Assembly (NCBI RefSeq): GCF_040530035.1
Contig: NZ_JBEWCD010000001.1
Span: 806,001-870,000, forward strand
Direction of reading: 5' to 3'
Length of the DNA: 64,000 nucleotides
Source: Roseibium sp. HPY-6
Lineage (GTDB): Bacteria; Pseudomonadota; Alphaproteobacteria; Rhizobiales; Stappiaceae
Below, piece by piece: positions 1-64,000 of this stretch; within the stretch, counting starts at the first letter, position 1, and the number at the start of each line of letters is the position of its first letter. Under the pieces are notes generated by a model. The model did not search any database, had not been told where the DNA came from, and saw only the letters and a program-made list of their open reading frames with translations. Both the position numbers and the translations under genes were made by a program.

Positions 1-293
1 TCATCACTCATGGCGTTCTCGTGGCGGAGATCAATCCGTCCGGTAACTACCCGCAAGTTCTGACCTTTCGCGTTCCAGACGCATGGATGGCAGACCTTCA
101 GTCAGACTGGATCGATGTGACGTACCTCGGTGCCAATCCGAAAATCGCACATCCCACGGACCTGCTCGAGACCTTCCACTTTGATGGAAGAGTGCTCGTA
201 TGGTCTTTGCTGATTGGTGCGGTGGTTCTATGGTTTGCCATCAGGTCCGCGCGCAAATGGTCCAGCTTCAGAAATCGGATGCGGCACTACTAG
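1..293 (+). CDS. C-terminal end of an unidentified membrane protein (partial)
   Basis: The reading frame is open from the window edge (first full codon at position 3) to TAG at 291-293, so this is the last 96 or so residues of a gene that starts outside the window. A GTG at 21 could serve as a start but has no ribosome binding site, and the frame continues upstream. One hydrophobic segment of about 18 residues (VLVWSLLIGAVVLWFAI) lies near the end and is followed by a basic, Arg-rich tail, so the C terminus is probably anchored in the inner membrane with the tail in the cytoplasm. I do not recognise the family. Confidence 0.5.
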   Translation, partial: ITHGVLVAEINPSGNYPQVLTFRVPDAWMADLQSDWIDVTYLGANPKIAHPTDLLETFHFDGRVLVWSLLIGAVVLWFAIRSARKWSSFRNRMRHY

Positions 294-305
294 CAATACC
301 CTTGG

Positions 306-2027
306 TCACGATCCCTGATCGATCAGCTCGAACTTGTCGACATCGAAAACGCCGAGATCGGTGATCTTCAGATGCGGAATGACGGGCAGCGGCAGGAAGG
401 CGACCTGCAGGAACGGTTCTTCCAGCGTACAACCCAGTGACTTGGCAGCGGCCCGCAGGGCCTCGAGAGCCGTCTTCACCGTCTCAAACGGCTCAAGGCT
501 CATCAGTCCTGCAAGCGGCAAGGCGAGTTCCGCCATGACGCTATCACTGTCAGCAACTGCAAAACCGCCATTCATCGCGATCACACGATTGACTGCAATG
601 GCCATTGCGGCGTCATCCGCACCGACAACGCAGATATTGTGGCTGTCGTGGCCGACCGAACTCGCAATCGCGCCGCGCGTCATGCCAAATCCATGCACGA
701 AGCCGCGGCCAACATGGCCGATCCCCTTGTGCCGTTCAACAACCGCCACTTTCAAAACATCCTGATCCAGATCAGCGAGTGACTTCCCGTCGGCAACAGG
801 AAGCCTTTTAACGAGGTGTTCAGTGATGATTTTGCCGGGCAGCACGCCAATCACCGATGTGTCGCTGTTGCGGGCCGGAACATCGAAATCTTCAGCCGAA
901 ACTGCGTCAAGCCTGACGCTTTGCAAGCCGACCGGCGCAACGGTACCGCGTGCAGCAAAGAGTTCGTCGCTCACCGGCCGACCGGCGCTGATGACCTGTT
1001 CGACCCGGCAGTCTTCAAAGTCATTGAGCAGAACAATATCGGCGCGCTTTCCGGGCGCAATCATCCCGCGGTCTGCGAGCCCGAAGGCATTGGCTGCCGA
1101 CCAGCTGGCAGAACGGTAGGCGTCAAGAGGACGAATGCCTTTGCCGATCAACCGCCGGATCATGCTGTCAAGGTGGCCTTCTTCGGCTATGTCGAGCGGG
1201 TTCCGGTCATCCGTGCAGAGCGCGACAAAGGCCGAAACATCGGACTTCAGGATCGGCGCGAGAGCATCAAGATCTTTTGAGACAGAGCCCTCACGCATCA
1301 GGATCGTCATGCCCTTGGAAAGTTTCTCAAGAGCTTCCTCTGCACTCGTTGCCTCATGGTCCGTCCTGATGCCAGCCGCTAGATAGCCATTGAGACCAAG
1401 CCCGGAGAGCAACGGCGCATGTCCATCGATGTGTCCGTCCTGGAAAGCGGCCAGTTTCGCAAGAACCTTCGGGTCGCGCGCGAGAACGCCTGGAAAATTC
1501 ATGAATTCCGCAAGGCCAATGACTTTCTCATGGTCGGCGAAAGGCAATATGTCATCGATTTCCAGACAGGCGCCCGCAGTTTCAAAGGATGTGGCCGGCA
1601 CGCAGGAGGATAGATTGATCCTCAGGTCCATGACCGTCTCCAGCGACGCGTCGAGAAAATAACGGATGCCTTCGGCGCCGAGAACATTCGCAATCTCATG
1701 AGGATCGCATATGGCCGTGGTCACCCCGTGCGGCAGGACGCAGCGATCAAATTCAAACGGCGTAACAAGAGAGGATTCGACATGAAGATGCGTATCAATG
1801 AAACCGGGAACCGCTGTCAAACCCTTTGCTTCGATCGTAACACTGCCTTCGTAGGTGCCGTAGGTGCCAACGATGCGATCCTGGCAAACAGCGATGTCGG
1901 TTTCCTCGCGACTACCGTCCATCACGTTGAAAAGACGTGCATTCTTGATCACAAGGTCCGCAGGCGCCTCCCCCGAACCTATCGCAATTGCCCGCTCGAG
2001 AAAGACTTCGTCATGCTTGACCGTCAT
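306..2027 (-). CDS. ade: Adenine deaminase
   Basis: Cytoplasmic amidohydrolase-superfamily enzyme converting adenine to hypoxanthine and ammonia in purine salvage. About 573 residues, the normal length for the family. The beta-strand metal site THLHVESS is at about residues 79-86 and CDPHE at 107-111; a CTDDRNP motif lies in the middle and the C-terminal adenine-deaminase domain is complete. GTG at 2033 and ATG at 2027 are both in frame. GGAG at 2037-2040 sits about 9 bases before the ATG but only 3 before the GTG, so the ATG is chosen. It stands alone, transcribed away from the fructose operon. Confidence 0.93.
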
Positions 2028-2093
2028 TGACACTCACTCCGATTCCGATTTGGGACGCGACGCTCCGAATCCCAGGGCCACCGCTAACGGGGC

Positions 2094-2116
2094 CTGAAAA
2101 TATATTCTGATTTCAG
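2094..2116. promoter_or_regulatory. Inverted repeat upstream of ade
   Basis: CTGAAA and TTTCAG, separated by 11 AT-rich bases, lie about 67 bases upstream of the ade ATG. The position suits an operator for ade, but the arms are only 6 bases and chance occurrence is possible. Confidence 0.25.
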
Positions 2117-2314
2117 TCTTTTGTGTCAAAGAACGGGCGGCATTAACACATCCCGAGTTCCGCAAAATTTCTTGTAATCAGCATGCCCCAACGTAAATTT
2201 CTCTGTTAGACTGACCCGGCAATTCCTGCTTTGCGATCAATGCGCTGCTGCACCACAAGATCGAAACGCTGCAGTGCAAAACAATTTCGAATTGACAGAT
2301 CGCTACAACCCACG

Positions 2315-2339
2315 AATAATTTCATCAAGATTAATTATT
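2315..2339. promoter_or_regulatory. Inverted repeat upstream of frcR (candidate ROK operator)
   Basis: AATAATT and AATTATT are perfect 7-base arms with an 11-base spacer, ending 49 bases before the frcR start. AT-rich dyads are typical ROK/NagC-type targets, so autoregulation by FrcR is a reasonable guess. Nothing similar was found in front of frcB, which is only 24 bases behind frcR. Confidence 0.35.
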
Positions 2340-2388
2340 ATGAAGCCGCGCCGAAACGCGGCGGCCAGCCCTGGGAGGAGCGAGGACG

Positions 2389-3711
2389 GTGACTGAGACC
2401 AGGACATCCGGTCGTGGCTCGAATTCCGCGCAACTGCGCCGTTACAACGAGCGCATCGTCCTGCAGATCCTGCGGCGCGCGGGTGAGGCCTCCAAGGCGG
2501 AACTTGCGCGTGCTGTGCAACTGACCAACGCGGCAATTGGCGCGATTATCCAGGATCTGATCGAAGAAGGCCTCATATTCGAGGCCGGCAAACGCCATGA
2601 CGGCAGCCGGGGACAGCCCGCAACGATCCTGAAGCTTGCGCCCGACGGCGCTTATTCGTTCGGCGTACGTCTTGACCGAACAAACCTTGAAACCGTGCTG
2701 ATGGATTTTTCCGGCCAGATCATAGACCGGCGCATTCACGACATGATCTTGCCTGCCCCCGATCAGGCCGTCGAGACGCTGGTCAAGGACCTGACCGAGC
2801 TGCGCATGCATTTGAGCGAGGACAAACAATCCAGGATCACGGGCATCGGTCTGGCTCAGCCGTTCAATCTGGGCGCATGGCTGCATGAACTCGGTCTGCC
2901 GGAAGCCGACTTCAAAAAGTGGGACGACTTCGACCTTGCCGCGGCGCTTGAAGATGCGATGAAATTGCCCGTGTTCAGTGAAAACGACGGCACTGCGGCA
3001 GCCGTTGCCGAACTGTTTTACGGCAAGGGCAGACAGAATGACAACTTCCTGTACCTGTTCCTGGGCCCTGCTATCGGTGGCGGTCTCGTCCTGAAGGGTG
3101 ACGTTGTCCGGGGCATGTCCGGCAACGCCGCGGACGTTGCCTTCATGCCTGTCCCGCCAAGTGGTCTTTCAACCGCTCCAAAACCAAAACAGGCCTGGGA
3201 CTTGCTGCTGACACGCGCCTCGCTGGTCGCGCTGGCACGGCACATGTCGCCTGCCAACTTTGAAGCGCTCAGCCGCTCCGACCTGCAGGCTGCTGTGGAA
3301 GCTAACGACATAAAGTATCAGGAATGGCTGGCAGATTGCGCCACAGCCTTGGCCCTCGCACTGCGCTCGGCTTATGCACTTCTCGATATTTCTCTGATCG
3401 TTATCGACGGCGATCTGCGAGGCTCTTTCCCGAAAACATTCCAGCAGGCGCTCAGATCCGCGGTCGAAGACGCAGCTCCAGAAAAGCGTCAGTCGCCGGA
3501 AATCGAAGTCGGCAGCTTTGCACATGATGCGGGCGCGATTGGAGCCGCAAGCTTGCCGCAATTTTTCAACTTCTCACCGAGAGCGACAATCCTCACGGGC
3601 GGGAAGGACAAAGGACCCGCCGGAGCAGGCAGTTCGGGAGACCGAACCAGCTTTCCGGCAAGGGCAGCGAGATTGGGGTCACATCTGGCCGAACCCGACC
3701 GCTCAAACTGA
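2389..3711 (+). CDS. frcR: ROK-family transcriptional regulator of the fructose operon
   Basis: 440 residues: an N-terminal winged helix (about residues 18-65, with KAELARAVQLTNAAIGAIIQ as the helix-turn-helix) followed by a ROK sugar-kinase-like domain with the acidic ENDGTAA and GPAIGGGLVLKG loops. The usual ROK zinc motif CxCGxxGCxE is not visible; the region after GNAADVAFMP goes straight into PPSGLSTAPKPKQ, so it may have lost the zinc site. Starts at GTG 2389, with GGAGGAG at 2373-2379. It lies first in the operon, 24 bases before frcB, which matches the S. meliloti frcRBCAK arrangement. Probably a fructose- or fructose-phosphate-responsive repressor (inference). Confidence 0.85.
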   Translation: MTETRTSGRGSNSAQLRRYNERIVLQILRRAGEASKAELARAVQLTNAAIGAIIQDLIEEGLIFEAGKRHDGSRGQPATILKLAPDGAYSFGVRLDRTNLETVLMDFSGQIIDRRIHDMILPAPDQAVETLVKDLTELRMHLSEDKQSRITGIGLAQPFNLGAWLHELGLPEADFKKWDDFDLAAALEDAMKLPVFSENDGTAAAVAELFYGKGRQNDNFLYLFLGPAIGGGLVLKGDVVRGMSGNAADVAFMPVPPSGLSTAPKPKQAWDLLLTRASLVALARHMSPANFEALSRSDLQAAVEANDIKYQEWLADCATALALALRSAYALLDISLIVIDGDLRGSFPKTFQQALRSAVEDAAPEKRQSPEIEVGSFAHDAGAIGAASLPQFFNFSPRATILTGGKDKGPAGAGSSGDRTSFPARAARLGSHLAEPDRSN

Positions 3712-3735
3712 AATAGGCCAGGGAGGAAAAAGCAA

Positions 3736-4752
3736 ATGATCCGCAAACTACTAGCGACTGGTTCAGTCCTGGCTGCCATGGCGGCAGCACCGGCAGCAGC
3801 TGCCGACATTTCAGCCTGCCTGATCACCAAAACCGACACCAACCCGTTCTTCGTGAAAATGAAGGAAGGCGCAACGGCCAAGGCGAATGAACTTGGCATC
3901 GAGCTGAAGTCCTTTGCCGGAAAAGTCGATGGCGACCATGAAACCCAGGTTGCTGCGATCGAGACCTGCATCGCCGATGGTGCAAAAGGCATCCTGCTGA
4001 CCGCCTCCGATACTTCTTCGATCGTACCGGCAGTTAAACAGGCTCGGGACAACGGTCTTCTGGTCATTGCGCTCGACACGCCATTGAGCCCGATCGACGC
4101 GGCGGACGCAACCTTCGCAACGGACAACTTCCTTGCGGGTGAGCTGATCGGCAAATGGGCAGCCGGCGCTCTTGGCGACAAGGCTGCCGATGCAAAAATC
4201 GGCATGCTCGACCTGGCGATCAGTCAGCCGACGGTGGGTGTCCTCCGTGACCAGGGCTTCCTTCAGGGCTTCGGCATCGACCTTGGCGATCCCAACAAGT
4301 GGGGCGATGAGACGGACGCGCGCATCGTTGGCAACGACGTAACGCAGGGCAACGAAGAAGGTGGCCGCCGCGCCATGGAGAACCTTCTCGCAAAAGACCC
4401 GATGATCAACGTTGTTTACACGATCAACGAACCAGCGGCTGCCGGTGCATATGAAGCGCTGAAGGCCATCGGTCGTGAGAACGACGTGTTGATCGTCTCG
4501 GTCGACGGTGGGTGCCCGGGCGTTCAAAACGTCAAGGACGGCGTGATCGGCGCAACATCCCAGCAATATCCGCTTCTGATGGCTTCGCTTGGTATCGAAG
4601 CGATCAAGACATGGGCTGACAGCGGTGCGAAACCTGAGCCGACCCCGGGCAAGGATTTCTTCGATACCGGCGTTGCCCTTGTCACTGACAAGCCGGTCGA
4701 TGGTGTGGACTCCATCGATACCGCGAAGGGCACGGAGCTCTGCTGGGGCTAA
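3736..4752 (+). CDS. frcB: Fructose ABC transporter, periplasmic binding protein
   Basis: 338 residues of the Peripla_BP_4 (ribose-binding-like) family. The signal peptide is [15 protein letters not shown] through about residue 23, with an Ala-rich cleavage site. The sugar-binding fold begins with [20 protein letters not shown]. The gene order regulator, binding protein, permease, ATPase, kinase is that of the characterised rhizobial fructose (also ribose/mannose) importer, so it should deliver fructose to FrcC/FrcA. AGGGAGGAAAAAGCAA just before ATG 3736 is a strong ribosome binding site. A perfect 11-bp hairpin follows the stop codon (separate entry). Confidence 0.88.
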
Positions 4753-4762
4753 GGTGGCTAAG

Positions 4763-4793
4763 GCCCGGGAGGCATCAAACACGCCTCCCGGGC
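4763..4793 (+). terminator. Hairpin between frcB and frcC (attenuator or mRNA stabiliser)
   Basis: Perfect 11-bp GC-rich stem (GCCCGGGAGGC, 9-base loop, GCCTCCCGGGC) starting 10 bases after the frcB stop. No T-run follows, so it is not a classical terminator. In this position it more likely protects the frcB message or partly blocks read-through, giving excess binding protein over membrane subunits. Confidence 0.6.
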
Positions 4794-4869
4794 TCCTCAA
4801 GAGCCGGATCGCGACCGACAAGCTGTGGGCGGTCACGTGACCAACTGATCCGCTGCGGAAGGGAAAGTA

Positions 4870-5940
4870 ATGTCTCAAACAAAGGACGGGACCGATAACT
4901 ACGAATCTGCCGCCAGCAGATCGGACTCGGTCGCCGAATTCGAAGACCATCGGCGCGGTTTTCTCGGACAGGTGCAGCACACGCTGCACGCCAATCCGTC
5001 CCTGGTGCCGCTCGTCGTGCTCATCGTTGCAATTATCGTCTTCGGCTTGTTGTTGGGATCCAAGTTCTTTTCGCCTTTTGCGATGACGTTGATCCTCCAG
5101 CAGGTTCAAATCGTGGGAATTGTGGCAGCTGCGCAAAGCCTGATTATCCTGACCGCCGGAATTGACCTGAGCGTTGGTGCCATCATGGTCTTTTCCTCGG
5201 TGATCATGGGACAATTCACATTCCGCTATGGGATTCCTGCTCCAATTGCCGTCGCCTGCGGCCTCGCAGTTGGAACGATGATCGGCGCGTTGAACGGTTG
5301 GCTGGTAAGCCGGGTCAAGCTCCCACCGTTCATCGTCACACTCGGGATGTGGCAGATTGTGCTTGCGACGAACTTCCTTTACTCGGCCAACGAAACCATC
5401 AGGTCGCAGGAAATCGAAGCGAACGCCCCTTTCCTTCAGTTCTTCGGAACAAAGTTCAATATCGGTGGTGCTGTGTTCACCGTGGGCGTGATCTTCATGT
5501 TGATCCTGGTTCTTGTGCTTGCCTACGCGCTTCGTCACACGGCCTGGGGGCGACACGTCTATGCCGTTGGCGACGATCCGGAAGCTGCCGGACTATCGGG
5601 TGTCAACGTCCACCGAACCCTCATGTCGGTCTACATGCTTTCAGGACTGATATGCGCCTTTGCCGGGTGGGCCCTGATCGGCCGTATCGGATCTGTGTCG
5701 CCGACCTCCGGACAGCTCGCAAATATTGAGAGCATCACCGCGGTGGTGATCGGCGGCATTTCTCTCTTCGGCGGACGCGGATCAATCCTTGGTTCCTTGT
5801 TCGGCGCACTGATCGTCGGCGTCTTCACGCTCGGGCTGAGGCTTCTCGGCGCGGATGCGCAGTGGACCTTTCTTCTCATCGGGCTTCTCATCATCGCTGC
5901 CGTCGCAGCCGACCAGTGGATCAGAAAGGTATCGGCATAA
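4870..5940 (+). CDS. frcC: Fructose ABC transporter, permease
   Basis: 356 residues of the BPD_transp_2 (RbsC-like) family. A soluble, acidic 30- to 40-residue N terminus is followed by 8-10 hydrophobic segments. The family landmark LTAGIDLSVGAIMVFSS and the EAAGLSGVNV cytoplasmic coupling loop are present. The inner-membrane protein forms the translocation channel with FrcA. The ATG is preceded by GGAAGGGAAAGTA. Its stop codon overlaps the frcA start (TAATG), indicating coupled translation. Confidence 0.88.
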   Translation: MSQTKDGTDNYESAASRSDSVAEFEDHRRGFLGQVQHTLHANPSLVPLVVLIVAIIVFGLLLGSKFFSPFAMTLILQQVQIVGIVAAAQSLIILTAGIDLSVGAIMVFSSVIMGQFTFRYGIPAPIAVACGLAVGTMIGALNGWLVSRVKLPPFIVTLGMWQIVLATNFLYSANETIRSQEIEANAPFLQFFGTKFNIGGAVFTVGVIFMLILVLVLAYALRHTAWGRHVYAVGDDPEAAGLSGVNVHRTLMSVYMLSGLICAFAGWALIGRIGSVSPTSGQLANIESITAVVIGGISLFGGRGSILGSLFGALIVGVFTLGLRLLGADAQWTFLLIGLLIIAAVAADQWIRKVSA

Positions 5941-6722
5941 TGTCTGACAGTGTTCCCATTGTAGAGGGCCGCGGTATCGTCAAGCGTTATGGTCATGTCA
6001 CCGCGATCGACCATTCAGACTTTGAATTGCGTAACAACGAAATCCTGGCCGTCATAGGCGACAACGGCGCTGGAAAATCGTCGATCGTAAAGGCGATTTG
6101 CGGCGCCACCATCCCGGATGAAGGTGAAATCCTGATTGACGGCAAGCCCGTCAGTTTCACATCCCCGACGCAGGCGCGGGATATGGGGATCGAAATCGTC
6201 TACCAGACCCTCGCCATGTCGCCAGCCATGTCCATTGCCGACAACATGTTCATGGGGCGCGAACTCCGCAAACCAGGTTTCATGGGAAAATTCCTGCGGC
6301 AACTCGACCGGCCGGCGATGGAAAAGTTTGCGCGTGAAAAGCTCACGGAACTTGGCCTGATGACCGTGCAATCGATCAACCAGACCGTTGAGACATTATC
6401 GGGCGGACAGAGACAAGGCGTAGCTGTGGCCAGGGCTGCTGCCTTTGCGACCAAGTTCATCATCATGGACGAGCCGACTGCTGCGCTGGGTGTCAAGGAA
6501 AGCCGGCGTGTGCTGGAGCTGATCCAGGACGTGAAGTCGCGGGGAATACCGATCGTTCTCATCAGTCATAATATGCCGCACGTCTTCGAGGTCGCCGACC
6601 GGATCCACATTCACCGGTTGGGCAAACGGCTTTGTACCGTCAGACCCGAAGACTGCTCCATGTCCGATGCGGTTGCGCTGATGACGGGTGCAATGGACCC
6701 ACCCAGTGACCTTGCGGCGTGA
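5940..6722 (+). CDS. frcA: Fructose ABC transporter, ATP-binding protein
   Basis: 260 residues, a single ABC domain. Walker A GDNGAGKS is at 40-47, the LSGGQ signature at about 153-157 and Walker B FIIMDEPT at about 173-180, with the switch His in LISHNM. Sugar ABC systems of the RbsA type usually have two fused ABC domains; this one-domain form is typical of FrcA. The start is the ATG at 5940-5942 overlapping the frcC stop; an upstream in-frame ATG lies inside frcC and is not used. Energises fructose uptake. Confidence 0.88.
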   Translation: MSDSVPIVEGRGIVKRYGHVTAIDHSDFELRNNEILAVIGDNGAGKSSIVKAICGATIPDEGEILIDGKPVSFTSPTQARDMGIEIVYQTLAMSPAMSIADNMFMGRELRKPGFMGKFLRQLDRPAMEKFAREKLTELGLMTVQSINQTVETLSGGQRQGVAVARAAAFATKFIIMDEPTAALGVKESRRVLELIQDVKSRGIPIVLISHNMPHVFEVADRIHIHRLGKRLCTVRPEDCSMSDAVALMTGAMDPPSDLAA

Positions 6723-6749
6723 AGGTTGGTTGGAAAACCGAAGCAAAAT

Positions 6750-6775
6750 GGTCCGGCCAGGCCGGACCCTTTTCT
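6750..6775 (+). terminator. Rho-independent terminator between frcA and frcK
   Basis: GGTCCGGCC, A, GGCCGGACC is a perfect inverted repeat (8-bp stem with a 3-base loop), followed by CTTTTCT. It sits 27 bases after the frcA stop and about 30 before frcK. It should end a good share of transcripts after the importer genes, so frcK may be transcribed by read-through at lower level. Confidence 0.7.
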
Positions 6776-6803
6776 GACATGAATAAAACAGTCTGGACTC
6801 TCC

Positions 6804-7748
6804 ATGTTCTTGATTTGCGGTGAAGCCCTGTTCGACCTTTTCGGTGAACCGGGTGCAGACACAGTGTCGTTTGACGCCCGGATCGGCGGCTCGCCGTTCA
6901 ACGTGGCGATGGGCCTTGCGAGATTGGGTGAAAATGCCGCCTTCTTCGGCGGCATATCGAAAGACGCCCTGGGTGAAAAGCTGGTCGACAAATTCCGCAA
7001 GGAAGGCGTTTCGGATCGCTACATTCTGCGGACCGATTATCTGACGACGCTCAGCCTGGTTCAAAAAGACGCGCACGGGCACCCAGCCTACACATTCTAC
7101 GGTGCAAACGCGGCCGACCGCATGGTCACTGAAAGTGATCTTCCAACGCTCACCGAAACGCCCGCATTCCTGCATGTCGGCTCTTACACCGCTCTTTTGG
7201 AACCGGTCGCGGGAAGCTTGAAGACATTCATCGAACGCACGCGAGCGCATACGCTCATCTCATTTGATCCCAATATCCGCCCGACGGTCGAACCCGACAT
7301 GGCGCTATGGCGCAAAAACACCGACACCCTTTCCTCCCTGTCCGACATTATCAAGGTCAGCGACGAGGATCTTGGTTTGATCTCGCCTGAAGAACCGGTT
7401 GCCGATGTCGCCCGGCGCTGGCTGTCAAACGGCCCCGGGCTTGTTATCGTCACGCGTGGCGGCGACGGCGCGTCAGCTTATACGAGCGGCTTTGAAACAC
7501 ATTGCCCCGGGATAAAGGTCAATGTTGAGGACACTGTCGGTGCCGGAGACACGTTTCAAGCGGCATTGCTGTCCGGCCTGAACAAACTCGGTGCAAAGGA
7601 CAGGAAATCACTGTCGGCACTTGACGAGAGCAGCGTCAATCGCCTTCTTACATTCGCGGTAAAAGCAGCCGGCATCACCTGCTCGCGCCGCGGAGCGGAC
7701 CTTCCTAGGTTGGCGGAGCTGCAAAAAGAATGGTCAGAGCTCATTTGA
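6804..7748 (+). CDS. frcK: Fructokinase (PfkB family)
   Basis: 314 residues. The PfkB ribokinase fold begins with MFLICGEALFDLFGE; the sugar-binding GGSPFNVAMGLARLG loop (PfkB signature 1 region) is at about 30-45, and signature 2 DTVGAGDTFQAALL, with the catalytic Asp, is at about 242-255. The most likely reaction is ATP-dependent phosphorylation of fructose to fructose-6-phosphate, given its place behind the fructose importer. Pgi, also encoded in this window, would feed the product into the Entner-Doudoroff route. Confidence 0.85.
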   Translation: MFLICGEALFDLFGEPGADTVSFDARIGGSPFNVAMGLARLGENAAFFGGISKDALGEKLVDKFRKEGVSDRYILRTDYLTTLSLVQKDAHGHPAYTFYGANAADRMVTESDLPTLTETPAFLHVGSYTALLEPVAGSLKTFIERTRAHTLISFDPNIRPTVEPDMALWRKNTDTLSSLSDIIKVSDEDLGLISPEEPVADVARRWLSNGPGLVIVTRGGDGASAYTSGFETHCPGIKVNVEDTVGAGDTFQAALLSGLNKLGAKDRKSLSALDESSVNRLLTFAVKAAGITCSRRGADLPRLAELQKEWSELI

Positions 7749-7764
7749 GGGGCTGACAAGCGAA

Positions 7765-7778
7765 TTAAATCGATTTAA
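7765..7778. promoter_or_regulatory. LacI-type palindromic operator upstream of zwf
   Basis: Perfect 14-bp palindrome TTAAATCGATTTAA, 66 bases before the zwf ATG. The same word recurs in front of edd (one mismatch), pgi and the enolase-superfamily gene at 61.3 kb. A central CG flanked by AA and TT half-sites is the hallmark of LacI-family operators, so this is probably a repressor/activator site for an off-window regulator. Confidence 0.75.
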
Positions 7779-7844
7779 AAGCCCCCTGAAACCTCCTGGA
7801 AGCGCAAAGTCCGGGAGCAGACAGTCTTTTGGAAGGATAGTCTC

Positions 7845-9320
7845 ATGGCGGTACGCGTCATTGAAGTTCAAGAGTTCGACCTCGTTGTCTTCGGTGCTTC
7901 GGGCGACCTGGCTCACCGCAAACTTCTGCCCGCCCTCTATCATCGCGACGCGGATGGCCAGATGCCGGAAAAGGCACGGATCATCTGCAGTGCGCGCCGG
8001 GACTATACGGATGACGACTATCGGGCGTGGGCTAAAAAGGCACTTGAGGAACATGTCCACGACCTTGACAAGGAACACCTCGACCAGTTCCTAAAGCGAT
8101 TGCATTACGTGAAAATCGACGTGGCGGCTGCGGTCGGGTTCGAGGACCTGAAAACGATCCTTGATGAACGCGAAGACGTGATCAGGGCGTTTTACCTTGC
8201 CGTTGGCCCGGACCTGTTCGGGACGATCTGCGAGAACCTCGGCCGTGTCGGCGTCGTCAACAGCCACGCGCGGGTCGTGATCGAGAAACCGATCGGCAAG
8301 GACGGTGCGTCGGCCAAGGCTCTCAACGACACCGTTGGTGCCGTTTTCAACGAACACCAGATATTCCGTATCGATCACTACCTCGGCAAGGAAACCGTTC
8401 AAAACCTGATGGCGCTGAGGTTTGCCAATGCGCTGTTCGAACCGCTCTGGAATGCGGCCCATATCGACCACGTTCAGATTACCGTGGCCGAATCCCTGGG
8501 CGTCGGTGGTCGCGCCGGTTATTACGACACGGCCGGAGCGCTGCGGGACATGGTTCAGAACCATATTCTTCAGCTCCTTTGCCTGGTCGCCATGGAGCCG
8601 CCCGAATCGATGAATGCCGACAGCGTCCGGGATGAGAAACTGAAAGTCCTGAAGGCTCTCTCGCCGATTGATGCCCAAAGCGCAGACAAACTGACCGTAC
8701 GTGGACAATACCGGGCTGGGGCCTCCGCCGGCGGCGCTGTGCCTGGCTATCTTGAGGAACTGGGCGACGACGACAGCCGCACGGAAACCTTCGTTGCTCT
8801 CAAGGCGGAAATTGCCAACTGGCGTTGGGCCGGCGTGCCGTTCTACCTGCGGACCGGCAAACGGCTTGCACAGCGCGTTTCGGAGATTGTCGTTCAATTC
8901 CGCCCGATACCGCATTCGATCTTCGACACGGAAACCGGGAAAGTCACTGCAAACCGCCTCATTATCCGTCTGCAACCGGATGAAGGCGTCAAGATGCAGA
9001 TCATGATCAAGGACCCGGGCCCTGGCGGCATGAGACTGAGGCAGGTCCCGCTCGACATGAGTTTTGCCGAGGCGTTCAAGGTGCGTAATCCGGATGCTTA
9101 TGAGCGCTTGATCATGGATGTGATCCGCGGCAATCAGACCCTTTTCATGCGGCGCGACGAAGTGGATGCCGCCTGGGCCTGGGTCGACCCCATCTTGGCG
9201 GCCTGGAGTTCCTCCAAGGAAACGCCTAAGGGATATACCGCAGGCACTTGGGGGCCCTCGGCGTCCATCGCACTCGTCGAACGCGACGGACGCACGTGGT
9301 CCGAAGAGGACTCGGTCTAG
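7845..9320 (+). CDS. zwf: Glucose-6-phosphate 1-dehydrogenase
   Basis: 491 residues, normal length. Oxidises glucose-6-phosphate to 6-phosphoglucono-1,5-lactone with NAD(P)+. The N-terminal Rossmann motif is VVFGASGDLAHRKLLPAL, EKPIGKD lies in the middle, and the substrate-binding RIDHYLGKE, with its active-site His and Lys, is at about 176-184. First gene of the Entner-Doudoroff block; preceded by the TTAAATCGATTTAA operator and followed 134 bases later by edd. There is no pgl gene next to it, unlike the zwf-pgl-edd order common in rhizobia. Confidence 0.95.
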   Translation: MAVRVIEVQEFDLVVFGASGDLAHRKLLPALYHRDADGQMPEKARIICSARRDYTDDDYRAWAKKALEEHVHDLDKEHLDQFLKRLHYVKIDVAAAVGFEDLKTILDEREDVIRAFYLAVGPDLFGTICENLGRVGVVNSHARVVIEKPIGKDGASAKALNDTVGAVFNEHQIFRIDHYLGKETVQNLMALRFANALFEPLWNAAHIDHVQITVAESLGVGGRAGYYDTAGALRDMVQNHILQLLCLVAMEPPESMNADSVRDEKLKVLKALSPIDAQSADKLTVRGQYRAGASAGGAVPGYLEELGDDDSRTETFVALKAEIANWRWAGVPFYLRTGKRLAQRVSEIVVQFRPIPHSIFDTETGKVTANRLIIRLQPDEGVKMQIMIKDPGPGGMRLRQVPLDMSFAEAFKVRNPDAYERLIMDVIRGNQTLFMRRDEVDAAWAWVDPILAAWSSSKETPKGYTAGTWGPSASIALVERDGRTWSEEDSV

Positions 9321-9360
9321 GAGGGCAGGACAGGGGCAGAACTTGTCTGCCTTCCGTCAT

Positions 9361-9374
9361 TTAAATCGATTAAA
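9361..9374. promoter_or_regulatory. LacI-type operator upstream of edd
   Basis: TTAAATCGATTAAA matches the zwf/pgi palindrome at 13 of 14 positions and lies 80 bases before the edd ATG. A weak hairpin (GGCAGA, 5-base loop, TCTGCC at 9335-9351) just upstream may end zwf transcripts, so edd-eda probably has its own regulated promoter here. Confidence 0.65.
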
Positions 9375-9454
9375 ATGAGCAAAAGCGGCGAAACCGCCCT
9401 ATTTGCCCTGATGAACATGACCCAGCCACAAGTGGCGAGGAAAGGACTTCAAAA

Positions 9455-11275
9455 ATGGCTCTCCAGGACCGAATTGGTGAAGTTACGGAACGGATTGTCA
9501 AACGCAGCCATGACAGCCGGTCCATCTATCTGGACCGGATCGGACAGGCGGCCGACAAGGGACCGCAACGATCCCGGCTCTCTTGCGGCAACCTGGCGCA
9601 CGGTTTCGCCGCATGCGGCGTTTCCGACAAGCAGGCTCTTTCAGGCGACGTCGTTCCAAATCTTGGCATTATCACGGCCTACAATGACATGCTGTCGGCG
9701 CACCAGCCCTACGAGACCTATCCTTCTCTTATCCGGGAGGCCGCCCACGAGGTCGGTGCGGTTGCCCAGGTGGCGGGTGGGGTGCCGGCCATGTGCGACG
9801 GCGTTACCCAGGGCCAGGACGGCATGGAACTGTCTTTGTTTTCGCGCGACGTGATCGCGATGGCCGCCGCCGTCGGGTTGTCCCATCAGATGTTCGACGC
9901 TGCGGTCTTTCTCGGCATTTGCGACAAGATCGTGCCCGGGCTTGCGATCGCCGCCCTCTCCTTCGGTCACCTGCCCGCGGTCTTCATACCCGCAGGACCG
10001 ATGACAACCGGCATCTCGAACGACGACAAGGCCAAGGTGCGTCAGCTCTATGCTGAAGGAAAGGTCGGGCGGGACGCCCTCCTGGAAAGCGAATCGAAGG
10101 CCTATCATTCGCCCGGCACCTGCACGTTCTACGGCACGGCAAACTCCAACCAGATGCTGATGGAAATCATGGGGCTTCATATGCCTGGCGCCTCCTTCAT
10201 CAACCCGGGCACACCGCTCCGTGACGCGCTGACCAGGGAAGCAACCAGGCGTGCGCTCGCGATTTCGGCGCTTGGAAACGAGTTCACGCCTGCGGGCGAA
10301 ATCATTGACGAAAAAGCGATCGTCAACGGTGTCGTCGGATTGCACGCAACCGGCGGATCGACCAACCACACGATGCATCTGGTTGCGATTGCAGCGACCG
10401 CCGGCATCAAGCTGACTTGGGACGACATATCCGACCTTTCCGATGTCGTGCCGCTGCTGGCCCGTGTTTATCCGAACGGCAAGGCGGATGTGAACCACTT
10501 CCAGGCGGCCGGCGGGCTCGCGTTCCTGATCCGGGAACTTCTTTCAGACGGCTATCTCCACCAGGATGTCAAAACCGTCTACGGCACCGATCTGTCGGGC
10601 TATACGGTCGAAGCCGGGCTTGACGAAGACGGCAACGTGGTGCGCCAGGACGCGCCACAGGTATCAGGCGATGAAACGGTGCTCGCACCGCTTGCCAAAG
10701 CCTTCCAACCGACAGGCGGCCTGAAAATGCTGACCGGAAATATGGGCAAGGCGGTCATCAAGGTTTCGGCCGTTGCAAAGGAGCGCCACATCATAGAGGC
10801 CCCTGCCCGCGTCTTTCATTCCCAGGACGACTTTCTGGACGCCTTCAACAACAAGGAACTGAAAGGCGACGTCGCCGCTGTCGTTCGCTTCCAGGGCCCG
10901 AAGGCGATTGGCATGCCGGAACTGCACAAACTGACGCCATGCCTCGGGATCTTGCAGGACAAGGGCTACAAGGTTGCACTGATCACCGATGGCCGCATGT
11001 CTGGTGCGTCCGGCAAAGTCCCGGCAGCAATCCATGTTACGCCGGAAGCGGCAAGCGGGGGTCCGATTGCCCGGATCAAGGACGGCGACATGATCCGGAT
11101 CAATGCGGAGACCGGTGAATTGCAAGTTCTTGTCAATGAAGCCGAATTCAATGCCCGCCCCCTGGCGGAAAGTGACCTGAGCGCGCACCAGTTCGGCGTC
11201 GGCAGGGATTTGTTCGCCGCCTTCCGCGCAAATGTCGGTGCTGCCGACGATGGCGCGCACGTGTTCAGCGCTTGA
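9455..11275 (+). CDS. edd: Phosphogluconate dehydratase
   Basis: 606 residues of the IlvD/Edd family. Dehydrates 6-phosphogluconate to 2-keto-3-deoxy-6-phosphogluconate (KDPG), the first committed Entner-Doudoroff step, using a [4Fe-4S] cluster. Family landmarks are [13 protein letters not shown], the cluster-cysteine regions [20 protein letters not shown] and GICDKIVPG, and the C-terminal [38 protein letters not shown] precedes ATG 9455. The eda gene follows after 22 bases, so the two are almost certainly one operon. Confidence 0.95.
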
Positions 11276-11297
11276 GACTGACAAACGGGAGACCTCA

Positions 11298-11936
11298 ATG
11301 GCACAGGATATAAAGAAAATCGAAGCCGTCATGTGCGCTGCGCCGGTGATCCCGGTACTCGTTGTCGAAGACCCGCGCAAAGCCGTGCCAATGGCCGAAG
11401 CGCTCGTTCGCGGCGGCTTACCGGCCATCGAAATCACGCTTCGCACCAAACACGCGCTCGAAGCCATTGATGCCGTCAACGAGCACGTCGAAGGGGCGAT
11501 GGTCGGAGCCGGTACGGTCTTGAACGGCGAGCAATATGATGCAGCCGTGTCCGCCGGAGCACGTTTCATTGTGTCTCCCGGCGCAACGGAGACCCTGCTG
11601 GATGCGGCTGATGAACACAGCGTCCCGCTCCTTCCCGGCGCTGCCACGGCGTCCGAGGTCATGTATCTACTGGAACGCGGCTATGAACGATTGAAGTTCT
11701 TCCCGGCGGAACAGGCCGGGGGCGCGTCCTACCTTAAGTCACTCTCCTCGCCGCTTGCAGCCGCGAAGTTCTGTCCGACTGGCGGCGTCAGCCTCGACAA
11801 GGCGCCTGACTATCTGGCTTTGCCGAATGTTCTATGTGTCGGCGGGTCCTGGATTGCGGACGCAAAGGCGATCGCAGCGGAAGACTGGGCAGGTATCGAA
11901 GAACGCGCGCGCGCCGCCGCCGGACTGAACGACTAA
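11298..11936 (+). CDS. eda: KDPG aldolase (2-dehydro-3-deoxy-6-phosphogluconate aldolase)
   Basis: 212 residues. Class I aldolase splitting KDPG into pyruvate and glyceraldehyde-3-phosphate. The catalytic Glu is in PAIEITLRT and the Schiff-base Lys in YERLKFFPAE; the phosphate-binding CPTGGVS is near the C terminus. An upstream in-frame ATG at 11232 lies inside edd; ATG 11298, preceded by GGGAG (11288-11292), is the better start and gives the usual family length. Cotranscribed with edd. Confidence 0.95.
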   Translation: MAQDIKKIEAVMCAAPVIPVLVVEDPRKAVPMAEALVRGGLPAIEITLRTKHALEAIDAVNEHVEGAMVGAGTVLNGEQYDAAVSAGARFIVSPGATETLLDAADEHSVPLLPGAATASEVMYLLERGYERLKFFPAEQAGGASYLKSLSSPLAAAKFCPTGGVSLDKAPDYLALPNVLCVGGSWIADAKAIAAEDWAGIEERARAAAGLND

Positions 11937-11979
11937 AAACAGACCAGGAGGCAGCCGGAAACGGTCGATCGCCTTGCGC

Positions 11980-12585
11980 TTAGGCGTCTTCCGTCTCTGG
12001 AACCGCGTCTTCGCTGGCATCGGCGCCCTCGCAGCTGCCGGTTTCTTCAAGCGTGCGGTTCCAGAGGAGCCTGAGACCGGCCGACCTGTCGTTGCGCCAG
12101 GCAAACTCCGCGACCACCGGCTTTTCGAATTTGTTCATTGTCAGAAGAACTTCTTCGGGCATCGCTGTGAGGCCCTCCGCCTTGACCCGGCACCCGTTCT
12201 TGGCCGCATCGACGATGACACCGGTTATCTCGGTAATACCCTCCAGGTCCGCGATCGTGACGGGAATCTTGACGTCGTTTCGCTTTTCACGGCGTTTGTC
12301 CGACACGGAACTTTCGCTACTGGAAAAAACAACTGCCGCATCGTTTCCCTTGACCGACGTGACATGTGCCTTTGATAGCTTCCTCGAGCCGGAAAGCCGA
12401 ATACCGATGTTTTTGTAGAGTTCCTCTACGTGTTCGGAAGTAACGCAGCAGCCCCACTCGTTCACATTCGTCACCACGGCGTCGATGATTGCAAGCGTAT
12501 CGAAATCGACGACCTGCACCTCTTCGCGAACGTCGGGATTTCCCTGAAGGTGGGCCAGATCATGCGGAGTTTTGGCAGAGCACAT
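11980..12585 (-). CDS. PilZ-domain protein, possibly with a degenerate second PilZ-like repeat
   Basis: About 201 residues from ATG 12585 (a TTG at 12639 would add 18). The C-terminal half has a PilZ fold with RREKR (the c-di-GMP RxxxR motif) followed by DAAKNGCRV, matching DxSxxG with Ser replaced by Ala. The N-terminal half (DAVVTNVNEWGCCV and following) looks like a decayed copy with the NxNxxG turn but no RxxxR. Acidic tail EGADASEDAVPETEDA. No strong ribosome binding site helps to choose the start. It may be a c-di-GMP effector. It sits on the opposite strand between eda and pgi and has no clear link to sugar metabolism. Confidence 0.7.
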   Translation of the reverse strand: MCSAKTPHDLAHLQGNPDVREEVQVVDFDTLAIIDAVVTNVNEWGCCVTSEHVEELYKNIGIRLSGSRKLSKAHVTSVKGNDAAVVFSSSESSVSDKRREKRNDVKIPVTIADLEGITEITGVIVDAAKNGCRVKAEGLTAMPEEVLLTMNKFEKPVVAEFAWRNDRSAGLRLLWNRTLEETGSCEGADASEDAVPETEDA

Positions 12586-12839
12586 GCGATTACAGCCTGG
12601 ATCGGTTCCTGATGCATTGTTCGTGGCACTGGGACACAACCCATGAAAGATAGGCGAGAACTCCTAATTTCTCGTCAATTTTGGACTTGGCTTTGCGGTT
12701 ACACCCAAATCAGGTCTCAAGCCGTGAACAGGGACCGCGCGCCAGTGCAAACCGGAAGGATCCCGAGAAAAATCTCCACTCTGTCAAAATGCTGTGCTAT
12801 GGGATGCGCACACTCGCTGAACAATGGAAATTCAACCGT

Positions 12840-12853
12840 TTAAATCGATTTAA
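12840..12853. promoter_or_regulatory. LacI-type operator upstream of pgi
   Basis: Perfect TTAAATCGATTTAA palindrome, ending only 11 bases before the pgi ATG. It abuts the Shine-Dalgarno region (AGGGGATG), a position that would let a bound repressor block transcription initiation or early elongation. Confidence 0.75.
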
Positions 12854-12864
12854 GGGGATGTCTC

Positions 12865-14487
12865 ATGGCGCTCGAAGACGCGTTTGGTGCACTCGGCCAA
12901 CAAGCTGCAAGGCTGAACAAGACCACGCTCCGGGACCTGTTTTCAAGCGACCCTCAGCGGTTCGAAAACCTCTCAGCGCGTACCGACGACCTGCTCCTGG
13001 ATTATTCAAAGACGAAACTTGACACCGACACCCTGCAGCTTCTGATAAAGCTGGCCGAGGCTGCCGACGTCGCCGGCCGGAGGGACGCAATGTTCTCCGG
13101 CGAAAAGATTAACACGACCGAAAACCGCGCGGTGCTCCATACCGCCCTTAGAAACCGCTCGGACAAGCCCGTTTTTGTCGATGGCCAGGATGTCATGCCG
13201 GATGTTCGTGCGGTGCTGGACGCGATGGCTGATTTTTCCGAAGCAGTGCGCGCGGGCGAACTGACATCGTCAACAGGCGCACCGTTCACCGACGTGGTCA
13301 ATATCGGTATCGGCGGCTCAGATCTGGGCCCGGTTATGGCGACCCTGGCGCTGTCGCCCTATCACGACGGCCCCGAGCTGCACTACGTATCCAACGTTGA
13401 CGGTGCTCATGTTGCCGACACGCTTGCCACACTCGACCCTGCAACGACCTTGATCATCGTCGCGTCGAAGACTTTCACGACCATCGAGACGATGACAAAC
13501 GCTGCGACGGCACGCCAATGGATCGCCGGAGCCCTCGGCGAAGATGCCGTTGGGCAGCACTTTGCCGCCGTTTCGACAGCGCTCGAAAAAGTTTCGGCGT
13601 TCGGGATCGATGAAAGCAGGGTGTTCGGTTTCTGGGACTGGGTCGGTGGCCGTTACTCCATCTGGTCGGCCATCGGCCTGCCCCTGATGATCGCAATAGG
13701 GCCGGACGCTTTCGGCGACTTTCTGGAGGGCGCACACGCGCTCGATGTCCACTTCAAAGAAGCTCCTCTGGATCAGAACCTGCCGGTTCTCATGGCGCTC
13801 ATCGGGGTTTGGAACAGGGATGTGCTGGGACACTCTGCGCGCGCGGTGCTGCCTTACGATCAGCGCCTTGCCCGGCTCCCTGCTTACCTGCAACAGCTCG
13901 ACATGGAATCGAATGGCAAGGGTGTCAGACTGGACGGCAGTCCGGTCCAACAGGCCACAGGTCCCCTTGTCTGGGGAGAGCCCGGCACCAACGGCCAGCA
14001 TGCCTTCTATCAGCTCCTGCATCAGGGCACGACGGTCATCCCCTGCGAGTTTCTGATCGCCAAGAACGGACACGAAGAAGACCTCCAGCAGCATCACGAC
14101 CTTCTGATGGCAAACTGCCTCGCGCAATCCGAAGCCTTGATGCTTGGCCGCACGCTTGATGAGGCTAACGCGATCCTGAGCGCATCGGGCCTATCGGCCG
14201 AAGACATCGAAAAGCTCGCCCCGCACAAGGTGTTTCCGGGAGACCGCCCTTCCCTGACACTCGTCTACGACAAGCTGACACCTTTTGCTCTCGGACGGCT
14301 GATCGCCCTTTATGAGCACCGTGTCTTTGTTGAGGGCGTCATCTGGGGGATCAATTCGTTCGACCAGTGGGGCGTTGAGCTTGGCAAGGAACTGGCAACC
14401 GCTCTTCTGCCCATGATCAAGGGCGACGTGGCTGCCGACGAGAAAGATGCGTCGACGAAAGGCTTGCTGAAGGTGCTGAAAGACTGA
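12865..14487 (+). CDS. pgi: Glucose-6-phosphate isomerase
   Basis: 540 residues. Interconverts fructose-6-phosphate and glucose-6-phosphate. Active-site [11 protein letters not shown] is at about 149-159, SKTFTTIET follows at about 200, and the PGI signature [15 protein letters not shown] is at about 254-268; the C-terminal catalytic region [14 protein letters not shown] is also present. Here it links FrcK to Zwf: fructose-6-phosphate must be isomerised to glucose-6-phosphate before entering the Entner-Doudoroff genes. It shares the same operator word as zwf and edd. Confidence 0.95.
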
Positions 14488-14727
14488 GTTACACAAGGTG
14501 AACAGAATTTTAACGGAAGCGACGACAGGCATTCGCCGCCGCCATACTTTTGCCCTACGTGCGCTATCTGTTTCGCATCACAAAAAGACTTTGGCCGGAT
14601 CGCCGGTTGCCTTCTGTGCGCTGAGGGAATTGATAGATTGCCCCGACGTGCAAAGCAGCTTAACCTTGCCAAGACTTTAAACTATTGAACGCGCCGCGCC
14701 GGGCGGCCCTGAAGGGAGTTACCTTTA

Positions 14728-14997
14728 ATGAAGAAGTTTGTTTTGCTCGCTGCAATCGGTGTTGCGTTGGCAGGTTGCCAGTCTGACAGCCAGACCGACC
14801 GTGCTCTGGTCGGTGGTGGCCTTGGTGCCGCAACCGGTGCGGCAATCGGTGCTGCGGCAACGGGTGATGTCGGCGGCGCCCTCGTCGGTGGCGCAATCGG
14901 TGCTGCAGGCGGCGCAATTGTCGGCGCGGCGACAACACCGAAAAACTGCGTTGCCTATGACCGCTACGGCAACCCGTATCGCGTAGCGTGCCCGTAA
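14728..14997 (+). CDS. Small glycine-zipper lipoprotein, copy 1
   Basis: 89 residues. Lipoprotein signal MKKFVLLAAIGVALAGC with lipobox LAGC (lipidated Cys about residue 17), then QSDSQTDRALVGGG, a glycine-zipper segment rich in GxxxG (about 27-67), and a conserved tail CVAYDRYGNPYRVACP. Likely anchored in the outer or inner membrane from the periplasmic side; the zipper may insert in or pack against membrane. The function of this family is not known to me; distant relatives are the OsmB/Rick_17kDa_Anti type proteins. GGGAG precedes the ATG. First of four tandem paralogues. Confidence 0.85.
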   Translation: MKKFVLLAAIGVALAGCQSDSQTDRALVGGGLGAATGAAIGAAATGDVGGALVGGAIGAAGGAIVGAATTPKNCVAYDRYGNPYRVACP

Positions 14998-15057
14998 GGC
15001 ACGCCACGATCCTCTAAGGATGAGATGGGTCTTCGCCTGACCCACAGGAACAAATCG

Positions 15058-15327
15058 ATGAAGAAAATACTGCTTGTCGCCGCGGTTGCGGCCCTTCTGG
15101 CCGGTTGTCAATCAGACAGCCAGACGGATCGTGCACTCGTCGGCGGCGGCCTTGGTGCAGCAACAGGCGCGATCATCGGAGCAGCAGCCGGAAATGGTGC
15201 GGGACCCGCGCTTGCCGGCGCTGCAATCGGTGCAGCCGGCGGTGCGATCGTCGGAGCGGCGACAACGCCGAGAAACTGCGTCGCGTATGATCGCTACGGC
15301 AATCCCTACCGGGTGGCTTGCCCCTGA
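15058..15327 (+). CDS. Small glycine-zipper lipoprotein, copy 2
   Basis: 89 residues, nearly identical in design to the gene 60 bases upstream: MKKILLVAAVAALLAGC lipobox, the same QSDSQTDRALVGGGLGAATG block and the same CVAYDRYGNPYRVACP tail; most changes are in the middle of the zipper. ATG 15058 follows CAGGAACAAATCG; an upstream in-frame ATG at 15025 would add 11 residues before the lipoprotein signal and is unlikely. Clearly a recent duplicate of copy 1. Confidence 0.85.
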   Translation: MKKILLVAAVAALLAGCQSDSQTDRALVGGGLGAATGAIIGAAAGNGAGPALAGAAIGAAGGAIVGAATTPRNCVAYDRYGNPYRVACP

Positions 15328-15553
15328 TCAAAATAGCACCTCGCGGCTCCGGATCTTAACGAGCCGTTTAGGTTACGGATTCAATAATGAGTTGAATTGG
15401 ATTTGAACGTTTTGGCCGTGCGCAAGAACGAAGGGTGAAATTATGGATTGATTTCAAAGCCTTCGACGCCATGCATACAGCTGAAGCCGGGCGGTCCGAC
15501 AGGCGGCGCTGATGGCGTTGCCGAAACTAGCTCATTTTGAGGTCGTATCCGAA

Positions 15554-15772
15554 ATGAAGAAAATCCTGGTGGTGGCTGCAGTAGCCACGTTACTTGCCGG
15601 CTGCACGTCAAGCAGACAGACAGACCGCGCTATTATCGGCGGCAGTCTTGGGGCCGCAACAGGTGTTATTGTCGGAGCTGCGGTCGGTGCAGGCGCTGCA
15701 CCGGTGATCGCCGGAGCGGCCCTTGGGGCAGCCGGCGGCGCTGCAATCGGCGCTGCCACAACACCGAACTAA
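15554..15772 (+). CDS. Small glycine-zipper lipoprotein, copy 3 (short, lacks the C-terminal tail)
   Basis: 72 residues. Lipobox signal MKKILVVAAVATLLAGC, then TSSRQTDRAIIGGSLGAATG and a glycine zipper, ending in AIGAATTPN. The stop comes exactly where the other three copies continue with the Cys-bracketed tail ending in (V/R)xCP. It has therefore either lost the tail through an early stop or represents a tailless variant. A longer start at 15512 would precede the signal peptide and is not favoured. Confidence 0.8.
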   Translation: MKKILVVAAVATLLAGCTSSRQTDRAIIGGSLGAATGVIVGAAVGAGAAPVIAGAALGAAGGAAIGAATTPN

Positions 15773-15885
15773 CTGACGTGGGCGGAAATGCTCCGCGATC
15801 AGGCTTGGATAACTTTCTCCGGTAAGGTTCTGTTAACCATACATCTCCACGCTGAGAAGGACTTTTCCTTCGCTGGGGAGCGTGG

Positions 15886-16158
15886 ATGAAACCGTTTCTT
15901 GCCGTTACAGCCGTCTCTGTCCTTTTGGCAGGCTGCGTCAATACCGAAAGCCAGCGCGACAGAATGTTGATCGGAGCCGGGCTCGGTGCTGCGACTGGCG
16001 CGACAATCGGAGCCGTCGCGGGCTCGACTGTGAATGCGACACTTGCCGGCGCCGCGCTCGGAGCCATCGGCGGCGGCTTGGTCGGCGTCGTAACCACCCC
16101 GCGCAACTGCATTGCCCAAGACCAGAACGGCACGCCTTACAAGGTTAGATGCCCGTAG
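15886..16158 (+). CDS. Small glycine-zipper lipoprotein, copy 4 (divergent)
   Basis: 90 residues. Signal MKPFLAVTAVSVLLAGC with lipobox; VNTESQRDRMLIGAGLGAATG and a zipper; tail CIAQDQNGTPYKVRCP. It has the same architecture as copies 1 and 2 but is the most divergent. GGGGAG lies about 5 bases before the ATG. The gene is closed by the strong bidirectional terminator at 16212-16240. Confidence 0.85.
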   Translation: MKPFLAVTAVSVLLAGCVNTESQRDRMLIGAGLGAATGATIGAVAGSTVNATLAGAALGAIGGGLVGVVTTPRNCIAQDQNGTPYKVRCP

Positions 16159-16211
16159 TCAGAACTTGCCAAAGGCAAGAACGGGCTGACAATGTCGGGC
16201 CATCAAACGTG

Positions 16212-16240
16212 AAAAGGCCGGTCGAAATGACCGGCCTTTT
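16212..16240. terminator. Bidirectional rho-independent terminator
   Basis: Perfect 12-bp inverted repeat AAAAGGCCGGTC, loop GAAAT, GACCGGCCTTTT. The T-run on one strand and the A-run on the other serve both the lipoprotein array (rightward) and ald (leftward), which converge here. Confidence 0.9.
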
Positions 16241-16267
16241 GCTTTCAGAAACGCAAATGTGCCTCAA

Positions 16268-17407
16268 TCAGGCAGCCTGGCTCGCGTCACTCTGCTCAAG
16301 AGCGGCTGCGGGATCGACATAGTCATAGCCAAGGGCTTCAGCGACCGCTTCGCAGGTTACCTGTCCGCCAATGACGTTCAGGCCCGGCAGGAAGTTCGGA
16401 TCATCCAGAAGCGCCTGCTTCGCGCCTTTGTCGGCGAGCGCCAGGGCAAACGGAAGCGTGGCGTTGTTGAGCGCGTAGGTCGAGGTTTTCGGCACCGCGC
16501 CCGGCATGTTGGCAACGCAATAGTGCACCACTTCGTCAACGATATAAGTCGGATCAGAATGGGTGGTCGCCTTGGAAGTTTCAAAGCAGCCGCCCTGGTC
16601 AATCGCAACATCCACCAGAACCGATCCCGGCTTCATGCGGGAAACGAGATCCTTTGAGACCAGTTTCGGCGCGGCAGCACCGGCAACAAGCACAGCGCCG
16701 ACAACCATGTCGGCTTCAAGAACATGCTTTTCAAGCGCAGATTTGGTCGAGTAGACGGTCTTGAGAGCAGGTCCGAAAGTTTGCGAAAGCTGGCCGAGAA
16801 CCGCGGTGTTGCGGTCCAGAACCGTGACGTCGGCACCAAGACCGATGGCCATTGTGATGGCGTGGGAGCCAACGACACCCCCGCCGATCACGACGACTTT
16901 GGCCGGCTCAACGCCCGGGACGCCGCCGACCAGTGTGCCGGAGCCGCCATGAGCCTTTTCCAGGGCCTTGGCGCCTGCAATGACCGAAAGACGACCGGCC
17001 ACCTGCGACATGGGTACGAGCAGCGGCAGGCCGCCTTTGGCATCGACCACGGTTTCATAAGCGATGCATGTCGCGCCCGATTTCACCAGATCAGCGGTCT
17101 GGTCCGCGTCCGGCGCCAGGTGCAGATACGTGAAGAGAATGTGGTCCGGACGCAGCATCGCACGCTCAACAGCCTGCGGTTCTTTCACCTTGACGATCAT
17201 CTGAGCCGCATCGAAAACTTCTTTCGCTGTTTCCAGGATCTTCGCACCGGCAGCCTCGTAGTCGGCGTCGCTTGCGCCAATGCCAATGCCGGCATTCGTT
17301 TCAACCACCACGTCATGACCGTGCGCGATCATTTCGTAGACACTGTCGGGCGTCAAACCAACCCGGTACTCGTGGTTCTTGATTTCCTTGGACACACCAA
17401 TGCGCAT
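16268..17407 (-). CDS. ald: Alanine dehydrogenase
   Basis: 379 residues. NAD-dependent reversible deamination of L-alanine to pyruvate and ammonia. Family motifs: [20 protein letters not shown] at the N terminus, Lys in IVKVKEP and His in TYLHLAPD in the active site, and the Rossmann motif [22 protein letters not shown] at about 170-191. Divergent from an Lrp/AsnC regulator 182 bases away, the classic ald-aldR arrangement in alphaproteobacteria, so alanine-responsive activation is likely. Confidence 0.95.
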
Positions 17408-17589
17408 AACAGCTACTCCTCTGGGCGTGTTATCGATTGACTCTAGTGTACGCCCGATGGCCTCGAATGTGCTTGCGTTCCATATGAACGAAAGGTGATT
17501 TGAAACAATTTTATTGCAACAAACTGGAATTTCTTCGAATATTATGCAAACATTGTTCAGTTTACCTGCAATATGTGCGGCGCAACAAA

Positions 17590-18060
17590 ATGAAACTCGA
17601 TCGCCTCGACCGCAAGATACTCGACGTTCTGCAAAAGGATGGCCGCATCGCCAATGCCGATCTCGCAGATGTCGTCGGACTGTCGGCCTCCGCCTGCCTG
17701 CGCCGTGTGCGCGCGCTTGAAGAAGCAGGCGTGATTGAGAATTACGTCGCTCTGCTTGACCAGCGCAAACTCGGCCGACGCATGGATGTTTTTGTCGAGA
17801 TTTCGTTGACGGGTCAGTCCAAGGAAACGCTGGAGAGCTTCGAACGCGCGGTCTCGCGGTCAGAGGAAATCATGGAGTGCTTTCTTATGGCCGGCGACGC
17901 CGACTATATCCTCAGGCTGACGGCGGCAGATCCGATCGACTTTGAACGCATCCACCGGGATCACCTCTCGCAGCTCCCCGGTGTGCTTCGGATGAAATCG
18001 TCTTTCGCCATCCGCCCGATCGTGAAGCGAACTGCGTTGCCACTTCACGAGGAAGCATGA
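17590..18060 (+). CDS. Lrp/AsnC-family regulator, probable regulator of ald
   Basis: 156 residues from ATG 17590. N-terminal helix-turn-helix KLDRLDRKILDVLQKDGRIA then NADLADVVGLSASACLRRVR; C-terminal RAM ligand-binding domain (about 65-145) ending with FAIRPIVKRTALPLHEEA. An in-frame ATG 90 bases upstream would add a Cys-rich extension untypical of the family, so the shorter form is given; neither start has a good Shine-Dalgarno. Divergent from ald, which it probably controls in response to alanine or branched-chain amino acids. Confidence 0.85.
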   Translation: MKLDRLDRKILDVLQKDGRIANADLADVVGLSASACLRRVRALEEAGVIENYVALLDQRKLGRRMDVFVEISLTGQSKETLESFERAVSRSEEIMECFLMAGDADYILRLTAADPIDFERIHRDHLSQLPGVLRMKSSFAIRPIVKRTALPLHEEA

Positions 18061-18190
18061 GCCTACCAGGCCCTCGGGGTCTCGTTTTGCTGGCGGTAAC
18101 AGTCTGTGCTTTGCGGTCTCGACGCAGCATGCCGTCGGTTATATAGTCCGCTTCCGTTCAACAGCTTGGCGCTTCAAGGAACCTGCCTCG

Positions 18191-19075
18191 GTGTCCCACA
18201 CGATAACCCGTTTTCTCGACACGACTTATCAACTTGGCGAATGCCCGACCTGGGATGACAGGAACAACCGCCTGCTTTGGGTCGATATTCAAGGCCGCAC
18301 CATTCAGTCCATGGACTGGGACAGCCATGAAATAACCACCTGGTATTTCGATAACGAGGTCGGTTCATTCGGCCTGACCGACGACGACCGATTGATCGTC
18401 GGCGTTTGGGACAAGATCCTTCTGTTTGATCCTAAAACCGAGACAAGCGAAGTGCTTGCCGAAGTCCAGGCAGACCGCCCGGGAACCCGTCTCAATGACG
18501 GCAAGATCGGCCCAGACGGCGCTTTCTGGATCGGCACCATGGACACCGCCTCCCCGCGCGAGCCGATTGCCGGACTTTTCCGGATCGACGGCAAAGGCCA
18601 GGTCGAGGAAATCCGGGATGAACTGCAGTGCTCCAACGGTCTCGCCTGGAGCCCGGACGGAGCCTATATGTATCACGCCGATTCCACCCCCGGCTGGATC
18701 GAGTGCTACGCCTTCGACAAGGCAACGGGCGCTCTCGGCTCAAAGATGCTGTTCGCCCAACAGACCAATGAAACCGGCCGCCCGGACGGCGCTGCGGTGG
18801 ATGCGGATGGCAACTACTGGAGCGCAGGCGTTTCTGCCGGCGTGCTCAATTGCTTTGCCCATGACGGCAATCTTCTGGAGGCAATCCGGATGCCGGTCCC
18901 GAAACCGACAATGCCGTGCTTTTGCGGCCCGGATCTTGATCAGTTGATCGTGACGACGATCAAACAGCCCTCCGACTCGACTGCTATCGAACCCGACACG
19001 CTATCGGGCGGACTTTTCCTGATTGATGGTCACGGCAGGAAAGGCCTGAAGGCAGAGCGGTTCAGGACCCGGTAA
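18191..19075 (+). CDS. SMP-30/gluconolactonase-family sugar lactonase
   Basis: 294 residues, a six-bladed beta-propeller of the SGL family. Likely metal ligands are Glu in LGECPTWD (about residue 17), Asn in CSNGLAWSPDG and Asp in RPDGAAVDADGNYW. Such enzymes open aldonolactones; L-arabinono-, glucono- and galactonolactones are typical substrates. It starts at GTG 18191 with AGGA about 10 bases upstream. It is the only lactonase near zwf-edd and could supply a lactone-opening step, although family members usually act on non-phosphorylated lactones. Confidence 0.85.
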   Translation: MSHTITRFLDTTYQLGECPTWDDRNNRLLWVDIQGRTIQSMDWDSHEITTWYFDNEVGSFGLTDDDRLIVGVWDKILLFDPKTETSEVLAEVQADRPGTRLNDGKIGPDGAFWIGTMDTASPREPIAGLFRIDGKGQVEEIRDELQCSNGLAWSPDGAYMYHADSTPGWIECYAFDKATGALGSKMLFAQQTNETGRPDGAAVDADGNYWSAGVSAGVLNCFAHDGNLLEAIRMPVPKPTMPCFCGPDLDQLIVTTIKQPSDSTAIEPDTLSGGLFLIDGHGRKGLKAERFRTR

Positions 19076-19099
19076 ATTCACACCACATCAGCGAAAAAT

Positions 19100-19687
19100 T
19101 CAGTATTTACAGCCCTTTACCCTCACCGGCTGCCAGACGGTTTTCGCCGACTGAACCATGACCTGTCGGCTGACCGTCTTGTAGACGGCCGGCGTTGACA
19201 CAACATGGCTTGAGGCCGGTTGCAGCATCACCTTTTCCTTGACCGTGCTGTAGACAGCGGGATGGCGCACGGCGACCTTTGAAGCAGGCTGCACCTGCAC
19301 ACGTTCGCTGACCGTCTGATAAACCGCCGGATGCTTGACCTTGCAAAGCGTCTTGCGGCCCTTGATCATCCGATACTCCCAGCCGACGCTGGCCTGCCGG
19401 ACCATAACCTTGCGATGACGCGTCTGATAAACGGCTGGTGTCGTGCGGTAGGAGACCGTCTCCGCCTGCACCAGAACCCGGCGGTTCTGATACCCGTAAA
19501 CGGCGGGCGTTTTGACGACCCTGTTGCTGGCCGCCTTGACCAACACGCGCTCGTGCACGGTCTTATAGACCGCCGGCACCGTTGCCTGCTGGTAGCACGC
19601 CAGTGCCTTGCCACCGGCGAGCACAGGAGTTGCAAGAAAAGGACTGATTACCAGCGCGAACACTGCGCTCCAGGAACTGCGACGCAT
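19100..19687 (-). CDS. Secreted protein with six PAVY-type tandem repeats
   Basis: 195 residues. Signal peptide MRRSSWSAVFALVISPFLA to about residue 24. The mature part is almost wholly six imperfect repeats beginning PAVY, spaced about 23-36 residues, with the pattern PAVYxTVxxxVxVxxAS and then a few variable residues. It is very basic and rich in Val, Lys and Arg, with only three or four Cys (ACYQQ, TLCKV, KGCKY). Each repeat looks like a beta-hairpin, so a periplasmic or surface beta-rich fold is likely. I do not recognise a family or partner; neighbours give no clue. Confidence 0.75.
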   Translation of the reverse strand: MRRSSWSAVFALVISPFLATPVLAGGKALACYQQATVPAVYKTVHERVLVKAASNRVVKTPAVYGYQNRRVLVQAETVSYRTTPAVYQTRHRKVMVRQASVGWEYRMIKGRKTLCKVKHPAVYQTVSERVQVQPASKVAVRHPAVYSTVKEKVMLQPASSHVVSTPAVYKTVSRQVMVQSAKTVWQPVRVKGCKY

Positions 19688-19779
19688 AAACTCATCCCCC
19701 AGTCTGGTGCAGGAAAACGACCTGCAACCTGACTTTAGGGAAATTTACCAAGGCATTAAAGCGAAAAAGTTAATTTTCG

Positions 19780-20610
19780 TTAAGATGTGCTGCGTCGGGC
19801 GTCCGCGAGGTCCGGTTGATTCATCGGGCCTTTTTCGTAATCGGTGTCCTCGTTGATGATGTGGCGCGCTTCCTCCGGCACCCATTCACCCCAGCGCGGC
19901 TGCAGCTGATGATCGACTGACACGCGGTCGTCGAACACGAAACATTCCCCTTTCCAGAGACTGTCTGCCTCCGGCACCTTCTCCAGGTAATTCAGAATGC
20001 CGCCTTCCAGGTGATAAACGTCCTCAAAGCCGTTCTTGAGCATCCATGCCGTTGCCTTTTCACAGCGGATACCGCCGGTGCAGAACATTGCAACCTTTGG
20101 CTTTTGCTTCAGATCGTCTTGGCCGTGAACCCAGTCGGGAAACTCGCGGAAGGACTGTGTTTTAGGGTTAAGGGCCCGATCGAAGGTTCCGAACGCAAAC
20201 TCGTAATCGTTGCGCGTGTCGATTACGACAACGTCAGGATCGGAGATGAGGGCGTTCCAGTCTTCCGGCTTGACATATTCTCCAACGATTTCGTTCGGAT
20301 CGATCCCGTCCACGGCAAGGCGCACGATCTCCTGTTTCAATCGTACTTTCATGCGTTTGAAGACATGTCGATGCGTCCATGCCTCCTTGTGCTTGAGATC
20401 TTTGAAGCGCGGATCGCCGCGCAAATGTGCCAGAACCGCCCGCACGCCCTCTTCCGGACCGCAGATCGTCCCGTTGATACCTTCCGACGCAAGCAAAAGA
20501 CTGCCACGCACATCGTGTTCGACGCAGAAGCGCTTGAGCGGGTCGCGCATCTCCTCGTAGTCTTTGAGCGGCGTAAACAGGTAAAGGGCAGCGACCAGAA
20601 ATTCGTTCAT
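19780..20610 (-). CDS. trhO: tRNA uridine(34) hydroxylase, rhodanese-like
   Basis: 276 residues. Oxygen-dependent hydroxylation of U34 in tRNAs, the first step toward cmo5U/mo5U. N-terminal acylphosphatase-like half with [10 protein letters not shown], then a rhodanese domain (about 120-215) with the active-site loop [10 protein letters not shown], catalytic Cys about residue 177. Formerly UPF0176/YceA. Single gene with a short acidic tail. The ATG at 20610 follows a purine-rich AAAGAAAACCA. Confidence 0.9.
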
Positions 20611-20812
20611 TGGTTTTCTTTTGATTGGCGGATACGCCCTGCTTCAAGCAGCCAGGGTCATGCAATATCGGTTGGTGCTCTCTATACAGCGAGAGGCCCC
20701 GGTCTGAAAAGTCCGCAGTTTATCTGACCTGCTATACGCCTGCTTGCGCCACCTTCCCGACCGACTCCCAATCACGCAAAACGGTTGACCGGCGACGGCG
20801 GGCGTGCCGCGC

Positions 20813-21850
20813 CTAGACCGTAACGACTGCCTTGATCAGCGTGTCACGGTTGTTGGCAAGCTCTTCAAAGCTCTCCGCGATGGTGTCGAAAGGGATGGTC
20901 AGCGAGCAGAGCGCATCCGTGTCGATCAATCCCTGGCGGATCGCCGTCATCACGGTTTCAAAATCCCGGGCCGTGGCGTTCCGGCTGCCGATGATCTGGG
21001 ATTCGCGCTTGTGAAACTCCGGGTCATCGAAGCGGATTTCATCCTTAACGACACTGACAAGAACATACCGGCTGCCGTGCGCGAGCAACGGGAACCCCGC
21101 CTCGATCGCACGCGCACTTCCTGTCGCGTCAAAAATCACATCAAAGCCGTCAGAGAGGGCACCAGTCAGAATAGCGCCGGCGTCATTGTGGCATTTGTCG
21201 AAGCCAAATTTTTCAGAGGCTTGTTTCAGCCTGGCTTCACTCAGATCGAGAAGATGGACTTCAGCGCCCTGCAACTTCGCAAACAAAGCCGTACCGAGAC
21301 CGATCGGACCGGCTCCCGTCACAAGGACCCGCTCGCCTTGCAGGTCACCGGCACGGCTGACCGCATGCGCCCCTATCGCGAGGAATTCGACCATGGCAGC
21401 CTGCAATTCGCTCAGACCTGACGCGCGATAAAGATTGGTGACAGGGACGGCGACCCTGGCACACATCCCCCCTTCCCTGTGAACGCCGAGCACTTCGATC
21501 CGCTCACAGCAATTGGGCTTGCCTTTTCGGCAGGCCCGGCATTGGCCGCAGGAAACATAAGGGTTGATGACGACAAGCTCGCCTCGCTGCCATCCGCCCA
21601 CCGCTTTGGCAACGCGGCCGCTGAGCTCGTGACCGATCGTGCGTGGATAATCCAGGAAAGGGTGCTTGCCTGCAAAGATGTGGTAATCCGTGCCGCAAAT
21701 CCCAACCGCGCAGATGTCGATCAGCGCCCAGCCTTCGGGCGCTTCGGTCGGTAAATCACGCGACTCCAGTTGAAAAACGCCCGGTTTTAAAACGACTCCA
21801 CTTCGCATCTTGGTTGTTGGAGCCTGTGTCGGCATCGTGCTTAGCGTCAT
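20813..21850 (-). CDS. Zinc-dependent alcohol dehydrogenase, sugar-acid or polyol type
   Basis: 345 residues of the MDR superfamily. Catalytic zinc site CGTDYHIFAGKHPFLDYPR and GHELSG; structural zinc Cys in CGQCRACRKGKPNCC; NAD-binding VLVTGAGPIGLGTALFAKLQGA at about 175-196. The HPFLDYPRTIGHE segment resembles bacterial L-galactonate/L-gulonate 5-dehydrogenases (LgoD/YjjN type) more than sorbitol dehydrogenase, from memory only. The start is fixed by a 4-base ATGA overlap with the ABC ATPase gene, so it is the last gene of the importer operon and presumably oxidises the imported substrate. Confidence 0.8.
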   Translation of the reverse strand: MTLSTMPTQAPTTKMRSGVVLKPGVFQLESRDLPTEAPEGWALIDICAVGICGTDYHIFAGKHPFLDYPRTIGHELSGRVAKAVGGWQRGELVVINPYVSCGQCRACRKGKPNCCERIEVLGVHREGGMCARVAVPVTNLYRASGLSELQAAMVEFLAIGAHAVSRAGDLQGERVLVTGAGPIGLGTALFAKLQGAEVHLLDLSEARLKQASEKFGFDKCHNDAGAILTGALSDGFDVIFDATGSARAIEAGFPLLAHGSRYVLVSVVKDEIRFDDPEFHKRESQIIGSRNATARDFETVMTAIRQGLIDTDALCSLTIPFDTIAESFEELANNRDTLIKAVVTV

Positions 21851-22635
21851 TGCAGCATTTCCCGTCCGCGCGGCACCCAGTCATCAGGCAACTCACCTTT
21901 GATGATCAGGCTGAGGACATCGTCCTTGGTCACATCTTCGATCCGGTGCGATCCGACATTCCGTCCTTTGTTCATCACAATCACGCGGTCACACAGTTCG
22001 AAGACATCGTGCATATCATGGCTGACCAGCAAGATGCCAATTCCCTCGGCACGCAGCTGTTTGATCAGATCGCCCACCATGGCCGTTTCTGAAGGTCCAA
22101 GCGCCGCGGTCGGCTCATCCATGATCAGGATTTTCACATTGAAATAGATTGCGCGGGCAATCGCAATGACCTGTCTCTGCCCGCCGGAGAGTTTGGAGAC
22201 CGGGTCATCGAGGTTTTTGAAATTCGGATTGAGCTTGCGCAGGACCCGCTCCGTCTCGCGCATCATCCTCCTATCGTCCAGATCGCCGTACCATGTCTTC
22301 AACTCCCGCCCGAGAAAGAGATTGGCGGGCGCATTGAGATGGTCCGCGAGAGCCAGGGTCTGGTAAATGGTCTCTATGCCAAGGTCGCGGGCATTATGTG
22401 GATTCTGGATCTCGGCCACGTCACCATTGACCTTGATCGTGCCCTGGTTAGCCAGCATCGCGCCAGAAAGGATCCGCATGAGGCAGGATTTTCCGGCACC
22501 GTTATGTCCCAGAACGCCAACAACTTCACCAGCGTAAAGATCCAGGGAGACGCCGTTAACCGCGCGGATGCCGCCAAAGTGTTTCTCAATATCGGTCATC
22601 TGCACCAGCGGCAGCATTTCGCTCTGCAGGCTCAT
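21847..22635 (-). CDS. Sugar ABC transporter, ATP-binding protein
   Basis: 262 residues, a single ABC domain of the FrcA/XylG-like group. Walker A GHNGAGKS at about 42-49, signature KLSGGQRQ, Walker B ILIMDEPTAALG and LVSHDM are all intact. ATG 22635 (second codon of the longest frame) has AAAGGA about 10 bases upstream. Forms the motor of the importer with the permease at 23698-24720. Separated from the binding-protein gene by a strong hairpin. Confidence 0.85.
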   Translation of the reverse strand: MSLQSEMLPLVQMTDIEKHFGGIRAVNGVSLDLYAGEVVGVLGHNGAGKSCLMRILSGAMLANQGTIKVNGDVAEIQNPHNARDLGIETIYQTLALADHLNAPANLFLGRELKTWYGDLDDRRMMRETERVLRKLNPNFKNLDDPVSKLSGGQRQVIAIARAIYFNVKILIMDEPTAALGPSETAMVGDLIKQLRAEGIGILLVSHDMHDVFELCDRVIVMNKGRNVGSHRIEDVTKDDVLSLIIKGELPDDWVPRGREMLQ

Positions 22636-22651
22636 CAAAATGCATCCTTTG

Positions 22652-22695
22652 GAAAAAAGGTGCCGGGAACCCCAGGAAGGAGTGGGCCCCCGGCA
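22652..22695 (-). terminator. Terminator-like hairpin after the binding-protein gene
   Basis: On the minus strand, TGCCGGG pairs with CCCGGCA (plus inner C/G pairs across a small internal loop), followed by CCTTTTTTCC. It lies between the stop of the binding-protein gene and the ATPase start. It looks like an attenuator giving more binding protein than ATPase and dehydrogenase. Confidence 0.7.
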
Positions 22696-22707
22696 AGTTG
22701 GGACTGA

Positions 22708-23649
22708 TCAGTAAAGGACGTTTTGAACTTCCGGCTTATCGATGTTGTCCTTGGTGGCCAGAACGACACCCGTGTCGATGAACTCAGGCACGCTCTCGCC
22801 GTTCATCAGTTTCAAGACGGTCTGTACGCCAAGCTCGCCCATCTGGAACGAGCCCTGGACAGCCGTTCCGGCAAGGGTTCCGTCCTTGACGAAATCCTGA
22901 AGGTCGGAGTTTCCGTCAAAACCAAGTGCCGTGATGCTTCCTGCCTTGCCCGCCTGCACGATCGCGCGGCCCATGCCGATGGCGGTCGGCTCGTTAGCGC
23001 CGAATATGCCGACCAGATCGTCATTCGCCGCCAGAACGTCCGTGGTCTGGTTCAGCGCGGTCGCCATCTGCGACTGCGAGTAGAACGGGCCGACGATTTC
23101 GATCTCGGACTTCTCGTTGATCCGCTCTACGAAACATCCCACGCGCCCGATTTCCGAGCCGACACCGGCGACATATGACATGACGGCGACCTTGCCCTTG
23201 GTGCCGACTTCCGAAAGCATTTTGTCGGCGACGAGCTGACCGGCGGCGCAATTGTCCGTCGAGAGGAACGCCTGGTAGTATTCCTTGCCGTTGTCGGCGA
23301 GGCCGGAGTCAATAATGACAACCGGAATTTGCGCCTCGAACGCCTTTTTGACAGCCGGAATGAGCGCTTCGGGATCGGAAGGCGCAAGCACGATGCCGGA
23401 AACGCCTCTGTTGACCGCGTTCTCAACCAGGTTCACCTGATCTGCAATGGCAGATTCCGATGCCGGACCGTTGAAGCTCATCGTATGCGCTTCCTGACCG
23501 CCAATGGCGGCAGTCGCACCCTTGTTGACGTTCTGCCAGAAGTTCGAGTTGGTGGTCTTGACGATGACCGCGATTTCGCCGGCATGTGATGCCGCTGCGG
23601 TAAGCGCAAGCGCGCTTGCCATCATCATGGTTGAAATCAGCTTCTTCAT
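22708..23649 (-). CDS. Sugar ABC transporter, periplasmic binding protein
   Basis: 313 residues, Peripla_BP_4 family. Signal peptide MKKLISTMMMASALALTAAA to about residue 23. Ligand-binding landmarks IAVIVKTTNSNFWQNVNKGA, VIIDSGL, and GANEPTAIGMGRAI are present. The substrate cannot be read from the sequence; the linked dehydrogenase and mannonate-oxidoreductase homologue suggest a sugar acid, lactone or polyol. GAGGAGAATATT precedes the ATG. Confidence 0.85.
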   Translation of the reverse strand: MKKLISTMMMASALALTAAASHAGEIAVIVKTTNSNFWQNVNKGATAAIGGQEAHTMSFNGPASESAIADQVNLVENAVNRGVSGIVLAPSDPEALIPAVKKAFEAQIPVVIIDSGLADNGKEYYQAFLSTDNCAAGQLVADKMLSEVGTKGKVAVMSYVAGVGSEIGRVGCFVERINEKSEIEIVGPFYSQSQMATALNQTTDVLAANDDLVGIFGANEPTAIGMGRAIVQAGKAGSITALGFDGNSDLQDFVKDGTLAGTAVQGSFQMGELGVQTVLKLMNGESVPEFIDTGVVLATKDNIDKPEVQNVLY

Positions 23650-23697
23650 AATATTCTCCTCCGTTTGAAGTCTCGCTGGTATCTGGGGTCCGGCTTG

Positions 23698-24720
23698 TTA
23701 GCGCCGGTTTCGGATCTGATCGATGTAGACCGCCAGAATGACGATCACGCCGATCACGATTTGCTGGATGAATGCGGACACGCCCGCCATGTTGAGGCCG
23801 TTGCGCAAGACGCCAATGATGAACGCCCCGATCATGGTTCCGGATATGTTGCCAACGCCGCCCATGAGCGATGCGCCCCCGATGACCGCCGCCGCAATCG
23901 CATCGAGTTCGTACATCACCCCTTCGTTCGGCTGCACGGTCACCAGTCTCGACATCAGGACATTCCCGGCGAGCCCCGCCAGGGCGCCGGAGAGCGTATA
24001 GGCAAAGATCTTGGTTCGATCGACCAGGACCCCGGAAAGGCGCGCAGCCTCTTCATTTGATCCGGTCGCATAAATATGCCGTCCAACCTGCCGCCGATTG
24101 AGAAGATAGGCGGCGGCGATTGCCACGACGGCAAGCAGAATTGCGGGATAGGGAATTCCCGGAAAAACGACCTTCGGGAAAATGCCGCCGGTCTTCTCGA
24201 CGATCCGGAACAGCGCCCCGTTGCCCAAAGTGCCGAAGGCCTCCCCAAGGCGGGAGATCGGTGCGGCTCCGGTCAATTGCAGCGCAATACCCCGCGCGAT
24301 CAGCATCATGCCGAGCGTTGCGACGAAGGGCGTTATCCGCATCTTGGTGACGACAAAGCCGTTGACGAGACCGCAGGCGGCACCTGCGACAATTCCGAGA
24401 GCCATCGCTGGCGCTGTGGGCACACCGGCCTTGATGGAGAGGCCTGTCACAACACCGGAAAGCGCAAGCACGGAGCCGACGCTGAGGTCGATCCCGCCGG
24501 TGATGATGACCATTGTCATGCCGATGCCAAGCAGCCCGATGACCGACGTCTGGAGCAGGACGGTCAGCCCGTTATTGACCGTGAGAAAGGCATCGTTTCC
24601 GAACGAAAACGCTATTATCAAAGCCACAAGGGTCAGGACTGCGGACAGCTTGTGAAACGAACCGGTCGAGAGTCTGAAAGCCGACGGCACCGGATACGTC
24701 CCCCTGTCAAGATTCGCCAT
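23698..24720 (-). CDS. Sugar ABC transporter, permease
   Basis: 340 residues from ATG 24720, chosen over a 31-residue upstream extension because GGGAGGATTT sits directly before it. BPD_transp_2 family with MVIITGGIDLSVGSVLALSG and EEAARLSGV landmarks and about 8-10 membrane segments. First gene of a leftward operon: permease, binding protein, ATPase, dehydrogenase. Its promoter region is shared with a divergent GntR gene and holds two AT-rich operator-like elements. Confidence 0.88.
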   Translation of the reverse strand: MANLDRGTYPVPSAFRLSTGSFHKLSAVLTLVALIIAFSFGNDAFLTVNNGLTVLLQTSVIGLLGIGMTMVIITGGIDLSVGSVLALSGVVTGLSIKAGVPTAPAMALGIVAGAACGLVNGFVVTKMRITPFVATLGMMLIARGIALQLTGAAPISRLGEAFGTLGNGALFRIVEKTGGIFPKVVFPGIPYPAILLAVVAIAAAYLLNRRQVGRHIYATGSNEEAARLSGVLVDRTKIFAYTLSGALAGLAGNVLMSRLVTVQPNEGVMYELDAIAAAVIGGASLMGGVGNISGTMIGAFIIGVLRNGLNMAGVSAFIQQIVIGVIVILAVYIDQIRNRR

Positions 24721-24741
24721 AAATCCTCCCGGGCGAACATT

Positions 24742-24765
24742 GAATTTAATTATTAAAAACAAACT
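24742..24765 (-). promoter_or_regulatory. Candidate GntR operator A (importer promoter)
   Basis: Read on the minus strand, AGTTTGTTTTTAATAATTAA resembles sites B (24787-24815) and C (26971-27000): a GTTTGTTTxTTATTA core followed by an AT-rich stretch. It lies just upstream of the permease ribosome binding site. Sites A and B form an imperfect inverted pair across the divergent promoter. Confidence 0.5.
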
Positions 24766-24786
24766 GGCATTTGACGATTGGCGCGT

Positions 24787-24815
24787 CAATTGTTTTTTAT
24801 TAAATTGTACCAAAC
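24787..24815 (+). promoter_or_regulatory. Candidate GntR operator B (gntR promoter)
   Basis: TTTTTTATTAAATTGTAC followed by CAAAC. It shares TTNTTATTAnnTTGTACnAAA with site C before the mannonate-oxidoreductase gene. The TTGTACCA core also resembles the TNGTnnnACNA pattern of FCD-type GntR targets. It is 43 bases upstream of the gntR start. Confidence 0.5.
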
Positions 24816-24857
24816 AAGAGAATTGTTCTTCGAACCGAATGTGCTAACTTCTCTTCC

Positions 24858-25760
24858 ATGGCCCGGACTGACGACCGATTTCGAAGCGCTTACAATAAGT
24901 TGCTGGATATTTGCACCCAAATGGAAGTTGGTGGGCAACTTCCGGCTGAGGCCGTTTTGGCTGATCGTATGGAGGTTAGCCGAACGATCATACGCTCCGC
25001 CCTTCAAAGATTGGATACGGAAAACCTGATCCAGTGGGAAGGACGCCGGAAGACACTGATAAAACAGCCCGAAGCTCGGCACCGGCTGTCACAATCGGAA
25101 AGCACGCCGACGGGTGAAGAGCTCGAAAAACGGTTCCTGGAGTGGATCCTCCGGTTCGACGTACCGGCCGGAACGTCTCTCAACATCGCACAACTGTCAC
25201 GCCAGTTCGGTGTCCCGGCCCACAGCCTGCAGGAATTTCTGTCCGGTTTGAGCCGGTTCGGGCTAGTTGAGCGGGGCTCGAAAGGCGGATGGATCCTGTC
25301 CGGATTTACCGCCGAATTTGCGATCGAGCTTTCAGACTTCCGGCTCGTGCTGGAAATGAACGCCATACGTCACCTCCTCTCGCTTCCCCAGGACCATGAA
25401 ATCTGGGAAAAGCTGAAAGAGATCAGAGCCGAACATATCGCGCTTCGGAAGGATCTGAAAAAGCGCTACCACGATTTTTCAACGCTGGACGGCAAGTTCC
25501 ACGCAACGGTCAACAGCGTCGTGAAAAACCGCTTCGTGCTCGAGGCGCAGAAACTGATCTCCCTGATTTTTCATTACCACTACATGTGGGACAAGCGCGA
25601 CGAACTGGAGCGCAACGCGGCCGCCATCGAAGAACATCTGGAGTGGATCGATGCGATGCTGGCGCGCGACATGAACGGATCGGAAGAAGCCGCACTCAGG
25701 CACTTGAGACGGTCAAAGGAAACGCTTCTGGCATCCCTGAAGAACCACAAGCTGGCCTGA
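24858..25760 (+). CDS. GntR-family regulator with two winged-helix domains and FCD domain
   Basis: 300 residues, about 60-70 longer than usual FCD regulators. First winged helix about 10-70 (LPAEAVLADRMEVSRTIIRS is the helix-turn-helix), a second one about 85-150 (AGTSLNIAQLSRQFGVPAHS, then FLSGLSRFGLVERG), and an all-helical FCD ligand domain about 155-290 with HATVNSVVKNRF. Divergent from the importer operon and convergent with the mannonate-oxidoreductase gene. It probably represses both, as similar AT-rich elements precede each. The ligand is probably a sugar acid. Confidence 0.82.
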   Translation: MARTDDRFRSAYNKLLDICTQMEVGGQLPAEAVLADRMEVSRTIIRSALQRLDTENLIQWEGRRKTLIKQPEARHRLSQSESTPTGEELEKRFLEWILRFDVPAGTSLNIAQLSRQFGVPAHSLQEFLSGLSRFGLVERGSKGGWILSGFTAEFAIELSDFRLVLEMNAIRHLLSLPQDHEIWEKLKEIRAEHIALRKDLKKRYHDFSTLDGKFHATVNSVVKNRFVLEAQKLISLIFHYHYMWDKRDELERNAAAIEEHLEWIDAMLARDMNGSEEAALRHLRRSKETLLASLKNHKLA

Positions 25761-25825
25761 GGTCATGTGTCCCGGGACGGTATGCCGGCACAGTTTGCAT
25801 ATCTCAAACCGACTGAACCAGCTGT

Positions 25826-26953
25826 CTAGGGCAGCATATGAACGCTTGCCGGCGCGGCGGCAGCCATCTCCAGACGCGGCGCTTCGAACTTCGGATCTGC
25901 TTCCCGCGCCCAGGCGAGAAAACCTGCGATCCGTCGCTTGACCTTTTCCGGATGGTTTTGAGCAATGTCTGCCAGCTTGTGATCCAGAAACGGGTTCTTG
26001 AACCGGTCGAGCGTGGTCGCGACATAGTCTTTGGCTACACGCGCTCGCCCATACGCACCAAACCCGGGAACGACCTCGTTTGCATAAAGCTCTTCCAGAT
26101 CCGCACGGACTGGCGGATCACTTACCATATCCCGCACATATCGGTGCTCATTCCCGCCGGCACCCAGCCATCGTGAGACGAGATACGTATGGCCAAGATT
26201 GAGCACAAAGAGCTTGAGTGTCTCAACGTCTTGAAGATTGGCAACGACCTGGATGCAACGATGCTCGCAGGGCAAAACCAGACCCGGCTGATCTTCGATG
26301 GCCCATAAAGAATAGGGTTCGGCAACGGCGCCGGCCGGTTCCAGCGGCTCCGATACGATCCTGTCGACCAGCGAGTTCACCCAAATGACATCGCGTTCAA
26401 GCCAGTTGCGGAACGCCGCAGGATAAAGGCTGGAGATGTTCAGGACGAGATCGCGCAAAACCGAACCGTTCTGAGCAACGAGTTCGGTAGGCATGACCTG
26501 TATCGGCTCTCCGTGAGCCTCATAGCGGCGGAACAGAAACCATGCGAGCTTCGCAGGGTAAGACATCTCCTGCGAATACCTGGCAACCTTGTCGGCTTCT
26601 CTTGGTCTGAACCCTGCATCCGCCGTGTTTGAAAGAATGATGCGGGCCTGATCGGTTACGATGTCCCTCACGCGGTCCAGATCATCAGGCAATGACAGCG
26701 ACCTGACGATGCTTTTGACGCGTGTGGCTGTGTCGACAAGCTGCCCGTGCTCGAGCCCCTTGATCTGCACCTCAAAGCCTTCGTCAGACGCGAGCGCTTC
26801 AAGCCGCCGCGACCGGCTCGGATCGCCGCTCGTCTGGACGACCGAAATCGATCCAAGCGCCCTGCCCTCCTTCAACGCTTCGGATACAAACAGATCGGCA
26901 TGCGCCTGAAGGAACCGGCTTGTGCCGAACTGTACGATCGGGGTGTGGGACAT
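25826..26953 (-). CDS. Mannitol dehydrogenase-family protein, D-mannonate oxidoreductase-like
   Basis: 375 residues from ATG 26953 (CCGGAG 6 bases upstream; the longer 26998 start is inside the operator). N-terminal NAD-binding FGTSRFLQAHADLFVSEA, then QTSGDPSR and IVTDQARIILSNTADAGF; C-terminal domain with the substrate region FVLNLGHTYLVSRW and FGAYGRARVAKDYV. The family reduces fructuronate or tagaturonate to mannonate or altronate (UxuB/UxaB) or oxidises hexitols. It is shorter than classical UxuB (about 480). Proposed partner of the zinc dehydrogenase at 20813. Confidence 0.8.
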   Translation of the reverse strand: MSHTPIVQFGTSRFLQAHADLFVSEALKEGRALGSISVVQTSGDPSRSRRLEALASDEGFEVQIKGLEHGQLVDTATRVKSIVRSLSLPDDLDRVRDIVTDQARIILSNTADAGFRPREADKVARYSQEMSYPAKLAWFLFRRYEAHGEPIQVMPTELVAQNGSVLRDLVLNISSLYPAAFRNWLERDVIWVNSLVDRIVSEPLEPAGAVAEPYSLWAIEDQPGLVLPCEHRCIQVVANLQDVETLKLFVLNLGHTYLVSRWLGAGGNEHRYVRDMVSDPPVRADLEELYANEVVPGFGAYGRARVAKDYVATTLDRFKNPFLDHKLADIAQNHPEKVKRRIAGFLAWAREADPKFEAPRLEMAAAAPASVHMLP

Positions 26954-26970
26954 ATCGACTCCGGATGAAC

Positions 26971-27000
26971 TTAGTTTGTTTATTATTATTTTGTACAAAA
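26971..27000 (+). promoter_or_regulatory. Candidate GntR operator C (mannonate-oxidoreductase promoter)
   Basis: AGTTTGTTTATTATTATT is followed by the perfect 12-bp palindrome TTTTGTACAAAA (26989-27000). It shares its core with sites A and B about 2.2 kb away. Located 18-47 bases upstream of the leftward gene start. Confidence 0.55.
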
Positions 27001-27191
27001 TTGGTCAATTCAATTGCGCCAATCGGTTCTTTTTCCTCAGTGCACTGCGCAAGTGATCTGCCTGCGCAAGCGCTATCCGGAATTGAGCTGCTTCGACTGG
27101 AAGCGCCAAAGTTGGGTTTTAGTTTTTTCCCTGATCAAATTGACTTGATCTAAAGGCGTATTCTCCTAGTTAAAACTGGAAAAGGTCACGG

Positions 27192-27203
27192 AATATCGAT
27201 ATT
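27192..27203. promoter_or_regulatory. Palindrome AATATCGATATT before a GntR gene
   Basis: Perfect 12-bp palindrome ending 7 bases before the ATG of the GntR gene at 27211, where the Shine-Dalgarno would normally lie. Close relatives occur at 38824 and 40777. Autoregulation by this GntR is possible. Confidence 0.5.
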
Positions 27204-27210
27204 ATCTGGC

Positions 27211-27891
27211 ATGGCGATAAAAATGCACATTGATCCCGCGCAGGAACCATCGGCGACCCAACGCGCCTATCTTGCAATTCGTAGAATGATCCTGATCGGT
27301 GAGCTGGCACCGGGCGAAAAACTCAAGATCGAAAAACTCCGCACCATCCTGGAGATGGGTGGCTCGCCGATCCGCGAGGCGCTGACCCTGCTCGTGTCGG
27401 ATCTGCTCGTGGAACGCCTCGACCAGCGCGGCTTTCGCACAGCCGAAATCAGTCCATCCAACTTTGCCGAAATCCTCAATCTGCGCTGTCACCTTGAGGA
27501 AATGGCGCTTCGGGAGAGTCTTGCAGCAGCCGATCATGCCTGGGAAGACAAGTTGGTGATTTCTCACCATCGCATGATGCGGGAACCGCGCGCCAATGTT
27601 GAGCGCTTCGAGGAGCTGCACAAGGCCTTTCACATGAACCTCTTGAACGCCTGCCGTTCACCGGTGCTCCTGAAGTTCTGCAACCAGCTTTACGACCTCA
27701 ACATCCGCTACCGCTATCTCGCCGGCCGCGCCCTCAACTATTCTTCCCGTGATATCGGCAAGGAACACACCGATATCATGAACGCCGCCGTCGACCGGGA
27801 CGCCGACACAGCTTGCCGTCTCCTGCTTGACCACTACCGCAACACCGGCGCGTTTCTGGAAAAGCACTTCACGACCGAAGCCGCCGAGTAG
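27211..27891 (+). CDS. GntR-family regulator, FCD subfamily
   Basis: 226 residues: winged helix about 15-80 (LKIEKLRTILEMGGSPIREA then LTLLVSDLLVERLDQRGF) and a helical FCD domain about 90-215 with metal-site-type residues (NLRCHLEEMALRES, HKAFHMNLLNAC, KEHTDIMNAA). It stands alone with no divergent partner. The 12-bp palindrome before it also occurs, slightly altered, at two promoters of the aromatic cluster around 38.8 and 40.8 kb, so it might control those genes at a distance. Start uncertain: a second ATG 12 bases downstream is possible. Confidence 0.85.
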   Translation: MAIKMHIDPAQEPSATQRAYLAIRRMILIGELAPGEKLKIEKLRTILEMGGSPIREALTLLVSDLLVERLDQRGFRTAEISPSNFAEILNLRCHLEEMALRESLAAADHAWEDKLVISHHRMMREPRANVERFEELHKAFHMNLLNACRSPVLLKFCNQLYDLNIRYRYLAGRALNYSSRDIGKEHTDIMNAAVDRDADTACRLLLDHYRNTGAFLEKHFTTEAAE

Positions 27892-28063
27892 GCCCGTCCG
27901 TTAAACAGGAAAGCGGGGGCACTTGTAGTTGGCGGAAAATCACGACGTCCGCGCGAACGCAGGGGTCGACTGGCACAGCGCAGAAGGTCGGCTTTAAGCC
28001 TAAAAAAGCATGATCTCGCCAACAGGTCGAATGTCTGCAAGCCAGTCATAATCTGCGGCGCGG

Positions 28064-29053
28064 TCATTCTCCCGCAACCGTTAAAACGACATTTCCGATG
28101 GTTGAATTGTCGTCGACGACATCATGCGCGTGGGCAATCTGCTCGAGCGGGAAAAGAGCATGAATTCGCGCATTGATCTGACCTGCTTCGAGCATCTTGG
28201 TCAGATCTTCCGTTGCGGCTCTAAGGACCGCACGCGGTAGCATGAAGACGATAAAGAAGCCAAACCGCATCTGTTGGATGATCGCGCCGACCATGGGGAA
28301 AGCAGCGTCAAAGTCGTCAGACCCGTAAGCTGCAACAAACCCGCCGTTTTTGATCAGACCCGGCAGGAGCATTGCGTTGGCACCAAGGTTCACTTCGATA
28401 ATATGGTCAACGCCGGACCCATTTGTGATCTCTTGGACGCGCAGGATGACATCGTCTTCCCTGTAATCGATCACATGTTCCGCGCCAGCCGCGCGGGCAG
28501 CGTCTCCTTTGGCTTCGGAGCTCACCGTTGCAATGACCGTTGCGCCTTTTTGCTTGGCAATCTGGATCGCGTAGTTGCCAACGGCTCCCGCGCCTCCTTT
28601 AACGAGAACAGTTTTGCCGTTCAGCGCACCGTCCATTGTGACCGCATGATAGGCCGTCAGCAAAGGAACACCGAATGTAGCGCCTGCCTCGAAGGATACG
28701 TTTTCAGGTAGCACAATTGCATTCTCCGCAGGAGCGACAGCATATTCCGCCGCTGTGCCATCTCGACCATCCCATTGGACAGAATGCAGCCACACCCGCT
28801 GGCCAACGCGGTCTTCGGATACGTCCGCGCCCACGGCTTCGACCACGCCTGCACCGTCATGGTGCGGCATTACGTGCGACCATTCACCTTGGATCGGGAA
28901 TATTCCTGCGCGGGTCTTGGTATCGGTTGGGTTGACGCCAGAGGCGTGGAGTTTGACCAATACCTGGCCGGCAGCAGGCGTAGGTTTGTCCCAGTCAACT
29001 ATTTCCAAAACATCCGCAGCCGGACCGGTTTGCTGATAAATTGCAGCTTTCAT
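28064..29053 (-). CDS. NADPH:quinone oxidoreductase-type MDR enzyme
   Basis: 329 residues from ATG 29053 (AAAGGAAG 6 bases upstream); the 46-residue extension to 29191 is rejected. Zinc-free MDR fold: catalytic domain with ASGVNPTDTKTRAG, cofactor site TVLVKGGAGAVGNYAIQIAKQKGA at about 145-168. Typical reactions are one- or two-electron reduction of quinones or reduction of activated alkenes with NADPH. Followed in the operon sense by genes for two NTF2-like proteins upstream and an HxlR regulator divergent from them, a usual electrophile-response set. Confidence 0.85.
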   Translation of the reverse strand: MKAAIYQQTGPAADVLEIVDWDKPTPAAGQVLVKLHASGVNPTDTKTRAGIFPIQGEWSHVMPHHDGAGVVEAVGADVSEDRVGQRVWLHSVQWDGRDGTAAEYAVAPAENAIVLPENVSFEAGATFGVPLLTAYHAVTMDGALNGKTVLVKGGAGAVGNYAIQIAKQKGATVIATVSSEAKGDAARAAGAEHVIDYREDDVILRVQEITNGSGVDHIIEVNLGANAMLLPGLIKNGGFVAAYGSDDFDAAFPMVGAIIQQMRFGFFIVFMLPRAVLRAATEDLTKMLEAGQINARIHALFPLEQIAHAHDVVDDNSTIGNVVLTVAGE

Positions 29054-29154
29054 GTGTCTTCCTTTGAAGTGTTTGGGATCTCCACGACATCTCCTTCCGG
29101 ACAAATGCGATTGCGCACTTGTCCGCGTACTGTCTCGGATTGTTTGGGAGGTTG

Positions 29155-29559
29155 TTAGCCGCGGACCGGTGTCGGCACGCGGATCGGGCAATCAATGAAG
29201 TAGGTCCAACCGCCGTGCTCCAGCTGCTTGACGACCTCGGTAGAAACACCTCCGCCCAGTGTGTTGCCATTTCGGTCTTCGACGGTCCACTCACCCTGAA
29301 GGATGGCAGTGTCTCCGTTGATCATCTCGCCGGACACTGAGCCCTTTAAATTCACGCGATTGGCGACAAAGTCCTTAAAGATCTCGCGCACCCCGTCGTG
29401 GCCCACCATGGGTTCGCCATCAGGGTCCATTGCGACGCGCACGTCCGGGTGGAACATGGACACCACGCCCTCCATGTCTCCGTCTTTGATAAACTCTGCG
29501 ACGCGTTCCACAATCTGATGCGGGCGCTCAGCAATTTTGCGTTGTGTCGTTGTTGTCAT
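29155..29559 (-). CDS. SnoaL/NTF2-like protein 1
   Basis: 134 residues with an NTF2 alpha-beta cone fold: VERVAEFIKDGDMEGVVSMF helix pair, HPDVRVAMDPDGEPMVG, GVREIFKDFVAN and a C-terminal sheet GGWTYFIDCPIRVP. Such proteins are small hydrolases, isomerases or binding proteins; catalytic role not deducible. AAGGA 8 bases before ATG. Lies 29 bases after the next NTF2 gene, so cotranscribed, and 101 bases before the quinone-oxidoreductase gene. Confidence 0.75.
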   Translation of the reverse strand: MTTTTQRKIAERPHQIVERVAEFIKDGDMEGVVSMFHPDVRVAMDPDGEPMVGHDGVREIFKDFVANRVNLKGSVSGEMINGDTAILQGEWTVEDRNGNTLGGGVSTEVVKQLEHGGWTYFIDCPIRVPTPVRG

Positions 29560-29588
29560 GTCAGTGTCCTTGGGAAGAGCGGTTTGAA

Positions 29589-30008
29589 TCAGGCAAAATC
29601 AGTTGGGGTTACGTCAGGGGGCGTGTTGTCCATATCAAAGAGCAACTTCCACTCACCGGCGTCATTGCGGCGGTAGGCCAGTGCCACGCGTCCAGTCAAA
29701 TGCGCGTCTTCGGGCGGGGTTACGCCTGCTGGTGGCTCAAAGTAGTAAATCCCCAAAAGGAGCGCCATTTTGCCCTCGATAAAGACCGCCTCTTCCTTGT
29801 GGTGCAATGTGCCTTCGATCATCCGGAAGGCCTGCTCGTACCAAGGCTTGATTTCGTCAACACCGCGCATCAACGGCGCACTGGCATTGGCGTAGATGCT
29901 CTCAGGGTCATAGAGTGTGAAGAGCGTGTCGATATCGTTTTCGTTGAACGCTTTGAGCCATGTGTTCAGGTTCGCGCGAACCTTATCGAGTTCTGTCTTA
30001 TCCAACAT
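29589..30008 (-). CDS. SnoaL/NTF2-like protein 2
   Basis: 139 residues from ATG 30008, with GCGAGG 6 bases upstream. NTF2 fold: NLNTWLKAFNENDIDTLFTLY helix, DPESIYANASAPLMRG, DEIKPWYEQAFRMI, and a GEWKLLFDMDNTPP end, typical of the YybH/SgcJ-like group of ketosteroid-isomerase-like proteins. First gene of the leftward set controlled from the intergenic region shared with the HxlR regulator. Confidence 0.75.
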   Translation of the reverse strand: MLDKTELDKVRANLNTWLKAFNENDIDTLFTLYDPESIYANASAPLMRGVDEIKPWYEQAFRMIEGTLHHKEEAVFIEGKMALLLGIYYFEPPAGVTPPEDAHLTGRVALAYRRNDAGEWKLLFDMDNTPPDVTPTDFA

Positions 30009-30029
30009 GAAGACCTCGCGGAATAACAA

Positions 30030-30045
30030 CCTGACAGCCGTCAGG
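30030..30045. promoter_or_regulatory. Inverted repeat CCTGAC-N4-GTCAGG
   Basis: Perfect 6-bp arms close to the start of the leftward NTF2 gene, in the HxlR/NTF2 divergent region. It could be an operator or a leader hairpin; no independent support. Confidence 0.3.
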
Positions 30046-30074
30046 CGTGATGAATTGAGCGACCCATCTCGATG

Positions 30075-30087
30075 TGTCATCATGACA
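30075..30087. promoter_or_regulatory. Palindrome TGTCATCATGACA in the HxlR divergent region
   Basis: Perfect 13-bp palindrome around a central C. It lies midway between the two divergent starts, a good place for an operator. A looser dyad ACTTAC-N6-GTTAGT at 30133-30150 nearer the HxlR start is an alternative HxlR site. Confidence 0.4.
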
Positions 30088-30172
30088 GGTAGCAATCCGC
30101 GAAATGGCTTTCTACATGCGGAAGTGTGAGCAACTTACATAGGTGTTAGTGCTGTCATCGGAGGCGCAAGGA

Positions 30173-30505
30173 ATGTCATTTGACTTTGACTTGGACACAA
30201 GTGTTGACGATTGCCCTGTGGAATTTGCCGTGAGAATCATTGGTGGCAAATGGAAACCGGTCCTGCTGTTCCACTTGATGATGGGCGCCAAGCGTTATTC
30301 CGAGCTTCAGCGCCTCGTATCCCGTGCTTCAGATAGGATGCTGACACGGTCTCTTCGTGAATTGGAAGCAGACGGACTCGTGCATCGTGAGGTCTTCCCG
30401 GAAGTGCCGGTTCGAGTTGAATACTCACTCACACACGACGGCGAGACGCTTTACCCGATCTTAGCCGAGATGAGCAGATGGGGGACAAGACGGCAAAAGG
30501 CTTGA
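30173..30505 (+). CDS. HxlR-family transcriptional regulator
   Basis: 110 residues from ATG 30173 (GGAGGCGCAAGGA just before). Winged helix with CPVEFAVRIIGGKWKPVLLF, RYSELQRLVSRASDRMLTRS and the wing VHREVFPEVPVRVEYSLT. The Cys at about residue 14 (DDCPVEF) is the conserved position that senses quinones or diamide in the YodB/HypR subgroup. Divergent from NTF2-like and quinone-oxidoreductase genes, which it probably represses until modified by electrophiles. Confidence 0.85.
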   Translation: MSFDFDLDTSVDDCPVEFAVRIIGGKWKPVLLFHLMMGAKRYSELQRLVSRASDRMLTRSLRELEADGLVHREVFPEVPVRVEYSLTHDGETLYPILAEMSRWGTRRQKA

Positions 30506-30982
30506 ACCATTCGGTTTTCGAGAGCGGAAATTCGGCTAAAGTTCAAATGGCCGCATTGTCCGCACCGCCGTTCTTGAAAAATTTCTCCGCGGGCGGCAGG
30601 TGCTTAAAGTCAGTTCCTGAACCTGGAAAGGCATCGTACCCGTCTTACGAATCCTGTCGAGTGCCAAAGTCCGGGGTTTTGCTGTTGCAAAGGCGGACGG
30701 TCCCGCGCGAACAGCGATAAGAGGCCTAAAAGCGCCATTTCGACCCCAGCCGCGCTTCGGAGTATCCCGTAATTGATCGCCATCGTTCAGAATTCCAGAG
30801 ACAGCGTTGCAATTGGTTCGCCTACCAACTTGCTCCAATGACAAAACAGAGGCCCTAGTCTGTCGAGAGCTTTGGTGGGACTTGGATTGCGTCGGTCAAC
30901 TTTGACAGGCATTTGACTTCCGGGCCTTTGCGACCCGCGGTGACTTAGTTTTCATCCGTTTGGCAAGGAACAGATTTTGACG
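30506..30982. other. Gene-free stretch between convergent HxlR and LysR genes
   Basis: 477 bases. Short open frames exist (for example 30478-30720 plus and 30536-30844 minus) but have no ribosome binding site, no recognisable domain and run through unlike composition. I see no repeat, terminator stem with T-run or RNA gene. Confidence 0.5.
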
Positions 30983-31849
30983 CTATCCACGGGCAAACTC
31001 GCGAAGCAGCGCAGTTGCCTCAGGCCTTGTTGCCTGATGCCGAAAACGCAGAGCAAAAACATCGCGGGCGATGTCCATGTCCTTGATGGTCAAACAGGCA
31101 AGACCTGGATCATTTGGAATCGCCGTGGCCGGAAGTATCACGGCACCTGACCCTTTCCGGGCCAACTCCAACAACCATTCAATTCGATTTGACCGATATG
31201 CAGCATAGAGGACGTGATCATTGTCGGCGAAGGCCCCGTGAAGCGTGTCCCGCATCTCGCAATTCGGGCGATCAAGGAGATCGGTTTTGGCGAGCGTCTG
31301 CAAAGTTACACTCCCCAGGTCGCTCATCGGATGGTCCTTTGCGACGACTACAAAGTAAGCCTCACGATAGAGATGGTCTATTCGATAAAGGTCCGAGTTG
31401 ACCTGCGTCGACGTTACCACCAGATCGTGCTGACCCTCACGAAGCGCTGCCAACAGGGTATCGGCCGGCGCGACGATCAACTCGATTTCTGCCTCGGGCA
31501 GGCGTTTGCGAAATCGCTCTACAACCTCTGAAATTCTTTTGTGTCCGATCGTTTCTCCAAGCCCAATACTGATTGGTACGCGATCCAGTCTTACGTGGCG
31601 AACGGCTTCCGCCTTGGCCTCTACGGTCTCAGAATGAATATTCTGAAGCCTTGGTTGCAAGAGTTTGCCAAGAGGGGTTAGCCGGCACCCTGCCCGGTCT
31701 CGAATGAACAATGCGCCACCCATTTCGTCTTCCAGCTTCTTGATCGCTGCTGTAAGCGACGGCTGCGATACGTTTGACGCGCTGGCGGCATGCGTGAAGT
31801 TGCGATGCTCACAGACCGCGAGAAAGTATCGGACCTGGTTCATCTCCAT
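30983..31849 (-). CDS. LysR-family transcriptional regulator
   Basis: 288 residues from ATG 31849 (GAGGAGG 6 bases upstream; the TTG at 31882 is rejected). N-terminal helix-turn-helix MNQVRYFLAVCEHRNFTHAA then SASNVSQPSLTAAIKKLEDE; C-terminal two-lobed effector domain beginning about residue 90 (VPISIGLGETIGHKRI). Divergent from the secreted ABM-domain gene at 31992, with a perfect LysR-type dyad between them. It is also adjacent to the dioxygenase cluster, so an aromatic effector is conceivable but unproven. Confidence 0.88.
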   Translation of the reverse strand: MEMNQVRYFLAVCEHRNFTHAASASNVSQPSLTAAIKKLEDEMGGALFIRDRAGCRLTPLGKLLQPRLQNIHSETVEAKAEAVRHVRLDRVPISIGLGETIGHKRISEVVERFRKRLPEAEIELIVAPADTLLAALREGQHDLVVTSTQVNSDLYRIDHLYREAYFVVVAKDHPMSDLGSVTLQTLAKTDLLDRPNCEMRDTLHGAFADNDHVLYAAYRSNRIEWLLELARKGSGAVILPATAIPNDPGLACLTIKDMDIARDVFALRFRHQATRPEATALLREFARG

Positions 31850-31890
31850 TGGCGCCTCCTCTTGCAAAGCTGAAAAATCCAACGTGTCAC

Positions 31891-31913
31891 TTCGATAGTC
31901 AACGCCTATCGAA
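31891..31913. promoter_or_regulatory. LysR-type operator dyad
   Basis: TTCGATAG, 7-base spacer, CTATCGAA: perfect 8-bp arms, containing the ATAG-N7-CTAT form of the T-N11-A LysR consensus. It lies 42 bases from the LysR start and 78 bases before the ABM gene, the usual regulatory binding site position. Confidence 0.7.
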
Positions 31914-31991
31914 AAATAGAACTTCAGGATTGGAACCGGTCTGCAGCGGCGTGGGAAAAGAATGCATCGAAATCAATCACCGGAGACGACC

Positions 31992-32717
31992 ATGAATTCT
32001 CAAATCATCCAGATGCTTTCGGCAATCGCCCTCATCATCACTGCTACCTCTGTACATGCACAGGACGACAAAATGACCAGCCGCACCGCAAGCTACATCG
32101 CAATGCCAGCTGCAGAAGGACAATCCCAAGCATTCGCCGAGTTTCTTGCCGGCGCTGCACCGTTGGTCAAAGCGAGCGAACCCGGGACCGAATTGTGGTT
32201 CGCACTGCGTGCCGAAAATACGCTCGCGATATTTGACATCTTCGAAGATGAAGCGGCGCGCAATGCGCATTTCTCCGGGGCTGTCGCAAGAGCATTGGAG
32301 GAAAACGCTGGTGTTCTCGTTGAAGGCGGTTGGGACAATGGCGTTGTTGCCAACATTGAAAACTCTGATGTTCTTTCTTTGAAGGCTCCTGTCGATCTCT
32401 ACTCAGCAACCACAGCAACGTACATCAAACTCGAAGCGGCACCCGGCCAAAGCGACAACTTGCGCGCCCTGCTGGCAGCTGCAGGCCCGATTGTCACCGA
32501 AACCGAACCGAAAACGCTGTTTTGGGTGGCCTTGCAAATCGACGAGACACACTTTGCGATCTTCGACATCTTCGCCGACAATTCTGGCCGCGAAGCTCAT
32601 TTTGCGGGCCAGGTCGCCGCACTTTTGAACGAGAAAGCCTCCAAACTTGTCGCAGGCGGTTGGGAAGACGGCGTGGTGGCCAACGTCAAAAACTTCGACA
32701 TCATCGCAATCAAATAA
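31992..32717 (+). CDS. Secreted protein with two ABM-like (antibiotic biosynthesis monooxygenase) domains
   Basis: 241 residues from ATG 31992 (CGGAGACGACC just before). Signal peptide MNSQIIQMLSAIALIITATS to about residue 23 (VHA-QDD). Two homologous halves of about 100 residues follow: TASYIAMPAAEGQSQAFAEF and ATYIKLEAAPGQSDNLRALL each lead to AIFDIF-type and GGW(D/E)(N/D)GVVAN segments. ABM domains are ferredoxin-like dimers, so the two halves may fold as an internal dimer. Export to the periplasm is unusual for the family. Its control by the divergent LysR is likely; the enzymatic role is unknown. Confidence 0.8.
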   Translation: MNSQIIQMLSAIALIITATSVHAQDDKMTSRTASYIAMPAAEGQSQAFAEFLAGAAPLVKASEPGTELWFALRAENTLAIFDIFEDEAARNAHFSGAVARALEENAGVLVEGGWDNGVVANIENSDVLSLKAPVDLYSATTATYIKLEAAPGQSDNLRALLAAAGPIVTETEPKTLFWVALQIDETHFAIFDIFADNSGREAHFAGQVAALLNEKASKLVAGGWEDGVVANVKNFDIIAIK

Positions 32718-32847
32718 AGAACCGTTTTCGTAACACGTTGCCCGGCGCCGTCTGTGCCGGGCATCTTGCTTTAGCGCAGTTGGTTTAACGGGATTCGGGA
32801 GAAAAGCGCTGATGGAAGCTTCGCTCACGAGCAGCTCTGTCTCGGTC

Positions 32848-33717
32848 TTATTCCCGCACGAGAACCAGGTCGAAATCCGCGAGCAGATAGGGGTCTTCGA
32901 CCTTTCCGGAAAGCGCGTACCCTTCGGCGGGGAATGAGTCCGCCGGTTGTTCGACATAGGTCATGACAAGATCCTCGCGTACGCCAAACACCGTGTCTTC
33001 GTCCAGATAAGGATCATCGTCGGGGAAAATTTCAGTCACAAGCGTTCGAAAGCCCGGCGCCTTGACGATGTAGTGGAGATGCGACGGACGCCACGGGTGC
33101 CGGCCGCTTGCGTTCAGGATGTCACCGACCGGGCCGTCGCTCGGCACCGTATAGCTGACCGGCTTGACCGTCGTGAAACCGTAGGCCCCGTCCTTGCCCG
33201 TTGTCTGAATTCCATGGAATGAATAGGTGTCCTGCTGCGCATCCTGACTGGAGTAGAGGCCATTCGGAGCCGTCTGCCAGATATCCAGCTCCGCGCCCTC
33301 AATCGGGTTGCCGTCTTCGTCCCGGATCGTGCCCCTTGCAAGCAACACCTGGTCCGGGTAGTCCCGGCGCATGTCGCCGCCAATCGCAAGCGGCGGGGCA
33401 CCGGTGATGTGGAACGGACCAAGCACGCTTGAAGAGGTTCCTTTGGCGCTGGAATGCAGCATGTCGACCAGAGACGACAGCCCCAGAACATCGGATAGAA
33501 GCACAAACTCATGGCGCTCCGCGTCAGAAATGTTGCCGGCCCATTCCAGGAACTCGATGCCCTTGCGCCATTCTTCATGGGTCAGGTTGGTCTCACGCGC
33601 AAAGTCATGAAGATGCGTGACAAGACTTTGCAGGATTTCCTTCAGACGCGGATCCGTATCCGGACCGAAATAGCCCATGAAGACATCGGTGATGTTGTCT
33701 TTCGTAACATGACGCAT
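32848..33717 (-). CDS. Intradiol ring-cleavage dioxygenase (hydroxyquinol/catechol 1,2-dioxygenase type)
   Basis: 289 residues. Non-haem Fe(III) dioxygenase that cuts between adjacent hydroxyls of a catechol-like ring. The four expected iron ligands are visible: Tyr155 (NGLYSSQ), Tyr189 (PVSYTVPSDGPVG), His213 and His215 (RPSHLHYIVKAPG). An N-terminal helical dioxygenase domain (1-100) is present, as in hydroxyquinol and catechol 1,2-dioxygenases rather than protocatechuate enzymes. Last gene of the leftward TRAP/FAH operon. Hydroxyquinol would give maleylacetate and catechol cis,cis-muconate; neither maleylacetate reductase nor muconate cycloisomerase is in the window. Confidence 0.88.
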   Translation of the reverse strand: MRHVTKDNITDVFMGYFGPDTDPRLKEILQSLVTHLHDFARETNLTHEEWRKGIEFLEWAGNISDAERHEFVLLSDVLGLSSLVDMLHSSAKGTSSSVLGPFHITGAPPLAIGGDMRRDYPDQVLLARGTIRDEDGNPIEGAELDIWQTAPNGLYSSQDAQQDTYSFHGIQTTGKDGAYGFTTVKPVSYTVPSDGPVGDILNASGRHPWRPSHLHYIVKAPGFRTLVTEIFPDDDPYLDEDTVFGVREDLVMTYVEQPADSFPAEGYALSGKVEDPYLLADFDLVLVRE

Positions 33718-33728
33718 GGATGCACCTT

Positions 33729-35036
33729 TTAGTTCAGAATAGCCAGGCTGAGCGAGGGCCAGCGGATCAGCGCGACCAGGACGATCAGCATCACCAGCGC
33801 GAAAGGAAACGCGCCGACGAATACGTCCTTCAGCGAAATGCGCGGATCGTTCAGCGTGGCTTTGATAACAAAGCAGGATATACCGAGCGGCGGGGTCAGG
33901 AGACCGATTTCCGCGCCAACCACCGTGACAATGCCGAACCAGACAAGCGACAGCCCCATCGGCTCCACCAGCGGCAGAAACAGGGGCACCACAATCAGGA
34001 TGATCGACGCCGTGTCGAGGATCGTTCCGAGGAAGATCATCAGGAGCACGTAGATGACCATGATCCAGAAGAAGGTCAGCTGGGTGTCCGTCAGAAGATC
34101 CCCAAGCTCGTTCGGCAGCCCGGCAAGCCCTAGCATGCGGCTATAGATCGAGGCTGCCGTGATCAGGAACAGGATCGACGCGGTAATGTGGCCGGTTTCA
34201 AGGAGCGCCTGCCAGAGCGTCTTCAGCGTGAGCTTCTTGCGGAACGCTGCAATCAGGAGACCGAGCAGCGATCCGGCTGCCCCCGCCTCCACCGGCGTCA
34301 GCCAGCCGGTGTAGATGCCGCCGAGCACGGCAACGATCAGGACAAGGGTCGGAAGCGTCTTGTCGGCGATTTCGACAAGCGACATCCACTCTGTCTCCTC
34401 TGCCGGGCGGCCACCTACGTATTTTGGTGTCAAACGCCCCATCAGGAAAATCGCGACGACATAGGCAGCAGCAAGCAGAATGCCCGGGACGACGCCGGCC
34501 AGAAACATGTCCCCGACGCTCTGTTCGGCGACAAACGAGTAAATGATCAGCATTGCGGACGGCGGGATGATCATGCCGAGAACGGACGATCCAGCAACGA
34601 CACCCACCGCAAAGCGCGGATTGTAGTCGAAGGCCAGCATCTGCGGGACAGAGACCTTGGAAAACACGGAGGCAGAGGCGATCGAGGATCCCGTCACCGC
34701 GGCAAACACCGCATTGGCACCGACAGTTGCCATGCCGATGCCGCCCTTGACCTTGCGAAATCCGGAATTCATCACTGTATAGATGTCCGCGCCAAGACCC
34801 GCCTTGGAGACAATCAGCCCCATGAATGTGAACAGCGGCACCGTCGCGAACGTGTATTCCATCACGCTGTCGCCGATGGCGATTTTCAGGAGGTTGATGG
34901 CCAGGTCGAAATTGTCCCGCATCAGCAGGATGGAGACAAAGGACACAAGGCCAAGCGCGATCGGAATGTAAACGCCGAGATAAACCAGAACGACAATCGC
35001 GACGACCGACAGAATGCCAATTTCAAATGGTGTCAC
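33729..35036 (-). CDS. TRAP transporter, large permease (DctM)
   Basis: 435 residues, about 12 membrane segments spread along the full length (YTFATVPLFTFMGLIVSKAG, SVLGMIIPPSAMLIIYSF, LLTPPLGISCFVIKA are DctM landmarks). Inner-membrane Na+- or H+-driven solute channel of a tripartite importer. GTG start overlaps the stop of the small permease gene (GTGA), so translation is coupled. Only 11 bases before the dioxygenase gene, which ties the importer to ring cleavage. Confidence 0.9.
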   Translation of the reverse strand: MTPFEIGILSVVAIVVLVYLGVYIPIALGLVSFVSILLMRDNFDLAINLLKIAIGDSVMEYTFATVPLFTFMGLIVSKAGLGADIYTVMNSGFRKVKGGIGMATVGANAVFAAVTGSSIASASVFSKVSVPQMLAFDYNPRFAVGVVAGSSVLGMIIPPSAMLIIYSFVAEQSVGDMFLAGVVPGILLAAAYVVAIFLMGRLTPKYVGGRPAEETEWMSLVEIADKTLPTLVLIVAVLGGIYTGWLTPVEAGAAGSLLGLLIAAFRKKLTLKTLWQALLETGHITASILFLITAASIYSRMLGLAGLPNELGDLLTDTQLTFFWIMVIYVLLMIFLGTILDTASIILIVVPLFLPLVEPMGLSLVWFGIVTVVGAEIGLLTPPLGISCFVIKATLNDPRISLKDVFVGAFPFALVMLIVLVALIRWPSLSLAILN

Positions 35037-35593
35037 GTGGTTTCCTCTGGATGTTCGTTGAGGCGGACAGGATCAACCTTGTGGTCCGGCATGAGGACCT
35101 TGATGAAGAACAAGATCATGCACAGAAGCGAACTTAAGAAGATCGTCAGCTTGATCGGCCACCACGGTGCGGTGAAAATGCCCGGAACGCCGAAAAAGTC
35201 CTTTGTTTCATACATTTCAACGAATTCAGGCCAGATCGCGTAAGCGACCAGCAGCATAAAGACGCCCGACACGAAGTTGATCGTACGCCGGATCGAATCC
35301 GCGGCATGCGGCCGTGTTGTCGACAGGATGGTCAGGAAGCCGTCGGACCGTGTCAGCCTGTTCATGCGCACGACATCGGGCAGTTGGAGAAAAACGATCA
35401 GGACCATGGAAAACTGAACCACCTCATACGCCCCGCGAAACGGAGCGTTGAAGAGGCCGCGCGCCACCACGTCATAGTTCACGATTAGAACCAGGGCGAG
35501 CACGATCAGGGTGCCAACTGCGTTTGCACCAATGGCAACCCAGTTGGCAAGTTTTGTAAGGGCGCGAACGCCAGAGTGAAGTGGACGCAGCAT
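35033..35593 (-). CDS. TRAP transporter, small permease (DctQ)
   Basis: 186 residues with four hydrophobic segments (NAVGTLIVLALVLIVNYDVV, VVQFSMVLIVFLQLPDVV, INFVSGVFMLLVAYAIWP, KLTIFLSSLLCMILFFIK). Membrane partner of DctM, lying 29 bases after the binding-protein gene and overlapping dctM. The family is poorly conserved; the call rests on size, topology and context. Confidence 0.87.
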   Translation of the reverse strand: MLRPLHSGVRALTKLANWVAIGANAVGTLIVLALVLIVNYDVVARGLFNAPFRGAYEVVQFSMVLIVFLQLPDVVRMNRLTRSDGFLTILSTTRPHAADSIRRTINFVSGVFMLLVAYAIWPEFVEMYETKDFFGVPGIFTAPWWPIKLTIFLSSLLCMILFFIKVLMPDHKVDPVRLNEHPEETT

Positions 35594-35622
35594 TCCGGCG
35601 CTCCCGCTTGTTCTTGCAGCGG

Positions 35623-36708
35623 TTACTGAGAGAGTTCCGCAGACCAGTCACGGGTCGGGGTGTAACCCGCATCCTGAAGTTTGGTCATGTAGGCCTTCAG
35701 CATGTCGCTGCCCGGCTCGCCCTTGGAATCCAGACCGGCGGCCCATTCAACAGCAAGGTTGGGAATTGCGGCAGCCCAGGCTTCACGCTCTGCTGGATCC
35801 ATTTCCACGATCGTGCCGCCGGATTCGACAAACTTGTCACGGCTGGCCTGTGCCCGGTCCATGGCGATCCCGGCGACATGGTCCCGATACGCGACCGCGA
35901 CTTCCTGCAGAACGTTTTTCACTTCATCGGGAAGACCGTCCCAGTAGTCCTTGTTGACAGTGATCGTCTTCGAGTTCACCGCCCCAAGGTCGGCCTTGAG
36001 CATGTAAGGGGCCACTTCTGCGATCTTGAACGTACCGGCAGCTTCCGGCCACAGCATGGCTTTGTCGACCAATCCGGTCTGCAGCATGTTGTAGAAGTCG
36101 GTCAGGCCGCCGCGCACGCCTGCTGCACCGTCGATGCCTTCAAGATAACGCAGGTTCATGCCGGCACCCGCAACCTTCTTTCCTTCAAGATCGGAAATGC
36201 TGCTGATCGGTTCCTTGGAGAACACCTGATAGGTGTCGAGCACCACGCCGGTCGCCAGGTAGACCTGGTTCTGTTTCTCGAATTCCTTTTGCATTGTCGG
36301 GAATTCCTTGGCGATCTCGTCCACCGCCTTTGCGACCGCGCGCGAATCCGGCGCGACGAATGGCGTGACAGCGGAGATTGCCTGGCTTGGCAGTTTCGAC
36401 GAATGGAAGATCGTCGTCACAATGCCGATGTCCCCAAGACCCAGCTTGACGCCTTCAAGCACGCCCTTGGGTTTGACAATGGAACCGCCGTAGCTTTCCT
36501 GCCAGTCCATCTTGTAGTTGCCGGTTTCGGCAAGACGCTTGTCCACCTCGGGAATGAAGAAGTTGGTGAACTCCTTCACCCACAGCGCGCGCGCAGGATA
36601 ACCGTCGATTACGACAGCCTTGATCGTCTCAGTCGCGAATGCGGGCATCGACGATGCGCTCAGGAGCGCCAGTGCCAGAGCACTCCGTCTTGTCAACTTT
36701 CCAATCAT
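35623..36708 (-). CDS. TRAP transporter, periplasmic binding protein (DctP)
   Basis: 361 residues. Signal peptide MIGKLTRRSALALALLSASS to about residue 25. DctP-like fold with the helix region LEGVKLGLGDIGIVTTIFH, DLEGKKVAGAGMNLRYL and QTGLVDKAMLWPEAAGTFKI. The carboxylate-binding Arg normally in GxxxR-type motifs is probably in the NLRYLEG segment. Given the operon, the ligand may be an aromatic or ring-derived carboxylate instead of a C4-dicarboxylate (inference). GGGAGGAGAATGCA before ATG. Confidence 0.88.
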   Translation of the reverse strand: MIGKLTRRSALALALLSASSMPAFATETIKAVVIDGYPARALWVKEFTNFFIPEVDKRLAETGNYKMDWQESYGGSIVKPKGVLEGVKLGLGDIGIVTTIFHSSKLPSQAISAVTPFVAPDSRAVAKAVDEIAKEFPTMQKEFEKQNQVYLATGVVLDTYQVFSKEPISSISDLEGKKVAGAGMNLRYLEGIDGAAGVRGGLTDFYNMLQTGLVDKAMLWPEAAGTFKIAEVAPYMLKADLGAVNSKTITVNKDYWDGLPDEVKNVLQEVAVAYRDHVAGIAMDRAQASRDKFVESGGTIVEMDPAEREAWAAAIPNLAVEWAAGLDSKGEPGSDMLKAYMTKLQDAGYTPTRDWSAELSQ

Positions 36709-36737
36709 TGCATTCTCCTCCCAAAGAAACGGAACGA

Positions 36738-37193
36738 TCAGGGTTTTTCCCAGATCGTTTCAAGTGTGGTCCCCGACTGTTCAAAAAGCTTGGACAAGGG
36801 ACAGTATTTGGCGACTTCGGAGCCGACACGCGCAAGGTCCTGCTCCGTCGCGGTCCCGTCGCTCTTGACCACCTGGCGCAACGCGACGAAGGGAACATCA
36901 ATTTCCTCTTCGAGCGTGACGCCGCGGCGGTCGAATTCGCAGGTGATCTCAATTTGCAGATGTCCGATATCGACACCCAGTTTGTTTGCGCACTTGTTGC
37001 CGATCACATTCGTGCACCCGGCAAGCGCGGCCAGCGCGGTTTCTGTCGGTGCCGGACCCAGATTGGTACCGCCACGCGCTTCCGGCTCGTCGATCGAAAT
37101 TGTCAGATCCCGGATCTCAACATCCGTACGCGAGTGGCTGACACCGGTGCCTCTGGAACGCAATTTGACAACTGTCTTTTCTCTCAGGGCCAA
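36738..37193 (-). CDS. OsmC-family protein
   Basis: About 151 residues if translation starts at TTG 37193, preceded by GTGAGG that overlaps the nitroreductase stop. The long frame to 37274 overlaps that gene by 71 bases and adds a Cys-rich stretch not typical of the family. The two redox Cys of OsmC/Ohr proteins are present (ALAGCTNVIGNKC and AKYCPLSKLFEQ). Members reduce organic hydroperoxides or serve as thiol-dependent hydrolases. Sits in the ring-cleavage operon, perhaps protecting against oxidised intermediates. The start remains uncertain. Confidence 0.75.
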   Translation of the reverse strand: MALREKTVVKLRSRGTGVSHSRTDVEIRDLTISIDEPEARGGTNLGPAPTETALAALAGCTNVIGNKCANKLGVDIGHLQIEITCEFDRRGVTLEEEIDVPFVALRQVVKSDGTATEQDLARVGSEVAKYCPLSKLFEQSGTTLETIWEKP

Positions 37194-37203
37194 GGTTGCA
37201 ACC

Positions 37204-37884
37204 TCACAGAAACTTGCAGGCTTTTTCGAACGGAAGACGTGGCAGCTTTTGAAACAGCGCCGTTTCGTCCGCATAGCCGAAGTTGCACAGAAAGTTTGAT
37301 CTCAGTGTCGTGCCGGAAAAGAACTCCTCGTCGACGATTTTATTGGAAAAGCCGGACATCGCGCCGACATCGAGCCCGAGCGCACGTGCCGCAATCATGA
37401 AGTAAGCGCCCTGCAGCGTGCCGTTGCGAAACGCAGTCGCCTCGGAATGCTCCGGCTTGCCCTCGAAATGCGGGCGCCGGTCTTCGTGTGGGAAGAGGTA
37501 AGGCAATTCCTTCCAGAACTCGAGATCATGGGCGATGATGACCGTTGCCGGCGCGGACATCATCTTGTCGATGTTCTTGTCTTTCAGGGCCTTGGCAAGA
37601 CGCGTCTTGGCCTCGTGACTTTCGACGAAATAAAAGCGCGCCGGACAGGTGTTCATGCTGGTCGGCCCCGCAGCCGTGATCTCGTAGATTGTCTCCAGGA
37701 TGTCTCTCGGCACAGGCTTGTCCTGCCAGGCATAATGCGATCTGGCTGTGCGCAGGATCAGGTCGATACCGTCGTCGTCGAGCTTGCCGATCCGCTCACG
37801 CAAATCCCGGATATGGGCATGCGCTTCCGCCCGCAGCTTTTCCAGCGCCGCACCGGTAGGTGCTTGGGACGCGGCCATGGTCAT
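37204..37884 (-). CDS. Nitroreductase-family enzyme, RutE/malonic semialdehyde reductase-like
   Basis: 226 residues. FMN-binding nitroreductase fold with RTARSHYAWQDKPVP, the PTSMNTCPARFYFVES FMN loop, and LPYLFPHEDRRPHFEG, which resembles the RutE (3-hydroxypropionate from malonic semialdehyde) subgroup. Could equally reduce a quinone or unsaturated acid. ATG overlaps the FAH gene stop (ATGA). Interesting next to a malonyl-CoA decarboxylase homologue 1.5 kb away: both act on C3 malonate-level compounds. Confidence 0.8.
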   Translation of the reverse strand: MTMAASQAPTGAALEKLRAEAHAHIRDLRERIGKLDDDGIDLILRTARSHYAWQDKPVPRDILETIYEITAAGPTSMNTCPARFYFVESHEAKTRLAKALKDKNIDKMMSAPATVIIAHDLEFWKELPYLFPHEDRRPHFEGKPEHSEATAFRNGTLQGAYFMIAARALGLDVGAMSGFSNKIVDEEFFSGTTLRSNFLCNFGYADETALFQKLPRLPFEKACKFL

Positions 37885-38762
37885 TCCGCAGCCTCCGTCG
37901 CAACCACATCCTCTTCGGCGACAACGGGATTGGCACAGATGCCAATGCCTTCGATCTCAACTTCCACCGTTTCACCGGGCCGCAGCCAGCGCTGCGGCGT
38001 CTTGGCATGGCCCACACCGGGCGGGGTACCCATCGCCAGCATGTCACCGGGCTCAAGCGTCGTGAATTCGGAAATGGTCGAAATGGTTCGGGCAACACTC
38101 CAGAGCATGTCCGATGTTGTTGCACTTTGAAGAATTTCAGTCCCGATCCGGGACTCGATTTTCAGCCCGTCCGCACCTTCCGGCAATTCGTCTGGCGTCA
38201 CGATAACGGGACCGACAGGACCCGTCGCATCGAAGTTCTTTCCAGGCGTCCACTGATGGGTCTTGCGCTGGTATTCGCGCACGGAACCGTCATTGAAGAT
38301 CGTGTAGCCAAAGACGTGATCAAGGGCATCCTGCTCGCTGATATGCTTGCCGCCCTTCCCGATGATGGTCATCAGTTCAGCTTCATAGTCCAGCTGGTCC
38401 GAACATCTTGGCCGTATCATCTTAGCGCCAGCCGGTATCATTGACGTCGTGCAGCGCATGAACAAGGCCGGATAGGAGGGCACAGCGTAGCCGCCTTCCT
38501 TGATGTGATCGACATAGTTCAAGCCGAGACAGATGATCTTGCCGGGTCGTTCGATCGGAAGCCCCGGTGTCAAGGAAGAAACAGGCTCCGCGTCGGTGCT
38601 GTCCTTGCGCGCCAGAACATTCTCCAAGTCAACGCGCTTTTCGATCAGCGCCTGAAGATCGGTTCCGACATTCCCGTCAATCGCGGTGAGGTTCCAGGCC
38701 CATTCTCCCTCAACGAGAAAGACGCCTTGCCCCGTTACACCTGTCCCTACCAAAAATCGCAT
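37881..38762 (-). CDS. Fumarylacetoacetate hydrolase-family protein
   Basis: 293 residues from ATG 38762 (ACCGAGGCTGGT just upstream); the frame is open another 129 codons but that part would overlap the divergent YciI gene. FAH domain about 75-285: GKIICLGLNYVDHIKEGG, metal-binding Glu/Asp in LDYEAELMTIIGKGGKHIS, FGYTIFNDGSVREYQ, and LEPGDMLAMGTPPGVG. Such enzymes hydrolyse or isomerise ring-cleavage products such as acylpyruvates or oxalocrotonate-type acids. First gene of the leftward operon. Confidence 0.87.
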   Translation of the reverse strand: MRFLVGTGVTGQGVFLVEGEWAWNLTAIDGNVGTDLQALIEKRVDLENVLARKDSTDAEPVSSLTPGLPIERPGKIICLGLNYVDHIKEGGYAVPSYPALFMRCTTSMIPAGAKMIRPRCSDQLDYEAELMTIIGKGGKHISEQDALDHVFGYTIFNDGSVREYQRKTHQWTPGKNFDATGPVGPVIVTPDELPEGADGLKIESRIGTEILQSATTSDMLWSVARTISTISEFTTLEPGDMLAMGTPPGVGHAKTPQRWLRPGETVEVEIEGIGICANPVVAEEDVVATEAAE

Positions 38763-38823
38763 ACCAGCCTCGGTGTTTCCAAATTTTTTGTTACTTTGAC
38801 GACTATTTTTAAGATTGTCAAAT

Positions 38824-38835
38824 AATATCGATTTT
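38824..38835. promoter_or_regulatory. Candidate operator AATATCGATTTT in the FAH/YciI divergent promoter
   Basis: AATATCGATTTT, one half identical to the palindrome at 27192-27203 and identical to the minus strand of 40777-40788. It lies 29 bases before the YciI gene and 61 bases before the FAH gene, so it could control both directions. Confidence 0.5.
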
Positions 38836-38864
38836 TTTATTCTCATCGAAACTGGAGGTGAAAT

Positions 38865-39251
38865 ATGCCGAAATGGGTCGACTACAAACGCATGGCGAAA
38901 GAGCGCGGGGCGCTTGCTCTGGAGCTCTATGTCGTGAACACAGTGCCAACCGGACCGGACGCGGATGTACCTGGCACTCTCCCGGATCATCTGGCCTATC
39001 AGGCGAAGATGGAACAGGAAGGCAAACTCGCCTTCGCCGGTCCTGTTTCCGACTTTTCCGGCGAGGATCTGAACGGTGAAGGCATGATCATTTACCGTGC
39101 CGCATCGCTCGAAGAAGCGCGCAGCTTTGCCGAAGAGGATCCGATGCACAAGAAAGGCGTCAGAACATTCACGATCCGGCGTTGGCTGATCAATGAGGGC
39201 AGCTTCACACTGTCTGTCGGTCTGTCGGGAAACAGGGTCAAACTGGGCTGA
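38865..39251 (+). CDS. YciI-like protein
   Basis: 128 residues with a ferredoxin-like YciI fold: LALELYVVNTVPTG, LPDHLAYQAKMEQEGKLAFA, GPVSDFSGEDLNGEGMIIYR, and SFAEEDPMHKKGVRTFTIRR with the conserved Asp-Pro. The fold is related to muconolactone isomerase and to chlorinated-aromatic pathway proteins, suggesting a lactone or small-acid conversion in the neighbouring degradation route. GGAGGTGAAAT before ATG. Divergent from the FAH operon. Confidence 0.78.
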   Translation: MPKWVDYKRMAKERGALALELYVVNTVPTGPDADVPGTLPDHLAYQAKMEQEGKLAFAGPVSDFSGEDLNGEGMIIYRAASLEEARSFAEEDPMHKKGVRTFTIRRWLINEGSFTLSVGLSGNRVKLG

Positions 39252-39434
39252 GCCCCTGATGCGGCAATGCCGGTATTCACCATATGGGCAATTGGGCTGA
39301 GTACCCCGCTGTCGTATGGTTTTAAGACGATGCGAAGGGCGGCTGAAAAACGTAGTGCCCCGGATCCGCGCACCACAGCTACTGCTGTGTCATTCCAAAC
39401 GGTTTGACGGCGCATCAGCGCCCCGGAGAGACCC

Positions 39435-40712
39435 ATGACGATTCTCGGTGACCTGCTGTCGACAATTTTCGAGCGCAGATACCTGTTGGCCGCGTTCGAC
39501 AAATCCGACTCGCGCACAATGGAGGAACTGATTGGAGCCCTTGTCGGCGCAACGGGCGAAATAACCGGCCTGTCGGCCGCCAATCAGATCCTGAAGCGCT
39601 ACCTGGATATGAGCGATGAAGAAAAACTGAGTTTTTTTCATCACCTGGCCAGCGACATGAACATTGACCCGGAAGAAGTTCGCGGTGCGCTGGAAGCCTA
39701 TGAAGCCGAACCCAGCAAACAGACCTATCGGACCTTCATGGCCGCCGTCGAGCCACAGCGGCAGGAACTGATCCGCCGGCTGAACCAGATCCCGGGCGCA
39801 ACGGAAACACTGGTGCAGATGCGTGCCGATCTGTTGCGGCTCGGCAAAACCGACCCCAAACTTCAGGCTCTTGACCAGGATTTCCGTCACCTGTTCCTGT
39901 CCTGGTTCAACCGTGGCTTTCTGGTTTTGCGCCCTATCAGCTGGGAAAGCCCGGCGCACATACTTGAGAAAATCATCGCGTATGAGTCCGTCCACGAAAT
40001 TGCGAGTTGGGAGGATTTGCGCAGCAGGCTTGTGCCTGGTGACCGCAGGTGTTTTGCATTCTTTCACCCGACAATGCCGGATGAGCCACTCATCTTTGTC
40101 GAAGTTGCGCTGACGAGCGATGTGCCCGGATCGATCCAGGGTCTATTGACGGAAGACCGCGAAACGCTTGCATCTGAGACCGCAAAAACCGCCGTGTTCT
40201 ATTCCATTTCGAATTGCCAGGCCGGTCTTGCCGGCATTTCCTTCGGCAATTCAATGATCAAACAGGTCGCGGCAGATCTCGCCGCCGAACTGCCAGGCCT
40301 TAAAACATTCGTGACCCTTTCTCCGATTCCGGGCCTGTTGAGCTGGCTCAAAATGGAGAACATTCCTTTCCTGCATGCAGATGCGAAACAGATCAGGTTG
40401 CTGGCCGCGCATTATCTGGTGTCCGCAAAGAGACAAGACGGATTGCCACTGGATCCCGTGGCGCGGTTTCATCTGGGCAACGGAGCCATGATCCATGCCG
40501 TGCATGCCGAGGCAGACACCTCTCCGAAAGGATACGCCCAGTCGGCCGGAGCCATGGTGAACTACCTTTATGATCTCAACAAGGTGGCCCAAAACCACGA
40601 ACGGTTCGCAACCTCCCAGGAAGTCGCTGCTTCAGGCGAGATCCGCAACCTGGATGCGGCCGCCAGAAAACTGGATCTCAGGAAACAGGAAAACGAACAG
40701 GCCACGGCCTGA
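39435..40712 (+). CDS. Malonyl-CoA decarboxylase-family protein
   Basis: 425 residues. Helical N-terminal domain (1-140) and catalytic acetyltransferase-like domain with FHPTMPDEPLIFVEVALT, TAVFYSISNCQAGLAGISFG, TLSPIPGLLSWL, HLGNGAMIHAV and the highly characteristic DTSPKGYAQSAGAMVNYLYD. The family converts malonyl-CoA to acetyl-CoA and CO2; the conserved Ser and His are in the SPIPG and GNGAMIH regions. 183 bases after the YciI gene, same strand. Could handle malonyl-CoA or a related acyl-CoA from the adjacent catabolic route. Confidence 0.88.
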   Translation: MTILGDLLSTIFERRYLLAAFDKSDSRTMEELIGALVGATGEITGLSAANQILKRYLDMSDEEKLSFFHHLASDMNIDPEEVRGALEAYEAEPSKQTYRTFMAAVEPQRQELIRRLNQIPGATETLVQMRADLLRLGKTDPKLQALDQDFRHLFLSWFNRGFLVLRPISWESPAHILEKIIAYESVHEIASWEDLRSRLVPGDRRCFAFFHPTMPDEPLIFVEVALTSDVPGSIQGLLTEDRETLASETAKTAVFYSISNCQAGLAGISFGNSMIKQVAADLAAELPGLKTFVTLSPIPGLLSWLKMENIPFLHADAKQIRLLAAHYLVSAKRQDGLPLDPVARFHLGNGAMIHAVHAEADTSPKGYAQSAGAMVNYLYDLNKVAQNHERFATSQEVAASGEIRNLDAAARKLDLRKQENEQATA

Positions 40713-40776
40713 TCGCCCATCCTGTCTTCAAACGTCGCGACCGACTATCTGTCGATGAAAATTTGCATGATTCCTT

Positions 40777-40814
40777 AAAATCGATATTATTTTAGAAGAA
40801 TAATATAAATCGAT
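40777..40814. promoter_or_regulatory. Composite dyad upstream of the MBL-fold gene
   Basis: AAAATCGATATT (40777-40788) and ATAAATCGAT (40805-40814) flank a perfect 8-bp inverted repeat ATATTATT-N7-AATAATAT (40784-40791 and 40799-40806). The whole ends 11 bases before the ATG and overlaps the probable promoter. Its outer words match the sites at 27192 and 38824. Confidence 0.55.
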
Positions 40815-40825
40815 GGGAGGAAGTC

Positions 40826-41884
40826 ATGTCACGGATGCTGTTGGGAGCCCTTCTGGCCGGTGCGGCCCTGATTGCAAACGGTGGCGCGATGGCAGAAAAC
40901 TGCCTGAAAGTCACCTTGACGGGGACGCAGGGCGGTCCGCCTGTCTTCAAAGGTCAGGCTGGCGCAGGCACGCTCGTGCAATTCGGAACCGTTGAAAACA
41001 AGTGCAATGACGTTAGGCTGCAGTTCGACACGGGGCGTGGCACAACGCAAAGACTGAGCGAGGCCGGCGTGCCGGTGGGCCGGATCGATGCGGTCTTCCT
41101 GACGCATCTGCATTCGGATCACACCGAAGGATTTGCAGACATGATGCAGCTGCGCTGGCATTTCAACTCGCAAGGTCCCAAGGTCGATCTGATCTGCAGC
41201 GAAGAGACCAAGTCACCGCTCGGCTTTGCCCTGAGCTGTGCACGCTTCGCCAAACATATCGGTGATCCGTTGATCCAGTCCGGTGAAATCGCACAGCGGC
41301 TTGCCGAGAACAAGAAACGTCTCCCCGGCGGCCCAGCGGAGCTGATTGCCGTAAAGGACTTTACGCCCGAAGATGAACCGAAAGAAGTCTGGTCCAAGGG
41401 AGATGTGAAGGTCAGCGCAATCCGCTCGACCCATATTGCGGGTCACGCGTCCTACCGGGTCGATACGCCAGCCGGAAGCGTCGTCGTGGGCGGTGATGCA
41501 GGAAATGACATTCGTAAACCGCCGCGCGAAACGTCCACGTCAAACCAGGTGGAGAAGCTGGCGAATGGCGCGGACATCGTAGTTCATTCGACCATCCATC
41601 CCGTGATGGGACCGGACGGCGGCACCGGCTTTCCACCACCGATCTATTTCCGGCAAAGCAATGCAACAGACCTCGGCCACCTCGCCAGGCGGGCCGGTGT
41701 AAGGCATCTGATGCTGACGCATCTTATCCCTCCCGTCGGAGCCCCTAGACAAGGCCCCTATAAGCTGCCGAATGGCGCACTTACGGAGGCTGATTACCGC
41801 TCGGCCGTGACCGAGAGCGGCTTTGAAGGCGAGACAGTTGTCGGAAGCGACCTCGCCTCTGTGACTTTGACCCAGGCGAACTGA
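40826..41884 (+). CDS. Secreted metallo-beta-lactamase-fold hydrolase
   Basis: 352 residues. Signal peptide MSRMLLGALLAGAALIANGG to about residue 23. Zinc site HLHSDH at 94-99, then further ligands in STHIAGHASY, GGDAGND and LMLTHLIPP; overall layout is closest to the RNase Z/arylsulfatase-like MBL branch. A periplasmic location argues for hydrolysis of an ester, lactone or sulfate on an imported substrate. GGGAGGAAGTC before ATG and a large dyad upstream. Followed by a rho-independent terminator, so probably a single-gene unit. Confidence 0.82.
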   Translation: MSRMLLGALLAGAALIANGGAMAENCLKVTLTGTQGGPPVFKGQAGAGTLVQFGTVENKCNDVRLQFDTGRGTTQRLSEAGVPVGRIDAVFLTHLHSDHTEGFADMMQLRWHFNSQGPKVDLICSEETKSPLGFALSCARFAKHIGDPLIQSGEIAQRLAENKKRLPGGPAELIAVKDFTPEDEPKEVWSKGDVKVSAIRSTHIAGHASYRVDTPAGSVVVGGDAGNDIRKPPRETSTSNQVEKLANGADIVVHSTIHPVMGPDGGTGFPPPIYFRQSNATDLGHLARRAGVRHLMLTHLIPPVGAPRQGPYKLPNGALTEADYRSAVTESGFEGETVVGSDLASVTLTQAN

Positions 41885-41911
41885 ATCTCCCGAAATCGCC
41901 TGCGTTCAATG

Positions 41912-41945
41912 GGCCGGTTCCGCACAGTCGGAACCGGCCTTTTGG
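41912..41945 (+). terminator. Rho-independent terminator after the MBL-fold gene
   Basis: GGCCGGTTCC, 8-base loop, GGAACCGGCC: perfect 10-bp stem followed by TTTTGGTTT, 27 bases past the stop. Confidence 0.85.
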
Positions 41946-42110
41946 TTTGTGCCGTTCGGCGCAAGCTTTTCGGAACCGCGCGCGCCGCCATTATTTTGAC
42001 GCAACAGGCGCGCAGGAGGTGTCTCGATTTTCCAGCCTCCGTTTCCGGGACTTTTGTGATAAGGCCAAGTCTCGGGCGGCCGGTTCGGTCCAAACAACAA
42101 GACACCGCGC

Positions 42111-43799
42111 ATGACCATCGACTTCTCGCAGATCTTTCACCAGGATTCCGTGCTCGTTATCTTCACGATCATCGCGATCGGGTACCTGATTGGAAACATC
42201 CGGGTCGCCAGGTTTGAGATCGGGGTCACTGGCGGGGTCCTGCTGTGCGCCCTCGTCTTCGGGCACTACGGGTACAAGATTGACCCGATTGTGCAGTCGA
42301 TCGGTTTTACGCTGTTTATCTATTCCGTTGGCTGGCAGGCGGGCCCGCAAATCCTCAATGTCCTGCGTCAGGACGGTCCGAAATACCTGGTGCTGACCGT
42401 GTTCATGGCGGGTGGATCGTTTCTGCTCGTACTGGGGATAGCCTGGGTGACAGGTCTTTCCAACACCTTCTCCGCAGGGTTGATGGCAGGCAGCCTGACC
42501 AGCACGCCGACCCTGGTTGGTGCGCAAAATGCGGTCTCATCCGGCCTGGTGTCTCTCCCGAGCGGCGAAACGGCGAGCACGCTCATTGAAAACATCAGCG
42601 TCGCCTACGCGATCACCTACATCTTCGGAACTGTCGGCCTTCTTCTCGTCGTCAAACTGTTGCCGAGCCTCTTGCGTGTCGATCTTGCCGCTGCGGCAGA
42701 AACATTTGCCAACGAGCGGGGGTTCAAGAGCGAAAATGTGGACGACAAGGTCGAACGGCCGATCCTGCGCGCCTATGAAATCAACGATCCTGACCTTAAC
42801 GGGCTGACGATAGCTCAAGCCCTGGCGGACAGAACCGCGAAGGACATCAGTGTCAGGTCACTTTACCGTTTGAAGCGCGGCGCCGAGCTCATTGATCCGA
42901 CACCGAACACCGTGATCGAAGTGGGCGACAAGGTAGCCGTCTTCGCGACACCGGAAGAACACGCCAAGGCGCGGGATCTCTACGGCCTTGGAGCGGAAGT
43001 TCTCGACCGGGATCTGATCGACGCGGTTGTCGATGTCGCCGAAGTCGTCGTGACCAATCCGAGTGCAGTCGGACGGACACTGGACCAGCTCGGAATCTAC
43101 GAGCGTCACGGCTGTTATCTGATCCGGATCACGCGCTCGCAAATCCAGCTACCCCTTGCGCAGGGAACCGTGGTGCAACGTGGCGACGTGATGATCCTGA
43201 CCGGCGAACGACGCGCGCTTGACCGCGCAATCGCGGAAATTGGAGCTGAAGACCGAAAGGCGGTCGAAACGGACCTTTTGACTTTCGCCGCCGGCATCGT
43301 CTTTGGCCTGATGCTGGGTCAGATTACGGTGAAGATCGGAGACATCAATGTCGGTATCGGGACCGCCGGAGGCCTGCTTGTTGCTGGTATCTGCGTTGGC
43401 TTCCTGCGCGCAAACCGTCCGACATTCGGCCGCATGCCGGCCGCGGCCCGCTTCATTTTGATGGAACTCGGACTGCTCCTCTTCATGGTCGGCGTCGGTC
43501 TGAATGCGGGTGGCGGCATTGCTTCGGCGCTCGGGTCTGTCGGTCCTGTCCTGTTCCTATCAGGTGTCGTCGTAACCTGTCTGCCGCTTCTGTGCGGTTA
43601 TGTGTTCGGGCGTTTGGCGCTTGGCATGAACCCCGCGCTTCTGCTGGGAGCCCTCACAGGTGCAATGACGAGCACCCCTGCCCTCGGCATTGTACAGCAA
43701 GCGGCCAAAAGCACGGTTCCCGCGCTCGGATATGCGGGCACTTATGCCCTGGCGAATGTCCTGCTGACCCTCGCCGGTACAATGATCATGCTGCTATAG
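42111..43799 (+). CDS. AspT/YidE/YbjL-family membrane transporter with RCK_C domains
   Basis: 562 residues. About five membrane segments, a soluble centre (about 185-385) holding two TrkA/RCK C-terminal-type domains (EINDPDLNGLTIAQAL and VVVTNPSAVGRTLDQLGIYE), then five or six more segments. The duplicated GLMAGSLTSTPTLVGAQ and GALTGAMTSTPALGIVQ motifs in the two halves mark the aspartate:alanine exchanger family, whose members exchange amino or dicarboxylic acids. Substrate unknown here. It stands alone. Confidence 0.87.
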   Translation: MTIDFSQIFHQDSVLVIFTIIAIGYLIGNIRVARFEIGVTGGVLLCALVFGHYGYKIDPIVQSIGFTLFIYSVGWQAGPQILNVLRQDGPKYLVLTVFMAGGSFLLVLGIAWVTGLSNTFSAGLMAGSLTSTPTLVGAQNAVSSGLVSLPSGETASTLIENISVAYAITYIFGTVGLLLVVKLLPSLLRVDLAAAAETFANERGFKSENVDDKVERPILRAYEINDPDLNGLTIAQALADRTAKDISVRSLYRLKRGAELIDPTPNTVIEVGDKVAVFATPEEHAKARDLYGLGAEVLDRDLIDAVVDVAEVVVTNPSAVGRTLDQLGIYERHGCYLIRITRSQIQLPLAQGTVVQRGDVMILTGERRALDRAIAEIGAEDRKAVETDLLTFAAGIVFGLMLGQITVKIGDINVGIGTAGGLLVAGICVGFLRANRPTFGRMPAAARFILMELGLLLFMVGVGLNAGGGIASALGSVGPVLFLSGVVVTCLPLLCGYVFGRLALGMNPALLLGALTGAMTSTPALGIVQQAAKSTVPALGYAGTYALANVLLTLAGTMIMLL

Positions 43800-43914
43800 A
43801 TTTTTCCTTTGTAACGTCTCGGACCTGATCAGGCGCACCACAAAAATACGACCGCAACGGCAACCGGCTGAAAGCCGCGCGGTAAAACAACGCAGCGGAG
43901 CCGCGGCATGATCA

Positions 43915-45549
43915 CTACGGTTTCGGGCGTCCCGACAAGGCTGCCGTCAGACGCGCATCCTCCAGATAAGGGTCGTTGCCGAAGCGGATCAGGCCTTGCC
44001 TCTGCACCCAGACCGACTGGTGCGACACGACAGCCATGAGACCGCCGCGCGCCGGGAAAGTCACCGTATCCTGTCTGGAAATGCGATCCTCGATTCCGTC
44101 GACAGGCAGAACGCGCGGCTCGATGATCTGGTCAAGAATCTCTATGCCGTTGACGATCCCGAAGGCGGTTTTAGGCAGATAGGGATTGCAGAAAAGACCA
44201 TCTTCCGGCGCGGCGGCGAGATCGAATAGCTGCAGTCTTTGTTCCTGGCGGAGCCGGTAGGCATATTGACCGAGCGGGTTTTCGCTGGAGGCCGGCAAAT
44301 AAAGGGCATACTGCTCGCGGTTGCTTGCACGTTCAATGTCGCGCAGGCTCGCGTCCTTCCAGGGAAGCGCATCCAGAGGAACATCGGCGCCGCTGCGTTT
44401 CAGGTAATATCCGGCCGCTTCAACCTGCTCGGGATCCTTTCTGAGACGAGGTAAAAGCTCCTTGCCGAAAAACTCCCAGGGCACCTGCCATGTCGGATGA
44501 AACGTAACGGCTTCGATGGTCGTTGCGAGTGTCGTGTGGTTGCGGTCCGGGCAATTCGGAAACGCCTGGCCCTCGCGCACGACGCGGCCATTTTCCAGAA
44601 AGACGTAACTGTTTTCACCTTTGTTGATGAAGAGCTGCAGGCGCGCATATTCGTTCGGCAACCAGCGGATCCGTTCCATGGCATTGGTCAATTGCTCGAT
44701 CCGCCGATCGATCGGGATGTTCAGTGCCCTGATCAGTTCCGGCGTTACCTCGCCGGAAATCTCCAAGCCGTATTGCAGGCGGGCTTGACCGACGGCAAAT
44801 GCCAGTCGCTTGTCAAACACAGGATCGCCGGACGCTTCGCTCAGAAGGCCATCTTGAAAAAGCCGTTGGCGAAGGGCCGGCACATGCGTTCCGCTGGTCC
44901 CTGCTTCAAGGACCTCTGCCGGTTGCAGGTAAAGGAAACCGCCGTTTTCACGAATGGTTTGAAGATGCTGCAAATGCCCTTTCAAACGTCTGTAAGTGTC
45001 GTCCTGCGGCTGCCAAATCGCAATGAAGGCTTCAAGACCCTCGGAAGACACCAGGCGTGACAGGGCATCAACCGCGTCGATTGAATTCGACGGCATGTAG
45101 GCGTCAGGGTAAAGAACCCTTGGAGACACGCGCCCCGCCCGCAGGTCGTGCGCAAAATCGAGGAAATGTCCCGTGTAGAGAAGCTCCACCCAGGCGACGT
45201 CCGATGGAGACGACGTGCTGTTAAGTGTGGCGACAGCTTCCTCAAGGACCAACGGCGGATAATCCTCAGCCCGCAGCCCTTCGTGCTGTGCAGTTTCCAT
45301 TTTCTGCACCAGCTCAATACTTCGCGGTTCGTCCAGCCAAAGCACCTGCCCCTGTTCGGAATTGTAAAAGGCAGAAATCTCCTGGCGCCGTTTTTCAACA
45401 ATCAGCGGCAGTCTTTCGGGCTTCGACAAAAGCCAGCGCACATTTTCAAGAACGTCATTCGCCTTGGCAGGCGTTACAAGAGCCAGGAGCACAGCCAAGG
45501 CCGCGCCCCAGAGCCTTGGACAAAGGCGCACGAGCCCGTCCACATTCAT
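43915..45549 (-). CDS. L,D-transpeptidase (YcbB/LdtD)-like protein lacking the catalytic Cys motif
   Basis: 544 residues from ATG 45549, which gives a clean signal peptide MNVDGLVRLCPRLWGAALAV to about residue 30; a GTG at 45582 is possible. It follows the YcbB plan: scaffold domain, peptidoglycan-binding-like segment around GTSGTHVPALRQRLFQDGLL, the NAMERIRWLP linker and the start of the YkuD domain (TIEAVTFHPTWQVPWEFFGK). Where family members have HDTP and then SHGCIRV, this protein has LFDLAAAPEDG and FCNPYLPKTAFGIVNGIEIL: no His-Gly-Cys-Arg motif. Probably a catalytically inactive paralogue or a greatly altered enzyme. Confidence 0.8.
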   Translation of the reverse strand: MNVDGLVRLCPRLWGAALAVLLALVTPAKANDVLENVRWLLSKPERLPLIVEKRRQEISAFYNSEQGQVLWLDEPRSIELVQKMETAQHEGLRAEDYPPLVLEEAVATLNSTSSPSDVAWVELLYTGHFLDFAHDLRAGRVSPRVLYPDAYMPSNSIDAVDALSRLVSSEGLEAFIAIWQPQDDTYRRLKGHLQHLQTIRENGGFLYLQPAEVLEAGTSGTHVPALRQRLFQDGLLSEASGDPVFDKRLAFAVGQARLQYGLEISGEVTPELIRALNIPIDRRIEQLTNAMERIRWLPNEYARLQLFINKGENSYVFLENGRVVREGQAFPNCPDRNHTTLATTIEAVTFHPTWQVPWEFFGKELLPRLRKDPEQVEAAGYYLKRSGADVPLDALPWKDASLRDIERASNREQYALYLPASSENPLGQYAYRLRQEQRLQLFDLAAAPEDGLFCNPYLPKTAFGIVNGIEILDQIIEPRVLPVDGIEDRISRQDTVTFPARGGLMAVVSHQSVWVQRQGLIRFGNDPYLEDARLTAALSGRPKP

Positions 45550-45635
45550 GATCTGATCGCCGTCGTCATAAGGTTTACTCACTGGAGACCGCCTGTCTGG
45601 GTTCTTACGTCAAAGATCACCTTGTGGATGTACGT

Positions 45636-46616
45636 TTACGACCCGCCTTTTTCGCCATCACCGGGCCTCACGTGCTCATAGGTTGCGTCGAGCCTGGAAC
45701 GCAAATAATCGGCACCCGAGATTGCAGGGTACTTTGCAGGTCTTGTCTCTGACATGCATCCCGGCAGGCAGGAAACGTCCGCATCCGGATTCGGATCGAG
45801 GAAAAAGGCGATCGAATACCGCTCAGACCCGCCTTTGTTGACGACCCGGTGAGGTGTCGACACATAGATGTCGTTCGACCAGCGCATCAGGCAGTCGCCG
45901 ATATTGCAAATGAACGTGCCGTCGATTGTCGGCGCTTTCAACCAGACACCGTCGCGCCTGCGCACCTCAAGTCCGCCAACAGCATCCGGCAGCAAAAGAG
46001 TGATGTTGCCATAATCGGTGTGCTCGCCTGCACCGATTTGCCCCTTGCCGGCCGTCTCGGGATGCGGCGGATAATGGAGAAGCCTGAGGGTCGCCATAGG
46101 CGCATCCAGCTTGTTGTCAAAAAAGCTGGCGTCAGATCCAAGATCGACAGCGATTGCGCGGTGCATTTCGCGGCCAAGAGCCCAGACGGCATCAAAGTAG
46201 GAAAGAAGCGTTTCTTTCCAGTGCGGAATATCGGGCCATTGATTGAGGGCGCGAAACGGTTCGTTTGCAACAATCCTGGGATCGTCTGCCATCAGATCCA
46301 AGCCGATGTTGAACGCCTCCTTCAGGTCCGGCAGCGTGTTCGGGTCAAGGTTTTCTCCCTCATGAGGAACATAACCGCGGTTGGTTTTGAAGAAGTCTTT
46401 TGTCAACCGCATCTTGTCTTCGAGCGGCAGCGCAAAAAGCGCGTGCGAAGCTGAAAAGGCAGCATCTATGAGTGACGGGTCCATCCCGTGGTTCTTCACA
46501 TAGAAAAAGCCGATATCGCGGGCGGCACCGCCGATCTCGTCGGCGACCGTCTGCAGTCCGCCGGGAGCACCGTCAAGGAGCGGTTTCAGATCGATGACGG
46601 GAATGTCCCTTAGCAT
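45636..46616 (-). CDS. 2-oxoglutarate/Fe(II)-dependent oxygenase, isopenicillin N synthase-like
   Basis: 326 residues. N-terminal DIOX_N region IPVIDLKPLLDG and GFFYVKNHGMDPSLID; C-terminal double-stranded beta-helix with iron ligands His199 and Asp201 (GEHTDYGNITLLL) and His256, and the 2-oxoglutarate-type Arg266 with Ser268 (GSERYSIAFF). Bacterial homologues include ethylene-forming-like and unspecified oxygenases; the substrate cannot be deduced. Single gene, same strand as the L,D-transpeptidase-like gene but 86 bases before it. Confidence 0.85.
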   Translation of the reverse strand: MLRDIPVIDLKPLLDGAPGGLQTVADEIGGAARDIGFFYVKNHGMDPSLIDAAFSASHALFALPLEDKMRLTKDFFKTNRGYVPHEGENLDPNTLPDLKEAFNIGLDLMADDPRIVANEPFRALNQWPDIPHWKETLLSYFDAVWALGREMHRAIAVDLGSDASFFDNKLDAPMATLRLLHYPPHPETAGKGQIGAGEHTDYGNITLLLPDAVGGLEVRRRDGVWLKAPTIDGTFICNIGDCLMRWSNDIYVSTPHRVVNKGGSERYSIAFFLDPNPDADVSCLPGCMSETRPAKYPAISGADYLRSRLDATYEHVRPGDGEKGGS

Positions 46617-46982
46617 GGCATCCTGTTGCGATGATTAAACAAAACGTGCAGGCCGGCCAAACGGCCCGGCTTCGAAGCATCCGTGCGCCGAAACCATGTG
46701 CAATTACCTTCGCACAGCAACACGCCGCGTCAAGAAGTATTGGACTGTACTGAAGGGGAAGACTGCGAGCTATCCTAGTTTCCAATTCGATCACAGCTGC
46801 GTCAATTTCGTCACGCAAGTGATGCGTCGCGATCGCCGGAAACAGGTCCTTTCAAGCGTTAAGGAACTTTAGAAAAAGGTGCTCCAAACGAGCCGAACAC
46901 CGGGACTCTCAGGTTGCAATTTTGTGGCCTATCGCGTAATTGTCATTCATAATTTGGTAACTTTTGTTACAGGACGCGTAAC
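46617..46982. other. Divergent intergenic region before the XRE gene
   Basis: 366 bases without a supported gene. Open frames on either strand are short and lack ribosome binding sites. The right end carries the GTAAC inverted repeat listed separately. Confidence 0.5.
46957..46970. promoter_or_regulatory. Inverted repeat GTAAC-N4-GTTAC before the XRE gene
   Basis: GTAAC TTTT GTTAC, with a further GTAAC at 46978-46982 abutting the ATG. Clustering of the half-site next to a small helix-turn-helix gene suggests an autoregulatory operator. Confidence 0.5.
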
Positions 46983-47369
46983 ATGGAATCACCTGTGGGT
47001 GAAATCGGCTTCGACGTCACAACCTGGGCGGACAAAGCGATCGAAGCGAGCGGTATGAAGAACACGGAGGTCGCTGACCTTTTGTGTCTGACCCCTGCAT
47101 CCGTCTCGCGTATCCGAAAGGGAAAGCAGGCGCTCAGCGCGGAGCACATGCTGCTTCTTTCGCGGGAACTTAAAGCCCCGCTACCTGGCGAAATAGCCCA
47201 GGAACCAAGCCGGGACCGGCAGTGTCTGGACAAGGAACTATACCTGAAAGCGCTGGAGAGTGTCGTCGAACAGAACGACAGAAAACCGGCCCACCAACGC
47301 ATGAACCAGTTTGAAATTCTGGAAAGCGTTTTTTTTGTCTACGAGGCTCTCGTCAAACTGAAAAAGTAA
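46983..47369 (+). CDS. XRE-family (helix-turn-helix) small regulator
   Basis: 128 residues. Lambda-repressor-like helix-turn-helix at about 15-60 (ADKAIEASGMKNTEVADLLC, LTPASVSRIRKGKQALSAEH), followed by a charged, helical C-terminal half of unknown role (KELYLKALESVVEQN, ILESVFFVYEALVKLKK). AGGA 9 bases before ATG. First of three same-strand genes (XRE, 87-residue protein, PAS-like protein) with 20-base spacing and an overlap, so probably one transcript. Confidence 0.75.
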   Translation: MESPVGEIGFDVTTWADKAIEASGMKNTEVADLLCLTPASVSRIRKGKQALSAEHMLLLSRELKAPLPGEIAQEPSRDRQCLDKELYLKALESVVEQNDRKPAHQRMNQFEILESVFFVYEALVKLKK

Positions 47370-47389
47370 ACTGTGAACGGTAAAAAAAT

Positions 47390-47653
47390 ATGAGTGTGCA
47401 GGACTTTACAAAAGAACAACTTCAGTTTCTGGAGCTGTTTGAAATTGCCGCCAGATACGACTGTTTGTATCTGTTGGACTTTCACTGTTTCAACATGTTC
47501 AACCACGATCAAACCAGTCTTTTGACCGATGCGGAACGTGCCGAACTTGCCGTCGAGGCAAGAGGCGACATTTTCGCAGAAGCAATCCAGCGTGGTTTCC
47601 AGCCGAACCCGGGACCCTTCGGACAGATCGATGAGCAAGAATACCTTTGTTGA
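47390..47653 (+). CDS. Small uncharacterised protein in the XRE/PAS group
   Basis: 87 residues, acidic, mostly helical by eye (QLQFLELFEIAARYDCLYLL, LLTDAERAELAVEARGDIFA), no signal peptide or membrane segment. Not recognised. It begins 20 bases after the XRE stop and its end overlaps the next gene by 23 bases, which supports it being real and translationally coupled. Confidence 0.6.
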   Translation: MSVQDFTKEQLQFLELFEIAARYDCLYLLDFHCFNMFNHDQTSLLTDAERAELAVEARGDIFAEAIQRGFQPNPGPFGQIDEQEYLC

Positions 47654-48236
47654 ACCGCTTCCGCTCTCGCACGTCGAAAATGGACTTGCCGGAGAGCGGG
47701 CGAAGTTTCTGCTGAATACCTGGATGGAAAATCGCGGCATCATGATCCGGGACAGCCGGATGACGAAGCTGAGCCCCTGGCTGCTTTTGACCCTTCCATC
47801 CGCCAAACAGGGTGACGTTCCCAAAATCACCTTTGCCGGAAATCAGACGACGTTCCGTCGCTTTTTTCCGCATGCGCTCGATCCTGATGCGCCTAAACCT
47901 GCAACGAGTTTCCTTCCGCAGGTCTATCGCAAGGGTGTTGCCGACGCCTACCAGACTGCGTTCAAAGGCGAGCCTTGGCTGGACATCCAGCGTACCGGAA
48001 ATCGCCTTGGCGCCGGCGTCCCCGACATGACATTGCAACGGCTGCTGGTCAGGTTCGAGACCCGTTCTGGGATTGTTCGAATATTCTGTCTGATGGAACT
48101 GCTGGAAATCCACGAGCGACGCGATCTATCAGATCACACACGTCATCCGCTGTATTCCCGGCAAAAATCAGATTGGCATCCAGCGTACCAGGCAGCGGCT
48201 CTTCCCAATTCAGGGCATGGTGCGAACATCTGGTAA
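47631..48236 (+). CDS. PAS-like domain protein
   Basis: 201 residues from ATG 47631. The layout, a small helical N terminus then ITFAGNQTTFRRFFPHALDP and AYQTAFKGEPWLDIQRTGNR followed by PDMTLQRLLVRFETRSGIVR and IFCLMELLEI, matches single-PAS proteins common in alphaproteobacteria, which sense ligands and act as adaptor proteins. The last 45 residues (from about HERRDLSDH) have no domain character and lie opposite the C-terminal coding part of the convergent gene at 48049, so the extension may be a recent stop-codon loss. Confidence 0.65.
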   Translation: MSKNTFVEPLPLSHVENGLAGERAKFLLNTWMENRGIMIRDSRMTKLSPWLLLTLPSAKQGDVPKITFAGNQTTFRRFFPHALDPDAPKPATSFLPQVYRKGVADAYQTAFKGEPWLDIQRTGNRLGAGVPDMTLQRLLVRFETRSGIVRIFCLMELLEIHERRDLSDHTRHPLYSRQKSDWHPAYQAAALPNSGHGANIW

Positions 48237-48807
48237 AGCCGCATTCGCGCCAGAAGCCGTCCAGGAACGTATGCCCCTGGATCCAGCCGTAGTAAAAACC
48301 AGCGCCCCAGTCGTGCAGCGCCTCGATTTGGGCGAGCTGGTTCAACAGCCCACCGAGCTTGTGCCGGCGCCACTCCCGCGCAACGTAAGTCCCCCCGAGA
48401 TAGACAACGTCTCCGGTGATCCTGCGCCCGACGCGCGGCTGGTCCTTTGACAAAACCACCTGACCGCCCAGCGCATTCGGATAACACCGGTGAAAATACT
48501 TCCGCCAGAAATCCGTAAGCGTCATCGGATATTCCATACGATCGAACCGCGCACAGACCCGTCCGACCATCTTTTCGTCCGGATCTGTCAGCGCCAGCCA
48601 GAATGCCTGCGACGGCGTGTATGTATTGAGAGTTGGCGTAAAATGGCCTTCCAAGGGTGGAAACCTGCTTTCTGCAGCCATCGCCTCCACGACGTCGAAG
48701 TCGGAACCGCGGCGCAGAACAAGACCGAGGTTTTGAAATTCCCGGTCAATGACGCCCCAAGCGCGCTTTACCTGCGCCTTGTCCAACTCAAAATCCAGTC
48801 TATGCAT
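48049..48807 (-). CDS. GNAT-type N-acetyltransferase-like protein
   Basis: 252 residues. The C-terminal half has a GNAT-like core: VYLGGTYVAREWRRHKLGGL corresponds to the acetyl-CoA pyrophosphate loop, then AQIEALHDWGAGFYYGWIQG and FLDGFWRECGFTRC. The N-terminal half (1-110) is not recognised. Substrate unknown. Its last 63 codons overlap, antisense, the 3' end of the PAS-like gene by 188 bases. Confidence 0.68.
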   Translation of the reverse strand: MHRLDFELDKAQVKRAWGVIDREFQNLGLVLRRGSDFDVVEAMAAESRFPPLEGHFTPTLNTYTPSQAFWLALTDPDEKMVGRVCARFDRMEYPMTLTDFWRKYFHRCYPNALGGQVVLSKDQPRVGRRITGDVVYLGGTYVAREWRRHKLGGLLNQLAQIEALHDWGAGFYYGWIQGHTFLDGFWRECGFTRCSHHALNWEEPLPGTLDANLIFAGNTADDVCDLIDRVARGFPAVPSDRIFEQSQNGSRT

Positions 48808-49085
48808 GAAACGCCCAGCCTGACCGACATCCGATTACACTAAACGCAATTTAGTATTGCATTAAGCTTAACAACTTTTGCAATCGCATAGGTTGCACGA
48901 TCCCTGACGAATGGTATCAGAGTCGCCACTTTGATGGGCAGGCACCCCAAGACGTTAAACAGGATTTTTTTCCCAATGGCAGGTTCAATGCATACGTTGC
49001 GGCGATCCTGAATGGGCATTCCCCGCGTTCAGGATCGCGTCGCGCGAACACGGCATTACGCCAACGTTAATTCTTGAGACGGATT

Positions 49086-50024
49086 TCAGTCCAGAACACT
49101 CTTGGGAAAGTAGAAGGAAACGGTCCAATTGGGCATGTCGACAATTTCCGATATGCGAAGATCGCCGCAGACCGAGCACAGCATGTATGCATCAAGCGCG
49201 CTCATCCCCGTTGTTGCCGCAACCCAGTCGACCATTCCCGAGACCGCATCCCGGGCCGCCTGCATCAGATCCTCGCCGATACCGGTTGTTGCCCTATAGC
49301 CTTTGGCATCGAAATGCCGCGTCACCGGCCCGTCCGTTTCAAAGCGGGGGAACGGGTAGTTTGCCTGCTTGATCAGGTCCACCTTGATCGCGACATCCAT
49401 CGGGCTTTCGATCGCCGTTCCGCAGATTTCACCATCTCCCTGGGCGGCATGGGTGTCGCCGAGCGACAGCATGCCACCAGCAACCTCTACCGGTAGGTAA
49501 AGCGTTGTTCCAACGGCATTGTCCCGGATGTCCAGATTGCCTCCGACACGGCGCGGCGGCACCACCGAGTGAAGTCCGGGTTCTGCAAGCGCGAGTCCGA
49601 TCGTGCCGACAAAGGGCTTTAGGGGAACAGTTCCGCCTGGCCCATAGAGCGCGGGTTTCATCGAGACGGAATCGTACTTCCAGATGTGCAGCGCCGGATC
49701 CGGAAACTGGTCCGTTAGCAGCCCGAAGCCTGGAATGTTGGCCGTCCAGCCCCAACCGGACGGTTTGAAGTCCAGAAAGGTAATCGCAACCGCATCTCCC
49801 GGTTCGGCCCCCTCGATGAAAATCGGCCCCGTGACCGGGTTGACCTTGTCGAAGCTGAGATTGCCGAGATCGGCAACCGTCGAATTTGCATTGAACTGGC
49901 CGCCCGAGCTGTCGATCGTCTCCACTTCTATGGTTTCTCCGGGCGTGACGCTCAGGATCGGGTCGATCGAATTGTCCCAGCCGAAGTGGTGCGCGTGCTT
50001 GTGGATCGTATGATTGCAGGCCAC
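49086..50024 (-). CDS. fmdA: Acetamidase/formamidase
   Basis: 312 residues of the FmdA_AmdA family. Hydrolyses formamide or short-chain amides to the acid and ammonia in the cytoplasm. Landmarks: HHFGWDNSIDPILSVTPGET, GPIFIEGAEPGDAVAITFLD, GGNLDIRDNAVGTTLYLPVE, and SLGDTHAAQGDGEICGTAIE. The start is GTG 50024 with TAGGAGGAAGAC directly upstream. It is the last gene of the leftward Liv-type operon, 9 bases behind the second permease, so the importer most likely brings in amides or urea-like compounds. Confidence 0.9.
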   Translation of the reverse strand: MACNHTIHKHAHHFGWDNSIDPILSVTPGETIEVETIDSSGGQFNANSTVADLGNLSFDKVNPVTGPIFIEGAEPGDAVAITFLDFKPSGWGWTANIPGFGLLTDQFPDPALHIWKYDSVSMKPALYGPGGTVPLKPFVGTIGLALAEPGLHSVVPPRRVGGNLDIRDNAVGTTLYLPVEVAGGMLSLGDTHAAQGDGEICGTAIESPMDVAIKVDLIKQANYPFPRFETDGPVTRHFDAKGYRATTGIGEDLMQAARDAVSGMVDWVAATTGMSALDAYMLCSVCGDLRISEIVDMPNWTVSFYFPKSVLD

Positions 50025-50033
50025 GTCTTCCTC

Positions 50034-51065
50034 CTAGAAAGTCTTGCGAACAAACAGAGTCTCGATTTCCCGGTTCCCCATGATACCCGTCGGTCTGAAC
50101 GCCATTGTCAAGACAATGACGGCACCGAGCGCGATACCGGACAGCCCAAGGGCTTCAGGCAGCTCAATGCCAAGCAGAACGGGGCCCGTTTCCAGGTACC
50201 GGACACCTTCAAGTCCGAACGAGATCAGAAACGTTCCGAGAACCGCCCCGGTAACGGTGCGCATGCCTCCGAGGATCAGCATGGCAAGGGTCAGAAACAC
50301 ATGGTTGAAATAGAATGGCCGCGCGGAAATCGTGCCAAGGAAATACGCGTAGCAGATACCGGCGACAGCCAGGATAACCGCACCCAGCACCCAGGCGATC
50401 AGTCTCAGCTTGTAGATCTCAACACCCATCGCAGCCGCGCCAACTTCATCGTCGGCGCTGGCCCTGAGCTGGATGCCCCATCGGCTCTCCCGAAAGAGCC
50501 GGCACACGATCACCGCCAGGATGGCGATCCCCACCACCCAACTCAGGTCGAATACCTGCGGAATGCCGAAAAACGCCTGATTTCCCTTGAAGATATCTGT
50601 CCGGTAGAGAAAGACCGCATGAACAACTACCAGAACGGCGAGCGTCACGATGGTCGCGCCGATACTGGTCAGACGGACAATGAAAAGGCCGAGCAGAAAG
50701 GCCAGAATAGCGGTTATCGCAATAGCGATGGCAGCGGATAGGATCGGGTCGAGCGAAAAATCAGCAAGGCCCCACGGAGCGGCCGGCAACGAGATCTTCT
50801 TGATGTTTTCCGGCGTGACGCAAAGAGCCGCGGCATAGGCCCCGATCCCCATAAAGGCGCTGTGGGAGAGGTTGGTAATGCGCGCATTTCCCATGAACAC
50901 CTGCAGGCCAAGAACGACAATCAGGTTGACATAGGCCGAGTAAACGAGACGGATCTGGTAACGCGAGCCGAAGTAAAGCGTTGCCACCCCGACCGCCACG
51001 AGAACGGCCGCAAGCAACGCCGCTCCGACCAGACCAGATCGCTGACTCTGGCTCAGCCGGATCAA
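50034..51065 (-). CDS. Branched-chain-type ABC transporter, permease (LivM)
   Basis: 343 residues with about 9-10 membrane segments; LivM landmarks GLQVFMGNARITNLSHSAFM and RAVTGAVLGT-like GGMRTVTGAVLGTFLISFG. Start is TTG 51065, overlapping the LivH stop (TTGA), supported by coupling as no ATG is nearby. Membrane half of the amide-locus importer. Similar Liv-type systems in bacteria carry amides (FmdDEF) and urea (UrtABCDE) as well as amino acids. Confidence 0.87.
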   Translation of the reverse strand: MIRLSQSQRSGLVGAALLAAVLVAVGVATLYFGSRYQIRLVYSAYVNLIVVLGLQVFMGNARITNLSHSAFMGIGAYAAALCVTPENIKKISLPAAPWGLADFSLDPILSAAIAIAITAILAFLLGLFIVRLTSIGATIVTLAVLVVVHAVFLYRTDIFKGNQAFFGIPQVFDLSWVVGIAILAVIVCRLFRESRWGIQLRASADDEVGAAAMGVEIYKLRLIAWVLGAVILAVAGICYAYFLGTISARPFYFNHVFLTLAMLILGGMRTVTGAVLGTFLISFGLEGVRYLETGPVLLGIELPEALGLSGIALGAVIVLTMAFRPTGIMGNREIETLFVRKTF

Positions 51066-51958
51066 AGCTTGTCTCCTTTTTCGATGGCTGGTGACAGAAT
51101 ACCGTCCGGCCGCCAGATCAGGATCAGTGCCACGATCATGAAAACGAAGGCGTCGGTCATCCCGCCGAGGCTTTGCGGCAGCATCACCAGCATGGCCACC
51201 TCGACGGCCCCGAGCAGGAACCCGCCCAACACGGCACCGGGTAAACTTCCAAAACCGCCAACCACGCAGGCGACAAACGCCTTCAGTACGGGGTCGAAGC
51301 CAAGATGCGGATCGACACTGCCGCGGCGGGCCATGATGAAGATGCAGGCAAGCCCGGCCAGGAGGCCCGAGATCAGGAAGGCCATCGCAAAAACACGGTT
51401 GGCCTTGATGCCGGTGAGCCGCACCATCTCGAAGTCAAGGGACGCCGCCCGCACTGCCAGCCCGAGGACGGTGCGGCGCAGAAACAGCATAAGAGCAACG
51501 ATGACGACGATCGTCGTGAAAGTTTCAAAGACCTGAAGCGAAGCGAGTCGTATTCCGGCGATCTCGATCGGCCAGTCGAGGAAATAGAGCGAAGTCACGG
51601 CAATAGGACGCGGTGACACGAACATCAGGAAAACGTTCTGTAGCACGATGGAGACACCGAACGCAGTCAGTAGTCCGGTCGTCGGATCGGCCTTGCGCAC
51701 GGGCCGGAAAGCAACCCGTTCCAGCGTGAGCGAGGCCAGCATCGCGGCAAGGACCGCGCCGCCCATCACGATCACCGGATTTCCAATGGCAAGCGCGGCA
51801 AAGGCGACCATCGTATAGCCGCCGACCGCGATGATCTCGCCATGGGCGAAATTGACCAGGCCCATGATCGAAAAGACAATGGCAAGTCCGAGCGCCAGCA
51901 GTGCGTATTCGGCTCCGAAACTAAGCGCGTTCAGAACCTGCTGAATGACATATTCCAT
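51062..51958 (-). CDS. Branched-chain-type ABC transporter, permease (LivH)
   Basis: 298 residues, about 8 membrane segments, with the LivH motifs ALGLAIVFSIMGLVNFAHGE at about 22-41 and AACVVGGFGSLPGAVLGGFL near the C terminus. Follows LivF by 1 base and overlaps LivM. Confidence 0.88.
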   Translation of the reverse strand: MEYVIQQVLNALSFGAEYALLALGLAIVFSIMGLVNFAHGEIIAVGGYTMVAFAALAIGNPVIVMGGAVLAAMLASLTLERVAFRPVRKADPTTGLLTAFGVSIVLQNVFLMFVSPRPIAVTSLYFLDWPIEIAGIRLASLQVFETFTTIVVIVALMLFLRRTVLGLAVRAASLDFEMVRLTGIKANRVFAMAFLISGLLAGLACIFIMARRGSVDPHLGFDPVLKAFVACVVGGFGSLPGAVLGGFLLGAVEVAMLVMLPQSLGGMTDAFVFMIVALILIWRPDGILSPAIEKGDKL

Positions 51959-51959
51959 A

Positions 51960-52664
51960 TCAGGCGACCCCCGTCAGCTCTGCCATCAGCTTGTCGCTCT
52001 GCCCCAGTTCGTCGGCGGTTCCGTGGGCGACTATCCGGCCCGAACTCATGAGGTATGCGTAGTCGGCGAGCTTGAGCGCCTGTGTCGCATTTTGTTCAAC
52101 CAGCAGGATTGTCATGCCCCGTTCTTTCAATGTGGCGATCAGATCGAAGATCTGCCGGACGATCTTGGGCGCAAGCCCGAGGCTCGGCTCATCCAGAAGC
52201 AGGATCTTGGGTCTCGCCATCAGCGCACGGGCAATCGCAAGCATCTGTTGTTCGCCGCCGGACAGCGTGCCGGCCGCCTGGTCCCGGCGCTCGGCCAGAA
52301 TAGGAAACAGCGAAAACCAGTGCTCAATGTCCCTGCTCTTTTCCTTCGGGTCTTTTTGCAGGGCCGCACCGAGTATCAGATTTTCCAGGATTGTCAGGTT
52401 GGAGAAAATGCGCCGTCCTTCCGGGGAAACCGCAATTCCGGCGGCAATGCGCGCCTCAACGCTGTCGCTTGAAATCTCGCGTTCCTCGAACCGGATCGAC
52501 CCGGTTGCGCGCGCGATGCCCGTAATGGCGGAAATCGTTGATGTTTTCCCGGCACCGTTCGGTCCCAGAAGCGAGATGCACTTGCCCCTTTCCACGTTAA
52601 CGGAAATGCCATGAACCGCTTCGATCGGCCCGTGAAAGACATGGAGATCCTGGATGGTGAGCAT
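51960..52664 (-). CDS. Branched-chain-type ABC transporter, ATP-binding protein (LivF)
   Basis: 234 residues from ATG 52664 (12 residues shorter than the longest frame; CAGGCG 8 bases upstream). Walker A LLGPNGAGKTSTI about 31-43, AVSPEGRRIFSNLT (the LivF hallmark SPEGRxxF), signature LSGGEQQML and Walker B ILLLDEPSLGLAP. One of two ATPases of the importer. Confidence 0.9.
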   Translation of the reverse strand: MLTIQDLHVFHGPIEAVHGISVNVERGKCISLLGPNGAGKTSTISAITGIARATGSIRFEEREISSDSVEARIAAGIAVSPEGRRIFSNLTILENLILGAALQKDPKEKSRDIEHWFSLFPILAERRDQAAGTLSGGEQQMLAIARALMARPKILLLDEPSLGLAPKIVRQIFDLIATLKERGMTILLVEQNATQALKLADYAYLMSSGRIVAHGTADELGQSDKLMAELTGVA

Positions 52665-52717
52665 TCGGTTCGCCTGGCTGACGCGGCCTTCGACAGGCAA
52701 AGGCCGCGCCGGTGTTG

Positions 52718-53872
52718 TCAGTTCCAGTCCGTCGGGACATTGGCCGGTATGTCGTTCGTAATCAGAACGCGCTTGCCGTCCTTGTATCCGATGACCGGAA
52801 TTGTCCGTTGGGCGTAAGTCTTGGTATCCTTGAACGAAATGGAATCCACCGTCAGAACCGGGACACTGTCGGCGGACCGGATTGCCTCCGAGACCGCCGC
52901 CGGATCAAGGCTACCGGCGGTTTCAACACCGAATTTCACCGCCATGATCGTGTCCGCTCCCGTTGCCGGGAAGAGACCGCCAACTTCAAAGCCCATGTCC
53001 TCGCATTCCTTCATGAATTTCACGACCGCGCTATCCTCGTGGCTGGGCGCGAGCGTTGCGAAGAAGACCTTGTCCAGGAGGCTCGGGTCGTCGGACCCTA
53101 TGGCATCGAGCGAAGGATCGTCGAAACCATCGGAGCCGATAACCCAGGCATCGATCCCTGCGCTGCGCATCTGGCGCACGAGAACGCCGACATCGGGCAT
53201 GATCGACGAGATGTAGACCGCGTCGGGCGGTGTATCCAGCGCCTTGATCTCGGCAATCTGGGGCGACCAGTCGGACGTCCCGAAGCTGAAGTTGAGCTTG
53301 GCCTGAACCTTGCCGCCATTCGCCTCGATCACGTCTCCGAACCAGAGCGGTGTGCGCGCCGACCAGGACCCGCCCTCATCCGACGTGAACAGGACAACGT
53401 TTTTCACACCCTGCTTGAGAGCATGGTTGGCCGCCGCAGTCGCGGTGAACGGGTCAGGCGAAACGCCGGTAAAGAAGTTGTCGACGATGCCGGCATGCAT
53501 TTCCACCTGCGTCGACTGCGGCTGGAAGATCGAGACGCCATAACCTGCGGCAACCTGCGCGACCGGAATCATCGTGTCGGAAAACGGGATCGTGCCGAGC
53601 ATGACGACGCCATCGTCCAGGAACTTCTGGGCAAGCGAGACGGCCGTTTGTGTATCGGAGCCCGTGTCCTGGATGAACAGTTCGATCGGCATGCCGTTGA
53701 TGCCGCCGTCCGCGTTGATTTTTTCCGCCATGCATTTGGCACCCTGGAACTCCGAGTAGGGCGCATAATCACCGGTCATTGGAACCGCGAGACCGATCTT
53801 GACCGTATCCGCGGCGAATGCCGGTGCGGCAGCAACTGCAAGCCCGGCGAGTGTAAGTCCGATTTTCTTCAC
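52718..53872 (-). CDS. Branched-chain-type ABC transporter, periplasmic binding protein (LivK-like)
   Basis: 384 residues from GTG 53872 with GGAGAGG about 5 bases upstream; the ATG-initiated longer frame would put 21 residues before the signal peptide. Signal MKKIGLTLAGLAVAAAPAFA. Peripla_BP_6 fold: KIGLAVPMTGDYAPYSEFQG, KCMAEKINADGGINGMPIEL, and VYISSIMPDVGVLVRQMRSA. The ligand may be an amide, formyl compound or urea-like solute, given FmdA and the divergent amidohydrolases. Confidence 0.87.
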   Translation of the reverse strand: MKKIGLTLAGLAVAAAPAFAADTVKIGLAVPMTGDYAPYSEFQGAKCMAEKINADGGINGMPIELFIQDTGSDTQTAVSLAQKFLDDGVVMLGTIPFSDTMIPVAQVAAGYGVSIFQPQSTQVEMHAGIVDNFFTGVSPDPFTATAAANHALKQGVKNVVLFTSDEGGSWSARTPLWFGDVIEANGGKVQAKLNFSFGTSDWSPQIAEIKALDTPPDAVYISSIMPDVGVLVRQMRSAGIDAWVIGSDGFDDPSLDAIGSDDPSLLDKVFFATLAPSHEDSAVVKFMKECEDMGFEVGGLFPATGADTIMAVKFGVETAGSLDPAAVSEAIRSADSVPVLTVDSISFKDTKTYAQRTIPVIGYKDGKRVLITNDIPANVPTDWN

Positions 53873-53897
53873 TATACCTCTCCTGTTTTGCGCCGCG

Positions 53898-54623
53898 TCA
53901 GGCGGCATTGGAATGGTCCTCGCCCAGATAGGCATCTATGACGTCCTGATTTGTTGTTATCTCTCGGGGCGTACCTTCAGCGATCACGGCTCCCATGTTC
54001 AGGACCGTGATCCTGTCGCAGAGCGTCATGATGAATTTGAGATCGTGATCGATGACCAGTGTGGCGCAGCCGAAGCGGGTCTTGACCCAGTCAAGCGCTG
54101 CGGCCAGCTCTTCCGTTTCCTGCTCGTTCATACCGGCGGCCGGTTCGTCGAGCATGAGCACCTTTGGGTTAAGCGCAAGCGCACGCACGATCTCCAGGCG
54201 CCTGAGATGACCGTAAGAAAGCGCGTTCGCCGGCATGCGCAGCTTGCCTTTTAGGTCAAACCGCGCCACAGCCTCATCAATCGCCGTGAGGTCCTCATGG
54301 CCTTCGGATCGAGCGGTGATTTGCGCGACCTCAATGTTCTGTCCAACCGACAGGTTCTCAAAGATGCGAAGGTTCTGGAACGTGCGCGCAATTCCCTTGC
54401 GGGTTCTGGCTGCCGCTCCCTTTCCATCCAGAATGTCACCATCAAGGGACATGGTGCCGCTTGATGGCGTCAAGAGACCGGAAATCAGATTGATCAAGGT
54501 CGTCTTGCCCGCCCCATTCGGCCCGATCAGTCCGCGCACCTCACCCGCCGCCACTTCGAATCTCACATCGCTGACGGCTCTGACACCGCCAAACTGTTTC
54601 GAAATGTCATTGAGCACGAGCAT
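53898..54623 (-). CDS. Branched-chain-type ABC transporter, ATP-binding protein (LivG)
   Basis: 241 residues. Walker A LIGPNGAGKTTLINLISGLL about 32-51, GIARTFQNLRIFENLSV (LivG-type), ALSYGHLRRLEI as a variant signature (LSYG instead of LSGG), Walker B LMLDEPAAGMNEQE. Starts at ATG 54623, sharing its A with the TGA stop of the glutamine-synthetase homologue (TGATG), so the two are coupled. Confidence 0.88.
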   Translation of the reverse strand: MLVLNDISKQFGGVRAVSDVRFEVAAGEVRGLIGPNGAGKTTLINLISGLLTPSSGTMSLDGDILDGKGAAARTRKGIARTFQNLRIFENLSVGQNIEVAQITARSEGHEDLTAIDEAVARFDLKGKLRMPANALSYGHLRRLEIVRALALNPKVLMLDEPAAGMNEQETEELAAALDWVKTRFGCATLVIDHDLKFIMTLCDRITVLNMGAVIAEGTPREITTNQDVIDAYLGEDHSNAA

Positions 54624-55933
54624 CAATAGACATCCTCGTAGGCTGCACATTTCTGCGCTGTTTCCATGCCTTCGAGAAAGGCCGCTTCGGCCTTCTTGTG
54701 GGCCAGATAAACGGAGGCAAAGTCTGGATCGAACCAGCCGGTGACAACTTCGTTTGCCGCAAACCGCTCAAGAGCGGCTTCAAGGGTTTCCGGCAACCGC
54801 ACGAAGCCTTTCTGACTGAGTTCTTCTGCGCTCAGAAGGGACAGATCCTCTTCGGTGACTTGCGGTGCCGCGAGTTTTTCCTCGATGCCCTGGCAACCCG
54901 CGTGAACGATTGCCGCAAGTGCCAGATGCGGCGACGCGGCAGCGTCCCCGGCCCGGTATTCAATGTTGAACTGACGCGCAATCGCGTCCGAGTCCGTTGC
55001 TGTCACCGGACAGATGCGCAGGCTTGCTTCGCGGTCCTGAAGGCCGAGATTGTTGTAGGCCGCGCTCCAGCGGTGCGGTGTCAAACGCTCATAGGAAATG
55101 ACGGACGGCGCCGTAAGCGCAAGAATGCTATCGAGATATTTCAGAACGCCGGCGGCAAACGATGCCGTCAGCGTTGAAAGCCCATACGCCCCCGCCGCGT
55201 CGTATGTCAGTGGCCCGTTATCGCCCATGAAACTCATGTGGATGTGGACACCATTGCCGACGCTCGACACATCACGAATTGGCGTGAACGTCGCTGCTTG
55301 CTCGAACCTGCGCGCGGTCATGCGTGCCAGCTCGCGCGTGATCACCGCCGCATCGGCTGCTTTCACTCCCTCTTCCGGTGCGATAGTCACCTCGAACTGA
55401 TCCGGTCCATATTCACAGATGAAACTGTCCGGTGTCAGGCCGGCCTGCTCCAGAGCGGCCAAAAGCGTTTCTGCAAAACCGGAATGTTCTGCATGTCCTT
55501 GCAATCCGAACCCCTGATGCATGAGGGTCGAACCAGCGGCAAATTGGAATTCGTGCTCGAAAGCAGCCAGCAGTCGCGCACCGGTCAGCTCCTTCAGCCG
55601 GGACAGAGCGGCACGCAGGATAGAGCGCGTGCAAAACCCCCAGGGCCGGTCGTCCAGCGTCCGGATATCCGACAGCATGAAACGCTCAGGCGGCGTGCCA
55701 TCTTCAAAATCGACGCTGATATCGGCTGACTGATCGGGAACGAGAGCAAGATCGCCGAAAGATCCGAAGGGGCTGTCGGCGATGGTGTCAAAACAGGTAA
55801 TTTGCACATTCGTCGGAACCCAGCCCATGCCGCGTTCGCACCGCTTGTTCAACTGGTCCGCCGGAAAGGCCTTGCCACGGGTTTTCCCGGAAAGATCTGA
55901 CGTCGCTGCGAATATCATCGGCTTACGTATCAT
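54623..55933 (-). CDS. Glutamine synthetase-family protein (GlnT/PuuA-like)
   Basis: 436 residues. Beta-grasp N domain (1-100) and catalytic domain with LLAAFEHEFQFAAG (metal Glu), GVHIHMSFMGDNG (the HxH-type metal/nucleotide site) and TAPSVISYERLTPHRWSAAY. Divergent from housekeeping GlnA; such paralogues ligate glutamate to amines or other nitrogen compounds (gamma-glutamylation), or vice versa. Lies between the RpiR gene (11-base overlap) and livG (1-base overlap), so it is part of the amide operon and may process the imported nitrogen compound or the released ammonia. Confidence 0.85.
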   Translation of the reverse strand: MIRKPMIFAATSDLSGKTRGKAFPADQLNKRCERGMGWVPTNVQITCFDTIADSPFGSFGDLALVPDQSADISVDFEDGTPPERFMLSDIRTLDDRPWGFCTRSILRAALSRLKELTGARLLAAFEHEFQFAAGSTLMHQGFGLQGHAEHSGFAETLLAALEQAGLTPDSFICEYGPDQFEVTIAPEEGVKAADAAVITRELARMTARRFEQAATFTPIRDVSSVGNGVHIHMSFMGDNGPLTYDAAGAYGLSTLTASFAAGVLKYLDSILALTAPSVISYERLTPHRWSAAYNNLGLQDREASLRICPVTATDSDAIARQFNIEYRAGDAAASPHLALAAIVHAGCQGIEEKLAAPQVTEEDLSLLSAEELSQKGFVRLPETLEAALERFAANEVVTGWFDPDFASVYLAHKKAEAAFLEGMETAQKCAAYEDVY

Positions 55934-56789
55934 GTCCGAGCTCCTGCCTCCCCTCCGTCAGGGCGTCCCACGCCGACACACGCTTGCTGTGTTTGGTCCA
56001 GTCCGTCTCGGCAACCCGCGTCATGATTGCCTCCATTAGCGTGAAACCTGCGGCGTAGCTGTCCCACACGGTGCCGCTTTCTACCGGGACGGCAAGCGTT
56101 TCACGCGCGTGGGTCACGGCGGGCGACAGCCACTTGTCCGTCAGCACGACCACATTCGCCTTCCTCTCGGTGGCCGCGAGCTTCGCAAGGTCGGTCACCG
56201 TTCGCTGGTATCGCCGGAAATCAACGACGAAGAGCACGTCCTTGCCGCGCATTTTCAATAGGCTGTCGGGCCAGGTTTCGGGGTCGGGATCGATATGAAA
56301 AACATCGTCGCGCAACCGCTTCAAATGGCGGCTTAGATGCTGCGCCACCAGATCACTCACACGTCCGCCCATCACGAAAATCCGCCGACCCGGATCGCTG
56401 AGCAGATCGCAGACACGTTCGAACTGAGCGTCGGTAATGCTCTGCGCCATTTCATCTATGAGCGCATTGGCGCGCCTGGTAAAATCACCCAGAAAAGATC
56501 CATCGACCTCGCGCTCCACCACCATCAGTTCGATCGGCGAACGCTGGCTCGCTTTCAGCTCCTGGATCAGTCTGCGTTGAAAGTCCTGATACCCCTGAAA
56601 CCCCAGTTTCGAGACAAACCGCGAAATCGACGGAGACGAAATGCCCGTGCGTTCGGCAAGAACCTGAATGGGTTCAAGCCCGGCGAAAGGGTAATCCGAC
56701 AGAAGCGTTGTCGAGAGCTTGCGCTCCGCTCCGGTCAACGCCTCTGAAGTCCCGGTAATCAGATCACGGATTGTGCTGTGAGCCACCAT
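55923..56789 (-). CDS. RpiR-family regulator (helix-turn-helix plus SIS domain)
   Basis: 288 residues from ATG 56789. N-terminal HTH_6 (about 1-75) with IQVLAERTGISSPSISRFVS, and a SIS domain (about 115-245) with GRRIFVMGGRVSDLVAQHLS and KDVLFVVDFRRYQRTV. RpiR proteins usually sense phosphosugars; here it heads an operon for amide uptake and nitrogen handling. Divergent, 92 bases, from the N-formylglutamate-amidohydrolase-like gene, so it likely controls both transcripts. No strong ribosome binding site; the start could be at 56825. Confidence 0.85.
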   Translation of the reverse strand: MVAHSTIRDLITGTSEALTGAERKLSTTLLSDYPFAGLEPIQVLAERTGISSPSISRFVSKLGFQGYQDFQRRLIQELKASQRSPIELMVVEREVDGSFLGDFTRRANALIDEMAQSITDAQFERVCDLLSDPGRRIFVMGGRVSDLVAQHLSRHLKRLRDDVFHIDPDPETWPDSLLKMRGKDVLFVVDFRRYQRTVTDLAKLAATERKANVVVLTDKWLSPAVTHARETLAVPVESGTVWDSYAAGFTLMEAIMTRVAETDWTKHSKRVSAWDALTEGRQELGHDT

Positions 56790-56881
56790 GTCACGCAGAG
56801 TGAGCTGATAAAAAAATCTTGTCAAGCTTTGCTATTTGTGACGAAATGAAAAAAGATTATCAAATCCTTCTGGAGCTCTTC

Positions 56882-57673
56882 ATGCTCAAGGAAGCGGCAT
56901 ATTCCGCGGAAAATATGGGCAAAACCTTCCTTGCCGAGACGGATCCCGAACCTGTCGACTGCATCAGGGGACGCGAAGGTGCGGACGTGGTGCTTGTATG
57001 TGAACATGCCGGACGCGCGATACCGAAAAGGCTCGGCAGCCTTGGACTGATGCCGGAACATCTGGACAGGCACATTGCCTGGGATATCGGCGCGCTCGCC
57101 GTTTCCGAGCGGATTGCGGCAAATCTCGGTGCAGACCTGATCAAGCAGCGCTACTCGCGGCTTGTCTATGACTGCAACCGACCGTTCGAGGCATCGGACG
57201 CGACACCCGAAGTGAGCGAAGACGTTACGATCCCGGGCAACAGGAACCTTTCGCCCGAGGAACGCATGATCCGCAAGCGGACAATCTTCGACCCCTATGA
57301 TGCCGCGTTGACCGCGATACTGGATGAACGGCCGAAACGGGCGGCTTTCGCCATCCATTCCTTCACGCCGGTCTATCTTGGCAAGCACCGCCCCTGGCAT
57401 CTGGGTCTTCTATCGAGGACGGATCCGGATACCGCGGATATCATCGCTGCAACCATGCAAAGACGCGACAACCGGATGCTGGTCGGCAAGAATGTCCCCT
57501 ACATGATCGAGGAAGACAGCGACTGGTTCATCCCGCGCCATGCCGAACCACGAGGTCTTGCGCATTGCCTGATTGAAATCCGCAACGACCTCATCGACAC
57601 CAAAGTAGGCCAGAACATCTGGGCGGATCACCTGACCGCTGCCTTCAAGGATGTGCTGGAGAAAAGGAAATGA
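56882..57673 (+). CDS. N-formylglutamate amidohydrolase-family protein
   Basis: 263 residues from ATG 56882 (TGGAG 6 bases upstream). FGase fold: GADVVLVCEHAGRAIPKRLG, HIAWDIGALAVSERIAANLG, KQRYSRLVYDCNRP, and HSFTPVYLGKHRPWHLGLLS. The family splits N-formyl or N-acyl groups from amino acids (HutG2) and includes unassigned members. Overlaps the next gene by ATGA. Together with formamidase and the cysteine hydrolase this makes three C-N hydrolases in one locus. Confidence 0.82.
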   Translation: MLKEAAYSAENMGKTFLAETDPEPVDCIRGREGADVVLVCEHAGRAIPKRLGSLGLMPEHLDRHIAWDIGALAVSERIAANLGADLIKQRYSRLVYDCNRPFEASDATPEVSEDVTIPGNRNLSPEERMIRKRTIFDPYDAALTAILDERPKRAAFAIHSFTPVYLGKHRPWHLGLLSRTDPDTADIIAATMQRRDNRMLVGKNVPYMIEEDSDWFIPRHAEPRGLAHCLIEIRNDLIDTKVGQNIWADHLTAAFKDVLEKRK

Positions 57674-58311
57674 TGCTTACACGCGAAGTCCCGCTTTTGC
57701 CGGATCAGTCCGGCCTGCTTTTCATAGACGTCCAGAACTTTGCCGCGCATCGCAGGGGGGCGGAATTCGACGGACTGTCCGACGAGGAGTTCGACCGGAA
57801 ATACGGCTGGTTCTTCTCGGAAATGAAGACCCGCGTGGTTCCAAATATGCAACGGCTTCAGAAGGCATGCCGCGAAAGCAATGTCGAAGTGATGTACACA
57901 ACGATCGAAAGCCTCACGAAAGACGGACGCGACCGCAGTCTCGACTACAAGATCACGGGTTTCAATGTCCCCAAGGGTTCCTGGGACGGGAAGGTCATCG
58001 ACGAGCTGGAACCGGGAGACGATGAGATCCTCTTTCCCAAGTCCTCCTCCTCCGTCTTCGTCTCCACGCATATCCACTACGTGCTCGGCAATCTTGGCAT
58101 CCGGCAACTCGTGATCAGCGGCATCGTCACAGATCAGTGTGTTGAGAGCGCCATCCGCGATGCCTGCGATCTCGGTTATCTGGTCACACAGGTAACAGAT
58201 GCCTGCCTGACCTACACACAGGAAAGACACGATAACTCCCTGAAAACCATCAAAGGCTATTGCCGCCAGGTCACGACGGACGAGCTGATCGCGGAACTGG
58301 AAAACGCATAG
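57670..58311 (+). CDS. Isochorismatase-family cysteine hydrolase
   Basis: 213 residues. Catalytic triad residues visible: Asp20 (LLFIDVQNFAAH), Lys in ILFPKSSSSVF (about 124) and Cys in GIVTDQCVESAIRDA (about 155). The family includes N-carbamoylsarcosine amidase, nicotinamidase, maleamate and ureidoacrylate amidohydrolases, so hydrolysis of an amide or carbamoyl group is expected. ATG overlaps the upstream stop; AAAGGAA is the ribosome binding site. Confidence 0.85.
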   Translation: MMLTREVPLLPDQSGLLFIDVQNFAAHRRGAEFDGLSDEEFDRKYGWFFSEMKTRVVPNMQRLQKACRESNVEVMYTTIESLTKDGRDRSLDYKITGFNVPKGSWDGKVIDELEPGDDEILFPKSSSSVFVSTHIHYVLGNLGIRQLVISGIVTDQCVESAIRDACDLGYLVTQVTDACLTYTQERHDNSLKTIKGYCRQVTTDELIAELENA

Positions 58312-58330
58312 GCGGCGTGCCAGTTGGAAA

Positions 58331-58356
58331 GCCCGGCGCTGAATTCAGCGCCGGGC
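58331..58356. terminator. 26-bp perfect palindrome between convergent genes
   Basis: 13-bp arms GCCCGGCGCTGAA and TTCAGCGCCGGGC with no spacer, centred on GAATTC. It lies between the convergent cysteine hydrolase (stop 58311) and TIM-barrel (stop 58379) genes. It would form a very stable hairpin in either transcript, but neither side has a T-run, so termination may be incomplete or rho-dependent. Confidence 0.6.
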
Positions 58357-58378
58357 GGATGTCCGTAAGCGCGTCATC

Positions 58379-59242
58379 TTACCCGAAATGGTCCTTGAAC
58401 CGATCAACACACAGGCGGAAACCGACCTCGAAATCGCCGTTGCCCGGATGGTAGACACTCTCCAACGAGATCACGCCGTCATAGGCATCGGCTCTCAGCG
58501 CTGCGGCCATCGGTTCAAACAGATCCGCGAGCTGGCCCTCGCCCATGCGTTTCACCTCAAGCGTGGCGCGGGGCGTATCGACGAGAACGTCCTTGATGTG
58601 AACATGGCCGAGGTAACCGCCTTTCAGCTCCTCATAGCCGTCCGGATAAGCCCGCTCGTGACACCAGCAATTGTTCGCCGGATCCCAAAGCACTTTGAGG
58701 GTATCCCTTGCATCAAGATCGTCGATCAGCTTGCGCGCGGTGTAGTTGGAGTTGACCATCGTGCCGTTCCCGGTTTCCACGACAAGCGTCAGTCCCTCAG
58801 ATCGCGCAAGCTCAACTGCCGGTGCGATCAGGGGAAGCGTCGCCTCCCACGCCCCCTTCGCAACATTCCACTTTTCAGCACCGCCCTTGCCCCAAAGGAT
58901 CTGTTCCTTCTTGTTGGTCATGATCCGGACCAGCGGCGAAGCAAGCTCATGCGCCATATCCATGACACGCTTCAAGGCGTCCATATGTGTCGTATGGAGC
59001 GCATCTCCCGGCTTGTTCGCCGTCGTCATGCCGGCAAAGACGTGCCGGGACAGACAGCTGACCGGTTTGCCGTGCTTCTCCAACAGAGCCTTGATCGCGG
59101 CAGTTTCCTGGGCTGAATGATCGCCGACTTCTTTCTCTCCGACAAACTGCAGCTCGGCATAGTCCAGGCCAAACTCGTCCATCACGGTTAGCGCGTGAGC
59201 GAGGTCACGGCTGATGCCGTCGCAAATGACACCGAGTTTCAT
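58379..59242 (-). CDS. Sugar phosphate isomerase/epimerase-type TIM barrel
   Basis: 287 residues of the AP_endonuclease_2/xylose-isomerase-like superfamily. Metal ligand positions: Glu in LTLVVETGNGTM, Asp in LKVLWDPANNCWCHE, His in GHVHIKDVL, Glu in GVISLESVYHPG. Typical reactions are aldose-ketose isomerisation or epimerisation of sugars and hydroxypyruvate-like acids. ATG overlaps the stop of the upstream dehydrogenase (ATGA). With that dehydrogenase it resembles two-gene parts of tetronate (threonate/erythronate) pathways. Confidence 0.83.
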   Translation of the reverse strand: MKLGVICDGISRDLAHALTVMDEFGLDYAELQFVGEKEVGDHSAQETAAIKALLEKHGKPVSCLSRHVFAGMTTANKPGDALHTTHMDALKRVMDMAHELASPLVRIMTNKKEQILWGKGGAEKWNVAKGAWEATLPLIAPAVELARSEGLTLVVETGNGTMVNSNYTARKLIDDLDARDTLKVLWDPANNCWCHERAYPDGYEELKGGYLGHVHIKDVLVDTPRATLEVKRMGEGQLADLFEPMAAALRADAYDGVISLESVYHPGNGDFEVGFRLCVDRFKDHFG

Positions 59243-60147
59243 GCTTTTTTGGCCTCCTCGCGATGGAGTTCAGCTCCGATGATCTCCTCAATCACGCGCG
59301 TGCAGATCCAGTTGTCGCCATTTGGGTATTTCGTTTTTCCCGCGTGGAAGATCTGCATGGCGGCAGCGGCCGTGTGAAGCGGTACGCCGAGTTCCTCGCC
59401 AAGGTTCATCGAAATTGTAAGATCCTTGTGCATGGTATTGATATGACTCCCGGTTCCCTCGAACTGGCGGTCGATGATTTTCTGCAATGCGTTGTTGACC
59501 ACCCCGCATCCCGCCGAAGAAGTCGAAAACACGTCCAGGATCACCTGCCCGGGCACGCCGCCCTTTGCCGCAAGCGCTGCCGCTTCAAAGGTTGCGGAGA
59601 ACTGCGCGCCGATCAGCGACTGCAGGCATGCCTTGACCGTCTGACCGTCACCCGCGCTGGTTCCCACGCGGTGTATGTTTGCTGAGACGGCCTCCATTAC
59701 GGGCTTGAACGTATCCAGAACAGCATCCGGCGCGGCTGCCATCATCGTGAGCGTGCCACCTTGAGCGCCTGGAAACCCGCCCGAGACGGGCGTGTCGATC
59801 AGGTGGATCCCGCTGCCGTCCAGCAGTGCCCCGACTTCACGCCCTTCGCGGGGCTTGATGGTTGCCGAAAGTATGATCGCACTGCCGGGCGCCATGGTCT
59901 CTCTCAAGCCGCCCTCCCCGAAGACCACGTCTTTGACCTGATCCCCGTTCATCACCATGACGAAGACCGCATCGGATCCTTCGCCGACGGCACCGGCACT
60001 TTCTGCGGCCTTCCCGCCCATCGCGGCAAATGCATTCATTCTGTCAGAAGAAAGGTCGAAACCCTTGGTTTCAAACCCGTTTGCGATCAGGTTCTTCGCG
60101 AGCCCGGAGCCCATGTCACCCAATCCGATCACACCAGTTTTCTGCAT
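59239..60147 (-). CDS. 3-hydroxyacid dehydrogenase, L-threonate dehydrogenase (LtnD)-like
   Basis: 302 residues from ATG 60147 (GGAGGAATTTGG upstream); the 66-residue extension is non-coding. Rossmann motif TGVIGLGDMGSGLAKNLIAN; substrate loop DTPVSGGFPGAQGGTLTMMA; catalytic Lys in GDGQTVKACLQSLIG; C-terminal helical domain. The family oxidises beta-hydroxy acids at C2 or C3 with NAD(P)+. LtnD-type enzymes act on L-threonate/D-glycerate-like acids. Paired with the TIM-barrel gene and next to GntR, enolase-superfamily and TRAP genes. Confidence 0.85.
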   Translation of the reverse strand: MQKTGVIGLGDMGSGLAKNLIANGFETKGFDLSSDRMNAFAAMGGKAAESAGAVGEGSDAVFVMVMNGDQVKDVVFGEGGLRETMAPGSAIILSATIKPREGREVGALLDGSGIHLIDTPVSGGFPGAQGGTLTMMAAAPDAVLDTFKPVMEAVSANIHRVGTSAGDGQTVKACLQSLIGAQFSATFEAAALAAKGGVPGQVILDVFSTSSAGCGVVNNALQKIIDRQFEGTGSHINTMHKDLTISMNLGEELGVPLHTAAAAMQIFHAGKTKYPNGDNWICTRVIEEIIGAELHREEAKKA

Positions 60148-60353
60148 CCAAATTCCTCCGGTTGCACAACGTAAACAGCCGGCGGAACTCACTTCTGCCG
60201 GCATCGATATGCGGGATTTCAAGCGGCGGTACCCGTTGGGGATTACCGGCGCCGGGCGGGTCCGGAAGACACCCGCTGCCCATGTCGATCCATCATGCCG
60301 GTCTCCGAGCGCGTCCTTGCAACACTTCTGGAGATCAGCTGGCATGACCCGTT

Positions 60354-61067
60354 TTAGAACGTCTCCTCAACGTAACTCCAGGCAGCGCTCAAATGCGCGA
60401 TGAGTGCATCTTCAGCGCGCGCAGGATCTCTCTCCAGGATGGCATCATAAATGGCCTTGTGATCGAGATAGACGGACCTGTTATGGTCGCCGGACCGCGT
60501 CATGCGGGCCCAGTTCGGTGACAGCCAGGCCGTAAAGCCCTCATGCATGGCCGGAAATATCGGATTGTTGCCGATGCGATAAAGAACGCCATGGAAAGCG
60601 ATATCCGTTCGGAAAAACTCTTCCGAATTGTCGAGCGCCTTTTCGTTGGCAAGAAGTGCTGCCTTGAGATCCGAGATGTTCTCCTTGGTCGCGTTGAGCG
60701 CGGCATCCCTGACCAGACCGCGCTCGATAAACACCCTGCTCTGATAGAGGTTTTGAATGCCGCCCGGCTCGTTCAGGAGATAGCGTACGATCGTTCCGGT
60801 GGCATTGAGCAGCGTGCCATAGTCGGGTCTCCGCACCACTGGCCTGAATCTGGGACGCAATTCGATGAGTCCGCGATTGGCAAGTGCCGAAATTGCTTCG
60901 CGCACAACCGTCCTCGACGTACCGAATTCTTCCATGAGATCTCGCTCTGGAGGCAATGGCTTGTTGTTGGCCAATTCGCCTGACGCAATGCGCGCTTCAA
61001 GGGCGGTCACAATCGTGTCCGCAGCCCGTTTCTCTCCCTGTTTGTCCGGCATCAAGGCATCAGCCAA
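60354..61067 (-). CDS. GntR-family regulator, FCD subfamily (FadR-like)
   Basis: 237 residues if started at TTG 61067; ATG 61052 is 15 bases inside, and neither has a clear ribosome binding site. Winged helix about 15-80 (PLPPERDLMEEFGTSRTVVR, EAISALANRGLIELRPRFRP) and a helical FCD domain about 100-225 with ALDNSEEFFRTDIAFHGVLY and IYDAILERDPARAEDALIAH. Divergent from the enolase-superfamily gene, with a TTGGT-N3-ACCAA dyad touching its own start. It probably controls both directions in response to an acid-sugar intermediate. Confidence 0.87.
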   Translation of the reverse strand: MADALMPDKQGEKRAADTIVTALEARIASGELANNKPLPPERDLMEEFGTSRTVVREAISALANRGLIELRPRFRPVVRRPDYGTLLNATGTIVRYLLNEPGGIQNLYQSRVFIERGLVRDAALNATKENISDLKAALLANEKALDNSEEFFRTDIAFHGVLYRIGNNPIFPAMHEGFTAWLSPNWARMTRSGDHNRSVYLDHKAIYDAILERDPARAEDALIAHLSAAWSYVEETF

Positions 61068-61080
61068 TTGGTTGTACCAA
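61068..61080. promoter_or_regulatory. GntR/FCD-type operator TTGGT-N3-ACCAA
   Basis: TTGGTTGTACCAA immediately upstream of the GntR start; fits the TNGTnnnACNA consensus of FadR-subfamily operators. Likely autoregulatory. Confidence 0.6.
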
Positions 61081-61198
61081 ACTCTCGTTTACTTTGACCA
61101 CAATGCTATGCCCCCATATTGTGCGAAAGCAAGCCTTTCCGCACATCATTTGATCACTACAAAAAAAATACATAAAAAACATATGGTTATATCTTTTT

Positions 61199-61212
61199 TT
61201 AAATCGATTTAA
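61199..61212. promoter_or_regulatory. LacI-type operator upstream of the enolase-superfamily gene
   Basis: Perfect TTAAATCGATTTAA, extended to a 16-bp palindrome (61198-61213), 112 bases before the start. Identical to the words before zwf and pgi, 48-53 kb away. Confidence 0.7.
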
Positions 61213-61324
61213 ATGGATTGATGGGAAACACTCTTGACTCACCTTTCAAATCGCGCTCTGCTCCGATCTGACTTGGTCGAACCAAAAGAATATATAGTGT
61301 TCTTGGCATCTTGGGAGGGATACC

Positions 61325-62440
61325 TTGACAACCATCGTCAGCGTATCCGTCAGGCTGTTTCATATTCCGCTTGCCGAGATACTGGTCGATGCAAAGCACG
61401 GCGATCACACCCACTTCGAACTGGTAACCGCGACGCTCGCGCTCGAAGACGGGCGGAAAGCAACCGGTTATACCTACACCGGCGGCAAGGGAGGTTTTGC
61501 GATTGCGGCGATGATCGAAAACGACCTCTCGCCTTTTCTGCTTGGAAAAAGCCCCGAAAACGTCGAGGCGCTTTACGAGGGGATGCAGTGGCACGTCCAC
61601 TATGTGGCGCGCGGAGGCATTGCTTCTTTTGCGATCTCGGCAATCGATATTGCGCTGTGGGATTTGCGTGGGCAGAAAGAAGGCCTGCCTCTCTGGAAGA
61701 TGGCCGGCGGCAAAGGCAGAACCTGCAAGGCCTATTGTGGCGGCATCGATCTCGGCTTTCCGTTGCCGAAGCTGCTCGACAGTGTCCAGGGCCACCTCGA
61801 TCGCGGCTTCAATGGCGTGAAGATCAAGGTCGGTCAGCCAACTCTGGAAGAGGATGTCGCGCGTGTCGCCGCCGTCCGGAACCTTGTCGGTCCGCATGTC
61901 GCGCTGATGGTCGACGCCAATTATGCAATGAGCGTGGATCAGGCGATTGCGGCGGCAAATGCGTTCAAACCCTTTGACATCCTGTGGTTCGAAGAGCCGA
62001 CCATTCCCGATGACTACAAGGGATATGCGGCCATCGCAGAAGCGACGGGAACACCGCTTGCGATGGGCGAGAACCTTCATACCATTCACGAGTTCGGCTA
62101 CGCACTCGACCAGTCGAAGCTCAGATTCATTCAGCCGGATGCGTCCAATTGCGGAGGCATAACCGGTTTTCTGCAAGCCGCCGCACTGGCCGGACGTCAT
62201 GGTGTTCCGGTTTGCAGTCACGGCATGCAGGAATTGCACGTGAGCCTGCTCGCCGGAATTGGCGGTGAAGGCTGGCTCGAAGTTCATTCATTCCCGATCG
62301 AAGAATACACAAGTCGGCCATTGGTCGTTGAAAACATGCTGGCCGTCGCGCCGGACGAACCAGGCATAGGTGTCACTTTCGATTGGACAAAACTCGAAAC
62401 AGAGGATCTGCTGTCCGCGGGACAGCGGGGAGCGGCATAA
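61325..62440 (+). CDS. Enolase-superfamily acid-sugar dehydratase (mandelate racemase subgroup)
   Basis: 371 residues. Capping domain (1-125) and barrel domain with the MR-subgroup set: KxK base motif [11 protein letters not shown] (Lys about 164 and 166), Asp in [10 protein letters not shown], Glu in [11 protein letters not shown], Glu in LAMGENLHT, and His in [10 protein letters not shown]. Subgroup members dehydrate or epimerise sugar acids; closest by eye are L-talarate/galactarate dehydratases, not confirmed. GTG and TTG starts upstream are possible, but TTG 61325 (annotated) follows GGGAGGGATACC. Divergent from a GntR; followed by a TRAP binding-protein gene. Confidence 0.83.
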
Positions 62441-62629
62441 TGCGGGTCGGTGCACTCACCTTACCGCGCAACGATTGTCGGAGCCGTCCCGGGAGCGACG
62501 GCGAAGGGGGCAAGCAGCTCCGTCATGGCTTTGATGCCAGGCGGAGGTAACGGCTGGAAAACCAGCAAACAGGGCCTTTGGCACGTTAAAGCCGCAGGCC
62601 TTTTTGGAGCAACTTGGGAGGAATAAGGT

Positions 62630-63667
62630 ATGCTCAAAAAACTTACGAGGACTATGCTCGCAGGCGTGGCAACAGCCGGTCTTGCGATGACAATGGGCAG
62701 TGCGATGGAAGCGAGCGCCCAAGACAGCACGAAGCTGCGCATCCAGACGCACTTCTCCACGGAAACGCTTTCGGGCCAGATGGCGCAGGAATTCATCGAC
62801 GACGTCACCGCCATGTCAAACGGTGAAATCGAAATCGAGATGTTCTTCGCGTCTTCCGTCGTGAAGTCCGCCGAAACCTTCGATGCCGCAGCAACGGGAA
62901 TTCTCGACTGCGACATGACCGGTGGCGCTTACCAGACCGGCAAGAACCCGGCGTTCCAGTTCGCAGGCGATCTGACCGGTGGCTATCAGAACCCTTATCA
63001 GCAATATGCGTGGCTGCTGCATGGTGGTGGTTATGACAAGCTGAACGAGCTTTACAACGCCAACAACATGGAATTCATCGGCTGGTGGATCCCGGGCCCT
63101 GAGTCCCTGTCCTCGACAAAGTCCTTCAAAGGCGTCGATGACCTGAAGAACTGGAAGTTCCGTTCGCCTCCGGGCGTGATCACGCTGATCTTCGAAAAGC
63201 TCGGTGCATCGCCGATCGTGATGGACTTCAACGAGATCTTCACCGCTCTTGAAACCGGCATCATTGACGGCGCAGACGCTGCCAACATCACCAACAATGT
63301 CGGCCTTGGCCTCTATGACATTGCTACGGAAACCAACTACCCCGGTTTCCACTCCATGCCGGCGGACCACCTTGCCTGCCGCAAGGACGTCTGGGACGCG
63401 ATGCCGGATCACCACAAGGCGATCTTGAAGGTGGGCATGCAGGCACTTGGCCTGAAGAACTCCACCATCAACGAAGTGAAGAACGCCCAGACGGCGAAGG
63501 AACTGCGTGAAAAAGGTATCGCACTGAACACCTGGTCCGAAGAGGATCTGGCCGTTTACCGCCAGGCCGTGCAGGAATCCTGGAAGGAGTTCGCAACGAC
63601 ACCGGAATCCAAGGAACTTCTGGAAAGCCACCTTCAGTTCCTGCGTGACCTGGGCGCAATGCAATAA
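62630..63667 (+). CDS. TRAP transporter, periplasmic binding protein (DctP)
   Basis: 345 residues. Signal peptide to about residue 31 (MLKKLTRTMLAGVATAGLAM, then SAMEASA-QDS). DctP landmarks: LRIQTHFSTETLSGQMAQEF, NWKFRSPPGVITLIFEKLGA with the carboxylate-binding Arg (about 180), and ALETGIIDGADAANITNNVG. TGGGAGGAATAAGGT before the ATG. Located behind an acid-sugar dehydratase, so the ligand is likely a sugar acid. Confidence 0.9.
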   Translation: MLKKLTRTMLAGVATAGLAMTMGSAMEASAQDSTKLRIQTHFSTETLSGQMAQEFIDDVTAMSNGEIEIEMFFASSVVKSAETFDAAATGILDCDMTGGAYQTGKNPAFQFAGDLTGGYQNPYQQYAWLLHGGGYDKLNELYNANNMEFIGWWIPGPESLSSTKSFKGVDDLKNWKFRSPPGVITLIFEKLGASPIVMDFNEIFTALETGIIDGADAANITNNVGLGLYDIATETNYPGFHSMPADHLACRKDVWDAMPDHHKAILKVGMQALGLKNSTINEVKNAQTAKELREKGIALNTWSEEDLAVYRQAVQESWKEFATTPESKELLESHLQFLRDLGAMQ

Positions 63668-63690
63668 GCCACAGGGCTAGCTGAAAAACT

Positions 63691-63723
63691 GTGGCGGCAG
63701 GAGACGCTTCCTGCCGCCACTTT
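63691..63723 (+). terminator. Hairpin after the TRAP binding-protein gene
   Basis: Perfect 12-bp stem GTGGCGGCAGGA, 6-base loop, TCCTGCCGCCAC followed by TTTC, 24 bases past the stop codon. Short T-run: partial terminator before the membrane-subunit gene. Confidence 0.7.
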
Positions 63724-63924
63724 CAACCTCTCACCTCTTGAGCTGCCACACATATGGCGGCGAACTGCCCGCCTAAGGTCGCCCTGCTGGCGATTAACGG
63801 GACGGCCTGACGCCCTGTGCAGCGTGTTTTGAAGGGGTTGAAACGAGCCGTTGCGAACTGCGACGCGAACGGAATTCAAAAGGGTAATGCACGTGCGGAC
63901 CGGCATGTTTCGATGGGGGAAAAG

Positions 63925-64000
63925 ATGACGGAGAAAAAGTCTGGCGGACTGCGGGAGTGGACGATACCGGTCGCATTCGCGGTTTGCGCGGGTTGGATCA
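63925..64000 (+). CDS. Start of the next gene, probable TRAP small permease (partial)
   Basis: ATG at 63925 after GGGGGAAAAG opens a frame that runs off the window after 25 codons (MTEKKSGGLREWTIPVAFAV and on). A short charged start leading into a hydrophobic segment, placed behind a dctP gene, suits a DctQ-type small permease or DctQM fusion. Identification rests on position. Confidence 0.5.
   Translation, partial: MTEKKSGGLREWTIPVAFAVCAGWI

Follow-up and report, generated by a model that had tools for sequence, protein, structure and literature searches.

A conserved palindrome before central carbon genes of Roseibium sp. HPY-6 is a probable PckR operator

Global control of the zwf and edd genes by LacI-family proteins is known from Rhodobacterales (GapR and CceR, which are the same protein) and from Caulobacter (GluR). 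In gammaproteobacteria, the routing of carbon within central metabolism is steered by HexR, of the RpiR family, and by FruR/Cra, another LacI protein. PckR was predicted for Rhizobiales in 2014 (PMC4052901) and has later been studied in Sinorhizobium meliloti and R. leguminosarum, as told in the available portions of PMC8877191 and PMC11406972. As far as these sources are accessible, its reported motif is TNNAANCGNTT (PMC8877191), the S. meliloti protein (SMc02975) is reported to repress zwf-pgl-edd and to induce pckA, autoregulation of pckR is reported for some PckR members only, and PMC4052901 finds autoregulation in fewer than half of the global LacI regulators that it covers.

In Roseibium sp. 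HPY-6, we have analysed a 64-kb stretch of DNA (hereafter, the window) in which a 14-nt palindrome, TTAAATCGATTTAA, precedes zwf, edd, pgi and an acid-sugar dehydratase gene. With a probability that we put at roughly 0.87, this palindrome would be the operator of the host's PckR orthologue; PckR is a global regulator of central carbon metabolism and belongs to the LacI family. The initial annotation did not know such a regulon as described; it corresponds to the PckR regulon in the available text of PMC4052901, PMC8877191 and PMC11406972 and, judged by sequence, it is that known regulon, here in a new genus. A search of the available literature for PckR together with Roseibium found no paper.

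The host system and the PckR regulon of Rhizobiales share a LacI-family regulator that is not clustered with its targets, as well as the targets zwf, edd, eda, pckA and a fructose-bisphosphate aldolase gene; the core PckR targets pckA, edd and zwf all carry boxes in the host. The two differ in that no pgl was recognised between the host zwf and edd genes, that the host pckA gene has one box (at 10/14 or better, about 130 bases 5′ of the start) whereas S. meliloti pckA has two at 11/14 or better, and that the host pckR gene is without a box of its own. Furthermore, the consulted parts of the sources name neither the host family Stappiaceae among the families with PckR, nor pgi, kdsA-eno, kdgK or the acid-sugar cluster among its targets.

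The palindrome in the window and in the host genome

The features of the zwf–pgi region are as follows (positions in the window).

7765–7778, no strand: PckR-type box, perfect TTAAATCGATTTAA, before zwf; an invariant GCTGACA lies just 5′ of it in the 30 genus genomes tabulated
7845–9320, plus strand: zwf, glucose-6-phosphate dehydrogenase (TIGR00871, above cut-off)
9361–9374, no strand: PckR-type box TTAAATCGATTAAA (13/14), before edd-eda
9455–11275, plus strand: edd, 6-phosphogluconate dehydratase (TIGR01196, above cut-off)
11232–11936, plus strand: eda, KDPG aldolase (TIGR01182, above cut-off); the start of the reading frame overlaps the end of edd
12831–12844, no strand: second box before pgi, weaker and overlapping, TTCAACCGTTTAAA
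12840–12853, no strand: PckR-type box before pgi, perfect; it abuts the Shine-Dalgarno region, 11 bases from the start codon
12865–14487, plus strand: pgi, glucose-6-phosphate isomerase (NF001211, above cut-off)

The palindrome is perfect at 7765, 12840 and 61199 and matches in 13 of 14 letters at 9361, all 11–112 bases 5′ of a start codon, just as the initial annotation had it: from the end of the box to the start codon there are 66 bases for zwf, 80 for edd and 11 for pgi (all ATG), and 112 for the dehydratase gene (TTG). These four are the only matches in the window at up to two mismatches, where a mean of 0.02 is expected, and none of 100 shuffles of the window reached four. The claim that no site lies inside a coding sequence also stands, all four boxes being outside family-supported genes. 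Five open reading frames that overlap or adjoin the boxes (7734–8078 minus, 9375–9854, 12681–13022, 60865–61212 and 61199–62287 minus) are without a Pfam match, and we have therefore taken them as spurious.

The scan of the full genome (7.03 Mb) that the initial annotation proposed returned few copies: four perfect and two one-mismatch sites, against none for a reversed control pattern. The fourth perfect copy, off-window, lies before kdsA, and an off-window, asymmetric one-mismatch copy before kdgK, the gene for 2-keto-3-deoxygluconate kinase. At two mismatches there are five places in all, i.e., before pckA, gnd and fba, an aminotransferase site (L036) and one other (L037). The signal is sharp, since at up to three mismatches the host count (103) does not exceed that of the control (115). 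The shorter pattern TTNAANCGNTTNAA occurs at 17 places versus 6 for the control, and seven of the 17 are the boxes of zwf, edd, pgi (two), the dehydratase gene, pckA and kdsA. The host boxes fit the reported PckR motif, although the central CG is missing from the asymmetric copy at kdgK and from that at fba. Scans for consensus promoters found about as many candidates as in shuffled sequence and nothing at the boxes, so that promoter positions are drawn from conservation alone.

The off-window regulator and the conservation of its boxes

None of the 26 LacI helix-turn-helix matches in the host genome falls within C1:806001-870000, which bears out the remark that the window holds no LacI regulator; the candidate is encoded elsewhere:

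G000:C1:2419359-2420447, minus strand, off-window: host pckR orthologue (L028)

Among the 26 host and nine S. meliloti LacI proteins, L028 and S. meliloti L052 are reciprocal best hits at 47% identity. The recognition stretch STATVSLALRDSPLVA is identical in the two, and no other host LacI protein has it. One close copy of the host pckR gene is present in each of 37 genus genomes. We infer that L052 is PckR from gene spacing rather than from an annotated name: its gene and a KDPG aldolase gene that we take as eda2 are 17 locus numbers apart, and the same spacing recurs in RL4145/RL4162 and PEG3052/PEG3069. Comparison of L009, L015 and L017 with plasmid records had been unhelpful, the best place of every record staying below 60% identity and none of the listed rows naming PckR, and the chromosome-sized S. 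meliloti record was therefore used instead. The off-window LacI-family regulator of Entner-Doudoroff genes foreseen by the initial annotation thus has a counterpart in the PckR orthologue and the zwf and edd boxes. Its further expectation, a LacI gene with the box in its own promoter, failed: there is no T..AA.CG.TT..A match in 15 kb around the host pckR gene, and among 80 pckR records elsewhere only three (two of Stappia stellulata and one metagenome-assembled genome) reach 12/14 upstream.

In S. meliloti, boxes of 12/14 lie at zwf and eda2, of 11 and 12 at pckA, and of 11, 11 and 12 at a class I aldolase gene, which agrees with the single- and double-site targets told for PckR in the accessible part of PMC8877191. 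No box of 11/14 was found in the 274 bases 5′ of S. meliloti edd, and two of the five TTNAANCGNTTNAA matches in that record lie elsewhere, one before feuN and one between the genes for lumazine synthase and an AraC protein.

Conservation in relatives, suggested as a check by the initial annotation, is borne out within the genus: all 36 other genomes searched have box matches (172 versus 6 for the control), while 24 other genomes of the order gave 8 against 13. In the 30 of 37 genus genomes tabulated for zwf, pckA and edd, host included, the zwf box (12–14 of 14) and the pckA box (12/14 or better) are present in every genome; when the letters of pckA upstream regions are shuffled, 5 of 1500 sequences attain 12/14. 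The edd box is kept at 12/14 or better in 16 of the 30, at 10/14 in five and at 9/14 or less in nine. For kdgK, sought like the dehydratase gene in 23 of the 37 genomes, a near box attains at least 12/14 in seven, a weak 10/14 in ten more and 9/14 or less in six; a control stretch far upstream reached 11–12 in three of 27 rows (G015, G016 and G018), all without the near box. Outside the genus, G059 has a box 114 bases 5′ of pckA.

We have classed 59 loci in relatives, corresponding to 60 of 70 listed matches out of the 172 in the genus. At 40 of them the site precedes zwf, edd, pgi, kdsA, gnd, kdgK, fba, pyc or the dehydratase gene; 13 were classed as other, some before transporter genes (MFS, ABC, TRAP) and several without an assignment, and at one the site overlaps the N-terminal end of a response-regulator reading frame whose start is uncertain. 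In 15 further loci (L068–L082), 13 sites lie before zwf, kdsA, pgi or kdgK, and two carry no label. Here, “before” means before the start codon judged right: in L064, L106, L115, L116, L121 and L134, an in-frame start codon further upstream would extend the reading frame to the box. Also among the 59 loci, six relatives carry TTAAATCGATTGAA close to uxaC and a TRAP gene; we discarded it as a common target, since five copies lie within dctP, where they encode KPIKSIEDL, and the sixth (L100) lies within uxaC. The repeated palindrome is genuine and conserved, though its kind is already known.

The acid-sugar cluster and other explanations for the boxes

The fourth box of the window lies in a divergent intergenic region with the following features.

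60354–61067, minus strand: GntR/FCD regulator, divergent to the dehydratase gene (PF07729, PF00392; best NCBIfam, the NanR subfamily, below cut-off)
61068–61080, no strand: TTGGTTGTACCAA, candidate operator of the local GntR protein
61199–61212, no strand: PckR-type box, perfect, before the acid-sugar dehydratase/TRAP genes
61273–61285, no strand: TTGGTCGAACCAA, second candidate GntR operator, with the same letters in 3/3 aligned upstream regions
61325–62440, plus strand: mandelate-racemase-family acid-sugar dehydratase (PF13378/PF02746; best NCBIfam, talarate/galactarate dehydratase, below cut-off)
62630–63667, plus strand: TRAP transporter substrate-binding protein (DctP); the dctQ and dctM genes follow, running past the end of the window

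The GntR/FCD protein is likely the local regulator of this cluster, and its divergent gene invites the explanation that the box at 61199 serves local acid-sugar regulation or is a chance copy, unrelated to those of zwf, edd and pgi. The box was found in only three of the 23 genus genomes searched, and since mean column identity is high (85%) throughout the upstream region, conservation of the box says little by itself. The GntR protein has, however, its own candidate operators in the only two TTGGTNNNACCAA of the window, at 61068 and 61273, and the box repeats without mismatch a motif that is perfect only four times in 7 Mb. It matches in 14, 14 and 13 of 14 letters in the three genomes, and its adjoining bases differ in G020. 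We thus regard a local or chance origin as unlikely. The link to an acid-sugar pathway drawn by the initial annotation is upheld in part: the box persists in three of three closest copies and is absent from five of five paralogues, but the dehydratase gene is a target in few genomes and does not belong to the core.

That another of the 26 host LacI proteins (e.g., L016, L017, L009 or L015) binds the box, the conservation of PckR being coincidental, appears improbable. The promoter of L017 has TGTAATCGATTACA-type boxes that share the AATCGATT core, but their arms differ; L016, second in DNA-binding-domain similarity to L052, has no match at E 1e-60 in 17 of the 37 genus genomes, each of which contains box matches; and L028 alone has the same recognition stretch as L052, the S. 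meliloti protein with boxes at its reported targets. Regulator and site do not coincide everywhere among relatives: G046 has a 54%-identical PckR, yet no site at up to one mismatch, and G038 has a site and no PckR match at E 1e-60. A regulator of the GapR/CceR, GluR or HexR type is very unlikely. In the available text, PMC4052901 predicts control of zwf and edd genes by GapR and GluR in other alphaproteobacteria, and by GapR also of pgi and pckA, while PMC5507952 names HexR and CceR as global regulators acting on central carbohydrate genes; the same PMC4052901, however, describes GapR and GluR as non-orthologous to PckR, with different motifs, and motif and targets match S. meliloti PckR, whose orthologue the host possesses. 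Short perfect palindromes can also be mobile or structural repeats without a regulator; with only four perfect copies in 7 Mb, flanks that differ, and a box before both zwf and pckA in all 30 genomes tabulated, we give this practically no weight.

A predicted carbon switch and its extension

The box would be occupied by a PckR dimer. In front of zwf, the box spans the place expected for the −10 element, so that PckR would repress the gene; in front of pgi, the box abuts the ribosome-binding region. Release and rebinding of PckR would probably follow a glycolytic intermediate, phosphoenolpyruvate according to the S. meliloti work, as relayed by a citing paper. Carbon would thereby be switched between the Entner-Doudoroff pathway with lower glycolysis and gluconeogenesis. 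In this genus, the box also marks kdsA(-eno), gnd, fba and kdgK and, in a few genomes, the acid-sugar dehydratase/TRAP cluster. More tentatively, and at slightly less than even odds, PckR of this lineage may have grown from an Entner-Doudoroff/gluconeogenic switch into a controller of 2-keto-3-deoxygluconate entry, taking in kdgK, kdsA-eno and, in a few species, an acid-sugar dehydratase/TRAP cluster with its own GntR operators.

The comparison thus provides central carbon control in Roseibium with a predicted regulator and target list, and reveals one operator kept at 11–14 of 14 letters between the host genus and Sinorhizobium. It offers a small, testable extension of the PckR regulon toward acid-sugar entry; if true, the use of acid sugars would be gated by two inputs together, the substrate and the level of a glycolytic intermediate.

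The palindrome in the window and in the host genome

In all, the window holds four matches to the 14-bp palindrome TTAAATCGATTTAA at up to two mismatches, against 0.02 expected, and none of 100 shuffles reached four; they occur where the initial annotation had placed them. The genome-wide scan at up to one mismatch that it had proposed returned six sites in 7.03 Mb (four perfect, two with one mismatch), against none for the reversed control pattern. At three mismatches, the host count shows no excess over the control (103 vs. 115), and the motif is therefore sharp. Five places in the host genome have two mismatches, four of which are labelled by their downstream gene. Boxes and genes are listed below, with the distance from box end to start codon for the window boxes.

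Window 7765: box upstream of zwf, 66 bases
Window 9361: box upstream of edd (eda overlapping), 80 bases
Window 12840: box upstream of pgi, 11 bases, abutting the Shine-Dalgarno region
Window 61199: box upstream of a mandelate-racemase-family acid-sugar dehydratase gene, 112 bases
kdsA: fourth perfect genomic box upstream
kdgK: TTAAATCCATTTAA upstream, without the central CG
pckA: TTTAATCGATTAAA upstream (two mismatches), ending about 130 bases from the start; a response-regulator gene lies on the opposite side of the site
gnd: TCAAATCGATTTAT upstream (two mismatches)
fba: TTTAATTGATTTAA upstream (two mismatches)
Aminotransferase gene: one two-mismatch site upstream

None of the five ORFs that overlap or adjoin the window boxes has a Pfam match. 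At window 12831-12853, two boxes overlap before pgi, offset by nine bases (TTCAACCGTTTAAATCGATTTAA). An enolase ORF starts 21 bases after kdsA; its true start is probably later, because the enolase domain begins at ORF residue 44. The best NCBIfam model for kdgK is 2-dehydro-3-deoxygluconokinase, with a score below the model cut-off.

The motif GCTGACA is invariant in all 30 zwf upstream regions, and the box follows six bases after it. Were CTGACA to serve as the −35 hexamer, the box would cover the −10 position with its right end, which would fit repression; the consensus promoter scan did not recognise this promoter. Just upstream of zwf (window 2389-7748) are genes for a ROK-family regulator, sugar ABC transporter-type proteins and a pfkB-family kinase, the last of which also adjoins zwf in many relative loci. 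The order reported for rhizobia is zwf-pgl-edd, whereas no pgl (6-phosphogluconolactonase) was recognised between zwf and edd in the host (window 9321-9454).

Conservation in the genus

Lack of conservation in related genomes would have spoken against the proposed regulon, according to the initial annotation; matches at up to one mismatch occur in all 36 same-genus genomes, 172 in total vs. six for the control pattern. In 24 other genomes of the order, there were eight matches vs. 13. Upstream of zwf, the best match is 12-14/14 in 30 out of 30 genus genomes (host included), and the inside-gene control never exceeds 10. For pckA, it is 12/14 in 30 out of 30 (host included; inside-gene control at most 9), a value that letter-shuffled pckA upstream regions reached in five of 1500 cases. 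The edd upstream region has at least 12/14 in 16 of 30 genomes, 10/14 in five and less in nine.

The sites in 59 loci fetched from relatives around listed matches precede zwf (12), edd (4), pgi (6), kdsA (5), gnd (2), kdgK (5), the dehydratase gene (1), fba (3) and pyc (2); five are inside dctP, one is inside uxaC and 13 belong to none of these classes. In two relatives (L092 and L126, at 1501), the box stands upstream of a partial pyruvate carboxylase-like gene; pyruvate carboxylase is a gluconeogenic node. The dctP matches, TTAAATCGATTGAA on either strand (L063, L091, L098, L130 and L133, at 1501), were rejected: they lie inside a TRAP dctP gene near uxaC and encode the conserved KPIKSIEDL. 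They caution that motif matches need a reading-frame check before they are counted.

The link to an acid-sugar pathway drawn in the initial annotation is supported in part. The dehydratase box scores 14/14 in the host, 14/14 in the relative G013 and 13/14 in the relative G020, and five dehydratase paralogues have 7-8/14 upstream, no more than controls (7-10); but the whole upstream region is 85% conserved among these three genomes, so that conservation of this box alone is weak evidence. Dehydratase-type genes occur in five of the 23 genus genomes searched. A TTGACT hexamer follows 21 bases after the host box, and downstream of the dehydratase gene are genes for TRAP DctP, DctQ and DctM, a PhyH-type dioxygenase, a Gfo/Idh/MocA oxidoreductase and a reductase. 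Two palindromes, the only such pair in the window, flank the box; the divergent GntR/FCD protein is likely to use them as operators:

Window 61068-61080: TTGGTNNNACCAA
Window 61273-61285: TTGGTNNNACCAA

The acid-sugar-related target shared more widely is kdgK, which channels 2-keto-3-deoxygluconate into the Entner-Doudoroff pathway. Its best copy per genome has at least 12/14 in seven of 23 genus genomes, 10/14 in 10 and less in six; the far-upstream control has 11-12/14 in three of these lowest six.

A probable PckR-type regulator outside the window

The host genome has 26 LacI HTH matches, none of them inside the window, as the initial annotation had said. The off-window LacI-family regulator that it postulated is very probably L028 (G000:C1:2419359-2420447, minus strand), the reciprocal best hit, at 47% identity, of S. 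meliloti LZK74_31520; STATVSLALRDSPLVA is identical in both. The chromosome-sized S. meliloti record has 10 LacI HTH matches, nine above the cut-off. After LZK74_31520 comes a 2-hydroxyacid dehydrogenase gene, and a KDPG aldolase gene is 17 locus numbers away. Passages of PMC8877191 and PMC11406972 give the same interval for pckR-eda2 in R. leguminosarum and E. aridi, from which spacing we infer LZK74_31520 to be PckR; the S. meliloti record carries no such name.

All 37 genus genomes carry a single close copy of L028, at 77-94% identity for the 36 relatives, one of which has an extra 39% match; L016, the nearest rival by DNA-binding domain, is present in 20 of the 37. Among the best 80 of at least 550 named L028 relatives, the top ones are mostly from Roseibium or Labrenzia, followed by Pannonibacter, Pseudovibrio and Stappia, with rhizobia and Brucellaceae further down; on this ranking, the host is most likely a Roseibium. 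Outside the genus, where three of 24 genomes match L028 at E 1e-60, box and regulator do not always occur together: in G059, PckR is accompanied by a box that precedes pckA, and in G055, a 42% relative by one that precedes a transketolase-type gene; G046 has PckR and no site at up to one mismatch, and G038 a site and no PckR match at E 1e-60. Three other host LacI genes have strong palindromes in their own promoters that are probably self-operators: AAATGTAAGCGCTTACATTT in L021, TTTTGCAACCGGTTGCAAAA in L019 and two copies of TGTAATCGATTACA in L017.

Likeness to the described PckR regulon

In S. meliloti, versions of the box score 12/14 before zwf and 12/14 before eda2, 11/14 and 12/14 upstream of pckA (whose alignment with host pckA has 246 identical columns out of 353), and 11, 11 and 12 of 14 upstream of a class I aldolase gene taken as fbaB; two further degenerate-pattern matches are at other genes. 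These boxes fit the targets of PckR and the distinction between single and double sites as told in passages of PMC8877191, whose account of S. meliloti work names PEP as effector; PMC4052901 calls the effector unknown. In R. leguminosarum, zwf1-pgl-edd were the genes most raised in a pckR mutant, according to an extract of PMC11406972.

We found no paper combining PckR and Roseibium, and nothing relevant among the 10 listed of 75 matches for Labrenzia and LacI, in searches that reached few subscription journals. The view that the regulon is undescribed finds no support: PckR was predicted in 2014 for Rhizobiales, where passages of PMC4052901 place it in Rhizobiaceae, Brucellaceae, Phyllobacteriaceae and Xanthobacteraceae. 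The host palindrome is very probably an operator of the already described PckR kind, here in Roseibium.
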